Shown here in pieces: positions 1 to 63,523 of a stretch of DNA of 63,523 nt; positions within the stretch are counted from its first letter, which is position 1, and every line of letters starts with the position of its first letter. Below the pieces are notes generated by a model. It was not told the DNA's origin and ran no database searches. It saw only the letters and a program-made list of their open reading frames with translations. A program made the position numbers and the translations under genes. The DNA is from Sunxiuqinia dokdonensis (lineage in GTDB: Bacteria > Bacteroidota > Bacteroidia > Bacteroidales > Prolixibacteraceae). The stretch spans positions 1 through 63,523 of the forward strand of contig NZ_LGIA01000146.1 in assembly GCF_001270965.1 (NCBI RefSeq), in the 5' to 3' direction.

Positions 1-282
1 TTACAAAAGTCAGAAAGTGAGAAAAAGAGATTTTGCGCACCCATCTTATTAGAAATATCGGAAACGTTTACGCTCGGGATAAAACAAGACAAAAACACTT
101 ATAAAGAGGAGCTTAAAGATATTTATGCAAGGTACGGAATTAGCACCACCGTCACTCAGAAAACAATAACTGAATACTTTGAAGCTTCCCCAGATAACAG
201 CGTAAAACCGTCAACATATACTCTATTGAAATTTGTTGGAGTCGTAGGGAAAGGAATACAAAGGGATATTTTTACTTTTTAA
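1..282 (+). CDS. 3' end of an unidentified protein (partial)
   Basis: Frame 1 is open from the window edge to a TAA at 280-282, giving the last 93 residues of a protein whose start lies outside the window. The fragment is rich in Lys, Glu and Thr and predicted mostly helical, with a segment around TTVTQKTITEYF. I do not recognise a family. It resembles in character the C-terminal helical part of proteins encoded on mobile elements, but that is only an impression. Base composition is AT-rich like the genes that follow, so it probably belongs to the same accessory island. A hairpin with a T-run follows the stop. Confidence 0.55.
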   Translation, partial: LQKSESEKKRFCAPILLEISETFTLGIKQDKNTYKEELKDIYARYGISTTVTQKTITEYFEASPDNSVKPSTYTLLKFVGVVGKGIQRDIFTF

Positions 283-295
283 AATAATTCAGATT

Positions 296-313
296 AACCG
301 TACGGTTTTTTTT
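296..313 (+). terminator. Possible Rho-independent terminator
   Basis: The palindrome AACCGTACGGTT (296-307) begins 13 bases after the stop codon of the partial gene and runs into eight T residues (306-313). The stem is only four pairs around a GTAC loop, so it is a weak candidate. Confidence 0.35.
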
Positions 314-384
314 AATATATTTGAATAGGTTGATAAGTTAACCTCTATTTTTAAAAAATAACGTAAGCGTAAGGTATTATTCTT

Positions 385-508
385 GGTCTCAGAAATCGCC
401 AAATTTCAAATCAACTCAAGAATAATAGCAATAGCGCTCACGCTCATTTCTTTGGGCGTGGGGCTGTTGTCTATTTGAGTTGAGGATGTTTGGCGATACC
501 TTGAGACC
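385..508. repeat. Long nested inverted repeat
   Basis: Left arm 385-419 and right arm 475-508 are inverted copies with a few mismatches: GGTCTC/GAGACC, ATCGCCAAA/TTTGGCGAT and CAACTCAA/TTGAGTTG pair in order. The 55-nt interior can fold again (AGC...CACGC against GCGTG...GCT, about 432-466). A competing short hairpin uses GTATTATTCTTG (374-385) and CAAGAATAATAG (417-428), so two mutually exclusive folds share the left arm. No open frame uses it convincingly. It ends about 80 bases before the first small gene of the island, and could be a mobile-element end, a structured RNA or a leader. No family was recognised. Confidence 0.6.
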
Positions 509-590
509 GGATAGGCTTTCAGTTCCCACGCTTTTTTATTCGTACAACTCTGATCCTAGGGAACGGGAGGGGAACCTAATAGTTTTTAAA

Positions 591-908
591 ATGAAAAAAA
601 ATAGAAATTATTTGCTAGGGAGCTTTAGGATTATTTTTGTTCTGTCTTTTTTATTGTTTCTTATAAGTTGTGAGCCCAAACATCCCAGATTTCCTACTAC
701 ATACAGTTCAGAGGAATTAAAGTACCATCCTAAAAACGCTGACGGTGTTCCTGAGGGTTATACAGCCTTATATTCTCGGACAGGAATCAATAGTATTGAT
801 TATGTAAAAACGAAGGATCTTGAAAAATACAAAAATGAATTAAAGGCATACGAAGATTATAAAAAGGAGAAGGTTCTGAAAAATGAATATAAAAACAATA
901 GTGAGTAG
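591..908 (+). CDS. Small predicted lipoprotein of unknown function
   Basis: A 105-residue protein. It begins with a basic start (MKKNRN), a hydrophobic stretch, and a lipobox LISC at about residues 24-27, so it should be lipidated and anchored in a membrane. The mature part is hydrophilic and charged (many Lys, Glu and Tyr), ending in a Lys-rich tail. The frame stays open upstream to 480, but those residues come from the inverted repeat at 385-508 and precede the signal peptide, so the start at 591 is preferred. A purine-rich stretch (GGGAGGGG) lies 15-25 bases upstream. No family recognised. First of five consecutive small orphan genes. Confidence 0.6.
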   Translation: MKKNRNYLLGSFRIIFVLSFLLFLISCEPKHPRFPTTYSSEELKYHPKNADGVPEGYTALYSRTGINSIDYVKTKDLEKYKNELKAYEDYKKEKVLKNEYKNNSE

Positions 909-990
909 GATGAAAATTATTTGGCTTAATCAGAGGTTTCATTTCACTTGCATCAGAGCAACTAATATTTATCGGAAATTACCATAACAC

Positions 991-1191
991 ATGACAAACT
1001 CATTCCTCATGAAGTTAAAAACCTTAATTATAGCTTTAATATTTGGCTTGCTATTAGTCAGCTGTGATGCTGCTGAGGAAGCTGCCCACGGTTTAGTTTC
1101 TATCATGTTTTTCTTACTAAAAGTAGGCTTCATCATTCTCGGAGTTTACTTAGTTTTTATTATCCTTGTCGCTTTGTTTGGTGGAAAATAA
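991..1191 (+). CDS. Small membrane lipoprotein, unknown
   Basis: 66 residues. The N-terminus has a hydrophobic segment ending in a lipobox LVSC (about residues 22-25), followed by a short acidic linker and a second hydrophobic helix (about 38-62). An alternative start is Met7 at 1009. The arrangement suggests a lipid-anchored peptide that also crosses the membrane, as in small immunity or stress peptides, but no family is recognised. The stop abuts the next reading frame, so it is probably co-transcribed with the following gene. Confidence 0.5.
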   Translation: MTNSFLMKLKTLIIALIFGLLLVSCDAAEEAAHGLVSIMFFLLKVGFIILGVYLVFIILVALFGGK

Positions 1192-1218
1192 TTGAACATC
1201 AAAATAAATTGGATTATT

Positions 1219-1665
1219 ATGACTAGAATTCTGCTTCTATTGGTTTCGCTTGGGATTAGTACTCAGCTTTTCTCTCAAGGGTTTGCAACTTTCACCCCAT
1301 ATATGGGTCAAACCCAGAATGCAACACAATCAGAAAGTCCATCAGTTAAATTGGAATCTGTTGTCCAATATACCTCTAGAGGAGAATGGTCAAAGAAATA
1401 CTCAGTTGAAGTCACGTTCATACATGGTTCTGAGTTAAACAAAGCAACAAACTCTTACAATTACTCCGTTACTTCAAATTACGGAATAATATTTTGGGGA
1501 GAAAACCAAGCCTCAGTAATAGAGTTGTCAACGCCGATACTTTCATATGGAACTCGAATAGACAAAGAGAATCTTCGAAATATGGTAATTGAAATAAAAG
1601 GGAAGGATCAAGAAGGTCGTGAGTGGAAAATATGCACAGGTCGCTATTGTGGACTTTTAAACTAA
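1219..1665 (+). CDS. Small secreted protein, unknown
   Basis: 148 residues from the ATG at 1219. The frame also extends to a TTG at 1192, but the ATG is followed directly by a clear signal peptide (MTRILLLLVSLGISTQLFSQ, cleavage near residue 20). The mature part is rich in Ser, Thr, Tyr and Asn with alternating hydrophobics, suggesting a beta-sandwich, and has two Cys near the C-terminus (KICTGRYCG) that could form a disulphide in the periplasm. No family recognised. Confidence 0.55.
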   Translation: MTRILLLLVSLGISTQLFSQGFATFTPYMGQTQNATQSESPSVKLESVVQYTSRGEWSKKYSVEVTFIHGSELNKATNSYNYSVTSNYGIIFWGENQASVIELSTPILSYGTRIDKENLRNMVIEIKGKDQEGREWKICTGRYCGLLN

Positions 1666-1700
1666 AAAACTAGTCGATACAATTACCAAAAACAAGGATT

Positions 1701-2186
1701 ATGAAAGCATTTTTCTATCTTCCCACACTACTCTTCATAGGACTTTCGATAACAATTTCAGGTCAAACCCCAACTGAATTTTTGCCAACTGAATTGGCAT
1801 ATAAAAGTCGAATTTTGAACATGATAGAAGTTGTTCCTAAGAACGAGACAGCACTTTCTAAAGACTCCAAAAGCGTACCCTATTCGGCTGATGAGGGTTT
1901 CATATATTTGAATATTCCTGATAGTTTAATTGTCGTTTACTGTGGATCCCGTACCAGCGACTTTAGAATTTCCGAGCGACTGAGGATGATAGAGCTATTA
2001 AAGGAAAATCCCATTCAATTGAAAATGTTGAATGATAATGATGAGCATGTAATCGTTCAAATGGTTACCATACCAAAAGTTAGTGTTCAACTTTATTTTC
2101 CCGACACAAGAATAGACATCGGAAAGGGTGAGCAAATAATGGCTTTCGAATTTTCCGACCTAAAACTACTGGGTAAAGCAAAATGA
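1701..2186 (+). CDS. Small secreted protein, unknown
   Basis: 161 residues with an N-terminal signal peptide (hydrophobic residues about 5-19, cleavage near SGQ). The remainder is a mixed alpha/beta, moderately charged domain with a single Cys at about residue 81. No recognisable motif. It follows the previous gene by 35 bases on the same strand and shares its AT-rich composition, so it is probably part of the same transcription unit. Confidence 0.55.
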   Translation: MKAFFYLPTLLFIGLSITISGQTPTEFLPTELAYKSRILNMIEVVPKNETALSKDSKSVPYSADEGFIYLNIPDSLIVVYCGSRTSDFRISERLRMIELLKENPIQLKMLNDNDEHVIVQMVTIPKVSVQLYFPDTRIDIGKGEQIMAFEFSDLKLLGKAK

Positions 2187-2233
2187 ACATAGATCGCTAT
2201 CATGAATAACTCTAAGAAAGAGAACTTTACCAA

Positions 2234-2953
2234 ATGAGATTATTATATATATGCAAGATAATAGATAGAATTGGCAAATTAAACAGGAATCATTTTATTT
2301 ATTTAATCTTATTAGCCTTTGCCAGCATGTTGCTGTGGTTCTCATTAACCTTGCTAAGAGAGTGGGAGGTTCTCGCTTGGACAATACATTTGCGTTACGC
2401 TGGTGCTGGTTTTACAATAATAGCCTTAGGCTTTTTTTTATGGATAATTTGGGTAAACGGTAAACTCCATTTTCTAAAGCATGTTGTAGGATATCCGATT
2501 TTGTTTCTTACATATATTGGCTGTTTTACCCTTTTGTCTGCGTTGACAATGAAAGCCCTATCAGACATTTCGATTTATGAATTATCATACGCCGATCCAA
2601 TCTTTTTGCGTGGCGTGGCTGCTGCAATTGCTTTTCCCGTCGCTACTACCCTCTGGAATATTCTACTAGCATGGATGGAAAGGAAATCAATAAACATGAA
2701 GAACGTGGGGACTTTATTATTAACGTCAATACTAATCCCAATTCTAAGTTCGATCATTGCATCTTTTTTATTTTTCCAATCCTACTTGTTTCCTGAGGTG
2801 CAAGCCACGTGGATTGAAGTGTTGACAACTCCCCTAATTTGGTTAGATAGTGGAAGTTTACTTTTCTCATTCTTAGTGTACGAAGGAATTTTTATTTTAT
2901 GGGTAAAGTCAAACGAAAAACTACAACCCCATCCAATTGAATCACGAAACTAA
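2234..2953 (+). CDS. Multi-pass membrane protein, unknown
   Basis: 239 residues with about six hydrophobic segments (near residues 22-40, 50-72, 83-107, 124-145, 157-180 and 204-225) and a short charged C-terminal tail. It looks like an integral inner-membrane protein. I recognise no family. It is the last gene of the island and is followed at once by a structured inverted repeat. An alternative function such as an immunity or sensor protein for the preceding exported proteins is conceivable but nothing in the sequence shows it. Confidence 0.55.
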   Translation: MRLLYICKIIDRIGKLNRNHFIYLILLAFASMLLWFSLTLLREWEVLAWTIHLRYAGAGFTIIALGFFLWIIWVNGKLHFLKHVVGYPILFLTYIGCFTLLSALTMKALSDISIYELSYADPIFLRGVAAAIAFPVATTLWNILLAWMERKSINMKNVGTLLLTSILIPILSSIIASFLFFQSYLFPEVQATWIEVLTTPLIWLDSGSLLFSFLVYEGIFILWVKSNEKLQPHPIESRN

Positions 2954-3051
2954 CAGTCTGTAACGGTGCAGACATGCTATTTGTTCCTTTTCATTGTTGT
3001 AATTTTAATCGAATGAAAATTTAATTTTTTGTGGCACCTGCTTACGGACTG
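2954..3051. repeat. Structured inverted repeat after the island genes
   Basis: CAGTCTGTAACGGTGC (2954-2969) pairs imperfectly with GCACCTGCTTACGGACTG (3034-3051). Inside, TTTTCATT (2988-2995) pairs with AATGAAAA (3012-3019). The palindrome begins directly at the stop codon of the membrane-protein gene and may work as a terminator or be the end of an inserted element. Between it and the tRNA-like gene (3052-3387) I see only AT-rich sequence without a credible frame. Confidence 0.45.
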
Positions 3052-3387
3052 TTTCCCAATTTACCCCCTACCCAAAAAAATGGGAAAGAGACTTTCGAAT
3101 TGATCCCCTTTCCAAAATCACTATATAGAATCAAACAAAAACAAAGTCAAAATAGCAGAAATACAATATCACAGATTCTATTTGCAACAACTTATAAAAC
3201 AGAATCATGAAGCAATAAAATAGAAACTTAGGATATCGCGCTGTCAATTATTTTCTTATACTTACAAGTGAAATAACTATTTTTAAAGTACATAATTTAT
3301 TAACTTTTTTCGGAATACTTGCATGTAAACCATATCGTAAACCGGAAAAGAGAGGATCAGTTTTAAGCTGAAGATTTAAAGAGATAA

Positions 3388-3492
3388 GCGAGTGAAGCTC
3401 AGTGGTATGCATTTAAAGGCGCAGCCTTTGAATGTTTTAAGAGCATCAGCTTCCCAAGCTGAGGGTCGTGGGTTCGATCCCCATTTCCCGCT
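3388..3492 (+). tRNA. Degenerate tRNA-Gly(CCC)-like gene with D-loop insertion
   Basis: A cloverleaf can be drawn: acceptor 3388-3394/3485-3491, D-stem GCTC (3397-3400)/GAGC (3441-3444), anticodon stem 3446-3450/3458-3462 with loop TTCCCAA (3451-3457, anticodon CCC, Gly), and T-arm 3468-3484 with loop TTCGATC. CCA is not encoded. Two features argue for a pseudogene: the acceptor has two mismatches and a G-U pair, and the conserved T8 is A. The D-loop carries about 33 extra bases (3408-3440) that form their own hairpin (CATTTAAAGGC/GCCTTTGAATG around GCA). The 3' half is much better conserved than the 5' half. Confidence 0.5.
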
Positions 3493-3572
3493 CATTGATT
3501 ATCAGGACTTCGTAACTCCTTCATTTTTTTGTTTCTTTTAGTTGCGCCCTCCTTTTCTACCGTTAATTTTTC

Positions 3573-3925
3573 GATACCAAGCTCCGTTTTTGGATACCAA
3601 GCTCCAACTTTTCGATATCAAGCACGATTTTTTCGATACCAAGCTCCAACTTTTCAATACCAAGCTCTAACTTTTCAATACCAAGCTCTAATTTTTGGAT
3701 ACCAAGCACCAATTTTTCAATAACAAGCTCCAATTTTTGGATACCAAGCTCCAATTTTTCGATACCAAGCTCCAACTTTTGGATACCAAGCTCGAATTTC
3801 TCGATACCAAGCTCCAACTTTTTATCACCAAGCCGGAACATGTCAATAACAGGCAACAAATTTCCATCACCAAGCTAAAACCTTTGACTACCAAGCACCC
3901 TCTTTTCAGTTCCAAAAATGATTGA
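3573..3925. repeat. 21-bp tandem repeat array (about 17 units)
   Basis: Contiguous imperfect copies of a 21-bp unit of the form GATACCAAGCTCCAACTTTTC, with the core ACCAAGC most constant and the T-run variable. The period is exactly 21 through the central units and decays at the right end. Because 21 is a multiple of three, both strands stay open in several frames (for example a seven-residue LELGIEK repeat on the minus strand), but no frame has a credible start or function. The array fills the gap between the tRNA-like gene and the PorP/SprF gene. Confidence 0.9.
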
Positions 3926-4165
3926 ACAACAAATCCTGGGATTTCATTTGTCCATAACCAACTTATTTTTCGAATTCCAGCACAAAAAAATCAAGTCATC
4001 CCCATTTTACCCGCCTGCCATCCAGTGCGGATAATTACAATACCCCTTTCGCTATTCGCTTAGATGGGTTTGCTAACTGTTTATTTTTACAGACAGGCAG
4101 TGTTGCTATGTTTGTCGCTGAAATTGAGTGTGTTTTACACACAAACGATAGATGACGGCGATAAC

Positions 4166-5101
4166 ATGATGCGAATTTTCACATTCCTTTACCTGTGCGT
4201 AGCATTTGTTTTTTTTCAGATCAACAAAGCCAGCGCACAGCAAGACCCCATGTATACGCAATACATGAACAACATCCTTTCGGTTAATCCGGCTTATGCC
4301 GGATCGGGCGACGCACTTAGCATGATGGTCATGTCGCGTAACCAATGGGTTTCTATTGAAGGGGCTCCCGCAACACAGTCGTTTATCATCCACACCCCCA
4401 TTACCAAGCACCATATGGGTCTGGGTTTTTCGCTCCTGAAAGACCAGCTTGGACCCATCTCGCAAACCGGCGCCTATGTCGATTATTCGTACAGCATTGA
4501 TTTTGCCCACGGCCGGTATTTATCGTTTGGGTTGAAAGGTGGCGTTAATTTTTTTGAGGCGGGCCTCTCGAAATTGGAGACCGTTGACTCGAATGATCCT
4601 GTCTTTGCCAGCGACATCAACCGGAATTTCCTACCCAATGTGGGCATCGGACTTTACTTCAATTCTGAACGTTTCATGACCGGGCTTTCGATCCCCAAAC
4701 TCATTCAGAACCAAATCAACAGCAACGATTTTTCTTCAGAATATGTGAGCAAGGAAAATATTCATCTGTTTTTTATGGCGGGCTACGTTTTTGATGTCAA
4801 CCGAATTCTTAAATTTAAACCGTACTTTCTAACAAAATACAGCCAGAACTCGCCCCTGGCCGTCGACTTAACCGCCCAATTTCTGTTTTATGAACGATTG
4901 TGGCTGGGCGCGATGTACCGGGTTGGCGATGCCGTGGGTGCCATGTTCCAAATACAAATTTCCAACCAACTGAAAGTCGGCTACGCTTATGACGTAACGG
5001 CCACCGAATTGGGATCATACAATAACGGAACGCACGAAATTTTGGTGAGTTATGATTTTGACTTCGGACGCGACAAGGTGAGGTCGCCACGCTATTTTTA
5101 A
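4166..5101 (+). CDS. PorP/SprF family type IX secretion system membrane protein
   Basis: 311 residues from the ATG at 4166, chosen because the signal peptide (MMRIFTFLYL..., cleavage after SAQQ) starts there; the upstream in-frame extension to 4064 has no signal-like character. The first mature residues (QDPMYTQYMNN, then NPAYAGS) are the hallmark of the PorP/SprF family, which forms an outer-membrane beta-barrel linked to type IX secretion or gliding. The rest alternates hydrophobic strands with Gly/Asn turns and ends in DFDFG-type strands. The OmpA/PD40 gene follows after 17 bases, the usual partner in Bacteroidota. Many genomes carry several such pairs, so this one need not be the core PorP. 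Confidence 0.92.
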   Translation: MMRIFTFLYLCVAFVFFQINKASAQQDPMYTQYMNNILSVNPAYAGSGDALSMMVMSRNQWVSIEGAPATQSFIIHTPITKHHMGLGFSLLKDQLGPISQTGAYVDYSYSIDFAHGRYLSFGLKGGVNFFEAGLSKLETVDSNDPVFASDINRNFLPNVGIGLYFNSERFMTGLSIPKLIQNQINSNDFSSEYVSKENIHLFFMAGYVFDVNRILKFKPYFLTKYSQNSPLAVDLTAQFLFYERLWLGAMYRVGDAVGAMFQIQISNQLKVGYAYDVTATELGSYNNGTHEILVSYDFDFGRDKVRSPRYF

Positions 5102-5118
5102 TTTGAAACGGCTGACTG

Positions 5119-7131
5119 ATGAGACGCGCTACAGGTAAGATCTTCCTCATTTTCATTTTTACTTTTCTGCTACACTCGCTGGCTGATGCTCAAAAAGTCA
5201 CCATTCGCATGGCCGACAAAAGCTTCGACAACTTTGCTTTTATGGAAGCCATCGGCTTGTATGAATTTGCCTACGGCAAAGACTCGGCCAACGCCTATGT
5301 CATCCGCCGGCTAGCCGATGCAAACCGCCACATTGGAAATACTGAGGCCATGGAGAAGTGGCTGGAGCTTCTGATTTCAAAAGGAGACGCGCAGCCCGAT
5401 GACCTGTTCAACTACTCACAAGCGCTAAAAAGCAATGGGAAATATCCCGACGCCGAAAAGTGGCTCAACAGTTACGCCGAGCTTCGTCCCGACGACAGCC
5501 GGGTGAATGCTCAAAGCTCATTGCTTGAATACATCCAGCTTTTACACCACAACCCCGACCGTTACAAAGTTCGTCCGGTGTCGCTGAACACCAATGGCTC
5601 AGAGCTGGGCGTTACCTTTTACCGCAAAAAACTTGTCTTTTCATCAACCAAACTCACAAACGGAACACCCAGCCCAAAATACAAATGGAATGAATTGCCT
5701 TATTTCAGCCTGTTTATTGGCGATCAGGCTCCCAATGGAGACATCATCAACACGAAACAATTTGCACCCAAATTACAGACAAGCTACCACGACGGGCCGG
5801 TAGCTTTCGACCCGAAAAACGACAGGGTGTATATTACCCGAAACAACGTTGGAAAAAATGGTAGCGCTGCCAGAGGAAGCCAGGGCGAAATTAACCTGAA
5901 AATTCTGTTTGGTGGAAAAGAAAAAGACGAGTGGGAATACCGGGGCGAGTTTTCGTACAACAGCGATGACTACTCCACCGGACACCCATCCATCGACACA
6001 ACCGGCCAGGTAATGTACTTTGCTTCCGACATGCCCGGCGGCTACGGAGGAACCGACATTTACTACAGTATTTTCAATCAAGGGTATTGGACCACGCCGG
6101 TTAACCTGGGCCCGAAAATCAATACGTCGGAAAATGAAATGTTCCCGTTCATCAGCTACGACGGAACACTGTATTTTTCGTCAAACGGGCACCCGGGGCT
6201 TGGTGGATTAGACATTTACTCCGCGATTCCTGAAGATGGCCTTTTCAACCAGGTCGAAAACATGGGCTACCCTTTGAACAGTCCTAAAGATGACTTCAGC
6301 TTTGTGCTCGACGAAACCGGAACAGCCGGCTATTTCTCATCAAACCGAAATGGCGGACGCGGAAACGACGATATTTATTTTGTCCGGCTTACGCATGTTC
6401 CGGTGTTTATCCGCGGTGTGGCCAACGATTTTGTCACGGGAAAACCTTTGGCTGGAGCAACCATCAGCCTGGTCAATGAATTTGCCGACACCCTTTCAAC
6501 CCAGATAACCAAACGCACCGGAGAATTTGAGTTTGAAGTTCATAAAGGACAAAACTATTTTATTCATGCCATCAAAGCGTTTTATCTGGGCAACGACACG
6601 CTGGTTCCGACCAAAAAATTGCGGGCCGGCGATGAAACTTTTGTCCAGCTTTTGCTTGAAATGGAAGAAGCGATTGACGATGGATCGCCCGAACCACTGT
6701 ATATGGAAGAGGAAAATGGCGAACCACTTCAGGTACATGAAATTAGAGACGTTGATTTTTACGTGGGTGATTGGGTGGTTAATTCAGAGGTTGCCCATAC
6801 CATCAATGAACTGATTCAGTATTTGATCCAGTTCCCTGACATGGAAATTCGCATTGAAACGCACACCGATTCGCGGGGTGATGACGAAAAAAACCTGCTC
6901 CTGTCAAAACAGCGGGCAAAAGCCATTTTCGATTACATCTGCTGGAAAGGAATTGATCCGCTGCGTGTGGCTTACGAAGGCTACGGAGAAACCCGGCTGC
7001 TCAACAAGTGCGACGATGGTGTGGATTGCCCGGAATCAGAATACCAAGCCAACAACCGCAACATTGTGAAGGTGGTGAAAAAAGGCGAATACAAAGGGAA
7101 ACGAACCATCCGAAATACCTTCTACTTCTAA
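5119..7131 (+). CDS. OmpA-family protein with PD40 propeller (PorE-like)
   Basis: 670 residues. A signal peptide (about 1-25) is followed by TPR-like helices (about 30-140), a WD40-like PD40 beta-propeller (about 200-430, with repeats such as MYFASDMPGGYGGTDIYY and LYFSSNGHPGLGGLDIY), a carboxypeptidase-regulatory-like beta-sandwich (about 435-520) and a C-terminal OmpA peptidoglycan-binding domain (about 550-655, ETHTDSRGDDEKNLLLSKQR and the NNRNIVKVV end). This order is that of PorE-type proteins, which tether type IX secretion components to the cell wall. It probably forms an operon with the PorP/SprF gene. It converges on thiL with four bases between stops. Confidence 0.92.
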   Translation: MRRATGKIFLIFIFTFLLHSLADAQKVTIRMADKSFDNFAFMEAIGLYEFAYGKDSANAYVIRRLADANRHIGNTEAMEKWLELLISKGDAQPDDLFNYSQALKSNGKYPDAEKWLNSYAELRPDDSRVNAQSSLLEYIQLLHHNPDRYKVRPVSLNTNGSELGVTFYRKKLVFSSTKLTNGTPSPKYKWNELPYFSLFIGDQAPNGDIINTKQFAPKLQTSYHDGPVAFDPKNDRVYITRNNVGKNGSAARGSQGEINLKILFGGKEKDEWEYRGEFSYNSDDYSTGHPSIDTTGQVMYFASDMPGGYGGTDIYYSIFNQGYWTTPVNLGPKINTSENEMFPFISYDGTLYFSSNGHPGLGGLDIYSAIPEDGLFNQVENMGYPLNSPKDDFSFVLDETGTAGYFSSNRNGGRGNDDIYFVRLTHVPVFIRGVANDFVTGKPLAGATISLVNEFADTLSTQITKRTGEFEFEVHKGQNYFIHAIKAFYLGNDTLVPTKKLRAGDETFVQLLLEMEEAIDDGSPEPLYMEEENGEPLQVHEIRDVDFYVGDWVVNSEVAHTINELIQYLIQFPDMEIRIETHTDSRGDDEKNLLLSKQRAKAIFDYICWKGIDPLRVAYEGYGETRLLNKCDDGVDCPESEYQANNRNIVKVVKKGEYKGKRTIRNTFYF

Positions 7132-7135
7132 GAAA

Positions 7136-8173
7136 CTACCCCAGCGGGTTCCAGCCCTGTGCCTGAAGCGCGACGGCTGTTCCCGCGCCGGTAATCATAT
7201 TGGTCCCGGTGCTTTCCTCTGTAATATGTCCAATGATGGTGATATCCGGATCCTGCTTAATTTTGTCGTGATCGGCCAGCGGAACAGTAAATAGCAGTTC
7301 GTAATCTTCGCCGCCATTCAGCGCAGCAACAAGCGGATTGATGCTCAGCTCGTCGGCAAACTTACGGGTTTGAAAGTCCATGGGAATTTTTTCTTCATAG
7401 ATACTACAGCCCACCTTCGAAGCTTTACAAATATGCATAATCTCGGACGACAAGCCATCCGAAATATCGATCATGGCTGTCGGTTTGACACCCAGATTTT
7501 TCAACGCGCTGACCACGTCACCCCGAGCTTCCGGTTTAAGTTGCCGCTCCAGAATATAATCGTAGCCTTCCAACTTGGGCTGCTCTTTCGGGTTCACTTT
7601 AAAAACTTCATTCTCGCGTTCCAACAGCTGAAGCCCCATGTAGGCACCGCCCAAATCGCCTGTCACACAAATTAAATCGTTGAGCTGAGCCCCACTGCGA
7701 TAAACCAGGTCTTCCTGATTCGCCTCGCCAATGGCTGTCACACTGATGGTCAGTCCGGTCAACGAACTGGTCGTGTCACCACCAACCAAATCCACTCCAT
7801 ATTTTTCACAGGCCAAATGAATTCCGGAATAGAGTTCATCAATCGCTTCCACCGAAAACTTACTTGAAATAGCCAGCGAAACCGTAATCTGCCGGGGCTG
7901 GGCATTCATGGCAAATACATCCGACAAATTCACCACCACCGCTTTGTATCCCAAATGCTTCAGCGGAACATACATCAGGTTGAAATGAATTCCTTCCGTC
8001 AGCAAGTCGGTTGTCACAACCACCTGTTTCCCTTCAAAACCAAGCACCGCAGCATCATCGCCAACACCTTTTACCGTGCTTTTGTGTTGAATTTGAATAT
8101 TTTTTGTCAGGCGCTCAATGAGGCCAAATTCCCCCAATGTTGCCAGTGTTGTTTGATTTTTTGTATTATCCAT
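7136..8173 (-). CDS. thiL: Thiamine-monophosphate kinase
   Basis: 345 residues, a normal length. ThiL phosphorylates thiamine monophosphate to the active cofactor thiamine diphosphate in the cytoplasm. Visible signatures are GDDAAV (about 39-44), the metal-binding TTDLLTEGIHF (about 53-63), the NLSDVFAMNA motif (about 82-91) and VGGDTTSS (about 129-136), with AMIDISDGLSSE in the C-terminal half. It is divergently oriented to sufB. No TPP riboswitch is seen in the 146-bp gap. Confidence 0.95.
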   Translation of the reverse strand: MDNTKNQTTLATLGEFGLIERLTKNIQIQHKSTVKGVGDDAAVLGFEGKQVVVTTDLLTEGIHFNLMYVPLKHLGYKAVVVNLSDVFAMNAQPRQITVSLAISSKFSVEAIDELYSGIHLACEKYGVDLVGGDTTSSLTGLTISVTAIGEANQEDLVYRSGAQLNDLICVTGDLGGAYMGLQLLERENEVFKVNPKEQPKLEGYDYILERQLKPEARGDVVSALKNLGVKPTAMIDISDGLSSEIMHICKASKVGCSIYEEKIPMDFQTRKFADELSINPLVAALNGGEDYELLFTVPLADHDKIKQDPDITIIGHITEESTGTNMITGAGTAVALQAQGWNPLG

Positions 8174-8219
8174 GTTTTAAATATCAGACCTGCAGGTGTG
8201 GATTAATCGTTTTCAGTCG

Positions 8220-8247
8220 CAAAAATAGCTTTACTTCCTTATCTTTG
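8220..8247. promoter_or_regulatory. Divergent promoter pair between thiL and sufB
   Basis: CAAAAATA at 8220-8227 is the complement of a TAnnTTTG -7 box facing thiL. TATCTTTG at 8240-8247, followed by C, is a perfect -7 box of the Bacteroidota housekeeping sigma factor facing sufB. The two boxes are only 12 bases apart, so the two transcription units share one short control region. Clear -33 elements were not found. Confidence 0.55.
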
Positions 8248-8319
8248 CAATTATTTTTAAACAGTCTATTTTGAAGTTTGTTATTACATGCGGTAAGAGA
8301 AACGATAAAAAAGTGGGAT

Positions 8320-9765
8320 ATGGAAGAACAAGACAAGATATTACAAGAGGTTACTTCACAAGAATATAAATTTGGGTTTGTGTCTGATTTTGAATCGGAC
8401 TCGATTCCCAAGGGACTCAATGAGGATGTGATTCGGACGATTTCGGCCAAAAAGAACGAACCGGAATTTATGCTTCAATTCCGATTGGATGCCTACCGGA
8501 AATGGCTGAAAATGCCCATTCCTGATTGGGCCTATCTGAAGATTCCGCCAATCGATTTCCAGGACATCATTTATTATTCAGCTCCTAAAAAGAAGCCACA
8601 GTATGAAAGTCTGGATGAAGTTGATCCTGATCTAATTGAGACATTCAACAAGCTAGGAATTCCATTGGAAGAGCAGAAAGTGCTGGCCGGAGTTGCGGTT
8701 GATGCGGTGATTGACAGTGTGTCCGTGAAAACAACCTTCAAGGAAACATTGGCTGAGAAAGGCGTTATTTTTTGCTCGTTCAGTGAGGCCGTCAAAGAAC
8801 ATCCTGATTTGGTAAAAAAATATTTGGGCATGTCGGTTCCAACTTCCGACAATTTCTTTGCAGCCCTCAATTCGGCGGTATTTTCCGACGGATCGTTTTG
8901 CTACATTCCCAAGGGTGTCCGTTGTCCGATGGAGCTGTCGACCTACTTCCGGATTAATGCTGCCGGAACCGGACAGTTTGAGCGAACCTTGATTGTTGCT
9001 GAAGACGACAGTTACGTGAGCTACCTGGAAGGATGTACCGCCCCCATGCGCGACGAGAATCAGCTACACGCTGCCGTGGTTGAAATTATTGCCATGGACC
9101 GGGCCGAAGTAAAATATTCAACCGTACAGAACTGGTACCCGGGAAATAAAGAAGGAAAAGGTGGCGTATACAACTTCGTGACCAAACGCGGCATTTGCCG
9201 TGGCGAATCCTCAAAAATAAGCTGGACACAGGTTGAAACCGGATCGGCCATCACCTGGAAATACCCCAGCGTGATTATGATGGGCGACAACTCGGTGGGC
9301 GAGTTTAACTCGGTTGCCGTCACCAACAATCACCAGCAAGCCGACACCGGAACCAAGATGATCCACATCGGTAAAAACACCAAAAGCACCATTGTGTCCA
9401 AAGGGATCTCTGCCGGCTTGAGCGACAACTCCTACCGTGGATTAGTCAAAGTACTGCCCGGAGCGGTTAACTCGCGGAACTTTTCGCAGTGCGACTCGCT
9501 GTTGTTGGGATCAACTTGTGGTGCACACACCTTTCCTTATATCGAAGTGGGAAACAAATCATCGATTGTGGAACATGAAGCAACGACTTCAAAAATTGGT
9601 GAAGACCAGATTTTCTACTGCAATCAACGCGGAATTTCAACCGAAGATGCCATCGGTATGATTGTGAATGGTTATGCCAAGGAAGTACTGAATAAGCTGC
9701 CGATGGAATTTGCCGTTGAGGCGCAAAAATTACTGGCAATTAGCCTGGAAGGAAGTGTTGGATAA
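8320..9765 (+). CDS. sufB: Fe-S cluster assembly scaffold SufB
   Basis: 481 residues from the ATG at 8320 ([11 protein letters not shown]...); the in-frame extension to 8278 falls beside the predicted transcription start and is not family-like. SufB forms the SufBC2D scaffold on which iron-sulfur clusters are built. Recognisable blocks are [19 protein letters not shown], the [20 protein letters not shown] segment, and [20 protein letters not shown] near the C-terminus, which contains the conserved Cys of the family. First gene of sufBCD. Confidence 0.97.
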
Positions 9766-9835
9766 ATTGAACATAAATACGAACGTTTGAGTTGGTTCCG
9801 ATGCGGAAACTCAAAATCCGAAATAATAAACAAAT

Positions 9836-10585
9836 ATGCTGACAATAAAGAATTTAAGAGTTGCCATTGAAGGGAAGGAAATCCTGAAAGGTATCAACCT
9901 TGAAATTAAAGCGGGCGAAGTACATGCCATCATGGGACCCAACGGTTCCGGAAAAAGTACCTTGGGCAATGTTTTGGCCGGTAAAGAAGAATACGAAATA
10001 CTGGACGGTGAAATTTGGTACGAAGGCGAAGATTTGCTCGAGCTTTCGGCAGAAGACCGGGCTCGTAAAGGCTTGTTCCTGGGTTTCCAGTATCCGGTAG
10101 AAATTCCGGGGGTACCCATGGTCAATTTCATCAAAACATCAGTCAACGAACATCGTAAATTCAAAGGTCTGGAGCCACTCACTGCCGGTGAATTTCTGAA
10201 ACTGATGCGCGAGAAAAAGGAGCTGGTTCATCTGGATTCGCAACTGACAAACCGCTCGGTCAACGAAGGTTTCTCCGGTGGTGAAAAAAAGAAGAACGAG
10301 ATATTTCAAATGGCCATGCTCGAACCCAAGCTAGCCATTCTTGATGAAACTGATTCAGGCTTGGATATTGATGCGCTGCGTATCGTTTCGGACGGTGTAA
10401 ATGCCTTAAAACACCCGGAACGTTCAACCATCGTCATCACCCACTACCAGCGCTTGCTGGAGTATATTGTTCCCGACTGTGTTCACGTGTTGTATCAAGG
10501 AAAGATTGTCAAATCAGCCGGAAAAGAACTGGCGCTCGAATTGGAAGAAAAAGGGTACGACTGGCTTAAAACTCATAGTTTATGA
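9836..10585 (+). CDS. sufC: Fe-S assembly ATPase SufC
   Basis: 249 residues, an ABC-type ATPase without membrane partner. Walker A GPNGSGKST (34-42), signature FSGGEKKKNE (about 145-154) and Walker B with LAILDETDSGLD are intact; the FSGGEKKKNE variant is characteristic of SufC. It energises the SufB-SufD scaffold. It lies 70 bases after sufB and its stop overlaps the sufD start by four bases (ATGA). Confidence 0.97.
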   Translation: MLTIKNLRVAIEGKEILKGINLEIKAGEVHAIMGPNGSGKSTLGNVLAGKEEYEILDGEIWYEGEDLLELSAEDRARKGLFLGFQYPVEIPGVPMVNFIKTSVNEHRKFKGLEPLTAGEFLKLMREKKELVHLDSQLTNRSVNEGFSGGEKKKNEIFQMAMLEPKLAILDETDSGLDIDALRIVSDGVNALKHPERSTIVITHYQRLLEYIVPDCVHVLYQGKIVKSAGKELALELEEKGYDWLKTHSL

Positions 10586-11943
10586 CATTAACAGCGAATA
10601 AAATCGCGTTAAGCGAAAAATATACCGAGCTTTTTCATGCTCACCGGAGTATGCTGGATGCCGGATCATCCAGCCTGCTAAACCGGATGCGTGACATTGC
10701 CATCAAACGTTTTGAGAAGACCGGCATCCCCGGCTTCAAAAACGAGAACTACAAATACACCAACCTCGAACGGGTCTTCGACAAAGACTACAGGCACATC
10801 CTCGAATATGAGCAGGTTGATGTCGATTTGAACGAAGCATTTCGTTGCGATGTACCCCAACTCGATACGCACGTGGTATTGCTGGTGAATGGCTGGTACT
10901 ATGCAAAAAACCAACCCTTGCAGAATCTTCCCAAAGGAGTAGTTGTGGGTAGCTTGAAACAAGTGGCCAACGAACAGCCAGAACTGGTACAGGAATACTT
11001 AAACCGCCAGGCCGCATTATCTGACGATCCAATCGTGGCGTTGAATACCGCTTTTGCCCAAGATGGTTTCTTTATGCATGTACCGGATCATGTGGTTTTT
11101 GAAAAGCCAGTTCAGGTAATTAACATCATGCGTTCGCAAGACGCGATTTTTGCGACCCAGCGCAACCTGATCGTGGTGGGAAAAAACAGTCAAGCCAAAG
11201 TGATTTTCTGCGACCACACCATGAGTTCCCGCGATTTTCTGACCAACAATGTCACCGAAGTCTTTGTGGGACAAGATGCTGTGGTTGATATTTACACGGT
11301 TCAGAATCAAAATAACCAGGCCAATTCGGTCAACTCCTCCTTCTTTAAACAGGAAGCCAATTCAAATTTGCTTTCGAGCGTGGCGACCCTGCATGGCGGA
11401 TTGATCCGCAATAACCTGAAAGTGGAGATGGCCGGCGAACATGCCGAAGCCAATTTGTACGGCATGTCGTTTACCGACAAGAAACAGCATGTTGATAACT
11501 TCACCAACATTGAACACGCACAGCCCAATTGCCTCAGTAACCAGGTTTACAAATATGTGTTGGATGAAGATTCCGTAGGTGCTTTTGCCGGGCGGATTCA
11601 TGTGGTGCGCGATGCGCAGAAAACCAACGCCTTCCAGCGCAACAACAACGTGTTGCTGACGGATTCGGCCAAAATGAACACCAAGCCGCAGTTGATCATA
11701 GACGCCGACGATGTAAAATGTAGTCACGGAGCAACCATTGGTCAAATCGATGAAGAGGCCTTATTCTACCTTCGTGCACGCGGAATTGGTGAAGCCGACG
11801 CCCGCATGATGTTGATGAATGCCTTTGCACACGAAGTGGTGCAAAACATCCGGGTGGAACCCCTTCGCGACCGCATTGATGAGTTGGTTGAAAAACGCCT
11901 CCGCGGCGAACTGGCCTACTGCCATTCTTGTGATCGACATTAA
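10582..11943 (+). CDS. sufD: Fe-S cluster assembly protein SufD
   Basis: 453 residues, homologous in its C-terminal half to SufB (SufBD beta-helix core, about 150-440) with a helical N-terminus. Family signatures include the HGATIGQIDEEALFYLRARG segment, HEVVQNI and the C-terminal YCHSCDRH. It completes the SufBC2D complex. Translation is probably coupled to sufC through the ATGA overlap. A strong terminator follows 21 bases after the stop. Confidence 0.96.
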   Translation: MTLTANKIALSEKYTELFHAHRSMLDAGSSSLLNRMRDIAIKRFEKTGIPGFKNENYKYTNLERVFDKDYRHILEYEQVDVDLNEAFRCDVPQLDTHVVLLVNGWYYAKNQPLQNLPKGVVVGSLKQVANEQPELVQEYLNRQAALSDDPIVALNTAFAQDGFFMHVPDHVVFEKPVQVINIMRSQDAIFATQRNLIVVGKNSQAKVIFCDHTMSSRDFLTNNVTEVFVGQDAVVDIYTVQNQNNQANSVNSSFFKQEANSNLLSSVATLHGGLIRNNLKVEMAGEHAEANLYGMSFTDKKQHVDNFTNIEHAQPNCLSNQVYKYVLDEDSVGAFAGRIHVVRDAQKTNAFQRNNNVLLTDSAKMNTKPQLIIDADDVKCSHGATIGQIDEEALFYLRARGIGEADARMMLMNAFAHEVVQNIRVEPLRDRIDELVEKRLRGELAYCHSCDRH

Positions 11944-11964
11944 ATCAATATCGAATAAATTCAG

Positions 11965-11995
11965 AGAGCTTCACTTTTGTGAGGCTCTTTCTATT
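11965..11995 (+). terminator. Rho-independent terminator after sufD
   Basis: AGAGCTTCAC (11965-11974) pairs with GTGAGGCTCT (11979-11988), one G-T wobble, loop TTTT, followed by TTTCTATTT. It would separate sufBCD from sufS unless read through. Confidence 0.8.
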
Positions 11996-12000
11996 TATTG

Positions 12001-12081
12001 CCGTCGGATAAATCCGACGGGCAGCATGTCCGCAGGCCAAGCTGATTGCCTGCATTTAACCCCGTTGGCTCAAGCCAACGG
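12001..12081. repeat. Two short REP-like hairpins between sufD and sufS
   Basis: CCGTCGGAT/ATCCGACGG (12001-12020) and CCGTTGGCT/AGCCAACGG (12062-12081) are perfect 9-bp palindromic stems, each with two central bases, and differ in sequence. Between them GCAGGC/GCCTGC (about 12032-12053) can form a third stem. Architecture resembles the intergenic hairpins at 41748 and 43044. Confidence 0.65.
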
Positions 12082-12182
12082 CATTATTCATTTTAAAAAG
12101 TCCAATCAAAAAGATTAGTTTTGTGTTGAAATTAATGAGCGTCTCACTTGAAATGAAACTCTCATTAAAAAACAGATAGCCC

Positions 12183-13403
12183 ATGACACTCGATATAGCC
12201 CGCATACGCAAAGATTTTCCCATTTTGGATCAACAGGTTTACAACAAGCCGCTGGTTTACCTGGACAGTGCTGCATCATCGCAAAAAACCTTATCGGTTT
12301 TAAAGAAGGAAGAGCAGCTGCACCTGGAGTACTACGGCAACATACACCGCGGAGCACACTTCCTGGCCGATCAGGCAACCGGCGAGTTTGAAGCCGTGCG
12401 CGACTTGGTAAAAGATTTCATTCACGCCGGGTCTCGCGAAGAAATCATCTTCACCAAAGGAACGACCGAAAGCATTAACCTGGTGGCTTTCTCATTTGGC
12501 GAAGCCTTTGTGAAGCCAGGCGATGAAATCATCGTTTCGGAGATGGAGCATCACGCCAATATTGTTCCCTGGCAGTTGATGGCCAAACGCAAAGGCGCAC
12601 GAATTGTCAAGCTGCCATTTACCGACGATGGCCGGCTGGAAGTCGAAAAGCTGGATGCGCTGATCAACGAGAAAACCCGGCTGATGGCCGTGGCTCATGT
12701 CTCCAATACCCTGGGAACCATCAATCCGGTTGGGGAGATTATTGCCAAAGCGCATGCAAAGGAAGTCAAGGTTTTGGTTGATGGAGCACAGGCCGTAAAA
12801 CATCTTCCGGTAGATGTACAAGCGCTGGATGCCGATTTTTATGTGTTCTCGGCGCACAAAATGTACGGCCCAAACGGGGTTGGTATTTTGTATGGCAAGA
12901 AAGAATTGCTGGATCAAATGCCTCCGTACCAGGGCGGCGGCGAAATGATTTCGGAAGTGACTTTTGAAAACACGACCTTCAACGAAGTGCCTTATAAGTT
13001 TGAAGCCGGAACCCCACACATTACCGGCGTCATCGCTTTTGGCGAAGCGATTCGTTACCTGCAAAAATTAGGAATTGATAGAATTGCGGCCTATGAAAAC
13101 GAGTTATTGGCCTATGCCACCCAAAAGATGCTGGAAATTCCGAACCTGGTCATTTACGGCACGCAGCCCGAAAAATCGGGCGTGATTACCTTCAATATCG
13201 AAGGGATTCACCCGTTTGACCTGGGGACCATGCTCGATAAAATGGGCATTGCCGTGCGCACCGGCCGCCTGTGTGCCGACCCGGTGATGGATCACTACGG
13301 CGTTCAGGCGACCATCCGGGTTTCCTTCGCCGTGTACAACACCTTCGACGAAATTGACCAGTTTATTGTCGCCCTGAAAAAGTTGGTGGTGATGCTGGGA
13401 TAA
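12183..13403 (+). CDS. sufS: Cysteine desulfurase SufS
   Basis: 406 residues, the usual length. It is a PLP enzyme that takes sulfur from cysteine for the SufBCD scaffold. The PLP lysine lies in FSAHKMYGPNG (about 222-232) and the catalytic Cys in RTGRLCADP (about 359-367), the SufS (group II) type of short loop. HHANIVPW and DGAQAVKHLPVD blocks are also present. No sufE or sufU neighbour is present in the window; the sulfur-transfer partner must lie elsewhere. It is separated from sufD by a terminator and hairpins, so it may have its own promoter. Confidence 0.96.
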   Translation: MTLDIARIRKDFPILDQQVYNKPLVYLDSAASSQKTLSVLKKEEQLHLEYYGNIHRGAHFLADQATGEFEAVRDLVKDFIHAGSREEIIFTKGTTESINLVAFSFGEAFVKPGDEIIVSEMEHHANIVPWQLMAKRKGARIVKLPFTDDGRLEVEKLDALINEKTRLMAVAHVSNTLGTINPVGEIIAKAHAKEVKVLVDGAQAVKHLPVDVQALDADFYVFSAHKMYGPNGVGILYGKKELLDQMPPYQGGGEMISEVTFENTTFNEVPYKFEAGTPHITGVIAFGEAIRYLQKLGIDRIAAYENELLAYATQKMLEIPNLVIYGTQPEKSGVITFNIEGIHPFDLGTMLDKMGIAVRTGRLCADPVMDHYGVQATIRVSFAVYNTFDEIDQFIVALKKLVVMLG

Positions 13404-13514
13404 AAATAAAAATCAGCGATTCTCACGCCTCTTGCTGTCCAAAATTATTCTCGGTGCTGAAAGCCATAACACATTTGCAACCATGGAATTTCAGCTTTTT
13501 CGGGTTAAAATTTG

Positions 13515-13522
13515 TAAGTTTG
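13515..13522 (+). promoter_or_regulatory. Putative -7 box of the toxin-antitoxin pair
   Basis: TAAGTTTG matches TAnnTTTG and lies 18 bases before the antitoxin ATG at 13540, supporting that start over the upstream in-frame ATG codons. Confidence 0.4.
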
Positions 13523-13539
13523 TTGCAAACAAAATAGAA

Positions 13540-13740
13540 ATGAAAACAATTGTAATCAATATCGAAGAAGGATCCAATGCAAAACGAATACTCGAAGCGG
13601 TCCGGCTTTTGAAAGGGGTTGAAAATGCAACAATTGCTACGGACGAAGAATTGGAGAATATCTCCATGTTAAAGGCATTGAAAGCAGGCCGCAAAACCAG
13701 AAAGGTCAGCAAAGAACAAGTGCTAAATGCCTTGAAATGA
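13540..13740 (+). CDS. Putative antitoxin of a type II toxin-antitoxin pair
   Basis: 66 residues from the ATG at 13540. The N-terminus (MKTIVINIEEGSNAKRILEA) is a beta strand plus helix, followed by an acidic middle and a basic tail (KAGRKTRKVSKEQVLNALK) that could contact DNA or the toxin. No named antitoxin family is recognised; the call rests on size and on the four-base overlap with a RelE/ParE-like toxin gene. Antitoxins of such pairs usually repress their own promoter. Confidence 0.7.
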   Translation: MKTIVINIEEGSNAKRILEAVRLLKGVENATIATDEELENISMLKALKAGRKTRKVSKEQVLNALK

Positions 13741-14009
13741 AACTCGAATTCCGCAATTCGTTCTTAAAGGATGTCAAGAAAGTAAAACAAGCCACAATTA
13801 AATCCCTGATAAAAACGATTATTGAAGCTTGCGAACAGGCTGACACAATTAGCGACATTCCTCATTGTGAACCGCTTCAAAGCAGGGGTAAATTTTTCAA
13901 GATCAAACACGGACAATACCGTTTTGGGGTATATATCGACAAAGGAGCTGTTGAATTTCTAAAATTTGGCACCCGGCAAAATTTTTATAATGACTTCCCT
14001 CCTTTTTGA
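13737..14009 (+). CDS. RelE/ParE-superfamily toxin
   Basis: 90 residues, the usual length. The fold pattern is that of RelE/ParE toxins: N-terminal strand and helical hairpin with many Lys (FLKDVKKVKQATIKSLIKTI), then the strand run with RGKFFKIKHGQYRFGVYI containing the conserved basic residues and G-x-YR-x-G-type motif. RelE members cut ribosome-bound mRNA and ParE members poison gyrase; the sequence alone does not decide which. It starts inside the antitoxin stop (ATGA), typical of translationally coupled pairs. Confidence 0.82.
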   Translation: MKLEFRNSFLKDVKKVKQATIKSLIKTIIEACEQADTISDIPHCEPLQSRGKFFKIKHGQYRFGVYIDKGAVEFLKFGTRQNFYNDFPPF

Positions 14010-14096
14010 TCCTATCCACAATACTCAATAATGCTGTAATAGGAATAATTATTCATTCCCAAAATACTGAAAACGTTCATCCAACTGTTTAATTCT

Positions 14097-14104
14097 TAGT
14101 TTTG
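14097..14104 (+). promoter_or_regulatory. Putative -7 box of the methyltransferase gene
   Basis: TAGTTTTG followed by C matches TAnnTTTG. The in-frame ATG at 14102 overlaps this box, whereas the ATG at 14153 lies about 50 bases downstream, so the later start is preferred. Confidence 0.4.
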
Positions 14105-14152
14105 CATATCAAACTAGTCCATGTTTCTTTGCATACGCAACCACTTTTGATT

Positions 14153-14962
14153 ATGAACAAGTACTCCATTATCTCCGCCTTACGTAGATTAAGACTTATG
14201 AAGTTTTTGGATAAAATACAATACTACGCTAGCTATGCAAAATCGTATAAACTGAGACGAGCGTTCTACATCGAAAACCCAAATGTGAAACTACCTCCGC
14301 CATATTTCATCTATGAGACTTTTAACCTCAACTACTTTAGCTTTTACAACAAGAGCATAGAAACCGCTGAATGGCTAGTTTCTTATTTCAGAAAGTATAA
14401 GGAACTGGAAAATTTAAAAGTATTGGATTGGGGTTGTGGACCCGGAAGGGTTATAAGACATCTACCCTCGTTTATGGATAATTCTTGTCAGTTCTACGGC
14501 ACAGATTACAATGAAAAATACATTGATTGGTGTATCAAAAACATTTCCAATGTTTCTTTCACTACAAACAAACTTGCACCGCCTTTAAATTATAAAAACG
14601 AAACCTTTGATATCGTATATGGTATTTCAATATTTACCCATCTCTCAAAAGAAATGCATTTTGCTTGGTTTAACGAGCTTATTAGGGTGCTTAAACAAGG
14701 CGGTATTCTTTTTTTAACCTTACAGGGAAATGGTTTCAGAAATAAATTAACAGAGATTGAGAAAAAACATTTTGATAGCGGAAATTTGGTTGTTAGGTCA
14801 AAGAGCAAAGAAGGACATCGTACCTTTAGTGCTTTTCAACCAGTTTCGTTTGTTAAAAAATTAATCGATACGCATGAAATTCTGGAGCATGTTCCCGGTG
14901 AAGTAAAAAATGGCAAACCACAGCAGGATGTGTGGATCATCAGGGTTACAGCTCAAAAATAA
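14153..14962 (+). CDS. Class I SAM-dependent methyltransferase
   Basis: 269 residues from the ATG at 14153. SAM-binding motif I is VLDWGCGPGRVIRHL, the acidic motif II region is YGTDYNEKYIDW, and motif IV is around FDIVYGISIFTHL, in the order of a Rossmann-like methyltransferase (Methyltransf_11/25 type). The substrate is unknown. A basic N-terminal helix precedes the domain. The gene is AT-rich compared with sufS and gcvH, like the toxin-antitoxin pair beside it, and related enzymes often modify sugars or lipids in surface-polysaccharide loci, but no such locus is adjacent. It may be a recent arrival. Confidence 0.85.
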   Translation: MNKYSIISALRRLRLMKFLDKIQYYASYAKSYKLRRAFYIENPNVKLPPPYFIYETFNLNYFSFYNKSIETAEWLVSYFRKYKELENLKVLDWGCGPGRVIRHLPSFMDNSCQFYGTDYNEKYIDWCIKNISNVSFTTNKLAPPLNYKNETFDIVYGISIFTHLSKEMHFAWFNELIRVLKQGGILFLTLQGNGFRNKLTEIEKKHFDSGNLVVRSKSKEGHRTFSAFQPVSFVKKLIDTHEILEHVPGEVKNGKPQQDVWIIRVTAQK

Positions 14963-15097
14963 CGAATAGTCAATCATAGCCTGGCAGGAACCCATCTCGA
15001 CAGGAAAGGTGCGAATCCTCTTTGCAAAGTCAATACTTCGGTTCAGAAAAAGCATATCAAATTGCAGTCGGATTTTACTTATCTTGCAGAAAAAACC

Positions 15098-15490
15098 ATG
15101 AACCCAATCATCCGCTTCTTTTTGATTTTCACATTTTCGCTACTAACAGCGCAGGTATTTTCCCAAAACCCCCGCATAGAAAACAAACAATGGGTTTTGG
15201 ACAAAATCACAAATCTGGAAACCAAAAGAACTCAATTTATCGACGAATACCATTACCTGGAATTCCGGGATGGGCGTCTCCGGTTTGCCATTGATTGCAA
15301 TGGCTGTTCGACACCTTATGAGTTTGTGTCGAAAGATACCGTACAGATCGACGGGCCTGCTATGTGTACACGTAGAGGATGCCCGGAAAGGGATGTCATC
15401 CGGATCGAGTATGACGGGAAATACAAAATATGGCGACAGGGAATGTACCTGGTGATCAGGACAGGGAAAGACGATCATTTTTACAAATAG
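15098..15490 (+). CDS. Secreted META-like domain protein
   Basis: 130 residues from the ATG at 15098, where a signal peptide begins (MNPIIRFFLIFTFSLLTAQ, cleavage near FSQ). The mature part follows the pattern of META/HslJ-like domains: a W-x-L start (KQWVLDKI), an F-R strand, the central DCNGCSTPYEF, then CTRRGCPERD and a closing strand with LVIRT. Four Cys could form two disulphides. META-like domains occur in heat-shock or envelope proteins of unclear function. The match is by pattern only. Confidence 0.6.
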   Translation: MNPIIRFFLIFTFSLLTAQVFSQNPRIENKQWVLDKITNLETKRTQFIDEYHYLEFRDGRLRFAIDCNGCSTPYEFVSKDTVQIDGPAMCTRRGCPERDVIRIEYDGKYKIWRQGMYLVIRTGKDDHFYK

Positions 15491-15593
15491 GCCGGGCCTA
15501 CTTTCCCTGGCTCCCAAACTTCGAAATGAGCCCGCCACGGCGAAAACCATTCCTGCCATAAGTTTAATTGATCGGATTCGAAGATACAATATA

Positions 15594-15611
15594 AATTATT
15601 GATCAATAATT
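15594..15611. promoter_or_regulatory. Perfect 18-bp palindrome (possible operator)
   Basis: AATTATTGATCAATAATT is a perfect palindrome 160 bases before the gene at 15773, in a 281-base gap with no convincing frame. Perfect symmetric AT-rich sites of this length often bind dimeric regulators; it could also be chance in AT-rich sequence. Confidence 0.35.
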
Positions 15612-15772
15612 ATTACTTTTCAAGGTTACCTTTTTTATGAAATCGGAATATACAAACATATGGCTGAATCATACTACTGCCAGGGTAAAGGCTCTCTCTA
15701 ATAAACAGCCAGTTGATCCGGCAGTTTCGTCACTAACGTTTAAAAAATTACAAACTAATAAAACAAAAACCT

Positions 15773-16228
15773 ATGATCAACAATGATTTAATCCAAATCG
15801 TTTTTTCCGAAGAAGAAAAAACAAGCCTGAAAGATGCCATGAAAACAATTCAGGATATTATCAAACCGAAAGCACCCAACCTCTCCACCGACGAACGCCG
15901 TGAATACGGTTCTGTTGCCGAACTAAACAAATTAAAAATCGACAAAGGACGTACTTACATGGCTGAATATCCAGCTTTTGTGCCGGCTTTTGTGGATGCA
16001 GAGGAATTTGAGCGCGACTACCAGGCACGCCTGCACATTGGCGAGACCTTAATCGGTATTACCGACCTGCAACGCCAGCTTAGCGACATCAAAATCCTGC
16101 TCGACTACGACAACTATCAGGATGTACTGGCCTTTTACCGTTCGGTACGTTACCACGCCATGGAGCAGGATAGCAGCGCCATTACGATTTACAATGATAT
16201 GAAGAAATTATTTCCATACGGGAAATAA
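15773..16228 (+). CDS. Conserved-looking hypothetical cytoplasmic protein
   Basis: 151 residues, no signal peptide, predicted almost wholly helical and acidic at the N-terminus. It contains a tidy hydrophilic pattern (EYGSVAELNKLKIDKG, then PAFVPAFVDAEEFERDY) and ends in KKLFPYGK. I do not recognise the family. Codon use and composition are like core genes, and a good terminator follows, so it is a real single-gene unit. Confidence 0.75.
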   Translation: MINNDLIQIVFSEEEKTSLKDAMKTIQDIIKPKAPNLSTDERREYGSVAELNKLKIDKGRTYMAEYPAFVPAFVDAEEFERDYQARLHIGETLIGITDLQRQLSDIKILLDYDNYQDVLAFYRSVRYHAMEQDSSAITIYNDMKKLFPYGK

Positions 16229-16254
16229 TCCAATGACTCTCTTTCGCCATATAT

Positions 16255-16289
16255 AAGGGCCATTCCCGGCGTTGGGGATGGCCCTTTTG
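16255..16289 (+). terminator. Rho-independent terminator
   Basis: AAGGGCCAT (16255-16263) pairs with ATGGCCCTT (16278-16286), extended inward by CCC/GGG, and is followed by TTTGTATT. It ends the single-gene unit at 15773. Confidence 0.8.
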
Positions 16290-16352
16290 TATTACGATAT
16301 AACGAATTGTAAAATTTCACCACCCTTGGTTGTTTCTTCAACCCATAAATGC

Positions 16353-16419
16353 CTGACCCACCCTGGCCCTCCCTTTTCAAGGGAGGGAAGCCGTGGCTCG
16401 CCACGGCAGGGTGGGTCAG
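16353..16419. repeat. Cloverleaf-like palindromic element (three stems)
   Basis: An outer 13-bp stem CTGACCCACCCTG (16353-16365)/CAGGGTGGGTCAG (16407-16419) encloses two further perfect hairpins: CCCTCCCTT/AAGGGAGGG (16367-16387) and GCCGTGGC/GCCACGGC (16390-16407). All three stems are perfectly paired. It is GC-rich in AT-rich surroundings and non-coding, consistent with a small repeated (REP or MITE-like) element. Confidence 0.8.
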
Positions 16420-16520
16420 AACTTGCCAGTCGCCGGTTATTTTGATTGCCCGGCCTATGACGGATCCCGATATTCGGTTTCAATACCATGTGGGCCTTAC
16501 TAATCGCTTCGTTACTTAAC

Positions 16521-16751
16521 GTAATCCAGTAGGTTCCCAACCTATTCAAATAGGTTCCGGATCTATTCACTTAGGTGCAAAACCCATTCTGACAGGTCCT
16601 GGATTGATTCTAATAGGTTCGACACCAATTTCACCCGGTCTTTTACCAATTTTTTTAGGTTCGCGACCTATTCACATAAGTCTGGAGACTATTCCCTTCG
16701 ATCCGGAACCTATTTCATTAGGTCTGCGAGCCAATCGTTGGGGTAACAAAC
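16521..16751. repeat. 21-bp tandem repeat array (11 diverged units)
   Basis: Eleven contiguous units of exactly 21 bp with consensus near CTATTCAnnTAGGTTCCGGAC. Units are diverged (roughly half to two thirds identity) but the frame of 21 never slips. The unit sequence differs from that of the array at 3573. It lies between the cloverleaf element and the terminator before gcvH, in a 792-base gene-free gap. Confidence 0.85.
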
Positions 16752-16790
16752 CTAATCCATCACCTCCACCAATATATCCAATCAAAAAAA

Positions 16791-16830
16791 ATCCCCGAAG
16801 AAATCATTCTCCGGGGATCGTATTTATTTT
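16791..16830 (+). terminator. Terminator-like hairpin
   Basis: ATCCCCG plus AGA (16791-16801) pairs with TCT plus CGGGGAT (16808-16818) around one mismatch; a run of A precedes and TATTTATTTT follows, so it could act on either strand, most usefully for gcvH transcripts about 200 bases upstream on the minus strand. From 16831 to 17020 I see nothing further. Confidence 0.55.
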
Positions 16831-17020
16831 AGTTGTTTATTTGCTGACTATCTATTCTCTATTAAGCCGTAATGCTTGTTGTTTCAGATCATTTGATCGT
16901 GAGTGGCCCAACTGAATGACAACAAATGACTATTGAATGACAACCAATGGCTTTTCGATCAATGAAAGTACAGGAGGCATTGGCCTATTCGGCTGGCAGA
17001 CAAAGGATCAAGCTTTCAAA

Positions 17021-17401
17021 TTATGCTTCGAGCATGGCCTGGTAAGCGGCGGCGTCCATCAGGTCGTCCAAATCGGCGGCATCGCTCATTTCAATTTTAA
17101 TCATCCAGCCTTTTCCGTAGGGATCTTTGTTAATCAGTTCCGGCTCGTCTTCCAGTGCGGTGTTGAATTCGAGCACTTTCCCGCCAACGGGCATAAACAA
17201 GTCGGATACCGTTTTCACGGCTTCAACCGTTCCAAAGGTTTCGCCTTTGTCCAGCTCTTCGCCTTCCGTTTCAATTTCAACAAACACGATATCGCCCAAT
17301 TCGCCTTGCGCAAAATCGGTGATTCCAACGGATGCAATATTTTCTTCAACACGAACCCATTCGTGTTCTTTGGTGTACTTTAAGTTTTCTGGCAAATTCA
17401 T
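17021..17401 (-). CDS. gcvH: Glycine cleavage system H protein
   Basis: 126 residues, the usual length. GcvH is the lipoyl-carrier that shuttles the aminomethyl intermediate between P, T and L proteins in glycine catabolism. The lipoylated lysine sits in [11 protein letters not shown] (about residue 63), preceded by [10 protein letters not shown] and followed by [10 protein letters not shown], the family's conserved ends. No other gcv gene is adjacent, as is common in Bacteroidota. Confidence 0.97.
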
Positions 17402-17427
17402 AATGATAGCTTGAGTTGTGATTTCTT

Positions 17428-17435
17428 CAAAAGTA
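17428..17435 (-). promoter_or_regulatory. Putative -7 box of gcvH
   Basis: CAAAAGTA is the complement of TACTTTTG, matching TAnnTTTG, and ends 27 bases upstream of the gcvH ATG. Confidence 0.45.
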
Positions 17436-17501
17436 ATACATTTTTCGAAAACAGAAATCGAACAAAGCGCAGCCTTTGTGTTTTTTAAAATGAACTTTAC
17501 C

Positions 17502-17509
17502 TAAATTTG
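17502..17509 (+). promoter_or_regulatory. Putative -7 box of tsaE
   Basis: TAAATTTG followed by C matches TAnnTTTG, 23 bases before the tsaE ATG. A TTTG at 17475-17478 is a possible -33 element although the spacing is somewhat long. Confidence 0.45.
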
Positions 17510-17532
17510 CAGCAACCAAGACGGTAAAAAAC

Positions 17533-17955
17533 ATGTTTTCAATTCAGATCAACACCATTGAGGAGCTGCCGCAGGCAGCCGAAGCATTTCTCAGGCATTT
17601 TCAAAACGAGCGCATTTTTGCCTTCTACGGAAAAATGGGAGCCGGTAAAACCACCCTCATCAAGGCCTTATGCCGCGCGCTGGGATCAACCGACCCCATT
17701 ACCAGCCCCACCTTTGCCCTGGTCAACGAATACAGCACCGCCGGCAACGAACGGATTTTTCATTTCGATTTCTACCGGATTAAAAATATCGAAGAAGCGC
17801 TGGATATTGGCTTTGACGACTATGTATACAGCGGAAAGTACTGCATGATGGAGTGGCCGGAAAATATTGAAGACCTGCTTCCTGAAAAAATTGTGAAGGT
17901 CGAAATTGAGGTGTTGGACAGTTCGGCACGCAGGATTACCGCAAATATCGTGTGA
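17533..17955 (+). CDS. tsaE: tRNA threonylcarbamoyladenosine biosynthesis ATPase TsaE
   Basis: 140 residues, normal length. TsaE is the ATPase that works with TsaB and TsaD to place t6A at position 37 of ANN-decoding tRNAs. Walker A GKMGAGKTT (about 34-42), SPTFALVNEY (switch region) and the FDFYRI and EWPENI motifs are all present. The next gene follows after 54 bases on the same strand and may be co-transcribed. Confidence 0.96.
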   Translation: MFSIQINTIEELPQAAEAFLRHFQNERIFAFYGKMGAGKTTLIKALCRALGSTDPITSPTFALVNEYSTAGNERIFHFDFYRIKNIEEALDIGFDDYVYSGKYCMMEWPENIEDLLPEKIVKVEIEVLDSSARRITANIV

Positions 17956-18009
17956 TTCTTTTTGAAAGAATCGATATAAAAAGTAAATTGACCAATTAAT
18001 TTTTGCTGA

Positions 18010-19218
18010 ATGACTGAAAAAGAGCAACAATCGGAAATTAAATCCCTGCTTCTGCCGAAAGAAGAAATGCTGGAAATTCGCCGCCGCGGCAAGAAAATTA
18101 CCATTGGCATTCCTTCCGATTTCTCCAAAATTGAATACCGGATTCCATTGACCCCCGAAGCTGTTGAATTGTTGGTCTCCTACGGTCACGAAATTTACAT
18201 TGAAAAAGATGCCGGCAAGGCAGCCAGCTACTCCGACAAAGAATACCGCGAGGCCGGTGCTGTGGTTGTTGAAAAGCGCGAAGAAGTGTTCCAATGCGAT
18301 GTGATTATCCGCGTGGCGCCTTTTGATGCCGACGAAGTGGATCTGCTGCGGGGGCACCAAACCCTGATCTCGAACATGCACCTGAGCAACCACTGCCAGG
18401 AAACGGTTCAGAAACTGATGAAAAAGAAGGTGACTACCATTGCTTATGAGTACATGGAAAATGAAGAAAAGCATTTGCCCGTTGTTCACCTGATGAGCCA
18501 GATTGCCGGCTCGACAGCCATCACCATTGCCAGCGAATATTTAAGTAACTCCAGAAACGGGAAAGGGGTTCTGCTGGGCAGTGTCACCGGTATTTCGCCG
18601 ACTGAACTGGTGATTTTGGGAGCGAAAACAGCTGCCGAATATGCCGCACGTGCCGCCCTCGGTCTGGGCGTGACGGTGAAAATTTTTGACGACAACATGT
18701 TTAACTTGCAGGCGCTGGAAGACAAGCTGGGTCAGCGGATTTTTACTTCAGTACTTTATCCCAACGTGTTGAAAAAAGCACTCAAATCGGCTGACGTGGT
18801 ATTGGGCGCCATGTCGTTTAACTCAAACACCAAGTTCCAGGTTTCCGAAGAAATGGTGCAAGACATGAAGGACGGATCGGTGATTATTGATCTGAACATT
18901 GACCAGGGCGGCTGCTTTGAAACCAGCAAACCGACCGATCTCAAAAATCCGTCGTACATCAAGCACGGGGTAATCCACTACTGCGTACACAACATGGCTT
19001 CGATGGTTTCGCGCACCGCTTCCATTGCCCTAAGCAACGTCTTGACACCCATTATTATTTCGGTAGGCGAAATTGGAGGTATTCAGAATTACATCAAAAG
19101 CTCGACCGGAATCCGGCGTGGCGTGTATATTTACAATGGCATTTTGACCAACAAGGATTTAGGTGAAAAGCTGAACCTGCCCTGTAAAGACATTGACCTG
19201 TTGCTGGCCATTTTTTAG
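18010..19218 (+). CDS. Alanine dehydrogenase / PNT-family protein
   Basis: 402 residues. The N-terminal AlaDH/PNT domain (about 35-170) and the NAD-binding domain (about 175-330, with VILGAKTAAEYAARAALGLG) are clear, and IDQGGCFETS and HYCVHNMASMVSRTAS are family signatures. True alanine dehydrogenases carry a catalytic Lys in V-K-E-P, 21 residues before a catalytic His. Here the His is present (SNMHLSN) but the Lys position is Ala (RVAPF), as in the KVAPP-type proteins I recall from other Bacteroidota and the KVNAP of transhydrogenase alpha subunits. Alanine oxidation is therefore not assured. The stop overlaps the convergent pullulanase stop. Confidence 0.85.
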   Translation: MTEKEQQSEIKSLLLPKEEMLEIRRRGKKITIGIPSDFSKIEYRIPLTPEAVELLVSYGHEIYIEKDAGKAASYSDKEYREAGAVVVEKREEVFQCDVIIRVAPFDADEVDLLRGHQTLISNMHLSNHCQETVQKLMKKKVTTIAYEYMENEEKHLPVVHLMSQIAGSTAITIASEYLSNSRNGKGVLLGSVTGISPTELVILGAKTAAEYAARAALGLGVTVKIFDDNMFNLQALEDKLGQRIFTSVLYPNVLKKALKSADVVLGAMSFNSNTKFQVSEEMVQDMKDGSVIIDLNIDQGGCFETSKPTDLKNPSYIKHGVIHYCVHNMASMVSRTASIALSNVLTPIIISVGEIGGIQNYIKSSTGIRRGVYIYNGILTNKDLGEKLNLPCKDIDLLLAIF

Positions 19219-21155
19219 TCATTCTTCACCAAAATCATCATGGATAGCGGAGGAACGGTGACATTCTTATCCAGCAGACAATCAATCCCATTAAGTTCAA
19301 TTTCATCATCACGGGCAACCACTTGCCAGTTGTGCTCGTCAAGCTGCATCGTGGTCGCTTCCTGACGGGCATTAAAAACCAGCTGAATGGTCTTCCATCC
19401 AAAAGAATTGGGAAAATCTAAAATGGAATAGGCTAACACGCCCGGCTCATAGTTTTCAGAAAAATGCAGGTGCCTGCGAATCTCATCGGCCGAGTGCATG
19501 CAAAAAGCTGCCACTTCTTTCCGAAGCCTGATCAGTTTTCGGCTATAATCATACACATCCTGGTACGCCGACTTCAACGTCCAGTCAATTTGGTTGATGT
19601 GGTCGGGCGATTTGTACGAATTGTGCTCACCCTGCTTTGTCCGGCAAAACTCGCTGCCCGCGTGCAGAAACGGAATCCCCTGCGAGGTTAAAATCAAGGC
19701 CAGTGCCAGCTTCTGCATTTTTCGCAGTTGGTCTCCGGTCGCTTTCGGACAGCTTCGCTTCAACTTATCGAACAGGGTAAAATTATCGTGACACGACACA
19801 TAGTTGACACACTGCCAGGGCTCTTTGGCCCAGGCTTCGTGCGAACTCTCCACATAGCTGTACACAATCTTCGGATGATGACAGGCAGCCACCACGCCAA
19901 ATTTAACGGCTTCCTCGTTCAAGGTTCGCCCATTGACAAAGCCGCGGTTTTTCGCGTCAAAGTTATTGCCTTTAATGGCATCGCGCATGTCGTCATTAAA
20001 ACAGCCGATCCCATTCAATCTCTGAACATTCGTTTTCACCGCCCGGTATTTTTCGTCCATCGGACTGTAGTCGGCGACCCAGCCTTCACCATACAACAAG
20101 ATGCCCGGCCGCAACTGATCGAGCTCGTGCCGGATGGCATTCATGGTTTCCAGGTCATGAATGCCCATCAAGTCGAAACGAAAGCCATCGAGGTGAAATT
20201 CCGAAGCCCAATATTTCAGTGAGTCAATCATGTATTTGCGCACCATCGCCCGTTCCGAAGCAATTTCGTTGCCACAACCACTGGCATTCGAAAAGTTGCC
20301 GTTGCGATTTTGCCGGTAATAATATCCCGGCACGGTTTGGTTGAAATACGACCGGCGCGTGTAGCCGGTGTGATTGTACACCACATCCATCACCACGCCA
20401 ATGCCCGCACTGTGCAGACTTTGCACCAGCTGTTTGAACTCCGTAATCCGCGAGGTATCATCCGGATTGCTGGCATAACTCCCTTCGGGGGTGTTGTAGT
20501 TGAGCGGGTCGTAGCCCCAGTTGTATTTTTCGTCCGGATGATTTTCATCCACCGTATAAAAATCGAACACCGGCAACAGATGAACATGCGTAATGCCCAG
20601 CTCTTTCAAATGGCTGATTCCGGAAGCCAGTCCCGCTTGGGTTTTGGTGTCCGGTTCGGTAAAAGCCAAAAATTTGCCCTTGTGTTTCATTCCCGACGCC
20701 GGCGAAATGGAGAAATCGCGGACATGCAATTCATACAAAACCGCTTCCACCGGACTGTCCAACACCATGGGCTGATCATTTTCCCAGCCTTCGGGCTCGG
20801 TTTCCTTCGGATCAAAAATCAGGGCGCGTTTGCCGTTGGCTCCAACCGCCCGGGCATCCACACCTGGCGTTTCATTCAGCCACTCCCCGTCATTCACCCG
20901 GATGGTATAATACAATCCTTTGAAGTCGCCCTTAAGCTGAACTTGCCAAACGCCGTCAGCAAGTGCATTAAACTGTTCGACCCGAATGGCCTTTCCTCCG
21001 GTACTTCGCTGGTAAATTTTCAGTTCAACCGCTTCGGCTGTCGGCGCCCACACTTTCACCTGCAAGCCCTCCGGATGATATTGCACGCCCAAATCATTTC
21101 CCCCGTAATAGGGGTAAGTTGAAAAATCGATATGATTAAATTGCCAGTTTCTCAT
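19215..21155 (-). CDS. pulA: Type I pullulanase (GH13)
   Basis: 646 residues, no signal peptide, so cytoplasmic. It debranches alpha-1,6 links in glycogen or imported maltodextrins. The N-terminal CBM48-like sandwich (about 25-110) is followed by the type I motif YNWGYDPLNYNTPEGSYA (about 212-230) and the GH13 regions: DVVYNH, the nucleophile in GFRFDLMG, the acid in LLYGEGW, and VSCHDNF. A C-terminal beta domain closes the protein. It is preceded with no gap by a membrane-protein gene, with which it is probably co-transcribed. It is unrelated to the pectin locus. Confidence 0.95.
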   Translation of the reverse strand: MRNWQFNHIDFSTYPYYGGNDLGVQYHPEGLQVKVWAPTAEAVELKIYQRSTGGKAIRVEQFNALADGVWQVQLKGDFKGLYYTIRVNDGEWLNETPGVDARAVGANGKRALIFDPKETEPEGWENDQPMVLDSPVEAVLYELHVRDFSISPASGMKHKGKFLAFTEPDTKTQAGLASGISHLKELGITHVHLLPVFDFYTVDENHPDEKYNWGYDPLNYNTPEGSYASNPDDTSRITEFKQLVQSLHSAGIGVVMDVVYNHTGYTRRSYFNQTVPGYYYRQNRNGNFSNASGCGNEIASERAMVRKYMIDSLKYWASEFHLDGFRFDLMGIHDLETMNAIRHELDQLRPGILLYGEGWVADYSPMDEKYRAVKTNVQRLNGIGCFNDDMRDAIKGNNFDAKNRGFVNGRTLNEEAVKFGVVAACHHPKIVYSYVESSHEAWAKEPWQCVNYVSCHDNFTLFDKLKRSCPKATGDQLRKMQKLALALILTSQGIPFLHAGSEFCRTKQGEHNSYKSPDHINQIDWTLKSAYQDVYDYSRKLIRLRKEVAAFCMHSADEIRRHLHFSENYEPGVLAYSILDFPNSFGWKTIQLVFNARQEATTMQLDEHNWQVVARDDEIELNGIDCLLDKNVTVPPLSMMILVKND

Positions 21156-21701
21156 TTATGAAAACAAGCTTTTTCGCAGGGTGATATACGAGGATGAATA
21201 TTTCTTTCCTTTGGTGTCCCAAACCCGGATCTTGGCCCAGTAAAAACGTTTGAGTGTCCGGTCATGATTAAAGAAAACACCCAGATCGATGCGTAGTTCA
21301 TGTGTTTTGCCAGCTTCAAGATAAAGCGGATAAATTTCGTAACGGTTAATTCCCTTCAGTTTGAATTTGCGTTTGCTCCAAATTTTCCGGAAACAGAGAA
21401 CCGGGGCTTCCAGATCGATGTCTTTTTTACTATTGTTGGTAATATTCAGGGTCAGCACGTTGGGGCGATAGGTCCGGTCTTTCAGCAGGTCAATTTTTAG
21501 TTTTCTCCTTGAAACGGAAACAGGTTTACCTTTCCGGCTTCCGGGTTTTTGCAGGATTTTTTTGATGAAATAGTAAACCACGGGAATGGCTACCGAAATC
21601 ACAACCACCCAAAGCAGTTTATAACCTTCGGGGGCAACTTCGTTTTGGGCAGCAACACCCAGTGGAACAAGCGATAGAAAAAGGAAAACGACTCTCTTCA
21701 T
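21156..21701 (-). CDS. Membrane-anchored protein with beta-sandwich domain, unknown
   Basis: 181 residues. A signal peptide (MKRVVFLFLSLVPLGVAA) and a second hydrophobic helix (about 29-46) are followed by a basic linker and a strand-rich domain (about 70-175: LTLNITNNSKKDIDLEAPVL, then RIDLGVFFNHD) reminiscent of immunoglobulin-like sandwiches. I do not recognise the family. The stop abuts the pullulanase start, so translation is probably coupled, but nothing in the sequence indicates a role in starch metabolism. Confidence 0.7.
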   Translation of the reverse strand: MKRVVFLFLSLVPLGVAAQNEVAPEGYKLLWVVVISVAIPVVYYFIKKILQKPGSRKGKPVSVSRRKLKIDLLKDRTYRPNVLTLNITNNSKKDIDLEAPVLCFRKIWSKRKFKLKGINRYEIYPLYLEAGKTHELRIDLGVFFNHDRTLKRFYWAKIRVWDTKGKKYSSSYITLRKSLFS

Positions 21702-21730
21702 GGTACAGCGTTGAGTTGGTAAAAATAAGA

Positions 21731-21754
21731 AAGTCCTGCAATAAAACAGGACTT
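21731..21754 (-). terminator. Terminator of the LytTR/LytS operon
   Basis: AAGTCCTG (21731-21738) pairs perfectly with CAGGACTT (21747-21754). On the minus strand the stem is followed by TCTTATTTTT, fitting the end of the operon whose last stop is at 21787. Confidence 0.8.
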
Positions 21755-21786
21755 GGGAGTTTTTACTTATTCGTTGGATTCACCAC

Positions 21787-22536
21787 TCAAAAATGCAGCA
21801 CATCCTTGATTTTCTTATAGCCCGTTTTACTCACTTTGAGTTTCGTTCTGTCTTTCAAAATCACCACATAGGATTCTTTTTCGTATTGCTGAATTTCGGC
21901 AATGTGATCCACATGAACGATATAGGAACGATGAATACGAATGAAGTCCTTGGGATTGAGGTGAGACTCCAGGTACTTCATGGTTTTTTGCTTCATGTGC
22001 CGGCCGTCGGGCGTGTAAATCAATACGTAATCATCGAGCGACTCGATGTACCGGACACGTTCAACCGGGATGATATTGATTTTGTGCCGGTCTTTCACCA
22101 CAATCCGGTTGAGGTATTCATTCACGGCATAGCTGCTGAGTTGCTCCAGCTTGTTGTGCGTATTTTCATTGTTTCCGATTCGGTCCACCACTTTTTCAAC
22201 CGCTTCGAGCATGCGTTCCTTCGAAAACGGTTTGAGCAAATAGTCCACTGCATTGTAATCAAAGGCCTTCAAGGCGTACTGGTCGTATGCCGTGGTAAAG
22301 ATGATTTCGGGTTTGTGCTCCAATAGTTCGAGCATTTCGAAGCCGGTAATTTTCGGCATCTGAATATCCAGAAAAACAACATCCGGCTTCAGCTCATTAA
22401 TTTTCTGAACGCCTTCAAAGCCATTTTCACATTCGCCAATGATTTCAAGCACCGGGTGATCTTTCAGGTACGACTTAAGCAAGTTGCGGGCCAACTCTTC
22501 GTCTTCAATGATTAATGCTTTTAAACTTTTTTTCAT
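21787..22536 (-). CDS. LytTR-family response regulator
   Basis: 249 residues: receiver domain (about 6-120, acidic residues in IIEDEE, phospho-acceptor Asp in VVFLDIQMP, TTAYDQYALKAF around the conserved Thr/Ala, Lys in LLKPF) and a C-terminal LytTR DNA-binding domain (about 145-245, with FIRIHRSYIVHVDHI and the preceding LESHL). Such regulators bind direct repeats upstream of target operons. The gene starts four bases inside the end of the kinase gene, so the pair forms a coupled two-component system. Confidence 0.95.
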   Translation of the reverse strand: MKKSLKALIIEDEELARNLLKSYLKDHPVLEIIGECENGFEGVQKINELKPDVVFLDIQMPKITGFEMLELLEHKPEIIFTTAYDQYALKAFDYNAVDYLLKPFSKERMLEAVEKVVDRIGNNENTHNKLEQLSSYAVNEYLNRIVVKDRHKINIIPVERVRYIESLDDYVLIYTPDGRHMKQKTMKYLESHLNPKDFIRIHRSYIVHVDHIAEIQQYEKESYVVILKDRTKLKVSKTGYKKIKDVLHF

Positions 22537-23582
22537 GCCGGTATTGTTTTTGGAAGTAATAATTCAACTTTAAAACTCGTTTTTTGATCGGTGATGCGAA
22601 GGAGTTCAGCCGACCCGTAAATCAACTCCAGACGCTGCCGGATGTTTCGCAAGCCAATGCCTTCGCCCCGGTTTCGCGACGATTCGCCATCATAATCATT
22701 TTCAATGCAAATGGTTACATGCCCTTTTTCATTCTTGCATTTTGTGGTGATACTCACAGGCTCCGTCGCTTCGTACACACCATATTTAATGGCATTTTCG
22801 AATAAAGGTTGCAATATCATGTTCGGAATTTGAACCCCCTGGCAGCTTTCTTCAATATTGAAAACGGGATTCAACTTCCGGCCAAACCGCACTTTCTCGA
22901 TGCTCAAATACAACTTGATATTTTCCAGCTCATCTTTTAACGAAACGGTTTCATCCTGATCATGTTGCAGCGAGTAGCGCATAAACCGTGATAAGTTAAT
23001 CACCATTTCCTGGGCTTTTTCGGGTGAGCTGATGGTGAGCGAAGCAATCGAGTTGAGACTGTTGAAAAGGAAATGTGGGTTGATTTGTGATTTTAGCGCG
23101 CTGAGCTCCGCTTCGCGAATCAGGGCCTTAAGCTCCGATTCTTTCTGAATTTTTTCCTTCAGTGTTTGGTAATAGTTGATTGAATAGAAAAACAGCACGT
23201 AAAGCACATAAAGCACATAACCGGAAAAAACTTTCCCGGGCAGGGTATCGTATAGTTCCTGCAAATGGGGAGGAGCAATAATCTTTGTGAGAATAAAGGT
23301 GACATAAATCCAGATTCCATTCAGAATACTCGCTCCAATTAAATGATAAAGCATCACCCACAACAAGTCGTTTTCTTCCAAACTATTGTATTTGATAATG
23401 AACCAAATACTACCACCCAAAACCGGATATAGCACAAAGAAAGTAAGGGCTGAAAGAAAGGCCGCGCTCAAATCGGTTCCATACCAGAGGTACTGTACCA
23501 AGGCATTGGCCACGCCAATAACCAACCAGAATAAACCGTAGTAAAGTAGTATTTTCTTGTTATTGAGAAACGGATGCTTCAT
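22533..23582 (-). CDS. LytS/YehU-type sensor histidine kinase
   Basis: 349 residues. Four hydrophobic segments form the N-terminal membrane part (about 12-135), a short coiled linker follows, and then the His_kinase domain with the phospho-acceptor in SQINPHFLFNSLNSIASL (about 167-184) and an ATPase domain (about 255-345) with N-box NAIKYGVY and GEGIGLRNIRQRL. There is no large extracytoplasmic domain, so the signal is probably sensed in the membrane or by partners, perhaps the two small membrane proteins encoded just upstream. Confidence 0.94.
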   Translation of the reverse strand: MKHPFLNNKKILLYYGLFWLVIGVANALVQYLWYGTDLSAAFLSALTFFVLYPVLGGSIWFIIKYNSLEENDLLWVMLYHLIGASILNGIWIYVTFILTKIIAPPHLQELYDTLPGKVFSGYVLYVLYVLFFYSINYYQTLKEKIQKESELKALIREAELSALKSQINPHFLFNSLNSIASLTISSPEKAQEMVINLSRFMRYSLQHDQDETVSLKDELENIKLYLSIEKVRFGRKLNPVFNIEESCQGVQIPNMILQPLFENAIKYGVYEATEPVSITTKCKNEKGHVTICIENDYDGESSRNRGEGIGLRNIRQRLELIYGSAELLRITDQKTSFKVELLLPKTIPA

Positions 23583-23591
23583 AAAATAGCG

Positions 23592-24293
23592 TTAGACGTG
23601 CTTAACCTCGAAACCGCCAAAAATGGTAAACCCGCGGATGACAATGGTCTTGGACGGATCGTACTGGCTGTGCTGAAAGGTATCGCCTCGCTTGTCGGTA
23701 AAGGCGCCAAATACGGTCGTTACTTCATTGCGTACATTCCAGTCGAGCGGAACTTTAATGCCGCAACCGCCAAAAACCGAAATCGTATCGACAAACGCAC
23801 CCTGAGGAGAAAGTTTGGCCTGGCGAAAATCATATTCAATTCCACCAAAAATAGAAGTTGCGCGACCGCCTTTCAATTCCTGGGCATTGATAAAAATTTC
23901 GCGGCCGCCAAAAATCACAAAATCATCGAACTGATTGATATCTTCACCCCCTGTTCCCCGCTCCATGCGCGATTGGCAGCCATTGTGCCTGAAAAGTAAC
24001 GCAGCTCCAATAGCCACAAGAATCATGGGCCAGTACAAACGCCTGATTTCGTTGGGTACATCAATCATTTCAGGCACCAGAAAAAAGCCACCAATCACAA
24101 TCAGAATGGTGCCGCCGGTCCGGTTACCGCCAATCAATGAAAATACGCCAATGGCTATTAACAACATCTGCCACGAGATGAGCAGATCAGCCAAACTCCA
24201 GGGTATCAAATTCAACCGCTCAAGAATCAGGATTCCACCAATCGCTATCAGTGTAATCCCAAAATAAAATCGTTTATTCCCCTTGTTCTCCAT
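23592..24293 (-). CDS. LiaF-like membrane protein (DUF5668 plus YvqF-type C-terminus)
   Basis: 233 residues. Four hydrophobic helices (about 10-30, 37-55, 60-78 and 87-103) precede a soluble C-terminal domain with repeated FGG turns (VIFGGREI, SIFGGIEY, SVFGGCGI, TIFGGFEV), the pattern of the cell-wall-active antibiotic response domain of LiaF/YvqF. LiaF proteins restrain histidine kinases sensing envelope stress. It ends nine bases before the kinase gene in the same direction, which fits a sensor-partner role. Confidence 0.85.
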   Translation of the reverse strand: MENKGNKRFYFGITLIAIGGILILERLNLIPWSLADLLISWQMLLIAIGVFSLIGGNRTGGTILIVIGGFFLVPEMIDVPNEIRRLYWPMILVAIGAALLFRHNGCQSRMERGTGGEDINQFDDFVIFGGREIFINAQELKGGRATSIFGGIEYDFRQAKLSPQGAFVDTISVFGGCGIKVPLDWNVRNEVTTVFGAFTDKRGDTFQHSQYDPSKTIVIRGFTIFGGFEVKHV

Positions 24294-24390
24294 AATATTC
24301 TGTGTTTATCGCAACTAAAATAGTCAAATTCATTTCATACCAATCCTCAAAACCGCATTCCTCAAAAAAGAACTGCCGCAATCCTCCCTT

Positions 24391-24792
24391 TTACAGAATT
24401 TTACTGATCAGGATAATACCCAACACCAGCAAGATGACGGGAAAAAACAGCAAGGCCAAAATGCCGGGGATAATGACAAAGTGTGGAAGAATTAAGAAGA
24501 CGGCCAGGCAAACCAACAAGCCGCCAATCACCCGCCGGCCAGCAAGCACCAGTAAACCTGCAATCAAAATAATAACCGGCCAACTTATGCTGATGGCTCC
24601 AAAATGAAAGAGGTTCATCAGGTTTGATCCGGCCTGTTGCATACTTTGCCAGCCGGGCAAGCCGACGTGCCAACCAATTTCCTTCAAAATCCAAAGCACA
24701 CCAATAACAATTAAAATGGTGCCTAAAAATGAGCCACCCGATTTTCGTTCATGCGCGGGGCGGCAATTCTGATTTTCATATCGATTTTCCAT
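24391..24792 (-). CDS. DUF5668-type small membrane protein
   Basis: 133 residues: a hydrophilic N-terminus (about 1-20) and four hydrophobic helices rich in Ile, Leu and Gly (GTILIVIGVLWILKEIGW and later segments), resembling the N-terminal half of the neighbouring LiaF-like protein but lacking its soluble domain. First gene of the four-gene envelope-sensing operon (24792 down to 21787). The fragment between it and the LiaF-like gene (97 bases) shows no terminator. Confidence 0.8.
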   Translation of the reverse strand: MENRYENQNCRPAHERKSGGSFLGTILIVIGVLWILKEIGWHVGLPGWQSMQQAGSNLMNLFHFGAISISWPVIILIAGLLVLAGRRVIGGLLVCLAVFLILPHFVIIPGILALLFFPVILLVLGIILISKIL

Positions 24793-24904
24793 CTCAGCCT
24801 CCTGTTGATTTTCGGGATAAAGCTAGGCATTACCAAAACGGCAGTGAAAAAAGGATCGGTTAATACGGGTGAATTATCGGTAAGAAGCAAGAATCAAACA
24901 AGAA

Positions 24905-24935
24905 AAAAGGCAAAACTACCAGAGCTTTGCCTTTT
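24905..24935 (-). terminator. Terminator of glnS
   Basis: AAAAGGCAAA (24905-24914) pairs with TTTGCCTTTT (24926-24935), a perfect 10-bp stem 20 bases after the glnS stop, with T-rich sequence downstream on the minus strand (TTTTTTCTTG). Confidence 0.8.
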
Positions 24936-24954
24936 CAAATCGTTATTCAGTTCC

Positions 24955-26652
24955 TTATTTTCCTTTGAATTTGGCCCAATCGTCGCGCAGCTGAGCGGTG
25001 CGGTTGAACACGAGTTTTTCATCCGAACTATCCAGGTCGACATTGAAATAGCCCAGCCGTTCAAACTGAAATGAGTCGAGCGGTTTGGCTTGCTTCACAA
25101 AAGGTTCGATGTAGCATTTATCGAGAATAGTCAACGAATCCGGATTCATAAATTCCTTGAAATCCCGTTCCTTGTGACCCAGCGGATCTTCATCCAAGAA
25201 CAAGCGGTCGTATAACCGAACTTCGGCTTCCACATTTTCGGTGGCCGAAACCCAGTGCATGGTTGCTTTCACTTTGCGGCCGTCGGCTGAGTTGCCACCT
25301 TTGGTTTCGGGGTCGTAGTTGCAATGCAGCTCGGTAATTTCGCCGTTTTCATCTTTCACCACATCGGTGCAAGTCACGTAATAGGCGTAGCGCAAACGAA
25401 CTTCGCGTCCGGGCGCCATTCGGAAAAACTTGCGCGGCGGATCTTCCATAAAATCGTCGCGCTCAATGTATATTTCTTTGGTGAATGGAACGTCTCTTCG
25501 TCCGGCCTCCGGATCTTCGGGATTGTTGATGGCGCTCATCATTTCCACCTGTCCTTCCGGATAATTGGTGATCACCACTTTCAGCGGATTCAAAACGCCC
25601 ATCACGCGCTGCGCCCGTTTGTTCAGGTCTTCGCGAACGCTGTGCTCCAGCAAAGCCACGTCAATCATCCCATCCACTTTGGTCACGCCAATACGCTCGG
25701 CAAAGTTTCGGATCGATTCGGGCGTGTATCCCCGGCGACGCAAGCCGGAGATGGTCGGCATCCGCGGGTCGTCCCATCCATTCACATGCTTGTCTTTCAC
25801 CAGTTCGAGCAGCTTACGCTTGCTCATCACGGTATAAGTCAAGTTCAGGCGGGCAAACTCCACCTGGCGCGGGCGGTATTCGCCATCTTTCAACTGATCG
25901 ATAAACCAGTTGTACAGTGGCCGGTGCACTTCAAATTCCAAAGTGCAAATCGAGTGGGTGATTCCCTCCCAATAGTCGCTTTGTCCGTGCGCAAAATCGT
26001 ACATCGGATACACGCACCACTTGTTACCCGTGCGATGGTGCGGGGCATGCATCACCCGGTAAATGATGGGATCGCGCATGTGCATATTGGGTGAAGCCAT
26101 GTCAATCTTGGCACGCAACACATGCTCTCCTTCCTTAAATTCACCGGCTTTCATGCGCATAAACAAATCCAGGTTTTCGTCCGGTATCCGGTTTCGAAAC
26201 GGGCTTTCTGTCCCCGGGCGGGTCGGTGTTCCTTTTTGACTACTGATGGTTTCTGCATCCTGATCATCCACATAAGCTTTCCCCTCGCGGATTAGTTTCA
26301 CGGCAAACTCAAACAGCTGGTCAAAATAATCGGAAGCATAAAACTCGCGATCGCCCCAGTCGAAGCCCAGCCAGTGAACATCGGCCTTGATCGACTCAAC
26401 ATATTCGGTCTCTTCTTTCGATGGATTGGTATCATCAAAACGCAGGTTTGTCAACCCATTGTACTTCTGAGCGGTCCCAAAATTCAGGCAAATGGATTTG
26501 GCATGCCCAATGTGCAGGTAGCCGTTCGGCTCGGGCGGAAAACGCGTATGCACCCTTCCGTCATTTTTCCCTTCTTTCAGTTCTTCTTCAATAATTTGAT
26601 GAATGAAATTCTTTTTCACTACCGGTTCTTTTTCAGGAGTTTTATCGCTCAT
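24955..26652 (-). CDS. glnS: Glutaminyl-tRNA synthetase
   Basis: 565 residues, normal for bacterial GlnRS. The class I signature HIGH is in [18 protein letters not shown] (about 47-64) and the KMSKS counterpart is [11 protein letters not shown] (about 276-286). The GlnRS-specific FDDTNP and the anticodon-binding beta-barrels in the C-terminal half are present. It charges tRNA-Gln directly, so this organism need not depend on the amidotransferase route. Confidence 0.97.
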
Positions 26653-26679
26653 AGAAGTTTTAAATTAATGTATAGCCCA

Positions 26680-26687
26680 CAAAAATA
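26680..26687 (-). promoter_or_regulatory. Putative -7 box of glnS
   Basis: CAAAAATA is the complement of TATTTTTG (TAnnTTTG), 28 bases upstream of the glnS ATG. Confidence 0.45.
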
Positions 26688-26748
26688 TAAAATGATTCTG
26701 CACAAAGGGTTTTAAGTTCAATAAAATCCATTTCTGAAAAAGAAAAAT

Positions 26749-26756
26749 TAATTTTG
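26749..26756 (+). promoter_or_regulatory. Putative -7 box of folB
   Basis: TAATTTTG matches TAnnTTTG and lies 32 bases before the folB ATG. Confidence 0.45.
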
Positions 26757-26788
26757 ACCCTTTCATTTCACACTAAAAGCAAGCAAAA

Positions 26789-27139
26789 ATGGGACAAATT
26801 GATTTGGAAGGACTGGAGTTTTTTGCATACCACGGACATTATCCGATTGAAAAAGAAGTAGGCAACAAATTTATTCTGAATGTCAGCATTCAAACGGATT
26901 GTGCTACTGCAGGAAAGTCGGACCGGCTGGAAGATGCGCTGGACTACCAAAAAGTGTACAGCTTGATTAAGCAGGAAATGGCCATTCCTTCGGATTTGCT
27001 GGAGCACGTGGCCACCCGTATTCTGGATCAGCTTTTTGCTGAACTTCCGGCTATTGACAAGGCTTCAGTCAAAATATCGAAGATGAACCCGCCTATGGGT
27101 GGGCAGATTGAAAAGGTAAGTGTGACTTTGAGCCGGTAA
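26789..27139 (+). CDS. folB: Dihydroneopterin aldolase
   Basis: 116 residues, the usual length. FolB converts dihydroneopterin to hydroxymethyl-dihydropterin in folate synthesis. The start IDLEGLEFFAYHGHYPIEKE (Tyr and His of the YHG motif), DALDYQKVY and the ending KMNPPMGGQIEKVSV (Lys and PP motif) are family landmarks. Confidence 0.95.
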   Translation: MGQIDLEGLEFFAYHGHYPIEKEVGNKFILNVSIQTDCATAGKSDRLEDALDYQKVYSLIKQEMAIPSDLLEHVATRILDQLFAELPAIDKASVKISKMNPPMGGQIEKVSVTLSR

Positions 27140-27151
27140 TTGAACAATCGA

Positions 27152-27179
27152 AAGACCCCGACAAAATTGCCGGGGTCTT
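27152..27179. terminator. Terminator between folB and the PUL
   Basis: AAGACCCCG (27152-27160) pairs perfectly with CGGGGTCTT (27171-27179). It follows folB by 12 bases and also lies 47 bases after the convergent susD stop, so it can serve both strands. Confidence 0.8.
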
Positions 27180-27225
27180 CCTCATCAAACCTAAGCTCTG
27201 GTCGAACTAAAGCAGGGTCATTTTT

Positions 27226-28725
27226 TTAATATCCCGGATTTTGCTCGTACAAGCCTCTCTTTACTTCCAACTGATCTTGGTGGATGGCATAAATCAAGTC
27301 ATTAGCCACTACTGTACTAATTTTATCAGCATCGTCGTCACTGGCAGCAAAAGCATTCATCACGTCAATCGCTTTTCCTGTACGAACCAAGTCATGCCAT
27401 CGTAAGCCTTCGGCCATGAACTCTTTGCGGCGCTCTTCGAGGAGCATGTCCAAATCGACGTTGGACACGGGAGTCAACCCGGCTCGTTCGCGGACATCAT
27501 TCACAATATCATCAATGTCAGTTTGACTTCCGCCAGTTTGCAGCAAGGCTTCGGCTTTCATCATCAGTACATCGGTGTAGCGAATCACCGGGAAGTTAAT
27601 TCCCCAGTTAAAGCGGTCAGCGGGAATATGGTTCAAACTTAAAAATTTAACGTACTGCGGGTGATTAACCGGGTTGCTGTTTTGATCGATAAATGACATC
27701 AAAATGGAGGCATCATCCCGCACATCGGCCTCGTCGAAGGAGTTAACCAAATCGTCTGAAGGATCCAGACCACCGGTTCCATCGTTGGGAACCCCACCCG
27801 CAAAGGGCAGCGTAATACGTGCGTAGCTTTCGAGATACATTAAGGTTGGTAAGATAGTACCAATACCACGATCACCAGTTGCTCCATCGTTGATGAACTG
27901 AATATCGAAGACAATGTCTGGATTATTTTCGTTGGTATAGCTGAAAATGGAAGCATAATCAGTCACCCAACCGTATTGTCCGCTCGAAATTACTTCGTTG
28001 AGCAGCGTGAGTGCTTCACTATAATGATCTTCTCCCAATCCAGGACCTTCAATTCCATAGTCAGGACCCGACATAGTCAGATAGGTGCGGGCCAGCAAAG
28101 CGCGAGCTGCGTGCGAAGTTGCTTTGCCCGGTGTATTGTATGAAGCAGGTAAACTGCCAATTGCATCCTGCAAATCCTGCGTAATCAGCGTATATACCTC
28201 GGACACCGGTGAGCGCGGTATTTCAAGCGCTTCGGTAGGCGAATAGGCTTTATCATAAATGGGCACTTTACCAAAAAAGCGAACCAGATCAAGGTAGAGT
28301 AAAGCGCGAAGGAACTTGGCTTCGCCTATCAATCTCGAACGGGTAGCAGTATCTTCCACCTTCTCTTCGCTGATTTGGTCCAATACCATGTTCGCCAGAA
28401 AAATTCCGCGATAGGATGAATTCCATGCTGTAGCCATCAGCGGATTTGTCTGTAAGGTTCTTTCAAAATTATTCACCGGGTTCCATTCCCTCACTCCGGT
28501 TCCGGGCGAATAAATATTGTCGCTTCGAACTTCGGACAGGTACAAATGATTGGCCGGATAATCGCCCAAGGCATTGTAAACTCCGTTGATAGCCAATTCA
28601 AAGTCTTCGGTATTGTTATAAAAGTTGGCAGCACTAGGCTCTGAAATCGGAGCCAGGTCAAGGTCATCCTCACAAGCAGTGAAAACGAGTACCAAACTGA
28701 TCAGTAATAAACATATTTTTTTCAT
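27226..28725 (-). CDS. SusD/RagB-family outer-membrane glycan-binding lipoprotein (pair 1)
   Basis: 499 residues. Lipoprotein signal with lipobox FTAC (about 14-17) followed by EDDLDL. SusD folds present a helical TPR platform; the N-terminal conserved EPSAANFYNNTEDFELAINGVYNAL and the C-terminal RRKEFMAEGLRWHDLVRTGKA blocks are diagnostic. It caps the SusC channel encoded 19 bases upstream and captures glycan at the cell surface. Last gene of the PUL at this end. Confidence 0.97.
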   Translation of the reverse strand: MKKICLLLISLVLVFTACEDDLDLAPISEPSAANFYNNTEDFELAINGVYNALGDYPANHLYLSEVRSDNIYSPGTGVREWNPVNNFERTLQTNPLMATAWNSSYRGIFLANMVLDQISEEKVEDTATRSRLIGEAKFLRALLYLDLVRFFGKVPIYDKAYSPTEALEIPRSPVSEVYTLITQDLQDAIGSLPASYNTPGKATSHAARALLARTYLTMSGPDYGIEGPGLGEDHYSEALTLLNEVISSGQYGWVTDYASIFSYTNENNPDIVFDIQFINDGATGDRGIGTILPTLMYLESYARITLPFAGGVPNDGTGGLDPSDDLVNSFDEADVRDDASILMSFIDQNSNPVNHPQYVKFLSLNHIPADRFNWGINFPVIRYTDVLMMKAEALLQTGGSQTDIDDIVNDVRERAGLTPVSNVDLDMLLEERRKEFMAEGLRWHDLVRTGKAIDVMNAFAASDDDADKISTVVANDLIYAIHQDQLEVKRGLYEQNPGY

Positions 28726-28744
28726 AACGATTTAATTCTAGCAG

Positions 28745-31700
28745 TTAAAATTTCAAGTTTACCCCAAACACCATCGATTTAGACAGCGGGAAAGCACCAT
28801 AGTCATCACCGCTGTTATTTACGGCTTCCGGGTTAAAACCACCATCGTATTTGTCGGCTCCAAACCAGTTTTCAGCAGTGACATAGATTCGGGCGCCACT
28901 AATCACATGCGAGCGAATGTGACGGCCTAAATCATAACCTAAAGTAATGTTCCTAATCCGCCAGTAATCGTTTGGATAAAGCCAGTCGGTATTTTTGATC
29001 CGCCCGAATACAGAGGGTGACTTCCTTGTTTTTCCGGCCAAGTCGGCTTCGGTATAAACTTTGTCTTCTTCCCATCTTACCCTCTCGCGGGTAATTCCAA
29101 GGGTATTTTCATTGGCTCCCATACCCGTTCGGTACATGGCCCGTCCAAAGGTCGAGTAGAGTACGCCACCCCACTGTCCTTGTACCAGCACGGAAAGATC
29201 AAAGCCCTTGTAAGCAAAATTGTTGGTGATCCCCCACACATAGTCCGGGTTGGGCTGCCCCGAATAAGTACGGTCGTCGGCGTCAATGATGCCATCAGCC
29301 TGATCTGGGACGCCATCTCCGTTGGTGTCAACTGTCAGCTGATCAACATATTTTGGATCACCGGCTTGCTGGTTTCCGTAAACGGGATAGCCATTTTCAA
29401 TGTCAGCGGTTGTCAGCAGCCCATTTTGCTGAACCACATATAGCGTGTACATCGGGCGTCCAACCTCCAGAACATTGTGCGTTATATCCCATCCACCGCC
29501 AAAAATCGGGGTATTGTTTGGTCCCAGTTTTTTCACTTCATTGGTGTTGTGGCTCAAATTGATCATCGTTTGCCATTTAAAGTCGCCCACCATATTTCGG
29601 GTTGTTACTTCAAACTCCCAACCTTTGTTCAGCACTTCTCCGATATTGGTCAAAGCGGTTCCAAATCCACTGGCCGTGGGCACCGGAATATTCAACAGCA
29701 GGTCGGTATTGCGTTTTGTGTAATAATCGAACGAACCATTCACCCGATTGGAAAGGATGCTAAAATCAAGCCCTACATCGAAGGTTTCTGAGGTTTCCCA
29801 ACTCAAATCGGGGTTGGCAAAATTTGATGGAACCATACCATTGACCAGGTTTCCTCCATTGCTGTAGTTGGCAAAAGTCAACCGGGCAATCTGGTCGTAA
29901 TCGCCTACACCATTGTTACCCGCAAGTCCCCAGCTGGCACGAAGTTTCAGGTTATCGAAGAAAGTGACATCATCCATAAAACTTTCTTCAGAAACACGCC
30001 ATCCGATTGAAGCTGAGGGGAACACCCCCCACTTGGTGTTGGCTCCAAATTTGGACGAACCATCACGACGAAGACTGACCTGCGCCAAATATTTGCTCTT
30101 GTAATTGTATTGTGCTCTACCAAAATAGGAAATCAATGTATTCTTTGTTTCAAAAGATGTTCCACTGGTGCTGGAGGCAGCATTCAAAGTTGGAATAGCA
30201 TCCGAGGCAAAGCCCGTTCCGCTAATGCTGTAAGTTTCAAGTTTGAACGTACTATAAGAATAACCGGCCAGCAAATCAAAATTATGATCGCCAATTGACT
30301 TGTTATAATTCAATGTGTTCTCATTGACAAAGTTGACCCGATTATAACCTGACCGACTGGCACTTGCAGTACGATTTCGGGTAATAAAAGCCGGCGTAAA
30401 ACGCTTGGCTTCGTTGTTATGCACGTCAAAATTGATATTCGTTTTGAATTTCAATCCGTCAATCAGCTGGTATTCCACAAAAGTGGTGGTAATGTTCCGG
30501 AACGTCTGACTCATGCGGTCCACATTCTTGGCTTCGGCAATCGGGCTCACGCGAGAGGTTCCCCAGGCGTAGCTGGTATTTTCGCCAACATTGGTTCCCT
30601 CGGCTCCGGTTGATGATTCTACAATGGGGTTCATCCCAACCACAATGTGTGTAATGGCATCTTTTCCTTCCACATTTGGGTCGAGTTCTTCGCTGTACGA
30701 AGGCGCAATATTTAAACCAAAACGCAGGTTATCGTTCGGGCTGACCTCCACATTGGCTCGGGCGCTGTATCGTTTGTAATTCACGCCAATGGCAATTCCA
30801 TCCTGATCGAGATAATCGCCGGAGACATAGTAATTCACGGTTTCATTTCCACCGGTAGCCGAGAGCTGGTAACTTTGAACCAACCCCTTCCGGAAGAACA
30901 GATCCTGCCAATCGACATAATCCAGTCCGGGGTGGCCATCCTGAAGCCAACGATCGTCCCACATGTATTTGGTGTTGTATTCCCCTGCGTCGAGTCCTAA
31001 AAGTGCTCGCCTTTCGGCATTTGATTGTGATGAGGTTGCTCCCAGATCAGCGGCATGATCACGAACCCAAAAATAGTTCATGTGCTCAATCTGACGTTCG
31101 GCAAATTCTTCAGCCGAAAGCACATCCAGCTTTTTCACGGTCTCGTTCCATCCAAAATACGAATTAAAAGAGATTTGCGGCTTTCCGCTCTTCCCGGTTT
31201 TGGTCGTGATGATCACTACCCCGTTTGATCCGCGTGATCCATAAATGGAAGCGGCAGCAGCATCTTTCAACACCTGGATCGACTCAATGTCATTGGGGTT
31301 CAAATTGGTCAGCGGGTTACCTCCGGAGAAGCTACCGCTTGATGATTGAGGAGATACTTCCATTGGAAAACCGTCAACCACATAAAGCGGTTCATTATTG
31401 GCTGTAATGGATCCGGTACCACGAACCTGGATGCTAAATCCCTGGCCGGGCAAACCACTGGTTTGCTTTACACGTACCCCCGACATTTGACCGATCAACG
31501 CTTGGTCTACTTTATTCACCGGTCGTTCATTGAGCTTTTCAGCATCCATGGAGGCCACCGAGTTGATAATATCAGCTTTCTTTTGGGTTCCATAACCAAC
31601 CACCACAACTTCATCAATGCCCATCATGTCTTCTTCGAGGGTGATATTGATTTCGCCTTGGTTTGCAACTGCCACTTCGACTGGCACCATGCCAACAAAC

Positions 31701-32236
31701 GAAAAATGCAACACGGCACCTTCGGAAACATTGATGGTATAATTCCCATCCAGATTAGTGACCGTACCATTGGTTGTTCCTTTTTCAACCACCGTAACCC
31801 CCGGCAACGGAGTACCAGACTGATCGACTACCCGCCCGGTAACACGCGATGGCTGAGCCAACTCTGTATTGGAGGGCGTAATCACAATCAAGTTGTTATC
31901 CATTAGCTTATAGGTCAGGTCAGCCCCGGAAAACAGCTCATCCAAAATATCATCAACCTGGACATCGTCAACGTCAATGGAAACTCTCCGACTCAGATCC
32001 GTAAACTCATCATTGTACAAAAAATGAAATTTACTCTGGTTTTCAATTTCCAACAAAACATCCTTCACGGTCTTTTCTGTAAGTTTAAGACTAAACTTGG
32101 TGTTTTGGGAGTAAGTGCTCGCACTAACATGAATAACCGCCAGTAAAAGAAATAAACTTGTAAGCTTCATAGTCAGCAACAGTGTTTTTAACCTTCTCTT
32201 TATCCATAGAGAAGCGTTCATTTGTTTTTTTTTCAT
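28745..32236 (-). CDS. SusC/RagA TonB-dependent transporter with STN signalling domain (pair 1)
   Basis: 1163 residues. After the signal peptide (about 20-43) comes an STN domain (about 50-120, TEKTVKDVLLEIENQSKFHF...), a carboxypeptidase-regulatory-like domain (about 132-210, GRVVDQSGTPLPGVTVVEKG), the plug (GYGTQKKADIINSVAS, GQMSGVRVKQ) and a large beta-barrel ending in FGVNLKF. The STN domain is the hallmark of transporters that signal to a FecR anti-sigma factor, encoded just upstream, so it both imports glycan and reports it. Paired with the following susD. Confidence 0.97.
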   Translation of the reverse strand: MKKKQMNASLWIKRRLKTLLLTMKLTSLFLLLAVIHVSASTYSQNTKFSLKLTEKTVKDVLLEIENQSKFHFLYNDEFTDLSRRVSIDVDDVQVDDILDELFSGADLTYKLMDNNLIVITPSNTELAQPSRVTGRVVDQSGTPLPGVTVVEKGTTNGTVTNLDGNYTINVSEGAVLHFSFVGMVPVEVAVANQGEINITLEEDMMGIDEVVVVGYGTQKKADIINSVASMDAEKLNERPVNKVDQALIGQMSGVRVKQTSGLPGQGFSIQVRGTGSITANNEPLYVVDGFPMEVSPQSSSGSFSGGNPLTNLNPNDIESIQVLKDAAAASIYGSRGSNGVVIITTKTGKSGKPQISFNSYFGWNETVKKLDVLSAEEFAERQIEHMNYFWVRDHAADLGATSSQSNAERRALLGLDAGEYNTKYMWDDRWLQDGHPGLDYVDWQDLFFRKGLVQSYQLSATGGNETVNYYVSGDYLDQDGIAIGVNYKRYSARANVEVSPNDNLRFGLNIAPSYSEELDPNVEGKDAITHIVVGMNPIVESSTGAEGTNVGENTSYAWGTSRVSPIAEAKNVDRMSQTFRNITTTFVEYQLIDGLKFKTNINFDVHNNEAKRFTPAFITRNRTASASRSGYNRVNFVNENTLNYNKSIGDHNFDLLAGYSYSTFKLETYSISGTGFASDAIPTLNAASSTSGTSFETKNTLISYFGRAQYNYKSKYLAQVSLRRDGSSKFGANTKWGVFPSASIGWRVSEESFMDDVTFFDNLKLRASWGLAGNNGVGDYDQIARLTFANYSNGGNLVNGMVPSNFANPDLSWETSETFDVGLDFSILSNRVNGSFDYYTKRNTDLLLNIPVPTASGFGTALTNIGEVLNKGWEFEVTTRNMVGDFKWQTMINLSHNTNEVKKLGPNNTPIFGGGWDITHNVLEVGRPMYTLYVVQQNGLLTTADIENGYPVYGNQQAGDPKYVDQLTVDTNGDGVPDQADGIIDADDRTYSGQPNPDYVWGITNNFAYKGFDLSVLVQGQWGGVLYSTFGRAMYRTGMGANENTLGITRERVRWEEDKVYTEADLAGKTRKSPSVFGRIKNTDWLYPNDYWRIRNITLGYDLGRHIRSHVISGARIYVTAENWFGADKYDGGFNPEAVNNSGDDYGAFPLSKSMVFGVNLKF

Positions 32237-32319
32237 AGTTTTACTTCGTTAATAGTTAAACAACTACTTTGGGACCAACTGCCAAGAAACTCCCAAAGGG
32301 TTTAATTAAAACATGCCGG

Positions 32320-32345
32320 AGATGGGAGAATTCGTTCTCCCATCT
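32320..32345. repeat. Perfect 11-bp hairpin between fecR and susC
   Basis: AGATGGGAGAA (32320-32330) and TTCTCCCATCT (32335-32345) pair perfectly around TTCG; CTTTTTATTT follows on the plus strand only. In the direction of the genes it lacks a T-run, so it is more likely an attenuating or processing hairpin, or a terminator for antisense transcripts. Confidence 0.6.
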
Positions 32346-32353
32346 CTTTTTAT

Positions 32354-33463
32354 TTAGTTCGTAGATTTATTCATAAGCATTTTATATTCTTTTTCCAGTC
32401 GTTCGTCCAATGTCAAAAGCACTTCATTGTTGATGATTTTATAGTTGATCGGAACTGTAAGTCGAACGGCATTTAACAGTTGATCCAATGTTTGTTGATG
32501 AATGGATCCGGAAATTTTATAGTCGTTCAGTTCGTTGTCCATCACATACACCTTCACATCGTAGCGGCGTTCCAGTATTTTGGTAAATTCAGCCAGTTTC
32601 GCACGCTCAAAAATCCAGCGCTGGCTCCGCCACGAGGTATATAAATTGGGATTGATGTTTCTGGTGTGAATAATATTTACCGTTCGGATGCTTTGCGAAT
32701 CTGCTGCAAGCTGTTCATTTTCTCCCTGAGCATTGGTCTGATCAACTAAATGGGCTGAATTCCGAATAAAGGACACTTTTTGATTGGGTTCGAGCCGGAT
32801 GGTTTGCCGGCCTTCTGACACGTCGATAATTCCCTCCACCAGGGTAGCTTCTACCAACGCCTCATCGGGATAGGCCTTGACATTAAAGGCTGTTCCGATG
32901 GCTTTTACCACGACGCCGTCAGCCTTCACCAGAAAAGGAATTTGCTTATTTTCTGCCACTTCAAAATAGCCTTCACCCACCAGATGAACCGTGCGGTCTT
33001 CCAGGTTGAATGCATTGGAGTAACTAAGGCGGCTCCCGGCATTTAACCATACGCTGGTGCCGTCGGCCAGGTCCAGGCTAATTTTGGCTCCTCGTGGAAC
33101 TTCAATATGGTACTGGTTTTCGGCCAAACCAACAAAATCATTGCTGGAGGTAAGTTGGGTAATGGAAAAACCAAGCAGAAAAGCAAAAATAAAAAGGGCA
33201 GCAACTTTCCATATTGAGTTTAATGGTTTCAGTCTAAAATAGTGAGCAACCTGATTCCTGGAGTGAATACGTACCTGTACTTTTTTATATCGCTGCTCGA
33301 GGTCAAAAGCAGAATTTTTTTGAATCATCCCGCTTGCCAGCCACGAATCACGCAAGCGTTGGTATCGATCAAAGTTATTGCGATCTTTCAACCAAGTCCA
33401 AACTTCCCGTTGTTCCTCTGCGGAAGCTTCATCTTGCAAACATTTTAAAATCAGTTCATCCAT
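32354..33463 (-). CDS. FecR-family anti-sigma factor
   Basis: 369 residues. The cytoplasmic N-terminus (about 1-85, binding the sigma factor) is followed by one membrane helix (about 87-107), the periplasmic FecR domain (about 115-215, EVPRGAKISLDLADGTSVWLNAGS and GEGYFEV) and a C-terminal DUF4974 domain (about 275-350) resembling STN. It should hold the ECF sigma factor inactive until the STN domain of the SusC transporter signals substrate. Its start is 73 bases after the sigma gene stop, same strand. Confidence 0.95.
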   Translation of the reverse strand: MDELILKCLQDEASAEEQREVWTWLKDRNNFDRYQRLRDSWLASGMIQKNSAFDLEQRYKKVQVRIHSRNQVAHYFRLKPLNSIWKVAALFIFAFLLGFSITQLTSSNDFVGLAENQYHIEVPRGAKISLDLADGTSVWLNAGSRLSYSNAFNLEDRTVHLVGEGYFEVAENKQIPFLVKADGVVVKAIGTAFNVKAYPDEALVEATLVEGIIDVSEGRQTIRLEPNQKVSFIRNSAHLVDQTNAQGENEQLAADSQSIRTVNIIHTRNINPNLYTSWRSQRWIFERAKLAEFTKILERRYDVKVYVMDNELNDYKISGSIHQQTLDQLLNAVRLTVPINYKIINNEVLLTLDERLEKEYKMLMNKSTN

Positions 33464-33536
33464 TGGTCAGCAATCAGACATTTCTTGCGTATGTAAACTA
33501 GGACAACTTGAGCAAAAAAAAGGGTGACAAGAAAAC

Positions 33537-34133
33537 TTACTTTTTCAGAAAAAAAAGAATAACCAAATCTATCAAATCAGATCGAACAGACTTCAATCCC
33601 CTCAACAACTGCGTCTTAACGGTATTTACTGAGATTCCTAAAATCACCGCGATTTCCTTATTTTTTCTTCCTTCCAGTCGGCTCATGATAAATATTTGGC
33701 GGCACTGCGGGGGCAACTTCTGGATAGATTTTTCCACTACCTCCTGAAATTCTTGATTGATCAAAGTCTCCAGAGGATAGCCGGACTGAGAACCCGAAAG
33801 GTCGGAAACCGGCTGGTGATACAAGAACAACTCTCTGTATTTATCGCCTACTTTTTTGTGCTTGAAATAATTGAGGCATTGGTTATAAACCATTTGGAAC
33901 AGGTAAGATTTTGGTGTGCCATGCAAATCTATTTTCCGGCGCTTTTCCCAAAGCATGACAAAGGTATCTTCTACAATTTCCTCGGACTGAAATTGCTCCT
34001 TGGTTATTTGAAAGGCATATTGATAAAGCTGCTCAAAATAGGTTTTGAAAAAGTACTCGAAAGCCTTTTCGTTTCCGGATCTCAGTTGAGAAAATAGGTA
34101 TTTTTCGTCCTGCTTCATCACAATCAATTTCAA
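33537..34133 (-). CDS. ECF-type RNA polymerase sigma-70 factor
   Basis: 198 residues. Region 2 (about 20-92, AFEYFFKTYFEQLYQYAFQI then DTFVMLWEKR) and region 4 (about 130-185, LPPQCRQIFIMSRLEGRKNKEIA and ISVNTVKTQL) are present, with no region 3, as in ECF factors. Start at 34133 or at Met6 (34118). With the FecR protein it forms the sigma/anti-sigma switch of this PUL, presumably activating susC-susD and perhaps the enzyme operon. Confidence 0.95.
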   Translation of the reverse strand: MKLIVMKQDEKYLFSQLRSGNEKAFEYFFKTYFEQLYQYAFQITKEQFQSEEIVEDTFVMLWEKRRKIDLHGTPKSYLFQMVYNQCLNYFKHKKVGDKYRELFLYHQPVSDLSGSQSGYPLETLINQEFQEVVEKSIQKLPPQCRQIFIMSRLEGRKNKEIAVILGISVNTVKTQLLRGLKSVRSDLIDLVILFFLKK

Positions 34134-34230
34134 AAACCACGATGGTCACTCCTGTTCAACCCCAATACTCTCAAACATTCCTTACAGCCATCAATCAACT
34201 ACGATCGACCAATCGTAAACGAAAGGTAAG

Positions 34231-34260
34231 AAACTCCGGGAATAAAAGCCCCCGGAGTTT
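34231..34260 (-). terminator. Terminator of the pectin enzyme operon
   Basis: AAACTCCGGG (34231-34240) pairs perfectly with CCCGGAGTTT (34251-34260), 24 bases beyond the last enzyme gene's stop at 34285. It separates the enzyme operon from the sigma/FecR/susCD unit. Confidence 0.75.
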
Positions 34261-34284
34261 CCTTTAACTTTGTGCTATTTGCGA

Positions 34285-35400
34285 CTATTTCGCCATTCGG
34301 TACACTTCGCTTCCAGCCAGTAAGAAACAGCCGAGGCCGTAGTCTTCAAAATCGGGTTTGGAGGTGTAAGTCACCGGCTGCCCATCCTTGGGCTCTTTCC
34401 CGGTTCCCTGCAAGTAGCCTAAAAACCCGTTGGGGTGAACGGCATCGTTTACCATGGCATTCCAGGCTTTGGTGATGATGGGCTTATACTTCTTTTCCTT
34501 CAGCAGCCCTTGATTGACGCACCAGGCCATGCCGTATACAAACAAAGCTGTTCCTGAAGTCTCAGGGCCTTCAAAATGGCTGGGATCGTGCAGACTAACG
34601 CTCCAAAAACCATCTTCGCGCTGCAGCGGAACCAGTGCTTCGAGCATTTGTAACAAAGTGTTTTGATATTCGTCGCGATGAGGGTCATCTTCAGGCAGAA
34701 TTTCGAGCACACGCACCAGTGCAGCAACCACCCAGCCATTCCCACGCGACCAATAGCAATCTTCACCATTCGGTTCCTGATACGGTGGCAAAAAGTCCTT
34801 ATCGCGCCACCAAAGCTGGTCTTCGGGATTCCACAAGCCCTGGGCGACTTTCGTATCCATGTACATATCGTACATGCGCTGCGAATAGCTTTGATCGCCG
34901 GTTATCACACTCAGTTTGGCAAAAACCGGCATCGCCATTTGCAGGGCGTCAATCCAGTCCCAATCATCAATCTTTTCGGTTTCCATCATCAAATCGATCG
35001 AAGCCTTAATATCCCGGATCCGCTCGGGTTGGGCATCCATTTCGTACAAATCGAGGTAAGTTTGGCCGGCACAATGGTTATCCGCGTGGCGGGTTTCTAC
35101 CCCATTGCGTAATCCCCAGTTGTGTGCTTCTCCCCAGGTAACGGCGTAATCGTAATACTTCTGATCCGGATTTAGCGCATACAAAGCCATCAAGCCTTCG
35201 TAATAGACCGCACGGGTCCACAGGTTACTCGGACGCTCCCGGTTGGTAATGACATTCACGCCCGGGTCGGGCCATTTTTTCATCAAATAGGCATTCGTCA
35301 ATACCATTTTATCCATGATCTCTTCCTTGGAAGGAAGTTTATTGGCACATGCAGACAAACCCACAAACGCCAACAGCAACATCGCAATTAACTTATTCAT
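34285..35400 (-). CDS. GH105 unsaturated rhamnogalacturonyl hydrolase (lipoprotein)
   Basis: 371 residues with a lipoprotein signal (lipobox LSAC, about 15-18). The (alpha/alpha)6 barrel of GH88/GH105 is recognised by NLWTRAVYYEGLMALY, the catalytic-Asp region DDWDWIDALQMAMPVF, YWSRGNGWVVAALVRVLE and the ETSGTALFVYGMAWCVN segment. GH105 removes the unsaturated uronic acid left at the non-reducing end by pectin lyases such as the PL11 of this locus. Last gene of the enzyme operon, 82 bases after the GH105-CE12 fusion gene. Confidence 0.93.
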   Translation of the reverse strand: MNKLIAMLLLAFVGLSACANKLPSKEEIMDKMVLTNAYLMKKWPDPGVNVITNRERPSNLWTRAVYYEGLMALYALNPDQKYYDYAVTWGEAHNWGLRNGVETRHADNHCAGQTYLDLYEMDAQPERIRDIKASIDLMMETEKIDDWDWIDALQMAMPVFAKLSVITGDQSYSQRMYDMYMDTKVAQGLWNPEDQLWWRDKDFLPPYQEPNGEDCYWSRGNGWVVAALVRVLEILPEDDPHRDEYQNTLLQMLEALVPLQREDGFWSVSLHDPSHFEGPETSGTALFVYGMAWCVNQGLLKEKKYKPIITKAWNAMVNDAVHPNGFLGYLQGTGKEPKDGQPVTYTSKPDFEDYGLGCFLLAGSEVYRMAK

Positions 35401-35482
35401 ATCATTTTGATTTTAGAACATTTATGATTCATTTCGATTCCTAATATCTCTCCTGTTTTTTTAACCGATCTGCCGGGAACTA

Positions 35483-38110
35483 TTAATTACCATCGGGCTT
35501 GGCAACTTCGGCTGACGGACTTTCGGGCCAAAAAAAGCTTTTCCAATCATCTGGTATTGATGGATCAAAACCATCAAAATCACTCACCACATAATCGGCC
35601 AACGCCATCTTGTTGTCCTGAATACCCTGAACGACACACTTCGCCAATTCATACGCCCCGTAAGTACTAAAATGCGTATTGTCGGCAAGGGCCTTATCCT
35701 GTCCGGGATAGGTGTTGGCCGGATAATGCACGAACGCCTTTTTCGAGTCTTCCACACCCAGTGCCTCATAAAGCTGTTTGCTCATGGCATTCAGGTCAAT
35801 TAACGGAAGGTTGTCAGCTTTCGCCAACTGGCGCATGGCTTCGGGATAATCATCAAGCGTATTCACAATTTTTCCCTGCTCGTCAAATTTTCGGCGATTG
35901 GTCGAAGTCACCAAAACCGGATGCGCACCGCGCTTTCTGGCTTCGCTGATAAAATTCCTCAGCTCATCCTGGTAAGTGGTGAACGGCTCCACATGGTTTC
36001 CGCCCGGTTTCTGATCATTGTGGGCAAACTCCATAAAAAGGTAATCGCCCGGTTTCATCACGCTCAGTATTTTTTGCAGGCGTTTTTCCCGCTGAAAAGC
36101 TTTCAGTGTTTCCCCTGATTCCGCATAATTGGCCACGACAATCTCCGGCTTTAAAAAGCGTGGAAACATTTGTCCCCACGACGCCCAGGGCTCATGTTCC
36201 TGATCAACAACCGTTGAGTTTCCGGCCAGAAAGATCACCGGCAAGTCGTTTGCCGGTTCAATCTCAATGGAGGAAACACAAGGTTTCGGTCCGTTGAATT
36301 CGAGGGTGAGTTTGTCGTCCCAATTCAAATAAGTCATTTCCCGTGATTTCCTGCGAATTTCTTCAGTGGCATTGATTCGGGGCGTACGCACATCCACCAC
36401 CACGGTTTTAGTCACTACTTCGCCTTTTCGGGTTCGAATATTCTCAAGCATCAACCGGCGCGATTCGGCCTTAACTGTTGTGGCAGATTCCCCGCTGGGA
36501 TCGCCTAAGGTCAGCGTTATTTTATACCGTCCTTCGGGTACGTCAACCGCAAAGTAAAAGGGACGATCGCTGGTGATAAAATCACTATTCAGCTCATCTT
36601 CTCCATCGCTTTTCACCGATTTCAAACGCTTTTCAGTGACGAATCCAAAGCCTCTTTCAGCGCTGTAAAGCGAGTGCTCATCCACCTGGATAAACCCTTC
36701 TTTTAAAGTTCCAGAGCCTAAATCAAACTTCCAACCTGTTGTTTCTTCATTCTGATGATCGTAGAACTGCAGCGAGCTGTCGTTTATTCTGATTTCATTC
36801 GATTTAACCAGCTCAATCATTTCGGCGCCGGCCAGCAAAACCGGTCCATAACTATGGGCTGCATAAACATTCACCGGACGGTAATAATAGAATGCCGGGT
36901 CGAAGCCCATGCCAGTTCCAACACAGGTACCTTCCACCTGTCCTTTTTCATTCACCTTGGTGGCCACAGCATTCCAGGCCAAACAAGCCACAGGCCCATA
37001 AACTTTGCCATCGACATAACCGCGGTTGATGGCGCGGGCCATGGCATAAGTGTAAATGGCGGTGGCCGATGTTTCCAGGTACGAATCATTCCGGTCGAGC
37101 AGTTGGTGCCAAAATCCCTGCCCCGACTGGTAATTGGCCAAGCCGCGCAGGTGCCGTTGCAATAAGTCAAGCACCTGGTCGCGACCAGGGTAATCAGCCG
37201 GCAAAACCTCCAGCAGTTCCACCATCGTCATCACCGCCCAGCCGTTGGCGCGGCCCCAATAAAATTCGGGATGCTCTTCCATGCCCATGATCCAGCCATG
37301 CATGTACAGCCCTTTTTCGTAATTGAACATGCGCTTCGAAAACTGCAGCACTTGCTTCACCGCATCGTCGTAATAATTATTCTCGCCTGTATACTTACCC
37401 ATTTGCGCCAGGGCCGGCACACTCATAAACAAGTCGTCCAACCACAGCGAGTTGGGTTGCGGCCGGTTGCGGGCCATGGTGCCATCATCAAACCGGAATT
37501 GTTTGTTGCTGATGTAATCAATGAAATTTGAAATCATCGGATCAAGGTCAGCATCCAATCCGGCACGTTTGGCTTTAATCATGGCCGCACACATGGCGCC
37601 GGCATCATCCAGCGCATGGGGGTGAATGACCGAGTACATGGCATGTTTCACTCCTGCCTGCTCTTTCTCCAATTCCAGAAAATGCGGACGGATACTTTCC
37701 AAAAATCGCAGGCGGTTATGAGTGTAGTCCGCATAGCGCTTGTCGCCTGTGCTTTCTGCAGCCAGAAGCATCCCGGCATAAGTGACGCCCCACTCGTAAC
37801 TGATCAAACGATAGTCGCCTGGTTTAAAAATCGTATTTTCGTCGATTTCATTGAAGTCATCCAACTCCGCTCCTGACGCCCGATCAATCAGTTTCATCGG
37901 CGTTGTGGATTCCAGGTAATCATGCACCCGTTCCAGAACTTCTTCGATTGCCTTCACATCGGGCTTTCCATAAGGCGTATCATATTCAGGCTGTAGCAAG
38001 TGTAGTGGAGTTGTTGAGTCAGTAACTTTCTGAGCCAGTGCCCCGGCAAGGTTCAACCCGAGTAACACCAGGCTGCTCAATGTGATTTGTTTCCAGAATT
38101 GACAGTTCAT
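35483..38110 (-). CDS. GH105-CE12 fusion: unsaturated rhamnogalacturonyl hydrolase plus acetylesterase
   Basis: 875 residues in one frame. After a signal peptide (about 1-26), residues about 55-440 form a GH105 barrel (SLWLDDLFMSVPALAQMG with the catalytic Asp, YWGRANGWAVMTMVELLE, ETSATAIYTYAMARAIN). A beta-sandwich (about 445-615) follows, then an SGNH esterase of rhamnogalacturonan-acetylesterase type (about 625-850) with FLAGNSTV (Ser), NYAESGETL (Gly), FAHNDQKPGG (Asn) and DNTHFSTYGA (Asp-His). The fusion joins removal of the terminal unsaturated sugar with deacetylation of the chain in one periplasmic or surface protein. Confidence 0.92.
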   Translation of the reverse strand: MNCQFWKQITLSSLVLLGLNLAGALAQKVTDSTTPLHLLQPEYDTPYGKPDVKAIEEVLERVHDYLESTTPMKLIDRASGAELDDFNEIDENTIFKPGDYRLISYEWGVTYAGMLLAAESTGDKRYADYTHNRLRFLESIRPHFLELEKEQAGVKHAMYSVIHPHALDDAGAMCAAMIKAKRAGLDADLDPMISNFIDYISNKQFRFDDGTMARNRPQPNSLWLDDLFMSVPALAQMGKYTGENNYYDDAVKQVLQFSKRMFNYEKGLYMHGWIMGMEEHPEFYWGRANGWAVMTMVELLEVLPADYPGRDQVLDLLQRHLRGLANYQSGQGFWHQLLDRNDSYLETSATAIYTYAMARAINRGYVDGKVYGPVACLAWNAVATKVNEKGQVEGTCVGTGMGFDPAFYYYRPVNVYAAHSYGPVLLAGAEMIELVKSNEIRINDSSLQFYDHQNEETTGWKFDLGSGTLKEGFIQVDEHSLYSAERGFGFVTEKRLKSVKSDGEDELNSDFITSDRPFYFAVDVPEGRYKITLTLGDPSGESATTVKAESRRLMLENIRTRKGEVVTKTVVVDVRTPRINATEEIRRKSREMTYLNWDDKLTLEFNGPKPCVSSIEIEPANDLPVIFLAGNSTVVDQEHEPWASWGQMFPRFLKPEIVVANYAESGETLKAFQREKRLQKILSVMKPGDYLFMEFAHNDQKPGGNHVEPFTTYQDELRNFISEARKRGAHPVLVTSTNRRKFDEQGKIVNTLDDYPEAMRQLAKADNLPLIDLNAMSKQLYEALGVEDSKKAFVHYPANTYPGQDKALADNTHFSTYGAYELAKCVVQGIQDNKMALADYVVSDFDGFDPSIPDDWKSFFWPESPSAEVAKPDGN

Positions 38111-38190
38111 AAGTAATTTGTTTTTGCGTTGCTTTTAACTGCTTATTTTGCTCTTTTAAATCCGATTAGCTTCTTTCTTATAAAAACAGT

Positions 38191-40119
38191 TCATTTTGAG
38201 TTCTTCTTGGTGATCGATTCCGGATGAAATTTAATCAGGTTCAACCGGGGCTTTTCAGGCTGTTCCATATCCTCTCCAATATAAAATCCGGGATGAGGTG
38301 GTTGGTTATAGGCCACATTCTGCCAGGCAATGCTCAACCGGTAAATGGGGTCGTGCATCAGGGTAACCAAGCGGTGCTGCGTAGGAATGGTGGTGGTATA
38401 AATCCGTAACGATTGGTTGTCTTCTGTACGCAGGACCACTTCCTCCCGCCAGTCGCCAAACAGGTCGGCGCTTAAGGCCGGCGTTGACTTGGAGCCGTTA
38501 TTGCTCTGGCAACCGTCGGCTACCAATAAGTTGGTGAGGGTCTCGTTTTGCCAGTCCCACTTCATGACCCGGTTTCTGTCAAGCAGCTCGCGAAGCAAGT
38601 CACCATCCCACCACACCGCAAAGTTGCAACTGCGCGGCCTGGTTTCCGAGATTTTCTCGCCTTGCGCATTCCACAAACCACTGATGCCTGCTCCAAAAAC
38701 CCAGCACTCGTTTCCCGGATGGCGCGGATCGATATTGAAAGAAACTCCGCGGCCGGGCCCTTCTCCTTTGTCACCACCCGAATCAGCTGCCTTTACCGAT
38801 GCAACTTTCCACAAAATCTCACCCGTTTCTGCATCGCGAAAGCTCATTCCAGCATCGTCAAAGCGTTCCTGAATGGTAAAAACCTCCAAACCGGGGCGCG
38901 AAGGGTCCAAATCCGAAAGATGCAGCGCATCGCCATGCCCCAGCCCCGTTGAATAAAGGCCCGTGCCGTCGTGGTCAATGGCCGCAGCTCCATAAATAAT
39001 CTCATCGCAGCCATCACCATCTACATCGCCTACGCTCACGCTGTGGTTGCCTTGCCCTCGATAAGCACGATTGCCGGGCGTGCCGTCGTCACTGTCGAAC
39101 AGCCAGCGTTGGGTGAGTTTTCCGTCGCGCCAGTCGTAGGCAGCCAAAGTCGCCCGGGTGTAGTAGCCCCGGCACATGACGATTGACGGACGCTCGCCGT
39201 CGAGGTAAGCCACGCAGGCCAGGTAACGCTCCGAGCGATTGCCATAGTTGTCACCCCAAGTCGCTTTCAACTCTTCGGGCGTTGGATTTTCTTTCTCGGG
39301 GTGACGGCCAGCCTGATAAGGCACGGTAGTCAATGCCGCTCCGGTCAGTCCGTCAAACACGGTGAGAAACTCCGGCCCACGCAAAATGTGCCCGTCCTGA
39401 TTCCGGTGGTCGGCCGAGGCATCGCCAATCACTTTCCCGGTGCCATCAACGGTGCCGTCTGCTGTTTTCATGGCCACTTCGGCGCGGCCATCGCCATCAA
39501 AATCATACACCAAAAACTGGGTATAATGAGCGCCCTCGCGGATATTCTTGCCCAAATTGATGCTCCACAACAAAGTGCCGTCCTGCTTGTAAGCATGAAA
39601 AACCGGCTCAGAGGTCATGCCCTTGTGGCTGTTGTCGCGCCCGCGGCCGGTCATATGCACTACCAACTCATAATCGCCGTCGCCATCCAAGTCGCCGGGA
39701 GCGATATCGCCGGGCGAGTACCGTTCGGGTGTTTGCAGGGGAATGGTGAGCCAGGGCTGCACTTCGTCGGTTTTCACCAGTCGATAGGAACCATCAGGCT
39801 CGGATTCAGTTCCACTACCGACAGGTTTTACCAGGTAGGTGTAGATCCCATTGGGCAAGCTGGCAACATCCATCAGCGAGGTCGCATCAGTTACAGGTTT
39901 GTCATTCAACAGAACTTCTTCACCATTTTCAGACTGCCGATAAACGTTGAAAGCCACGTCTTCGGCATCGGAATGCAGCAGGCGCCAGCTTACAAAAATG
40001 CTGTCTTTGCCTGCCTGCACAGCCACCAGCCCACGCGACAGATGCTCCATCTGGCGTTGGGCCGAAGCGGTTAAGCCAGCGAGTAAGAACAGGATTAGAA
40101 ATAATTTTAAATTGGTCAT
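38191..40119 (-). CDS. PL11 rhamnogalacturonan lyase
   Basis: 642 residues with a signal peptide (about 1-20). An N-terminal fibronectin-like sandwich (HLSRGLVAVQAGKDSIFVSW, about 26-110) precedes an eight-bladed propeller rich in calcium-binding loops (GDLDGDGDYELVV, DFDGDGRAEVAMKT, SVGDVDGDGCDEI), as in YesW/YesX lyases. PL11 cleaves the rhamnose-galacturonate bond of the rhamnogalacturonan I backbone by beta-elimination, supplying unsaturated ends for GH105. Confidence 0.95.
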   Translation of the reverse strand: MTNLKLFLILFLLAGLTASAQRQMEHLSRGLVAVQAGKDSIFVSWRLLHSDAEDVAFNVYRQSENGEEVLLNDKPVTDATSLMDVASLPNGIYTYLVKPVGSGTESEPDGSYRLVKTDEVQPWLTIPLQTPERYSPGDIAPGDLDGDGDYELVVHMTGRGRDNSHKGMTSEPVFHAYKQDGTLLWSINLGKNIREGAHYTQFLVYDFDGDGRAEVAMKTADGTVDGTGKVIGDASADHRNQDGHILRGPEFLTVFDGLTGAALTTVPYQAGRHPEKENPTPEELKATWGDNYGNRSERYLACVAYLDGERPSIVMCRGYYTRATLAAYDWRDGKLTQRWLFDSDDGTPGNRAYRGQGNHSVSVGDVDGDGCDEIIYGAAAIDHDGTGLYSTGLGHGDALHLSDLDPSRPGLEVFTIQERFDDAGMSFRDAETGEILWKVASVKAADSGGDKGEGPGRGVSFNIDPRHPGNECWVFGAGISGLWNAQGEKISETRPRSCNFAVWWDGDLLRELLDRNRVMKWDWQNETLTNLLVADGCQSNNGSKSTPALSADLFGDWREEVVLRTEDNQSLRIYTTTIPTQHRLVTLMHDPIYRLSIAWQNVAYNQPPHPGFYIGEDMEQPEKPRLNLIKFHPESITKKNSK

Positions 40120-40172
40120 TGGTTATTGGATATTAGTTACTAACTGGATTGCTGATGATCCTTGATACTGGA

Positions 40173-40198
40173 TCACTGGGACTGTTCACTGGGACTGT
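40173..40198. repeat. Perfect 13-bp direct duplication
   Basis: TCACTGGGACTGT occurs twice in tandem (40173-40185 and 40186-40198) in the 92-base gap between the PL11 gene and the CE12 gene; the flanks are also rich in ACTG words. Confidence 0.8.
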
Positions 40199-40211
40199 GA
40201 CTGAATACTGA

Positions 40212-41720
40212 TCAATGCGACTGCCCACTGACACTAACCGCTCCCCGCAAGGGACATTCCTTGATTCGTGCGATTTGCTGCGCCAGGATTTTCGCATTCA
40301 GCAGGGCACCCGCGGAATTGGTGTGCGTATGATCGTCCGGGAAGAACGCGCTGACTGCCTCCGCTCCCATTGCTTCGTATTCGGCAGCCACGGCTTCATT
40401 CAAATCAATAAAGAAAGCACCGGTTTGTTCGGCCACTTCCCTGGCCCATTTGCCGTAACTGTCCGAAGCTCGTTCCACTTTCCCGTCCTTCCACCTGTTA
40501 CGCGGAATCATGGAAACGACAATCGGGATCGCCCCTTTGGCCTGCGCATCAGCGATGTACTTTTTCATATACCAGCCATAAGTGTGCACCGTTTCCTTGG
40601 AGCCATCCTCACGGGTTACTTCCTGCGTTTCATTGCCAGTCCCCCGGAGCGAACCCCGGTATTTGGCTTTGTCGATATTGCCGCCATCGTTGTGGCCAAA
40701 CTGCATCAGCACAAAATCGCCCCTGCCCAGTTGCGGAACAAGTTCATCCCACAAACCTTCGTACAGAAAAGTACGGCTGCTGCGCCCACCACGGGCTTTG
40801 TTGATGGTTTCTACCCGGCTGCTGTCAAAAAAGGCTGGCAGTTCGCGCCCCCAACCGACAATTTCGCCACTGCCGCCAGCCACGGTCGAATCGCCAATCA
40901 AAAAGACCTTCTTTTTTTCGGGGAAGTTGATGGTTGGATTTTCCAACAGGAAGTCTTTCAGCGGGCAGTTCTCAGCCTCGCGCAGGCCCTCCACAATCAG
41001 CGCAGCCGCCAGCACCGCTCCTTTTGCCGAAGTGTGCGTGTGATCGTGCTCAAAGAACAAATTGCCCGTCACCTGCGCTTCGCCCAGCTTTTCCATGGCC
41101 GAGGCCATTTTTTCGTTTAAGTTGATGAATTCAACGCCTTCGGCCAAGGCCACCTCTTTGGCCCACAAGCCATAACTTTGATCGTTGCGCGGCACCCGGC
41201 CATCCTTCCAACTGTTACGCGGAATGGGCGACATGACCACCGGAATGGCCCCTTTCGCTTTGGCTTCCTGAATATACTGACGGAGGTACCAGCCATAGCT
41301 GTGCACCACCTCGTGCTCACCGGTAAGCAGGTTGTCGATTTCCTCCGACTCATCGCCAACGCCCTTGATCGTGCCGCGCGCCCGGAAGTCGTCGTTGATT
41401 GGGCCGGCATCGTTATGGCCGAACTGCATCAGCACATAATCGCCCGGCTGAAGCCTTTCCAGCACAGGTTGCCACAGTCCTTTGGTGCGAAAGGTGCGGC
41501 TGCTTGTTCCGCCCAGGGCATGGTTTTCCACCTCAACCCGGCTGGTATCAAAAAACTGCACCAAGGGATCACCCCAGCCCCAAAGGCCACCGGAGCCATC
41601 ACCCCGCCCGTTTTTTACGGTTGAATCGCCAATCGTATAAATGGTAGGCTTGGCGTTTGCGTTTGTTTTCCCGAAAGCCAATAGGCAAGTCATCAATAAA
41701 AAGCTGATCAATTTTATCAT
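40212..41720 (-). CDS. Tandem double CE12 rhamnogalacturonan acetylesterase
   Basis: 502 residues from the ATG at 41720, where the signal peptide starts (MIKLISFLLMTCLLAFG); the longer in-frame start at 41771 is encoded by a palindromic repeat and is unlikely. Two SGNH domains of the same family follow each other: domain 1 (about 25-265, IGDSTVKNG, GHNDAGP, DHTHTSAKGA) and domain 2 (about 270-495, IGDSTVAGG, GHNDGGN, DHTHTNSAGA). Both keep Ser, Gly, Asn and Asp-His. They would remove acetyl groups from galacturonate in rhamnogalacturonan I; the two domains may differ in preferred position. Confidence 0.93.
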   Translation of the reverse strand: MIKLISFLLMTCLLAFGKTNANAKPTIYTIGDSTVKNGRGDGSGGLWGWGDPLVQFFDTSRVEVENHALGGTSSRTFRTKGLWQPVLERLQPGDYVLMQFGHNDAGPINDDFRARGTIKGVGDESEEIDNLLTGEHEVVHSYGWYLRQYIQEAKAKGAIPVVMSPIPRNSWKDGRVPRNDQSYGLWAKEVALAEGVEFINLNEKMASAMEKLGEAQVTGNLFFEHDHTHTSAKGAVLAAALIVEGLREAENCPLKDFLLENPTINFPEKKKVFLIGDSTVAGGSGEIVGWGRELPAFFDSSRVETINKARGGRSSRTFLYEGLWDELVPQLGRGDFVLMQFGHNDGGNIDKAKYRGSLRGTGNETQEVTREDGSKETVHTYGWYMKKYIADAQAKGAIPIVVSMIPRNRWKDGKVERASDSYGKWAREVAEQTGAFFIDLNEAVAAEYEAMGAEAVSAFFPDDHTHTNSAGALLNAKILAQQIARIKECPLRGAVSVSGQSH

Positions 41721-41747
41721 TTCAAAAGCGTTTTCGTTTATCTTTTT

Positions 41748-41780
41748 ATTGATCGGATGACTTTGAGTCATCCGATCAAT
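41748..41780. repeat. Perfect 15-bp hairpin, copy 1
   Basis: ATTGATCGGATGACT (41748-41762) and AGTCATCCGATCAAT (41766-41780) are perfect complements around TTG. On the minus strand it lies five bases after the stop of the propeller hydrolase gene (stop 41786-41788). The core is shared with the hairpin at 43044. Confidence 0.9.
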
Positions 41781-41785
41781 ATATC

Positions 41786-42898
41786 TTACTTATGTGCATC
41801 CGCTTCAATTTCAAAAACAAAAGGAGTGGATGTCCAATATTTTCCGCCTTGCGTGGTGACAAACAGGTGCGTGGGTTTTCCATGCTGCATCAAAACTTGG
41901 GGCCGCTCAAACCGGCCGTACTTACTCAAATGTTTTGGCTTTGGTGGCTGGTTGATGTAATGCGACACCCCGAAATAGCTGATTTTGGGTTCAGACCAAT
42001 GGATCCCATCGTCCGACTCCAGAATGATGCCTACCTCATGGTCGAAACGCCCCATATCGCGCGCCAGCATGTAGAACTTCCCGTTCTCGCGAAACACATT
42101 GCCATCTTCCAACTGGCGGTTGTTGCCCAAGGCCGAATAGTCGATGATGGGATTTTCGGCATAGCGAACGTACGGCCCTTCCAGCTGTTCGGCTATCGCC
42201 AGTCCGTATTTGCGGTTTCCGCGAATGGCCGGATCCACCGGATTTTCATATTCTTCGTTGTTCCAGCCTTTGTAATACAGCCAATATTGTCCGTTTGGAT
42301 GTTTCAGAAAGGAAGGATTCGAGGTGCAATGATCATCCCAGGCCCCTTCCGGTCCTGCCTCCAGCAGTGGTTTGTCCGGCCGTTTCCACGGGCCATTGAG
42401 CGAGTTGGCGGTTGCCAGCCCGATACGCTTGGTATTTGTTTTCCGATTCGAATTGCCGATATAAAACAGGCAATAGGTGCCGTCAACCAACTGGATATGT
42501 GGGTTGTGACAAGTGGTGCCATCCCAAAAACCTTCACCACGCGGGGCCAGAATGGTTTCTACGTTGCGGTAAGGGCCCGCCGCCTCATCAGCCACGGCAT
42601 GTGCAATCTCTGAACTGTTGATCCAGCCGCCCATGCCCTTCCCGGCATTCCAACGCGAAAAAAACACGTGAAACTTGCCGTCGGGTGCCACAATCGGGCT
42701 ACAGCCCCAAACGTAATACCCTTCGAGTTCGAGTATGCGCCCCATCGGTTTCAAGCGCTTCGAAAAAGCAGAGATATCTTGTTCCCTATAGTTTTTATCG
42801 CGAATGGAAGCTGCCAGTCCGGGGCCGCCCGACACCAGCAGCGCCCCTCCGGCAAGCAAACTTTGTTGTATAAAATGACGTCGTGTTTGCATGGTCAA
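41786..42898 (-). CDS. Tat-exported five-bladed propeller glycosidase (GH43/GH117-like)
   Basis: 370 residues. A twin-arginine signal (QTRRHFIQQSLLAGGALLV, about 4-22) implies export in folded form, unlike the other enzymes here. The rest has blades typical of clan F-like hydrolases: YVWGCSPIVAPDGKFHVFF, GTTCHNPHI, CTSNPSFLKHPNGQYWLYY, LEDGNVFRENGKFYML. The likely catalytic acids lie in these blade starts but cannot be assigned with certainty. An alpha-L-arabinofuranosidase or galactosidase-type activity on pectin side chains is the natural guess from context. Confidence 0.8.
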   Translation of the reverse strand: MTMQTRRHFIQQSLLAGGALLVSGGPGLAASIRDKNYREQDISAFSKRLKPMGRILELEGYYVWGCSPIVAPDGKFHVFFSRWNAGKGMGGWINSSEIAHAVADEAAGPYRNVETILAPRGEGFWDGTTCHNPHIQLVDGTYCLFYIGNSNRKTNTKRIGLATANSLNGPWKRPDKPLLEAGPEGAWDDHCTSNPSFLKHPNGQYWLYYKGWNNEEYENPVDPAIRGNRKYGLAIAEQLEGPYVRYAENPIIDYSALGNNRQLEDGNVFRENGKFYMLARDMGRFDHEVGIILESDDGIHWSEPKISYFGVSHYINQPPKPKHLSKYGRFERPQVLMQHGKPTHLFVTTQGGKYWTSTPFVFEIEADAHK

Positions 42899-42938
42899 TT
42901 CCTTCTTTAATGAACGGGCAATTTTTTCATCAGTACCC

Positions 42939-43026
42939 GCTTAAATTTTCATCCTGATGTAAATTTATTTTCTTCCCGATGAAAATATTTTTTCTTCCTG
43001 ATGGAAATTTATCGCCATCAGGATGT
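42939..43026. repeat. 22-bp tandem repeat array (4 units)
   Basis: Four contiguous 22-bp units (starting 42939, 42961, 42983 and 43005), each with an AAATTT-like start and a TTC-TTCCTGATG-like core. In the last unit the core is inverted (CCATCAGGA, 43014-43022) and pairs with TCCTGATGG of the third (42996-43004), forming a hairpin. It sits within the PUL between two enzyme genes. Confidence 0.8.
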
Positions 43027-43043
43027 AAAAATTTCTATGGTGT

Positions 43044-43076
43044 ACTGATCGGATGACTTGAAGTCATCCGATCAGT
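43044..43076. repeat. Perfect 15-16-bp hairpin, copy 2
   Basis: ACTGATCGGATGACTT (43044-43059) and AAGTCATCCGATCAGT (43061-43076) are perfect complements. On the minus strand it lies six bases after the stop of the DUF4450 gene (stop 43083-43085). It shares the TGATCGGATGACT core with the hairpin at 41748. Confidence 0.9.
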
Positions 43077-43082
43077 TTCATG

Positions 43083-46000
43083 CTATCGTGCAAGGGTTAC
43101 CCCCATCAAGCCAATAATCACTTCGTTGGCTATGGTTTCCAAAGTCAACGACACCAGTTCTTTGTCCGGATCGAGCGGAAGATCGAGCAAAGTCGCCATT
43201 CCGCCATCCACATAAATCGGATCGTTCGACATGCGTCCGCCCAACTCGCCGGCGTGGTACTTGCTCACATCGCCGGTTTTCAGTCGCACCCGCCACGGAC
43301 GGGGCTGCCGGGTGTAAAAGGCCCAGTTGTCGATAAACAAATCCTGATCGAGCGGAATCAGGTTGTCGGGCAAAACCAGGTCGAGCACGTCCTCGGTACC
43401 ATCGGCGTAGCCCACCCGGATTTGGCCGTTCAGCACATACGCCTGCATGTGATAGGTGGACGCGGCCACCAGGAAATACGCCTTCGAAGCCTTGCCGCTG
43501 AGCGGAAGGCTAACCGAAGCCGGATAATTATCCCACAAAGTGGTGAATGCAATGTTGTTGGCATTCTTGCTGCCCGGAGTGGCGAACGGAATACCCTGCG
43601 GCATGGTAAAAGTGCCGTTGTTGGCCGCAGCCAGCGAGCGGATTCCGCTGTCGTCAATCGCCGACAGGTCGTTGGGATGGCACCACTGCCCCATGCCTTG
43701 CGTGGGCACCTGCAAGGTGGTGTATTCCCAGCGCGGCGACAGGTATTTGCCGTAAGCGAAGATGTCGCGCACCTTTTCGTTAAAGCGGTCTGCCATCGCA
43801 ACGGCACGATACGCCTGTGCAGCCGGATTGGCGATGTTCCAGTTGATGGCCCGCAGTTCATGCGTTTTCTTTCCGACCTTCACTTCAATTTTATTGGTCC
43901 CCAGGGTGGCCACCGGCGACGAAAACTCGTGTTTGGTTTTTCCCTGAGCGGGGATTTTTACAGTCCCCATGTTGTTACCATTCACCCAAAGTTCACCGGC
44001 AAGGGGCTGATCGGTCTGATTGAGCAGATCGAAAACAAGCGATTCTGAATCCGGATGATTGGCGATTTCAACAGGGTTCACCACCTCCAGTTCCACCGGA
44101 AGCCAGAAGCGCATTTCGCCCGATGAAGCCTCAACAAACAAAGTCTTGTTGCCTTTTTCTGCGGAGACCGTTCCACTCAACACGCCGTTTCGGATTTGTG
44201 CACCTTGAAGCACCGATTGCGGATCGTAGATCTTCTCCGCTTCAAAGGGCAATTCCAACTGAAGCGTTTCGCCGCGGGCGATTTTTGCTGTTACTTTCCC
44301 GGTATTCAGCTCCTCTCCAGCCCAATCGATTTCAATTTCGTAAGCTGGCGCCACGCCGGCATCAATCCGGATTCGCGGAACCGAAACCGTTTCATCAAGC
44401 AAGTCAAAGCCCGTTTCGCGGCCATTCACCCGAATGGATTGCACCTGGCTCCGTGGGGCTTTCACTTCCAGCGATAACTGGATATCTTTTTTCAGAAGGT
44501 TTGGTTTGATGGTATAGCGGTCGGTATATCCTTCGCGTTTGAAGGCATACGCCATATTCCGGGTTTCGATCTCCGCAAAATCCCAATCCGCAGGAAATCC
44601 GGGGCGGATGGTCAGCCGCTTGTTCATCAGGTCAGGAACAATGCCGTACATGCCCTGCACCAGCGCCCGAACGCCCATGGAGACCGGATCGGCAAAATCG
44701 CGGTAGGTTTCTCCGCGGGCGGCATCGTAAAACGAGATCTGGGTGATGTTGCCCGGCCCGGAACCCAGGTACATGGCATCGAGCAGCGCCCCTTTGTAAA
44801 GTTTGAACGCTTCGTCCGGCCGGCCTGTTTGCCAGTAGGCCAACGAAGTGTGGACGATCTCGGCAAAGGCCACATTGTTGATCGACCACATGTAGGGCTG
44901 CCAGTTGGTCGTGGCCACCACGTGATTGGTCGTGTCTTCGAGCCCTTTGGCCAAAACCGGGATGTGCGTCAGTTCCGTATCGATGTAACGTGTGGCCTGG
45001 TACGCTTTGAACGGATCGTGAACATCCGAGTCAATGGCATGATAAATGGTCCACACCGCTGCATTGTCGTGCCGCATTTCGTGCCCCATGTTATCTTTGA
45101 ATTCGGCCCACCAGCCTTTCTCCGGAATCCAAAGCTCGCGGTTCATCGCTGTGAGAATCAGCTCCGCCTCTTTTTCGTATTGTGAAGGATCTTCACCCAA
45201 TTTTTTGGCAATTTCCGCCGCCATCTTGTTGGCCCGGTAGTTATAAGCCGACGAGTGGGTGGCCTTGCCTCCGTTGTACTGCAAGGCATCCGAAGCCCAA
45301 ATGCTGCAATAACCGTCGTAAAGGCCATCGTTGTCGGGGTCGAAGGTGTTCTTCTCCCAGGCCAGGTGGCGCCGCAAGGCCGGAAAGATTTCGCGGGCGT
45401 AATCCATGTCGCCGGTCCAGTTCAGGTGCCACAGCAGCTCGTCGAAAAACACCAGGTTCATGTCGTAGTGGTGCATGATATCCGTCCGGTTGGGGCTCCG
45501 GCAGATGTAGCCATTGCTGTACATCGGTGTTCCCCACGTTTTGGCGGCACGCGCCAGGTTCAGCTCTTCGTCCTGCAAGTGCGGCAAGGTCACCTGCACA
45601 TCGGTCACCTGCGAGTTGATGTAGCCGTTGAAGTGCGTTCGCGCCCGGTCGTGCAGCCCAAGCAAATCAGCCAGGTAGGCCGCCCGCCAGCCGGTAAGCG
45701 GCATGCGCCAGCCGATGGCTCCGTGCAAATAGCCGGGATCTTCCCACACCGCATCCTCAGCCCCGGAGAAAATGCCACCCAGCGTATTCAGGTACGGATC
45801 GGGAGTATGTAATTTCAGTGTCGAAGCAATCTTTTCGCGATAAGCCGTGCCTTTGTTAAAAGCATCGGCCAGTTCGCTGTAGACAAAAGGCGCACGGCTC
45901 TTCGGGTTGTGCAATTCGAAGTAAAAGGGCTCCGCATCCATTTCGTATTCGGCAATGATTACCGGGCGGGAAGACTTCTCGGACTGGAGCAATTGTTCCA

Positions 46001-46784
46001 GATCATCAATTTGGTTGCCATCGGCTTCGCGAATATTTGTTCCCTGGGGAAAGGTGCCGGTCATACTTTTTGATTCGGCATACACCTGCGATAACGGAGC
46101 GTTCTGCTTGTTCCGGCTTTCGGGATGCTCATAGGCTTCGTCATCGGAAACCGGCTTGGTCCGATGTCCGTACCAAACGGTTGCCTGATGATCGGTAATT
46201 TCGAACACATTTCCCTGGCAATTGCCCGGTTTGATGTAGAAACTATCTTCCGGATCGGCCCCCAGATCGCCTTCGCGGCTATACCGCTTGTTGTTGGCGC
46301 CACCGTAAACCCAAAGGATTCTAGTTCCCGCGGGCAGCTTGTCGGCTGTGTGCCTAACCACCAAACCGTCACCGTCAGACAAGGCCACGGCCTCAATGGT
46401 GAGCGTGCCCTCTCCCAATAAGTTCTTGTCTTTCAGAATATAAGTTCGCTGCCCCGATTTGAAGCGGGACTCGACAGATTCCAGGTCTTTTACCCAGCGA
46501 GTTTCTTTGGGTGTAGAAATCGCGAGATAAATGCTTCCGCCCAAATAAGGCATGTACAGCCCAAATTCGGGAAAATCACTCGTTTCGAAACGAAAGCCCG
46601 TGTTGGTTCCGTAAATCGCCCGGGTAAAGCGCTTGTCTCCGTTGTGAATGACAAACTCGTCGCCGTCGGGCTGGTACCTGAGCTCGCGCTCTTTCCCCTG
46701 CCACCAACGGGCAGGATCGATGGGTTGCGCGCCTACGCTCCAAACGAATGCAGCAAATAGTATGGTAATCAAAAACTTCAGCAT
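43083..46784 (-). CDS. DUF4450 domain protein, putative six-hairpin glycoside hydrolase
   Basis: 1233 residues with a signal peptide (about 1-19). The N-terminal part (about 25-300) is strand-rich and matches what I know as DUF4450. Residues about 330-740 have the helical pattern of six-hairpin glycosidases (RTDIMHHYDMNLVFFDELLW, IFPALRRHLAWEKN, NDGLYDGYCSIWASDALQYN, NAAVWTIYHAID), with candidate acids in these loops. The C-terminal 450 residues are beta-sandwiches, possibly carbohydrate-binding. I know of no established activity for this family. Position between the GH2 and propeller hydrolase genes suggests action on rhamnogalacturonan side chains or backbone oligosaccharides. Three bases separate its start from the GH2 stop. 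Confidence 0.8.
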   Translation of the reverse strand: MLKFLITILFAAFVWSVGAQPIDPARWWQGKERELRYQPDGDEFVIHNGDKRFTRAIYGTNTGFRFETSDFPEFGLYMPYLGGSIYLAISTPKETRWVKDLESVESRFKSGQRTYILKDKNLLGEGTLTIEAVALSDGDGLVVRHTADKLPAGTRILWVYGGANNKRYSREGDLGADPEDSFYIKPGNCQGNVFEITDHQATVWYGHRTKPVSDDEAYEHPESRNKQNAPLSQVYAESKSMTGTFPQGTNIREADGNQIDDLEQLLQSEKSSRPVIIAEYEMDAEPFYFELHNPKSRAPFVYSELADAFNKGTAYREKIASTLKLHTPDPYLNTLGGIFSGAEDAVWEDPGYLHGAIGWRMPLTGWRAAYLADLLGLHDRARTHFNGYINSQVTDVQVTLPHLQDEELNLARAAKTWGTPMYSNGYICRSPNRTDIMHHYDMNLVFFDELLWHLNWTGDMDYAREIFPALRRHLAWEKNTFDPDNDGLYDGYCSIWASDALQYNGGKATHSSAYNYRANKMAAEIAKKLGEDPSQYEKEAELILTAMNRELWIPEKGWWAEFKDNMGHEMRHDNAAVWTIYHAIDSDVHDPFKAYQATRYIDTELTHIPVLAKGLEDTTNHVVATTNWQPYMWSINNVAFAEIVHTSLAYWQTGRPDEAFKLYKGALLDAMYLGSGPGNITQISFYDAARGETYRDFADPVSMGVRALVQGMYGIVPDLMNKRLTIRPGFPADWDFAEIETRNMAYAFKREGYTDRYTIKPNLLKKDIQLSLEVKAPRSQVQSIRVNGRETGFDLLDETVSVPRIRIDAGVAPAYEIEIDWAGEELNTGKVTAKIARGETLQLELPFEAEKIYDPQSVLQGAQIRNGVLSGTVSAEKGNKTLFVEASSGEMRFWLPVELEVVNPVEIANHPDSESLVFDLLNQTDQPLAGELWVNGNNMGTVKIPAQGKTKHEFSSPVATLGTNKIEVKVGKKTHELRAINWNIANPAAQAYRAVAMADRFNEKVRDIFAYGKYLSPRWEYTTLQVPTQGMGQWCHPNDLSAIDDSGIRSLAAANNGTFTMPQGIPFATPGSKNANNIAFTTLWDNYPASVSLPLSGKASKAYFLVAASTYHMQAYVLNGQIRVGYADGTEDVLDLVLPDNLIPLDQDLFIDNWAFYTRQPRPWRVRLKTGDVSKYHAGELGGRMSNDPIYVDGGMATLLDLPLDPDKELVSLTLETIANEVIIGLMGVTLAR

Positions 46785-46787
46785 CGC

Positions 46788-49733
46788 CTACTCGTTTCGT
46801 AGTCCGAAATAAAAATACAAGGTTCGACTGACGGGTTTGTCCATGACGTTCAGCTCACCCGCTGGCCCGAGGCTTTTCGTGTCGTTGCTGATGCCCATGG
46901 CCAGCTTGGTTCCGATCGGCGGAATGCCATCCAAAAAGGAAATGTTGCCGGTTGGCAGGGCCGGGTAGTTTTTGGGGCCGGAGATTCCGTAGAAATCGAA
47001 CAGGCGGACAAACAGATCGTCTTCCTGGGCAACCACGGTAAACTTGCCATGTACGGTGTTGAATTCCATCCACGATACATCGGCGTAATATCCTTTAAAC
47101 TGCGGGTAGTTCCAGGAGTTGTCACCCGGCAATACGTTGTTGTACAAACGTTCATACACATCCAGCGTGACTCCTTGTAACCGGTTTTTCCACACGTGCG
47201 TTGGGCCGCGGCCCAGCCACTTGGCACCAATCACGTCCGACTCGGGAAAATCGAAGCTGACGCCAGTAAAATATTGGCCCCCATCCACCTGGTATTCGTA
47301 ATCCATTTGCAGCCAGCCACTGTTGTACATCGTCCAGTTCACTTCTTTCAAATCGCCCGAATAAGTCATTTTCACGACATGGGCATGGGCTGTTTCCTCA
47401 TGCGTAACGCGAATCAATTCCGATTCGCCACTCGCCAGCACCGGACCGTTATTAAAGGGAATGGGCAGTCCAAAATCGTTTTGAACCGACACCAAAAGCC
47501 CGCTGTTCGTGTTGAAAGTCACCGCAATCCCGGACGCCTTCATGGTCAGCAAGCTGTCTTTTTCCGTCACTTCCACCTTCGAACTCAGCTTATCATCGCC
47601 GGCCTGCTGCTCGATGGGCAGGATGTTATCCTCCTCAATTCCCTGGGCCTTCAGCTTCTTCAGCCGTTCTTTCTCCGCTTCGCTCAGTTCCTTTTCAACC
47701 AGTTGCACCACGGCATTGGTGTTGCCATCGGTTTTCCAGCTCCAGCAATAAATCTCGTCGCCCGAAGGAGCAAAGGCACGCAACAACAAAGCGTCGTACT
47801 GCTGGTAATCTTCGGGCAGTTCCAGCTTCAATTCTCCTTTTTCAACCGGGAGCACGTCCGGGCTTTCGGCTTTCCCTTCTTTCATGACTTTTTGATAGAC
47901 ACCCCGCTCTTCGGGCAAGCTGAAGTTCACCAACTGCCACTCAAAGCGAACGTCTGCGAGGTTGGTAAAATGGTGACGGTTTTCAACCGGAATACGGCCA
48001 TCAAACCCGGCCGGAAGTTTGTCCAGCGCAATTTTCACCGGACTGTAAATTTCGCGCATGGCATAAAAGCTGCCTTCCTTTTCGCGGTGCGGACCAACCA
48101 GTCCGTCGGGCGCATTAACGCGGTTCACGTCGATCACGCCATCCAAATCGGTGCGGACCAAACCTTCGTCGGCCAGCACCCACGAAAAGCCGCCCGCTGC
48201 CCGTTCCGAATGCCAAAACAGTTCCCAATAATCAGCCAGGGCAGCAGCGCCACCGCCATCATCCTGGGCATGCAGGAACTCGGTGGGCATGTAAATCAAG
48301 TCGCCTTCCAATATCTTTTTTGAACTGTAATAGGTTTCGTAGTGGTTGCAATCCACCCCATTAAAATCATTCCCGGGCCGGTGGTGCGCATGAATGACCG
48401 GGCGATTCGACGGATCATACATGGCGTAATCATCATCCAGCTCCTTGTTGGTTCCGCCCTCGTTTCCGTTGCTCCAGAAGATGATGGACGGATGGTTCAC
48501 ATCGCGGATCACCAGTTCACGAACCAGTTTGCTACCCGACTCGGTATCGTAGGCATTTTGCCAGCCAGCCAGTTCGTTCATCACAAACAAACCCAGCGAG
48601 TCGCAGTAATTCAGAAAAGCCTTATCGGGCGGATAGTGCGCGCAACGCACGGCGTTCATGTTCATTGCCTTAATCAGCCGAACATCATTTAAATCGATGG
48701 TGGCATTAACACAGCGACCGGTTTCGGGCCAAAAAACGTGGCGGTTGACGCCTTTCATTTTCACTTTGGTGCCATTGATGTAAATACCATCGCTTTCACG
48801 GATTTCAATGGTTCGAAAACCAAATTTTTCGCTCAGCTCATAAGTAGTTTTGTTTCCGTTTTTCAGGCTCACTTTAACCGAATACAGATTGGGCGTCTCG
48901 GGTGTCCACTGCCTGGCCTCAGCTACCTGGCAAGTCATGGTGACCAGCGAATCGCCGGTACCGGCTTTGGTTTCGCAGCTCTGCACGCGGTTTCCTGCCA
49001 CATCGAATATCTCAGCCAGAATCGTTTGTTTCTTTTCGAGCCTGACCGGGAAAACATCCATCGAAAAGCTACCGTCAGCCTGGGCATTAATAGCAACGCG
49101 GTCGATAAAGGATTCGGGCACGGCCTCAAGATAAACCGGACGGTAAATTCCGCCAAAAATCCAGTAGTCGGCAAAACGCTCGGCCCGGTTGACGGAGTGA
49201 TTGGATGACATTTTATGAACGGTGACTTCCAGTTCGTTTTCCTGTCTGGCTTCCAGTTTATCGGAAATATCATATCGAAAGCGATAAAACGAGCCCTGAT
49301 GAATAGGACCAGCCAACTCGCCATTAATTTTCACTTCGGTGTCGGTCATTGAACCTTCAAAAACAATGAAAATGGTTTTGTCCTTCCAATCCTGCGGAAC
49401 CATAAAGCGGTGTTTGTAGATTCCCGTTTCATCCGAAAACTTGTGCTTCTTTCCATAGGTCCGGTAGTCGCGGCCATAGTCGTATTCGCCAAAACCCTGC
49501 TGTTCCCAGTGTGAAGGCACTTCGATGGTGCTCCACACGCCGCTGTTTCGTCCCGAAGTACAATAAAAATCCCAGGTCACCGTGTTCTCATTGTCGGTTC
49601 CGGAAAGGTATTGGATTTCCTTTTGTTGGGGAGAGGAAAAAGCTAGAAGGGGAAATAGCAATATCAGAAAAAGCCCCCTAAATCCCCTAGAAGGGATCTT
49701 CACAATTGTACAAAATTCCATGTTCTTATTCAT
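46788..49733 (-). CDS. GH2 family beta-galactosidase-like enzyme
   Basis: 981 residues. Signal peptide (about 15-35), jelly-roll domain (about 60-215, with VPSHWEQQGFGEYDYG), immunoglobulin-like domain (about 216-325), then the TIM barrel with MKGVNRHVFWPETGR, acid/base Glu in SNGNEGGTN and nucleophile Glu in MPTEFLHAQDDG; C-terminal sandwiches follow. In rhamnogalacturonan loci GH2 enzymes act as beta-galactosidases on side chains or as exo-beta-galacturonidase/glucuronidases; the sequence alone does not decide. An alternative start is Met5. The region coding for the signal peptide coincides with a repeat-like motif (49671-49700). Confidence 0.93.
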   Translation of the reverse strand: MNKNMEFCTIVKIPSRGFRGLFLILLFPLLAFSSPQQKEIQYLSGTDNENTVTWDFYCTSGRNSGVWSTIEVPSHWEQQGFGEYDYGRDYRTYGKKHKFSDETGIYKHRFMVPQDWKDKTIFIVFEGSMTDTEVKINGELAGPIHQGSFYRFRYDISDKLEARQENELEVTVHKMSSNHSVNRAERFADYWIFGGIYRPVYLEAVPESFIDRVAINAQADGSFSMDVFPVRLEKKQTILAEIFDVAGNRVQSCETKAGTGDSLVTMTCQVAEARQWTPETPNLYSVKVSLKNGNKTTYELSEKFGFRTIEIRESDGIYINGTKVKMKGVNRHVFWPETGRCVNATIDLNDVRLIKAMNMNAVRCAHYPPDKAFLNYCDSLGLFVMNELAGWQNAYDTESGSKLVRELVIRDVNHPSIIFWSNGNEGGTNKELDDDYAMYDPSNRPVIHAHHRPGNDFNGVDCNHYETYYSSKKILEGDLIYMPTEFLHAQDDGGGAAALADYWELFWHSERAAGGFSWVLADEGLVRTDLDGVIDVNRVNAPDGLVGPHREKEGSFYAMREIYSPVKIALDKLPAGFDGRIPVENRHHFTNLADVRFEWQLVNFSLPEERGVYQKVMKEGKAESPDVLPVEKGELKLELPEDYQQYDALLLRAFAPSGDEIYCWSWKTDGNTNAVVQLVEKELSEAEKERLKKLKAQGIEEDNILPIEQQAGDDKLSSKVEVTEKDSLLTMKASGIAVTFNTNSGLLVSVQNDFGLPIPFNNGPVLASGESELIRVTHEETAHAHVVKMTYSGDLKEVNWTMYNSGWLQMDYEYQVDGGQYFTGVSFDFPESDVIGAKWLGRGPTHVWKNRLQGVTLDVYERLYNNVLPGDNSWNYPQFKGYYADVSWMEFNTVHGKFTVVAQEDDLFVRLFDFYGISGPKNYPALPTGNISFLDGIPPIGTKLAMGISNDTKSLGPAGELNVMDKPVSRTLYFYFGLRNE
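49671..49700. repeat. Intergenic-type palindromic motif inside the GH2 start
   Basis: A CCCCCTAAATCCCCT stretch followed by AGAAGGGATC resembles a short palindromic motif that I recall as common between genes in Bacteroidota (C-rich half, TAAATC centre, G-rich half). Here it is translated on the minus strand as the start of the GH2 signal peptide (PSRGFRGLF). Confidence 0.4.
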
Positions 49734-49865
49734 AGTTCAAAATATATTATTAAAGCCCCTCGCAGGACGATAAATATGCGTAATCATTTTCCCAACAAGA
49801 TTTCCTATGCGAACAGGTCCGCGAAAACGTGTCGCAAAACTCAGTGCAAGTCTGTGACCATTTTT

Positions 49866-49945
49866 CTGTGTTACTCTGTGGTTAGAATATCGAAATTTAA
49901 CCACGGAGTTTCACAGAGTTGCACACAGAGGTCCGCAGAGGTTGT
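49866..49945. repeat. Inverted repeat with CACAGAG-type direct repeats
   Basis: CTGTG plus CTCTGTGGTTA (49866-49884) pair with TAACCACGGAG plus CACAG (49898-49916), with few mismatches. The right side continues as direct repeats of a CACAGAG-like word (49912, 49924 and 49935) at roughly 11-12-bp steps. It occupies the 247-base gap between the GH2 gene and the six-hairpin lipoprotein gene; no frame is credible there. Confidence 0.65.
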
Positions 49946-49980
49946 TAGAGTTATAATTGCGACTCCCTTCATGGGAGCCT

Positions 49981-52125
49981 CTAAAACACGGGTTTAATGT
50001 CTTCCCATTTCACCTTCCACTTGCCATCTTTGGGGAAGCCGGGGTTTTCCGTTTCGCAACCTTCGTAACCGGCGCACATCATGCCGATGGTGGTCAGCAG
50101 GCCGCCGTTGCCCGGCAAATAAATCCGCAGGCGTTCGCTTTGGTAGTTGTGCCCGTTGCGCAGATAAGTGTTTTTCTGAACATCTTTCAGCAGAAACTCC
50201 AAGGCCAGTTCGGGCTCTCCCAGCCTGACGGCCGACATGGCTGCCATCGGGTAATCCCACCCCCAGGTCGAAGGCCAGTCCCATCGCTCGGCTATGCGAT
50301 GCATGGTGTTGCGCATCACTTCGGGATCCAGTTTGTCCCAGGCTGGCAAAATTCCGTAAGCGCCCAAAACCACCGGATGGTCCTCCATGAGCTCCATGTC
50401 GGTGTAGGATTCGGTTGCACCTTCAATTCCCAAATAAACCCCATCAGCCTGATCGGGAGCTGCCAGTTTAAGCCGGACATCCTCCCATTGGCCATCCGGT
50501 TCCAGTTGCAAACGATCCTGCCACTTCCGGGCGGTGGTCAGTCCCCAGTACCAATAGGGCAGCTCAAATGGCGGGTTGGTCGTGGTTTCGCGCGACCAAT
50601 GCTCCTGCGCCGGAATAAGCGGCGGTGCCAGATCGTACTGTTGCTTTTCCTCGTTCCAAACCGGAAAGTCGCCCATAAAAGCTGCCGTGGCAAAAACCAG
50701 GTCTTTGTATTTGTTCAAGGTTTCTTCCGTTGGATCAGCCTGATACATTTGCTCGGCAAACCAGATGATGTGCGGCTGCTGCCAAACCAGGTAGGAACCA
50801 ACCGACGAAGGACTGTTCTCGCCATCGGGCCCCAGCATTTTCTGCCAACGCACGCCTTGGTACCCTTGATCTTGCGCGGTTTGCCGGGCCTGCTCGTATA
50901 AGTCGTTGTAATAGTCCAGTTGTTTTTCGATGAGGTGTGCCCGGTTCCACTGCGGAAAATGGGCGATGTGCCACCAGTGCATTTCCAGGTGATATTTGCC
51001 GTACCAGCTGTTATAGGTCAGGCCCGTTTCAGCGGGCGGCAAGGAACCGGTACTTTGTATTTTGATCAGATATTGCGACAAGATTGTGCGTCGCTCCAAC
51101 TCCTGAGCCCGGGGATCGGTACATTCAGTGAAATCAACGATACCACCGTTTTCCCAATAGTTTAGCCAGGCCTGTTCGTTGTTTGTTTTGGTTGACTCGA
51201 AATCGGCTAAAGTCATTTCGCCAACTTCCGGAGCAAACAGGCAGTTGAATTCAAGAACTTCTTTACTTCCGGGCTGAAGGACAAACTGATGTTCACCGGC
51301 CTTGGTCACCGAACCGGAACCTTTCCACGCGATGGCGACCTCATATTGATCGTTGTCCAGCGTACGATTGATGAGTACTTGATTCGAAGTGACTTCTTCT
51401 AAAACCGACTGGTGTTTTTCGGGTGAATCAAAGTCGTAGCCTTCGTGGGTATTTTCGGCCACTCCAAACGGGAATTTCCATTGCACCGCCAGTTTTCCTT
51501 CAGCAATCAGGGGCGATTCAATTCTAGCTGAAATCTGGTCCTGATCCTGATGACAATAAACCTCAACGTTTACCGGCTGCCCGTCAAACTCAAACGAACT
51601 GCTGATTTTTCCCGTCCACATGTCCAGGTGATGTGTAGCCTGTTTGATATCTTCCAATCGCGCGGTTTCACCTTCAGAATTGGTCAGCACCAGGCCAATC
51701 ATTCCCAAATGCAGGCGGTGCGGGTTTTCGCGGAAATAGTTGCACGCTGCTTCAGCCCTCGGATCATCTTTCAATTGATGACGGTAGGGCACTTGCCTGC
51801 CTTCCACTTCAAAATATTTGAGCGTTTCGGAGCGGTCGTAGCCTTCGGTATTGGGGTTGGTATGCCAGCCCCAGTTGGATTGGGTTCCCAGCGGTACGCC
51901 ATTTTCATAGTCAGAGTAGAAGGTTTGCAGCCCGGTCAGGTCGGTGGTAAAGGCGAACTCACCATTTCCAACAGACAGCGAAGCCAGTGAGTCGAAGCCT
52001 TCAACCAACACATTGCTGCGCGTCACCACGCTATGCCGGTCAATTTTTTCGGGCTCATTTTTCGATTGGCAACTAGCCAACACCATAACAGAGAGGATTG
52101 ATAAAAGAAGAATTCGTTGCTTCAT
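49981..52125 (-). CDS. Six-hairpin glycosidase-like lipoprotein, unassigned
   Basis: 714 residues from the ATG at 52125, chosen because a lipoprotein signal follows (lipobox VLASC, about 15-19). The N-terminal half is a beta-sandwich domain (about 30-300), and the C-terminal half a helical barrel with LEMHWWHIAHFPQWNR, SYLVWQQPHIIWFAEQMY, PAQEHWSRETTTNPPFELPY and a WGWDYPMAAMSAVRLG stretch. This is the layout of GH65/GH95-like enzymes, in which a Glu such as in PAQEHW could be the general acid. I cannot assign a CAZy family. The start lies two bases after the GH106 stop, so the two are surely co-translated. Confidence 0.8.
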   Translation of the reverse strand: MKQRILLLSILSVMVLASCQSKNEPEKIDRHSVVTRSNVLVEGFDSLASLSVGNGEFAFTTDLTGLQTFYSDYENGVPLGTQSNWGWHTNPNTEGYDRSETLKYFEVEGRQVPYRHQLKDDPRAEAACNYFRENPHRLHLGMIGLVLTNSEGETARLEDIKQATHHLDMWTGKISSSFEFDGQPVNVEVYCHQDQDQISARIESPLIAEGKLAVQWKFPFGVAENTHEGYDFDSPEKHQSVLEEVTSNQVLINRTLDNDQYEVAIAWKGSGSVTKAGEHQFVLQPGSKEVLEFNCLFAPEVGEMTLADFESTKTNNEQAWLNYWENGGIVDFTECTDPRAQELERRTILSQYLIKIQSTGSLPPAETGLTYNSWYGKYHLEMHWWHIAHFPQWNRAHLIEKQLDYYNDLYEQARQTAQDQGYQGVRWQKMLGPDGENSPSSVGSYLVWQQPHIIWFAEQMYQADPTEETLNKYKDLVFATAAFMGDFPVWNEEKQQYDLAPPLIPAQEHWSRETTTNPPFELPYWYWGLTTARKWQDRLQLEPDGQWEDVRLKLAAPDQADGVYLGIEGATESYTDMELMEDHPVVLGAYGILPAWDKLDPEVMRNTMHRIAERWDWPSTWGWDYPMAAMSAVRLGEPELALEFLLKDVQKNTYLRNGHNYQSERLRIYLPGNGGLLTTIGMMCAGYEGCETENPGFPKDGKWKVKWEDIKPVF

Positions 52126-52127
52126 GC

Positions 52128-54992
52128 TTACTGGTTTTTTATTTCTAAAGGTGTCAGACTTACCGGCCCAAGCAATCCTGAGGGAAGCGGTTCCCAATGT
52201 GCGGCCGTAAACACCCCGTCGGGACCCACGTTCTCGCGCTTGTTTGCGGCAAAGTTGATGTTGTAAAATTTCTTGTAATTCACGCCGTTTTTATCCATGT
52301 CGATGATGCGGTTGGCCATCAGGTTCGACACCTTCACTTCCAATTCGTTGGTTTCTTTCAACAAACTTGGATCGATGCTTAACTGATAGCTTGGCCCGAC
52401 CAAGGTTCCGAGTTTTTCACCATTCAGGTAAACCGAAGCGGATTCATGCACTTCTCCCAAATCGAGCAAGTAAGCAGAAGCTTCTGCCTGTGGTTTGTCG
52501 AATGAAATTTGGTAGCTGGCCGTTCCCGAGAACTTCTTCAATTCATCCGATTGTTCGGTCCACGATTTTAGTTCGGTGGTTTGGTAGGAAGCCGGCAAGC
52601 TTGGCCCGCCCTTTTCAAAGGCCACCGTCCATTCGCCACTCAATTCATTTTTTTCTGAAGCAGCAGTCATCATCGGATAATCATCCAATTGTACTTTGTA
52701 CGGATACCATTGCAGAATGAGGGTTTCGCCCGGCGCCAGCTGCAAATAAACCTGTGACTGGTTTTCATCAACTTTCTGAACGCTGGCTTTCCCTTTGGCG
52801 CGGTTCATCGGGTTAAACCAGGCGGCATGTTCTCCCGAAGTCTGCAAAGTCACCCACTGATCAACCGGCTGATCGCTCCAGTTGGTGATAAAATAGCAAG
52901 TGCCTTCCACGCGTTTCACCCGATTGTACCACAAGCCAAGCTGTGCCAGTTCTTCCGGATAAACATCCACCATCTCCAGCATCCCATCCATGTCGTCACT
53001 CATCAGGAAGTTTCCATCGCCTCTACTATAAACGGACAGGTTCATCACCGGATTGAACTCCATGGATTTTACCAGCCCCTCATAAGCCTGCTGACGGTTT
53101 TTCAAATCGCCCATTCCGGGCACATCAACCGGCAGTTGCTCCTGAAACACGATGGTGGCGCCGGCTTCGGCCAACTCCAGTAATTTTTCCATGGTTGCCA
53201 AAGGCATGTGTTCGCATTTGGGTACAACAATGGTTTTATACGTGGCACCCGGCGCTTTAATCAGTTTGTTTTGGGCAGTCAGTTTCTGGATTTGCCTATC
53301 CGAAATATAGTCGAACGAGTATCCTTTAGCAAGAAATAGCTCGCTGAGTTCACGGGTTAGCGGCTCCTGCGGTTTTCCAAAGTGCGCCAACATACTGCGC
53401 CCTTTCTGTGACCAGGTGTCATATATCGGAAAATAAAGTAAAATGTCGTTGTTTGGGATCGACTTCTGCATGAACGACTGGCAATTGGTGACGTAATCGT
53501 TCAGCGCTTTCATGTCGGGCCACCACGAGTTGGTCGGTGCAAAATGCACGGCGGCATAAAACAACCAGCCCGGCCATTCTTCTCCCTGAGGCGAATAGGG
53601 TGTTCCGTGATACACGATGTGGTTGACGCCATGCGCCAGGTAGCGGTCGAAGTTTTGCTTGGCATCGCCCAGGTTGGCCAGAAAATGCTCGTCGAGCCAG
53701 GTGGAAGCCTCGCAGGCAATCAATTCCTTTCCGGAAACATGCCCGGCCGAGGTCGCCATTTTGATGCGCATGGGGTTGAGCCCTTCCGTTTCGGGAATGT
53801 GGCTGGCTTCGTATAAATCGAGGATATTGGCAGGCGAACCATGTGCCTGGTTGCGAATGACCGCGTTGTGCGACTCGGCCCAACCGGCCCAGACTCTGGT
53901 GAATTCGTCCAGCAGCAAATCCGAAATTGTTTCGCGGTAATCGCAAAGCACCCGGCTGTTTTTTTCTTCGGAATCGTTACCAAACAAGGCTGGCAAATAG
54001 TTTTTCAAATCGTAACCCCGGCGGGCTTCAAATTCTTCGAAAAAGCGGGGTGTCCAGTTCGATTCGCCACTGGCATCGTCCACTTCGTAGGAGTCGTTAA
54101 AAAAGGCGCGCAAGCCGGATAAATCGCGGCCCTCAGCTTTGTCGTCGTAATCTTTCAGGAATTTGCGTGTCGCTTCCTCCGAAAAATGATCAATCACATT
54201 GCCTTCGCCACCTTGTCCGGCACGCTCCACCATTTTGCCATGCCAACCTTGAAAAACAGCGTATAAATTCCAGTTTCCTTCTGGTGCTTGCCACTCGAGT
54301 TGACCATTGCCGTCAACCAGGGAAGTGAGCTCAAGCACTTCGCCGGCATCGCTGTAGGCCATCAGTGTTTGCAAGGGAAGCGGCTTTTCAAACCGAATCT
54401 GGTCCAGGGCCAATTCATTTAAATTGGTATTGCTGCTAATCGGGAATTTCACTTCCGAGATCTCAACGCGGCGACCCACAGCACGAATCAACGGCTCCTG
54501 TATGTAAGTCACTTTTTCATTCAGCCGTTGCCCGGTTTTCAGGCTGTATTGCTTGAACTGCACGTTCCGGCAAGCATCCTCAGCTGAAATCCACGGCCCG
54601 CCAAACGGCCAGCCTGATGCGTTAGCCAAGTCGATGCCCAAATCCAGGCGTTTGCCCTCATTCAGCGTATGTTCCAGTGCATCCATCCATTCGTCAGACT
54701 GAAAAAGCAGGGCCTGGTCTTCATAGCCTTTCACCCCGTAGATGGGTGTAATTTCCAAGCCGCCAAAGCCGGCTTCTTCCAGTTCTTCCATGTTGGCGGT
54801 CAAATCGGTAGGATTCACCGCGCTATCGTGCCACCACCAACGGGTCCAGGGCTTGGTTTCGTTGGTAATTTCAGGCCATTCTACCTCCGCGCCACTTTTA
54901 TCGGTACTGCAGCCGACCAGCGCAATCAGCAAACAGATGGCGAAGCCATTCAGTAAAAAAGAAGCTTTTGTTTGTCCTATTCGTGTTGCCAT
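52128..54992 (-). CDS. GH106 alpha-L-rhamnosidase (lipoprotein)
   Basis: 954 residues with lipobox LVGC (25-28). GH106 signature at the start of the barrel: PWTRWWWHDSAVNPTDLTAN, EEAGFGGLEITPIYGV, and DLANASGWPFGGPW; NDSYEVDD, SHNAVIRNQAHGSP and ACEASTWLDEH follow in order. A C-terminal jelly-roll (about 800-950) with a YLLDLGEVHESASVYLNG galactose-binding-like pattern closes it. It should remove rhamnose from rhamnogalacturonan I oligosaccharides after uronic acid removal. Confidence 0.93.
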   Translation of the reverse strand: MATRIGQTKASFLLNGFAICLLIALVGCSTDKSGAEVEWPEITNETKPWTRWWWHDSAVNPTDLTANMEELEEAGFGGLEITPIYGVKGYEDQALLFQSDEWMDALEHTLNEGKRLDLGIDLANASGWPFGGPWISAEDACRNVQFKQYSLKTGQRLNEKVTYIQEPLIRAVGRRVEISEVKFPISSNTNLNELALDQIRFEKPLPLQTLMAYSDAGEVLELTSLVDGNGQLEWQAPEGNWNLYAVFQGWHGKMVERAGQGGEGNVIDHFSEEATRKFLKDYDDKAEGRDLSGLRAFFNDSYEVDDASGESNWTPRFFEEFEARRGYDLKNYLPALFGNDSEEKNSRVLCDYRETISDLLLDEFTRVWAGWAESHNAVIRNQAHGSPANILDLYEASHIPETEGLNPMRIKMATSAGHVSGKELIACEASTWLDEHFLANLGDAKQNFDRYLAHGVNHIVYHGTPYSPQGEEWPGWLFYAAVHFAPTNSWWPDMKALNDYVTNCQSFMQKSIPNNDILLYFPIYDTWSQKGRSMLAHFGKPQEPLTRELSELFLAKGYSFDYISDRQIQKLTAQNKLIKAPGATYKTIVVPKCEHMPLATMEKLLELAEAGATIVFQEQLPVDVPGMGDLKNRQQAYEGLVKSMEFNPVMNLSVYSRGDGNFLMSDDMDGMLEMVDVYPEELAQLGLWYNRVKRVEGTCYFITNWSDQPVDQWVTLQTSGEHAAWFNPMNRAKGKASVQKVDENQSQVYLQLAPGETLILQWYPYKVQLDDYPMMTAASEKNELSGEWTVAFEKGGPSLPASYQTTELKSWTEQSDELKKFSGTASYQISFDKPQAEASAYLLDLGEVHESASVYLNGEKLGTLVGPSYQLSIDPSLLKETNELEVKVSNLMANRIIDMDKNGVNYKKFYNINFAANKRENVGPDGVFTAAHWEPLPSGLLGPVSLTPLEIKNQ

Positions 54993-55031
54993 AAATGTTT
55001 ATTTTTTCATTTCCTGTAAGATACCCACAAT

Positions 55032-56252
55032 TTATTGAACCGCCCGCTTCAGCTCAACCGCATAAATATCCGACTGACCTTCAAAGTTGGCTCGAAAGAT
55101 GATCCACTTCATGTCAGGAGAAAAATGCACATTCGGCTCGAGCTGATAGTCGTGATGTTTCATATTCACCAGCCGTTGCGACCGAAAACGATCGCCTTCT
55201 GGATAAAACAGATAAATCCACATGCCATCGCTGGCTTTGGCTACCTGTCCCGGATCGCCACCATCGCCGGCAAACAGTGTTTGATCGGGCGAAAGTGTGA
55301 AGTGGATTGACCATTCGTCGCGGGTGAGCGAATAGCGTTTTTCTTCGCCTGTTTTCACATCCACTCCGGCCAAAAAGAAAGCTTCTCCGCGCGGTAACTG
55401 CAGGTCGAACCAAATGCGTTTTCCATCGGGACTAAAAAACTCGTGTCCGGCAATTTCCATGTCCATGGTTCGCTTGTGCATCAGTTTTGGCTCGCCACCA
55501 TGGATATTGATGGTCCAAATGCGATCGACTTTGTGCCAGGGGCCTTCGTGACAAAACATGAGCAATTCCGGTTCAGTTGGTGAAAACTGGATGTGGTTGA
55601 GCCAGGCATTTTCAGAATAAATATTTTTGAATTCTCCACTTGCCACCTCAATGGTAAACAGTGAACGCCTCAGTCGTGCTTCGTAAATCACATTGAAATA
55701 GTCGCTTTTTTTGGGGTTTTGCCGAAAAAGCTCCTGTTCTTTGGGAGAGCTCACCGCGCCTGCCAGCAAAGTTTCATCGGCATTGAGGGTAGTAATATTG
55801 GCCCGAATGCTATCAGGAAAAACATAAATCAGCCGGGTTTTGCGGTCGTCCACCCCGGTTGAAAACACGCTGTCGCCACACTGGTAAAAAACACGGCGAC
55901 TCATCTTACCGACAATCTCGCCCGACACTCCTTTTTTATTGGTGAGTTGTTCTGTTTCGCGGGTTTTCAAATCGACTGAAAATAGTTGCCGTTCACCGTC
56001 CACCATGCCGTAAAAAATCATCTTGTCGTTTTCGGTGCTGGTGCCCGGAAGAAATGGATTATTGTGAAAATAAAAGCTGCGGTTGTCACCTTCACGATCA
56101 GTGAGGTGAACAAGCTTATGACCGGTATCCCTATCAATCCAGGCCGCTGGCATTGGTTGCTGCGCTCCGGTTTCCAAAACCGGCAAATCTTGTGCCTGAC
56201 TAGAAATGGACAGGATCAGCAGGGCAGTGAAGTAGAGCAAGATTTTTTTCAT
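55032..56252 (-). CDS. PL22 oligogalacturonate lyase
   Basis: 406 residues with a signal peptide (about 1-20). A seven-bladed propeller is indicated by repeats such as LVHLTDREGDNRSFYFHNNP, NHIQFSPTEPELLMFCHEGP with HKVDRIW, GHEFFSPDGKRIWFD and NVHFSPDMKWIIFR. These histidine-rich blade ends match the manganese site of oligogalacturonate lyases. PL22 degrades short homogalacturonan fragments to unsaturated monomers, probably in the periplasm, after PL1 action. Confidence 0.9.
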   Translation of the reverse strand: MKKILLYFTALLILSISSQAQDLPVLETGAQQPMPAAWIDRDTGHKLVHLTDREGDNRSFYFHNNPFLPGTSTENDKMIFYGMVDGERQLFSVDLKTRETEQLTNKKGVSGEIVGKMSRRVFYQCGDSVFSTGVDDRKTRLIYVFPDSIRANITTLNADETLLAGAVSSPKEQELFRQNPKKSDYFNVIYEARLRRSLFTIEVASGEFKNIYSENAWLNHIQFSPTEPELLMFCHEGPWHKVDRIWTINIHGGEPKLMHKRTMDMEIAGHEFFSPDGKRIWFDLQLPRGEAFFLAGVDVKTGEEKRYSLTRDEWSIHFTLSPDQTLFAGDGGDPGQVAKASDGMWIYLFYPEGDRFRSQRLVNMKHHDYQLEPNVHFSPDMKWIIFRANFEGQSDIYAVELKRAVQ

Positions 56253-56366
56253 GGTATTTTGATTAGTGAAAGCTGGCCCGGTTCCGGCTCAGTTTTCGGT
56301 TAATGTTCCTTTGCTTTTTTCAGCACAACTTTTCTTCTTTCCTATACTACGTTGTTACGACTATTT

Positions 56367-58481
56367 TCAATTTACCCATCCTTCGCCGGCTTCCAAATCA
56401 CTCATTTTATACTTAACGGAAGTAATTCTGACTGATTCATCATACAGCTGATTAAAATCCGGCAGCACCAAGTTACTGCCTTTTTTTAAAAACACGGGGG
56501 TCTGATGAACAGGTGCTTCAACCTCAACATAAGTGCCGCCCTCCAATTCCTCGTTCGTCCAAAGGTTAATCCAGGTTTCACCGGCTGGCAAATACAGCCG
56601 ATGCGAGCTTTTGCCATCTTCCCAGACCACCGAAACCAGCAAGTCGTCTCCATACAGGTAAGTTGCCCAATCGTTCCAACTCTCGGGCTGATCGGGATAC
56701 TCCAAAAACAGCGGACGGGCAACCGGCATTCCGGTGTCATGAGCCACTTGTGCAAAATGGTAGGTGTAATCCACCAGGCTCATCCGGAGTTTCGAATAAA
56801 AGCGCCAAATAGCCAGCAGTTCCTGATCAAATGAAGGCTCATAATTCATTCCCCAAAACCCCAGGTTGTTGGTGGGCCCCACCTCCATGATGGGTGAAAA
56901 GCAGGCAAATCCCATCCAGCGCATGGTGGCCTCGCGCTCCATTCTTTTGGGGTAACCGCCGGTGTCTGATCCCCAAATGGGATAGCCCATCACCGCACAA
57001 CGCTGCATACCGATGAGGGCCGAGCGCAGCCCTTCAGCGGGGTTGCCGGTATCGCCCGCCCAAAGTGCACCGTATTTGGCACTACCGGTGTACTGCGCCC
57101 GGGGAAACAAAATAAAGTCGTCGCCCAAAACAGGTTGAATGGCTTCATAAGCCGCTTTTACATATTGCCGCGGATAATCGTTAAAATTTTCGCGATAAGT
57201 CGTTCCGATCGACGTTTTCAGATGAAGTGAGTCCCGTAGCTTTTCGCCATCAGCGCGATCCAGCTTGTAGCCTTTCACGCCCATTTTGGCGAGCTTGGCC
57301 GGCCCGTTTTCAGCCCACCATTGACAGGCTTCTTCGTTGGTGAAGTCCATGAGAACCTGGCGCGAATTTTTCCATTCGCTGCTCACCAAATCATATTCAC
57401 GTTCTTCCGCCACATCGGCCATGTCGCCCATCACAAAAGGTCCAATCCAAAGCATCACTTCCACCTTTTTCGCATTAAGCCAGCCAATCATTTCTTCGAA
57501 TTTGGGTAGCCGCTCTTCGTCGACCAGGTAATCGTCGAAGCCACGTACGCCAGGCCCCCACGGGCGGTCGATCCAGTAAGCGGTGACCGGAATATCATAG
57601 GCTTCCATCATCAAAATATCTTCTACCAAATCGGAATTATAAGGTGCATGGACTGGCGATCCATCAAAATGTGTTGTCCTGTTGACATGCTCATCGCGCC
57701 AGCGCCACGGGCCAAAAGCCCATTTGGGAGGCACAAATGAAGGTCCGGTTTCGAGGGCATGGCGTTTGACCAGCTCGGCCGGATTTTCGTCCATCATCAA
57801 TGAAAAGGAAAACTCGGGCCCTTCGAACGAAATTTGAACCAAATCCGGATTTTCCTTGCAGAAATCGATCACGCCCGGCCAGGTGCCATGCACGAACAAG
57901 GCATAGTTTTCAGAAGAAATATAAAAAGGTGCATAGGCCGAAACGGTAGGTTTTAGCTTCACTTCAACTTTTTCGCCCCGAAGGTTTAAGCCGGTGGTCA
58001 TTCCTTCTTCCCACGATTTGGTTTGAGGCCCATCAACTACCCGCTCGAAAATACCGGTAAAATATTCGTTGGGGGCAGCAGTTGTTTTTAAAAACCAGGA
58101 AGCGGGCTCTTCTTCCGAGTTTTCCAGCCTAAAGGTCAATTCAAGTTCCTTGTCCTTTTCAACCAGCTCGAGCACCACAATTTCACCGCCGCTATTCCAC
58201 CGATAGCTTGAAGCTCCTTGTTGTTTACTTACTTCAGGTTCTCCTTTCACCCAACGAATCTCGCCACTATGCTGGTAACCAATGGCACCGGTTTCTTCAC
58301 CGGGAGAAATGGTTAATCCTTCGCCATAAGGATTGAAAATTTGAAGGGCTGCAAATGAATCGTCGCCGGAGTTCAACACGGAAACTGATTGTGGAGAATT
58401 ACAGGCTTGAATAGTTGTAAAAAATAATAAGGCCAGCAAAAACCTCAACTGTCCCGCATCTATCATTCGTTTAGGGTTCAT
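56367..58481 (-). CDS. GH31 alpha-glycosidase
   Basis: 704 residues, N-terminal signal (about 10-28, probable lipobox TIQAC). An N-terminal sandwich (about 40-240) precedes the GH31 barrel (PPKWAFGPWRWRDEHVNRT, AYWIDRPWGPG, nucleophile in GYKLDRADGE, acid in ALWAGDTGNP, and GYPIWGSDTGGY). The KLDRADGE variant differs from the WxDMNE of starch alpha-glucosidases, so specificity may be for another alpha-linked sugar, such as galactose, of pectin side chains. The start of this gene faces the 498-base gap holding a tandem array; otherwise that gap shows no gene. Confidence 0.9.
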   Translation of the reverse strand: MNPKRMIDAGQLRFLLALLFFTTIQACNSPQSVSVLNSGDDSFAALQIFNPYGEGLTISPGEETGAIGYQHSGEIRWVKGEPEVSKQQGASSYRWNSGGEIVVLELVEKDKELELTFRLENSEEEPASWFLKTTAAPNEYFTGIFERVVDGPQTKSWEEGMTTGLNLRGEKVEVKLKPTVSAYAPFYISSENYALFVHGTWPGVIDFCKENPDLVQISFEGPEFSFSLMMDENPAELVKRHALETGPSFVPPKWAFGPWRWRDEHVNRTTHFDGSPVHAPYNSDLVEDILMMEAYDIPVTAYWIDRPWGPGVRGFDDYLVDEERLPKFEEMIGWLNAKKVEVMLWIGPFVMGDMADVAEEREYDLVSSEWKNSRQVLMDFTNEEACQWWAENGPAKLAKMGVKGYKLDRADGEKLRDSLHLKTSIGTTYRENFNDYPRQYVKAAYEAIQPVLGDDFILFPRAQYTGSAKYGALWAGDTGNPAEGLRSALIGMQRCAVMGYPIWGSDTGGYPKRMEREATMRWMGFACFSPIMEVGPTNNLGFWGMNYEPSFDQELLAIWRFYSKLRMSLVDYTYHFAQVAHDTGMPVARPLFLEYPDQPESWNDWATYLYGDDLLVSVVWEDGKSSHRLYLPAGETWINLWTNEELEGGTYVEVEAPVHQTPVFLKKGSNLVLPDFNQLYDESVRITSVKYKMSDLEAGEGWVN

Positions 58482-58781
58482 CGTTCTACTTCAGTTTATA
58501 TTGGTCATTCTAAAAATTGTCTATTCAATGGTTCGATTAAGTTCCGCTCACAAATTTGGTGAGGAAAGCTTATTTTCTCCTGTAATTCTGTACACAACTA
58601 CCGGGACAAACTGGTTTTATCGGACCACTTGCAGCGCCAATCAAACGCTTTTGAAAGAAATCTGCCAAACGGATCATAAGGGCCAACAAGTGAGGGCAAA
58701 TCCGGCTTTGGCCTGTAAAAACATCCATTCGCTTACAAAAGGAGCAAAGACAGTTTCGAAAAAATGGCTAAACCTGCACCC

Positions 58782-58938
58782 AACCCGACGGAAATGCAAA
58801 AAACGGTGCGGAAATGCGATTCGACCAGGTTAAATGGCATTTCCGTCTGGTTTTTTGCATTTCCGCCCGGTCATGAGGCATTTCCGCCTGGTTTTTTGCG
58901 CTTCCGTCCGGTCGTGAAGCTTTTCCGTCTGGTTTACC
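58782..58938. repeat. 20-21-bp tandem repeat array with inverted units
   Basis: Five units with the core TTCCG-YC-GGT (cores at 58841, 58861, 58882, 58902 and 58923; steps 20, 21, 20, 21) are preceded by two units in the opposite orientation (CGGAAATG at 58789 and 58809, step 20). The two halves can pair to form a cruciform. The array lies in the 498-base gap between the TPR gene and the GH31 gene; 58482-58780 shows no credible gene or clear promoter. Confidence 0.85.
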
Positions 58939-58979
58939 GTAAGCCGCAGCCGATCGTCCCATTTTTGCATAAATCCGGA

Positions 58980-59858
58980 TTACAGTCGACTTTTCATTTT
59001 AGCAGCTTCTTCTTCCTTAGACTGCTTTTTGTAGGTTTTATACAAGGTATGGATCAGCTGTTTGTCGTTTGGAAAATCCTTCAGCGCTTGCTCCAGCAGC
59101 AATCGGGCTTTCTCGTAGCCGGCATTAATATTTTCGAGTCGTTTTTTGGTGTTGATGTAATCCTCCAACTTGGCGCCTTTGTTCGACTCATAATTCGCTA
59201 CCTCTTTTGTATTCCGTTCATCGGTTAGCTCAAACAAGACGATTCCCAACATTTTCCTGGCTCGCTTATCATTCGGAAAAAGCTGCTGCATCTCTTCAAA
59301 AATCGCCATTGCTTCCTGATATTTTTTGATCCGTTCCAACGAAAAACCATACAGATACAAGTAGTTCTTATTCTGAGGAGCCTGAGTGAGCACCTTCTCA
59401 AAAAATTCAGCCGATCTCTCGTATTGCCCTGAATTGAAATACAGATAGGCCAGTTTCTTGTCGAATTCAAATTCTTCTTCGGGAACATTTGATTTTCCGG
59501 CCAACAACGCGGCTTCGGCTTTTTCCACATCCTTTAAACCGAAGAAGGCATCGGAAAGCAGGCGCGATGCGCGGCCCACATTGTAACCCAGCTCAATACT
59601 TTCCTGAAGAAAGGGGATGGCTTTTTCGTGCTGATTGATCCGGGCGTAATTGGCACCCGCATGATAAATACACACCGTATCGATGATGTTTTGAGCATGA
59701 AAAGCCTTCGCGGCGGCTTCAAAAGCTTTGGCGGCAGCTTCATATTGCTCCTGTGTTTCGGCGCTGATGCCGTCACTTTTTAATACCTCGGGCGTTTGAG
59801 CAAACAGGCTCAAGCAAAAGAAACCAACCAGGGCCATCGTACTGACTAACTTTTTCAT
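58980..59858 (-). CDS. Periplasmic TPR-repeat protein
   Basis: 292 residues with a signal peptide (about 1-20, cleavage after LFAQ). About six to seven tetratricopeptide helices pairs cover the rest: AAAKAFEAAAKAFHAQN, IPFLQESIELGYN, AYLYFNSGQYERSAEFFEKV, LYGFSLERIKKYQEAMAIFEEM, ending in a basic tail. TPR proteins serve as binding scaffolds; no enzymatic motif is seen. It lies 11 bases downstream of the PL1 gene in the same direction, so it is part of the PUL transcript, an unusual member for such loci. Confidence 0.88.
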   Translation of the reverse strand: MKKLVSTMALVGFFCLSLFAQTPEVLKSDGISAETQEQYEAAAKAFEAAAKAFHAQNIIDTVCIYHAGANYARINQHEKAIPFLQESIELGYNVGRASRLLSDAFFGLKDVEKAEAALLAGKSNVPEEEFEFDKKLAYLYFNSGQYERSAEFFEKVLTQAPQNKNYLYLYGFSLERIKKYQEAMAIFEEMQQLFPNDKRARKMLGIVLFELTDERNTKEVANYESNKGAKLEDYINTKKRLENINAGYEKARLLLEQALKDFPNDKQLIHTLYKTYKKQSKEEEAAKMKSRL

Positions 59859-59869
59859 CTTTCATCTAT

Positions 59870-61147
59870 TTATTTAATTAACCCATTCAGATAAACTTCC
59901 AGGTTCGTATAATCCGCATCCAGCTTGAACTGCCCTGCATCGGTTGAATCGGCTGGATCCAGTCCCTTCTTCCGTTCCCATTTGTCGGGCATGCCGTCGC
60001 GGTCGGTATCAAGCGCCGGGTCTCGCGACCACTGTTTTTGGGTTATCCCAACCGGCAACTCGCTTTCGTCGGCTATAATTTTGCCTTTCCTGCCGTATGA
60101 TTTCAGCTCCTTCATCAGCAGTTGATCCACCGCGTCGCGTTTGGGGAAACTTGCCCCGGCGTTGGCCAACACCTGCTTCAAGGCCAGCTCAGCCGGCTCG
60201 GCCTGCAATTCAGGGAAATTCGGCACCGGTTCCTCCAGCCAGGTCACAATTCCATAAGCATCTTTTGAGAGCACCTTCCCATCCAATTTTCCGTTCCGGT
60301 TATTGTCAAAATGATTGTTCTTCGCATAGATGGAAAAGTTTTCGTTACCCCGTGTAAAGGGTTTTCCCTTGGTATCAGGCCCGGTGATAAAATAATTATC
60401 GGTGACAATTGCGTTTGATTTGTACTGCGATTCGCCACCCAAAATATAGCCATCGCCGCCCCAGTTATACACCACATTGTTGACAAACTGGTTGCGGCCT
60501 TTCATTTTGATGTTGCGGGTGTGGTTGTCGATGTACAGGGTGCGCAACATGGTGGTGCCACCCTCGGTTTGCACCAGTCCGCCGCAAGAATGCGGTTGCA
60601 AGCCCTGTGCAATAATCGAATTTTGAATGGTTACCCGTACCGGCCCATCGACCACCTTCATGGAGCTAACCGAAAAATTTTCGTCGGTTCCCCACGAGAC
60701 TGACATATGATCGAAAATCATATCGTGTCCCTGGTAGATGCCTGCAGCATCAATTCCTTTGCCAGCCGCTTTGCCCGTTCGAATCCGAATAAAACGACAA
60801 ATCAGATGGTTGGCATTGGTGAATGAAACGCCATTCCCACTGAGTGTAATCCCTTCGCCCGGTGCTGTTTGCCCGGCAATGGTCAGATTTTCTGAAAGCG
60901 ACAGCCGATCCTGCAACTGAATCACGCCGCCAACCTCAAAAACCACGGTTCTGTTGGGCTGGCTAACCGCATCACGAAATGAACCCGGACCAGCGTCATT
61001 CAGATTGGTGACAATATACACTTCGCCGCCACGCCCGCCGCGTGCAAATTTCCCAAAACCTTCGGCTCCCGGGAAAGCCGGCGTTTGCGCAGAAACGGTG
61101 AAACTTGTCAACAAGAATAAAAAAAACAATTTGAATGAATTCATCAC
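59870..61147 (-). CDS. PL1-family pectate lyase
   Basis: 425 residues with a signal peptide (about 1-20). A right-handed parallel beta-helix is indicated by FPGAEGFGKFARGGRGGEVY, VTNLNDAGPGSFRDAVSQ, VVFEVGGVI, IAGQTAPGEGITL, the DHMSVSWGTDENF block and NNVVYNWGG. The C-terminus carries an EF-hand-like calcium loop (DTDRDGMPDKWE, about 385-396). Pectate lyases cut homogalacturonan by calcium-dependent beta-elimination; the products would feed PL22. The next Met (61144) is an equal start. It follows susD in the same operon. Confidence 0.92.
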   Translation of the reverse strand: MMNSFKLFFLFLLTSFTVSAQTPAFPGAEGFGKFARGGRGGEVYIVTNLNDAGPGSFRDAVSQPNRTVVFEVGGVIQLQDRLSLSENLTIAGQTAPGEGITLSGNGVSFTNANHLICRFIRIRTGKAAGKGIDAAGIYQGHDMIFDHMSVSWGTDENFSVSSMKVVDGPVRVTIQNSIIAQGLQPHSCGGLVQTEGGTTMLRTLYIDNHTRNIKMKGRNQFVNNVVYNWGGDGYILGGESQYKSNAIVTDNYFITGPDTKGKPFTRGNENFSIYAKNNHFDNNRNGKLDGKVLSKDAYGIVTWLEEPVPNFPELQAEPAELALKQVLANAGASFPKRDAVDQLLMKELKSYGRKGKIIADESELPVGITQKQWSRDPALDTDRDGMPDKWERKKGLDPADSTDAGQFKLDADYTNLEVYLNGLIK

Positions 61148-61287
61148 TTTTGTAGATTTTTAATTCGCTGCACAAACAGCTAAATGCTTTTACTTCTATC
61201 ACGTAGCGACTGAAAGAAACGGATTTGGCAGCCCGGGAAAATTCCAGGCTGCCAAACCAATCAGTATCCTTACGGATCAAGCGCTTT

Positions 61288-62937
61288 CTACTGCAGATCG
61301 TAATCTATAAAAAAATCACCATCCATAATTTTGGTTCGTACAGACTCCTGCATCGACTGCGGATATTTAGGCACAACCCGATCGGCAATGATGGACATGT
61401 CGTTGTACCGTTTGGCCATTCGATACAACATTCCCATCACCCGTCCTTCTGCAGGATACTCCAGCAGCATGCCATCCAAAAGCGCCAAGTCGTAGGCTTT
61501 GATTCGCTCATCTTCAGTCATCTCATAATCTTCGGCGGTTGGATCAGGCAACTCATGGAATTCGCCGTTAACACAGCCTGTGATACCGATATTATAATAA
61601 CTTGAATTTTCCATAAAAGTCTGATAACGCAGGTCCCACTGTTTCACATCATTGCCCACCTGGGTGATGGTCGTGTCGATGCGGCCGGTAACGAACCGCC
61701 CATGCACACCTCCATTCAGCAGTGCACCTGCCGGATCCCAGTTGCCCAGATGGTTCTCAGCTTCGGCCAGCCAGAAATGCAAATCGTGTGCCCGGTATAT
61801 CGGAATACTGGCATCACTCTGGTAGGGTTGTCTCCAGCGGTAGTTGCTGTGGTATTTTCCAACCACTGTATCACCATCCTGACTGAGGAAGTTACAATAC
61901 CGTCCGCGCCTGTCGTTTTCGCTATACTTGCTCATGGCAAAGGTCGTAGGACGAATTAAATATTGAGCCGGATATCGTTTACCGAAATAAGTAATCAAAT
62001 CGTTGCTTTGATTATTGACTTGGTCGTAAATGATGGATGAAATTGCCGAACGGCTGTAGTAAATACCCTCAGCAAAAATCCGATAGTAATTACTGGTCCA
62101 ACCGGCATTCAACCGGAACATGTAGCTATCCTCCAGAAAGGTGGTTGAGAGACGTGTCAGGATTTGTTCTTTCACCCAGGCATAGTCGGGCGAAGGTTGG
62201 GTCATGATCAATTCACAACGCAAAGCCATCCAATCAGGAGTGATGTACCGCCAGTGATGGTACTGTCCATCGTTGGGGTTTTCCGGATCCAGCCAGTCTC
62301 CCCAGTTCATTTCCAATGTACCATCAATTCCGTTGACGCCATTGTCAATGAGATCCAAACATTTATCAACGATTTCTTCCACACTGTTTAAGCGGGTAAA
62401 AATGGAAGCATCAGTCACATCTTTCAGCTCCGTTACCGGATCATCAAAATAAATCGCTTCGCCGTAGTTTTTTGCCAATTGGAAATAGGTCCACGCCTTG
62501 ATGCGCAATGTACCGCTGATCAAGGCCTTGAAATTGGCTTCGGTACTACTATCCATGGCGTCTCCCAGCTCCTCACGATAAGCGAACATTTTCTCCAAAT
62601 AATCATTGCAGGCAATAATCACAGCGTAAATGTCCACCGGATCAGCATATTGGTTATTCTGAGAATAGTTGTAGCTATACAATTGCCACAGGTCTTCGGG
62701 CGCATCGAAGGTTGGCTCCATAAAATCAGCACGAATATCGGACATAAAGACCAGCTGATCGCCCACGATTTGCATCTTGGAGATGATTCCCAGGTAGCCT
62801 GAGTACATTTCACTTTGTGCGCTGATATAATCATCGGAGTTGATAATGTCGGAAGGGTCGGTGTCAAAATAATCTTCACAACCCGCAAATGAAAACACCA
62901 TCAAAATGATGACTATATTTTTGAATATCTTTTTCAT
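61288..62937 (-). CDS. SusD/RagB-family lipoprotein (pair 2)
   Basis: 549 residues, lipobox FAGC (about 17-20) followed by EDYFDTDPSD. The family blocks SEMYSGYLGIISKMQIVGDQ and, near the C-terminus, GMLLEYPAEGRVMGMLYRMA (in place of the usual RRKELxxEGxRxxDL) place it in a divergent SusD group. It should cap the SusC channel encoded upstream. It starts 38 bases after that gene's stop. Confidence 0.93.
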   Translation of the reverse strand: MKKIFKNIVIILMVFSFAGCEDYFDTDPSDIINSDDYISAQSEMYSGYLGIISKMQIVGDQLVFMSDIRADFMEPTFDAPEDLWQLYSYNYSQNNQYADPVDIYAVIIACNDYLEKMFAYREELGDAMDSSTEANFKALISGTLRIKAWTYFQLAKNYGEAIYFDDPVTELKDVTDASIFTRLNSVEEIVDKCLDLIDNGVNGIDGTLEMNWGDWLDPENPNDGQYHHWRYITPDWMALRCELIMTQPSPDYAWVKEQILTRLSTTFLEDSYMFRLNAGWTSNYYRIFAEGIYYSRSAISSIIYDQVNNQSNDLITYFGKRYPAQYLIRPTTFAMSKYSENDRRGRYCNFLSQDGDTVVGKYHSNYRWRQPYQSDASIPIYRAHDLHFWLAEAENHLGNWDPAGALLNGGVHGRFVTGRIDTTITQVGNDVKQWDLRYQTFMENSSYYNIGITGCVNGEFHELPDPTAEDYEMTEDERIKAYDLALLDGMLLEYPAEGRVMGMLYRMAKRYNDMSIIADRVVPKYPQSMQESVRTKIMDGDFFIDYDLQ

Positions 62938-62975
62938 ATGATTAAATTTTTATGCTATTAATTCAATTTCCCGAC

Positions 62976-63523
62976 TTAGAAATTCAGGTTAAATCCAAAT
63001 TTTACGCTTCGGGGAATGACTGCTTTCGCATAATCAACGCCCTGTAAAGCTTCCGCATACGAATAGGCAAATTCCGGATCCAGTCCCAGGTAGTCCGTCC
63101 AGGTCAGCAGGTTTTCACCGGCAACATAAATTTTTCCTGAGCGGAAGAAATTCACAAACGTTTTGTCAAACTCGTAAGCAAAGGTCAAATATTTCAATTT
63201 CAGATAGGAAGCGTCTTCAATCCAACGTGATGAAAACGCATTGTTGTTCATCGGATCGCCGTACACCGCTTTTGGCATATTGGTGACCTGACCGTCCAAC
63301 TGCCAGCGATTAACCGCAGCCCTGGACTGGTTATTGAAGTTATCCATGGCCTCGACCGAACGACGCGTTGCATTGTAGGCTTCATTTCCTGAAGAGTAGG
63401 TAAACTCAGCTGACAAGGAGAAATTTTTGTAACGCACATAGGAATGGAATCCACCGAAAAAATCGGGCGTGGCCGACCCCAGAATTTGTTTGTCGGCATC
63501 GGTAATTTGTCCGTCGTTGTTCA
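62976..63523 (-). CDS. C-terminal end of a SusC/RagA TonB-dependent transporter (pair 2, partial)
   Basis: The frame runs from the window edge to the stop at 62976, giving the last 182 residues. The visible part starts inside the DxDGxxTDADKQILG-type loop, continues with GSATPDFFGGFHSYVRYKNFS, and ends in the outer-membrane signature VIPRSVKFGFNLNF. These are the standard ends of SusC barrels. It makes the second SusC/SusD pair of the pectin locus with the downstream gene; N-terminal domains lie outside the window. Confidence 0.95.
   Translation of the reverse strand, partial: NNDGQITDADKQILGSATPDFFGGFHSYVRYKNFSLSAEFTYSSGNEAYNATRRSVEAMDNFNNQSRAAVNRWQLDGQVTNMPKAVYGDPMNNNAFSSRWIEDASYLKLKYLTFAYEFDKTFVNFFRSGKIYVAGENLLTWTDYLGLDPEFAYSYAEALQGVDYAKAVIPRSVKFGFNLNF

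Follow-up and report, generated by a model that had tools for sequence, protein, structure and literature searches.

Four tandem arrays in the analysed stretch of 63,523 nt (hereafter the window) raise the question of why repeats with no resemblance to one another should nevertheless have nearly the same period. All four arrays are real (Table 1), and all are intergenic by the gene calls with one exception, a low-scoring minus-strand frame on array 1 (3563-3841, score 17), to which codon-position variability gives no support. Array 1 was reported by TRF at 3565-3823 (period 21, 12.3 copies, 82% matches, 1% indels); the unit print and the fixed-lag scan carry diverged units beyond that end to about 3915, and in the unit print strong divergence marks the final four or five units. 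Across 3565-3925, its self-identity at a lag of 21 is 0.70, rising to 0.75 at a lag of 42. Array 2 is strongly diverged, with 0.53 and 0.57 at the same two lags, and is weak by TRF, which at score 40 reports only 16530-16576. For array 3, TRF gave 42945-43012 (period 22, 3.1 copies) and the fixed-lag scan 42924-43035. Array 4 is best taken as a 41-bp dimer (TRF, 58836-58935), and an inverted self-match at 58783-58871 (79%) indicates that its first units lie in the opposite orientation.

Table 1. Tandem arrays in the window, with their unit structure and the analyses on which each is based
Array	Coordinates	Strand	Structure	Basis
Array 1	3565..3915	.	about 16 units of 21 bp, consensus AATTTTTCGATACCAAGCTCC	TRF, unit print, lag identities
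Array 2	16521..16770	.	about 12 diverged 21-bp units, palindromic unit (CCTATTcaAATAGG, AGGTTcccAACCT)	lag identities, dyad test, folding
Array 3	42945..43035	.	four to five 22-bp units	TRF, scan, alignment, folding
Array 4	58782..58938	.	20+21-bp units, first units inverted	TRF, self-match, C161 match

The initial annotation proposed that such arrays form a genome-wide and mostly intergenic class, with a peak of periods at 20-22 bp and few arrays in genes, and the wider sample bears this out: the peak is present together with its doubles, and the class is densest in this genome and was found in three of the four sampled congeners. The sample covers 949 kb, or 19% of this Gaoshiqia-like genome, in contigs that were not randomly drawn; most contigs of one batch, and some of those of another, came from the match list of a loose search with array 1, whose matches outside the window are near chance level, and the rest were taken by number. 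We defined the class by a period of 20-22, 40-42 or 63 bp that is not heptamer-like. Among the 36 non-coding arrays of the sample with a score of at least 25, 24 belong to the class, 11 are heptamer-like and one is of an 8-bp type (filtered counts), and 20 of these class arrays come from beyond the window. The unfiltered counts are 27 class arrays at score 25 (three of them heptamer-like) and 19 at score 40 (one heptamer-like). Predicted genes in the sample contained no class array at a score of at least 25, and two at score 15; the genes come from our own codon-score caller (82.6% coding), and density and context counts are limited to calls scoring above 20. A Markov resample yielded two arrays of any period and none of the class. 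Likewise, TRF placed 28 of 52 non-coding arrays of the sample in the class versus 10 of 37 coding arrays, and 23 of the 31 non-heptamer periods from 16 to 50 fall within 20-23 or 40-44 (p 2e-8 under a uniform null).

Class units abut, without unique spacers, and higher-order periods of 42, 63, 82 and 84 were seen. At periods of 41-42, the 20-21-bp substructure is often slight in the fixed-lag scan, so that not every array shows a simple unit of 21 bp. A heptamer origin of the class was rejected, lags 7 and 14 showing no average excess. Two of the 29 class-period non-coding arrays were removed as heptamer-like before the tests of folding, relatedness, dyads, covariation, gene context, curvature and indels; heptamer arrays are themselves common in this genome.

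The shared period does not reflect a shared sequence, as had also been suggested, at least for the four arrays in the window. The further suggestion that each array is specific to its locus fared less well: relatives of arrays 1 and 4 turn up elsewhere, and a number of arrays are members of dispersed families. Overall, the consensuses are mostly unrelated, with 2.1% of 946 pairs exceeding the 99% null level. Array 1 has a relative in the genome G003 (locus L236, 290-547), and array 4 has a sibling, L250 on contig C161, which it matches at 76% over 154 bp. Furthermore, there are dispersed 41-bp families in which homology ends at or near the array edges. No shared flanks of a MITE-like kind were found in three same-genome pairs (L019/L110, L110/L246 and window array 4/L250), where homology extends at most about 15 bp past the arrays. 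Some array sequences are therefore present at more than one locus although their flanks differ, which suggests that the units are able to spread.

We favor the hypothesis, to which we would give a probability of slightly under one half (about 0.48), that the four arrays are members of a satellite-like class that extends across the genome, generated by duplication and dispersal with a step of two helical turns, and mostly tolerated by the cell. A duplication process, carried out by some putative enzyme, would copy any local sequence in tandem in steps of roughly two helical turns (20-22 bp) or twice that length (40-42 bp), and more easily where the seed is palindromic; this length step would be the cause of the peak. 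The arrays may then expand, contract and partly homogenise by whole units, which would give the higher-order periods of 42, 63 and 84 bp, and units may spread to other loci without flanks. Arrays that are tolerated and not required would persist in intergenic DNA, often past the 3' ends of genes, and their presence would vary between related species. What we observe directly is the peak, the bias toward intergenic DNA, the palindromes of the consensuses, the flank-free dispersed families and the varying presence of arrays; the length step as cause of the peak, the enzyme, the route of spread and neutrality are inferred. A generating mechanism acting on spacing was among the options first put forward, and a step of fixed length is the form of it that fits best, the mechanism itself being conjectural. 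The peak could, however, stem from survival instead of generation.

Another hypothesis, to which we attach clearly less weight, is that a nucleoid-associated, gyrase-like or repressor protein binds once every two turns along a single helix face, and that selection holds the spacing and the dyads while the sequences drift. The period close to two turns and its double would be consistent with such a protein, as would the dyads of the consensuses. Palindromic units are enriched in the class (12 of 39 arrays at p<0.05 in the dyad test, Stouffer 9.0), as compared to one of 16 arrays in a hand-picked set of other periods, from which three of 19 with fewer than two full units were left unscored, and two of 12 heptamer arrays; taken singly, the other 27 class arrays are not palindromic by this test. 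The unit of array 2 gave p 0.005. In the alignment of array 3 with its orthologous array in G. sediminis, which is equally long, three of the G. sediminis units are altered together at the core. The gene context also points in this direction. Gaps between convergent genes hold 10 of the 24 placed arrays, against 20 of the 181 gaps of at least 200 bp in this genome (p 2e-5; two arrays share one gap, and three of the 27 arrays, lying at the end of a contig or stretch, were unplaced), and among co-oriented arrays 11 of 13 are closer to the 3' end (p 0.02). Relatives, however, show no convergent excess, with one of nine arrays against 15 of 133 gaps, and the pooled value is p 2e-4. We regard the bias toward convergent genes as suggestive, and the excess in this genome could mean function. 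Arguing against a binding protein, the sequences are mostly unrelated and the presence of arrays varies among congeners; for example, G. sediminis has one array where this genome has none, and one array gap measures 571 bp here and 103 bp in G003.

Selection on spacing had been read from the observation that the arrays diverge without losing phase. Indels are indeed few, with 35 indel bases versus 1280 substitutions in 27 arrays and 103 indel events versus 1097 substitutions in nine intergenic comparisons, some of which cover one stretch repeatedly and in which events are set against the bases counted in arrays. The effect is weaker than it appears. When simulated arrays were put through our own detector, ascertainment at the intergenic ratio gave an expected indel-to-substitution ratio of 0.044 (sd 0.012), and the ratio observed in the arrays is 0.027. 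We have dropped the claim of selection on phase, because ascertainment alone accounts for much of the low indel rate; phase-keeping is not clearly above it. Nor is the phased DNA bending envisaged in the initial annotation a general feature of the class. Calculated from wedge values, the curvature of the 39 class arrays is weakly above that of column-permuted versions, with a mean z of 0.44 (Stouffer 2.8; 0.6 for 16 other-period arrays), and five of them, including array 4, have z above 2.

It is rather unlikely, in our view, that the arrays are ordinary minisatellites made by slippage with no step in length, the peak at 20-22 bp being due to chance in the sample and to a few dispersed families. 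The sample is non-random, and arrays of common ancestry are not independent events, so that there are fewer independent events than arrays. In the wider family, one of nine arrays has a class period and other periods dominate. However, most consensuses are without detectable relation, the peak in non-coding DNA was obtained with both the fixed-lag scan and TRF, and it is also found in the congeners, where five of seven arrays have the class period (the counts for relatives, here and in the wider family, were made without a coding filter). One congener, G005, had no class array in 87 kb. Arrays of 22-23 bp also occur in Prevotella and Bacteroides loci, those of 23 bp being seen only in loci of other Bacteroidales.

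We consider it improbable that the arrays act as RNA hairpins at the 3' ends of transcripts, in message protection or termination. Their location near 3' ends would suit such a role, and for 12 of 27 arrays the folding is better than that of column-permuted versions (z <= -2 on at least one strand). Folding gave z -5.0 and -3.1 for array 2, and z -3.2 and -4.2 for array 3, yet the dyad test gave p 0.29 for the latter. Against hairpins, covariation under the pairing rule (Stouffer 4.9) is close to that under wrong rules (3.2 to 4.1) and not beyond the control in the 23 of 39 class arrays with enough units. Row by row, the folding gain is small, with a mean z of -0.34 in the 35 of 39 class arrays with enough units, although single arrays such as L199 of G. 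sediminis fold strongly. There is no gathering-level Rfam match in the window.

Finally, a decayed coding origin, in which 21 bp would represent seven codons and the arrays the remnants of heptad-repeat proteins, was rejected for the class as very improbable, since 12 of 27 arrays have periods that are not multiples of three (20, 22, 40, 41, 44) and nine of the 15 with a multiple of three lack a frame open throughout; array 1 is less settled, since G003 has an open frame of 149 codons whose units are like those of array 1, with no third-position excess in codon-position variability in either.

Eukaryotic satellite DNA comes as tandem arrays with higher-order periods, is homogenised, forms dispersed families and turns over between species. 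The arrays described here resemble it in these traits and differ in being bacterial, in measuring about 100 to 400 bp each and in their period near 21 bp. CRISPR arrays also contain repeated units, some of them palindromic, but are built with unique spacers. As for plasmid iterons, no replication initiator was found among the Pfam families of the ten proteins beside the four window arrays.

The nearest known case is that of the tandem repeats of 41, 23 and 22 nt in Porphyromonas gingivalis. In the published account of these repeats (PMC4596501), 464/PgRS and BrickBuilt among them, the tandem units are imperfect, lie between genes, measure 41, 23 or 22 nt and are mutually non-homologous, with predicted stem-loops and copy numbers that vary among strains; the 23- and 41-nt arrays lie in MITE-like elements, and BrickBuilt has a leader and a tail. 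The Bacteroidales host, the intergenic location and the imperfect units are common to both, and periods of 41 and 22 also occur in this genome. In contrast to the MITE-like elements, the three same-genome pairs compared here lose their homology where the arrays end or close by, and whereas P. gingivalis has few families with many copies in that account, we find many mostly unrelated sequences (PMC4596501). REP and BIME elements, as described in PMC3733652, are palindromic units of 20-40 bp that are intergenic and often located 3' of genes or between convergent genes. The location is similar here, and 12 of 39 class arrays have a palindromic unit at p<0.05, but what defines a REP is membership of a conserved sequence family ending in GTAG or CGTC, whereas our class is set by its period (PMC3733652).

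A more far-reaching version of the duplication hypothesis, which we put forward tentatively, is that Gaoshiqia and its relatives possess a dedicated satellite system. Putative machinery would duplicate DNA in two-turn quanta of about 21 bp and spread flank-free arrays, the class would be set by length, and the same step would take the form of 22-23 and 41 bp in other Bacteroidales. Bacterial minisatellites are generally described singly, by locus or by sequence family. A genome where nearly all strong non-heptamer arrays in non-coding DNA share a period despite their mostly unrelated sequences would mean that the DNA helix, or the footprint of an enzyme, sets the quanta in which tandem duplications arise or survive. 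It would also link the 41-, 23- and 22-nt repeats scattered in P. gingivalis with the 22-23-bp arrays of Prevotella and Bacteroides.

The draft genome consists of 225 contigs and 4,962,831 bp, of which the window is one contig in its entirety (C146, 63,523 bp). A protein encoded next to array 3 is 92% identical to a protein of Gaoshiqia sediminis A06, and the genome is therefore that of a Gaoshiqia relative, which we take to belong to the Prolixibacteraceae. The four arrays reported for the window in the initial annotation are all present. Array 1 is a strong tandem array, while array 2 is long yet diverged, so that TRF at the chosen setting recovers just a small portion of it. In array 3 the unit is present in four to five copies. 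The preferred reading of array 4 is a 41-bp dimer, and this array also shows an inverted match to itself. The orientation of the units flips within array 4, and a switch was also seen by eye in a relative of this array in the genome G001.

Locations of the arrays and other elements (L, scanned stretches)
Feature	Stretch	Position	Unit	Neighboring genes
Array 1	window	3565-3915	21 bp	PorP/SprF
Array 2	window	16521-16770	21 bp	TsaE
Array 3	window	42945-43035	22 bp	GH43-like and DUF4450 proteins
Array 4	window	58782-58938	20+21 bp	GH31 and TPR proteins
Array-4 relative, G001	L249	1410-1665		
Array-1-like units and open frames, G003	L236	101-1253		214-codon open frame
tRNA-Gly(CCC)-like sequence	window	3388-3493		
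D-arm insert of the same	window	about 3408-3440		
Palindrome, copy 1	window	41750-41778		glycoside hydrolase
Palindrome, copy 2	window	43046-43074		glycoside hydrolase
Heptamer arrays	L010	5673-9716, 14667-18236		
Heptamer arrays	L019	134-206		
Heptamer arrays	L025	7630-8062		
Heptamer arrays	L082	90-1125		
Heptamer arrays	L100	4818-5042		

The proposal of a common period was examined by self-matching at every lag from 9 to 100 in 61 stretches that, with the window counted in, sum to 949,155 bp of this genome, with periods of 20-23, 40-44, 63, 82 or 84 bp defining the class and heptamer-like arrays counted separately. At a score of at least 25, 24 of 36 non-coding arrays belonged to the class, including the four in the window, 11 were heptamer-like and 1 was of another period, in a non-random sample for which many contigs came from a list of near-chance matches. 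The corresponding numbers were 27, 15 and 12 of 54 at a score of at least 15, and 18, 4 and 0 of 22 at a score of at least 40. In predicted genes (728,930 bp) the class was represented by two arrays at score 15 and was absent at score 25, and a first-order Markov resample gave no class array and two arrays of any period. With the indel-tolerant TRF, the class made up 28 of 52 non-coding versus 10 of 37 coding arrays. The peak at about 20-22 bp and its multiples, rare in genes, thus holds for this sample. Heptamer arrays, of types such as GATGCTT, GATACTT and GGTTATC, are numerous and dispersed over the same genome, and are a second period-defined class.

Across genomes, at a score of at least 25 and with coding arrays left in, the class accounted for 27 of 37 arrays here (3 of the 27 are heptamer-like). 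It made up 5 of 7 arrays in 487 kb from four congeners, 1 of 9 in 240 kb from four genomes that belong to other genera of the family, and 1 of 6 in 320 kb from other orders within the bacterial class. No class array was found in 87 kb of the congener G005. Arrays of any period were absent at this score from 152 kb of four genomes in other families of the order and from 80 kb outside the bacterial class. Among 30 named Bacteroidales loci, all neighbors of one protein, 10 of the 22 arrays found at score 15 had class periods, mostly 22, 23 or 44, as did 2 of 5 at score 25.

The arrays also differ between close relatives. The orthologue of array 3 in G. sediminis has equal length and register and an identical first unit, and three units have a changed core in common (CATCRGGAWG in the window, CDTCTAGRWG in G. 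sediminis). Of the flanks, the right one is almost the same in both genomes, and the left one differs in several places. In this single orthologous pair, the shared change may reflect homogenization of the units. In G003, G004 and G005, no array was seen downstream of the gene orthologous to that at array 4; in G001, G004, G005 and G006, none was seen in the 1.5 kb that precede the orthologue of PorP. In the more distant congeners the neighboring genes differ as well. Conversely, in one gap that is array-less here, G. sediminis carries a 41-bp array. The gap with the array at L019 13731 is 571 bp here versus 103 bp in G003.

The suggestion of a period without a common sequence stands for the four window arrays, which are unlike one another, but arrays 1 and 4 have relatives elsewhere: array 1 in G003, and array 4 in G001 and on contig C161 (76% over 154 bp). 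An array on L026 likewise has a relative in G001, and a 41-bp family is shared by contigs C208, C112 and C201; contig C142 matches it weakly over a short length and carries a 347-bp array of 41-bp units, judged by eye to resemble one on L106. Of the 946 pairs that 44 consensuses form, 2.1% scored above the 99% threshold of a permuted null, and homology ended at or near the array edges in three same-genome pairs. In G003, array-1-like units are part of an open frame of 149 codons, whose heptads include EKFELGD; the 214-codon open frame adjoins it.

Two other elements were observed in the window. The tRNA-Gly(CCC)-like sequence, not called by ARAGORN, carries an insert of about 33 bp that can form a hairpin; its 3' half is closely matched by a normal tRNA-Gly(ccc) on contig C153 (L240), and the window copy may therefore be an integration scar or decayed duplicate. 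The near-perfect palindrome TGATCGGATGACTT-NN-AGTCATCCGATCA, which may be an operator or a REP-like element, has 13 sites in the genome at up to 3 mismatches (reversed control, 0), and a very similar copy adjoins the array-3 orthologue in G. sediminis.

Convergent-gene gaps hold 10 of the 24 placed arrays here, against 20 of 181 gaps of at least 200 bp; in the relatives there was no excess (1 of 9 arrays, 15 of 133 gaps). Co-oriented arrays were closer to the 3' end of the upstream gene in 11 of 13 cases (p 0.02). Palindromic consensus units were enriched over column-permuted versions at p<0.05 in 12 of 39 class arrays (Stouffer 9.0), among them only array 2 from the window, compared with 5 of 9 other Bacteroidales arrays, 2 of 12 heptamer arrays and 1 of 16 hand-picked arrays of other periods. 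Folding reached a z of -2 on at least one strand in 12 of 27 arrays, including arrays 2 and 3, and the pairing-rule signal for covariation across units was close to that of wrong pairing rules.

We also considered that the period might reflect phased bending, for which there is a weak excess of curvature (Stouffer 2.8), but few arrays, including array 4, carry the signal. Selection on spacing, suggested earlier from the conserved period, is not borne out: indels are indeed few in 27 arrays (35 indel bases, 1280 substitutions) compared with intergenic alignments (103 indel events, 1097 substitutions), a comparison of bases with events, but arrays simulated at the intergenic rate and passed through the same detector gave an indel-to-substitution ratio of 0.044 (sd 0.012) versus 0.027 observed, and the apparent phase-keeping is thus mostly ascertainment.

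In Porphyromonas gingivalis W83, tandem direct repeats of 41, 23 and 22 nt are described, some within MITEs (PMC4596501), and prior work also includes PMC5771137. REP elements have palindromes and location in common with the arrays here (PMC3733652). Among the matches listed from the open-licence literature, none was recognized as a description of a period-defined array class.

Since length is conserved without the letters, presence varies among relatives, sequences recur without their flanks and palindromes are in excess, we prefer, to a selected scaffold, a process that duplicates and spreads the units and that has a step of two turns; this step, the responsible enzyme and the route of spreading are what we infer. 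Duplication would add tandem copies in steps of two turns, and the sequences may spread to other loci without their flanks. The arrays would then be largely neutral, and their best analogy is the satellite DNA of eukaryotes.
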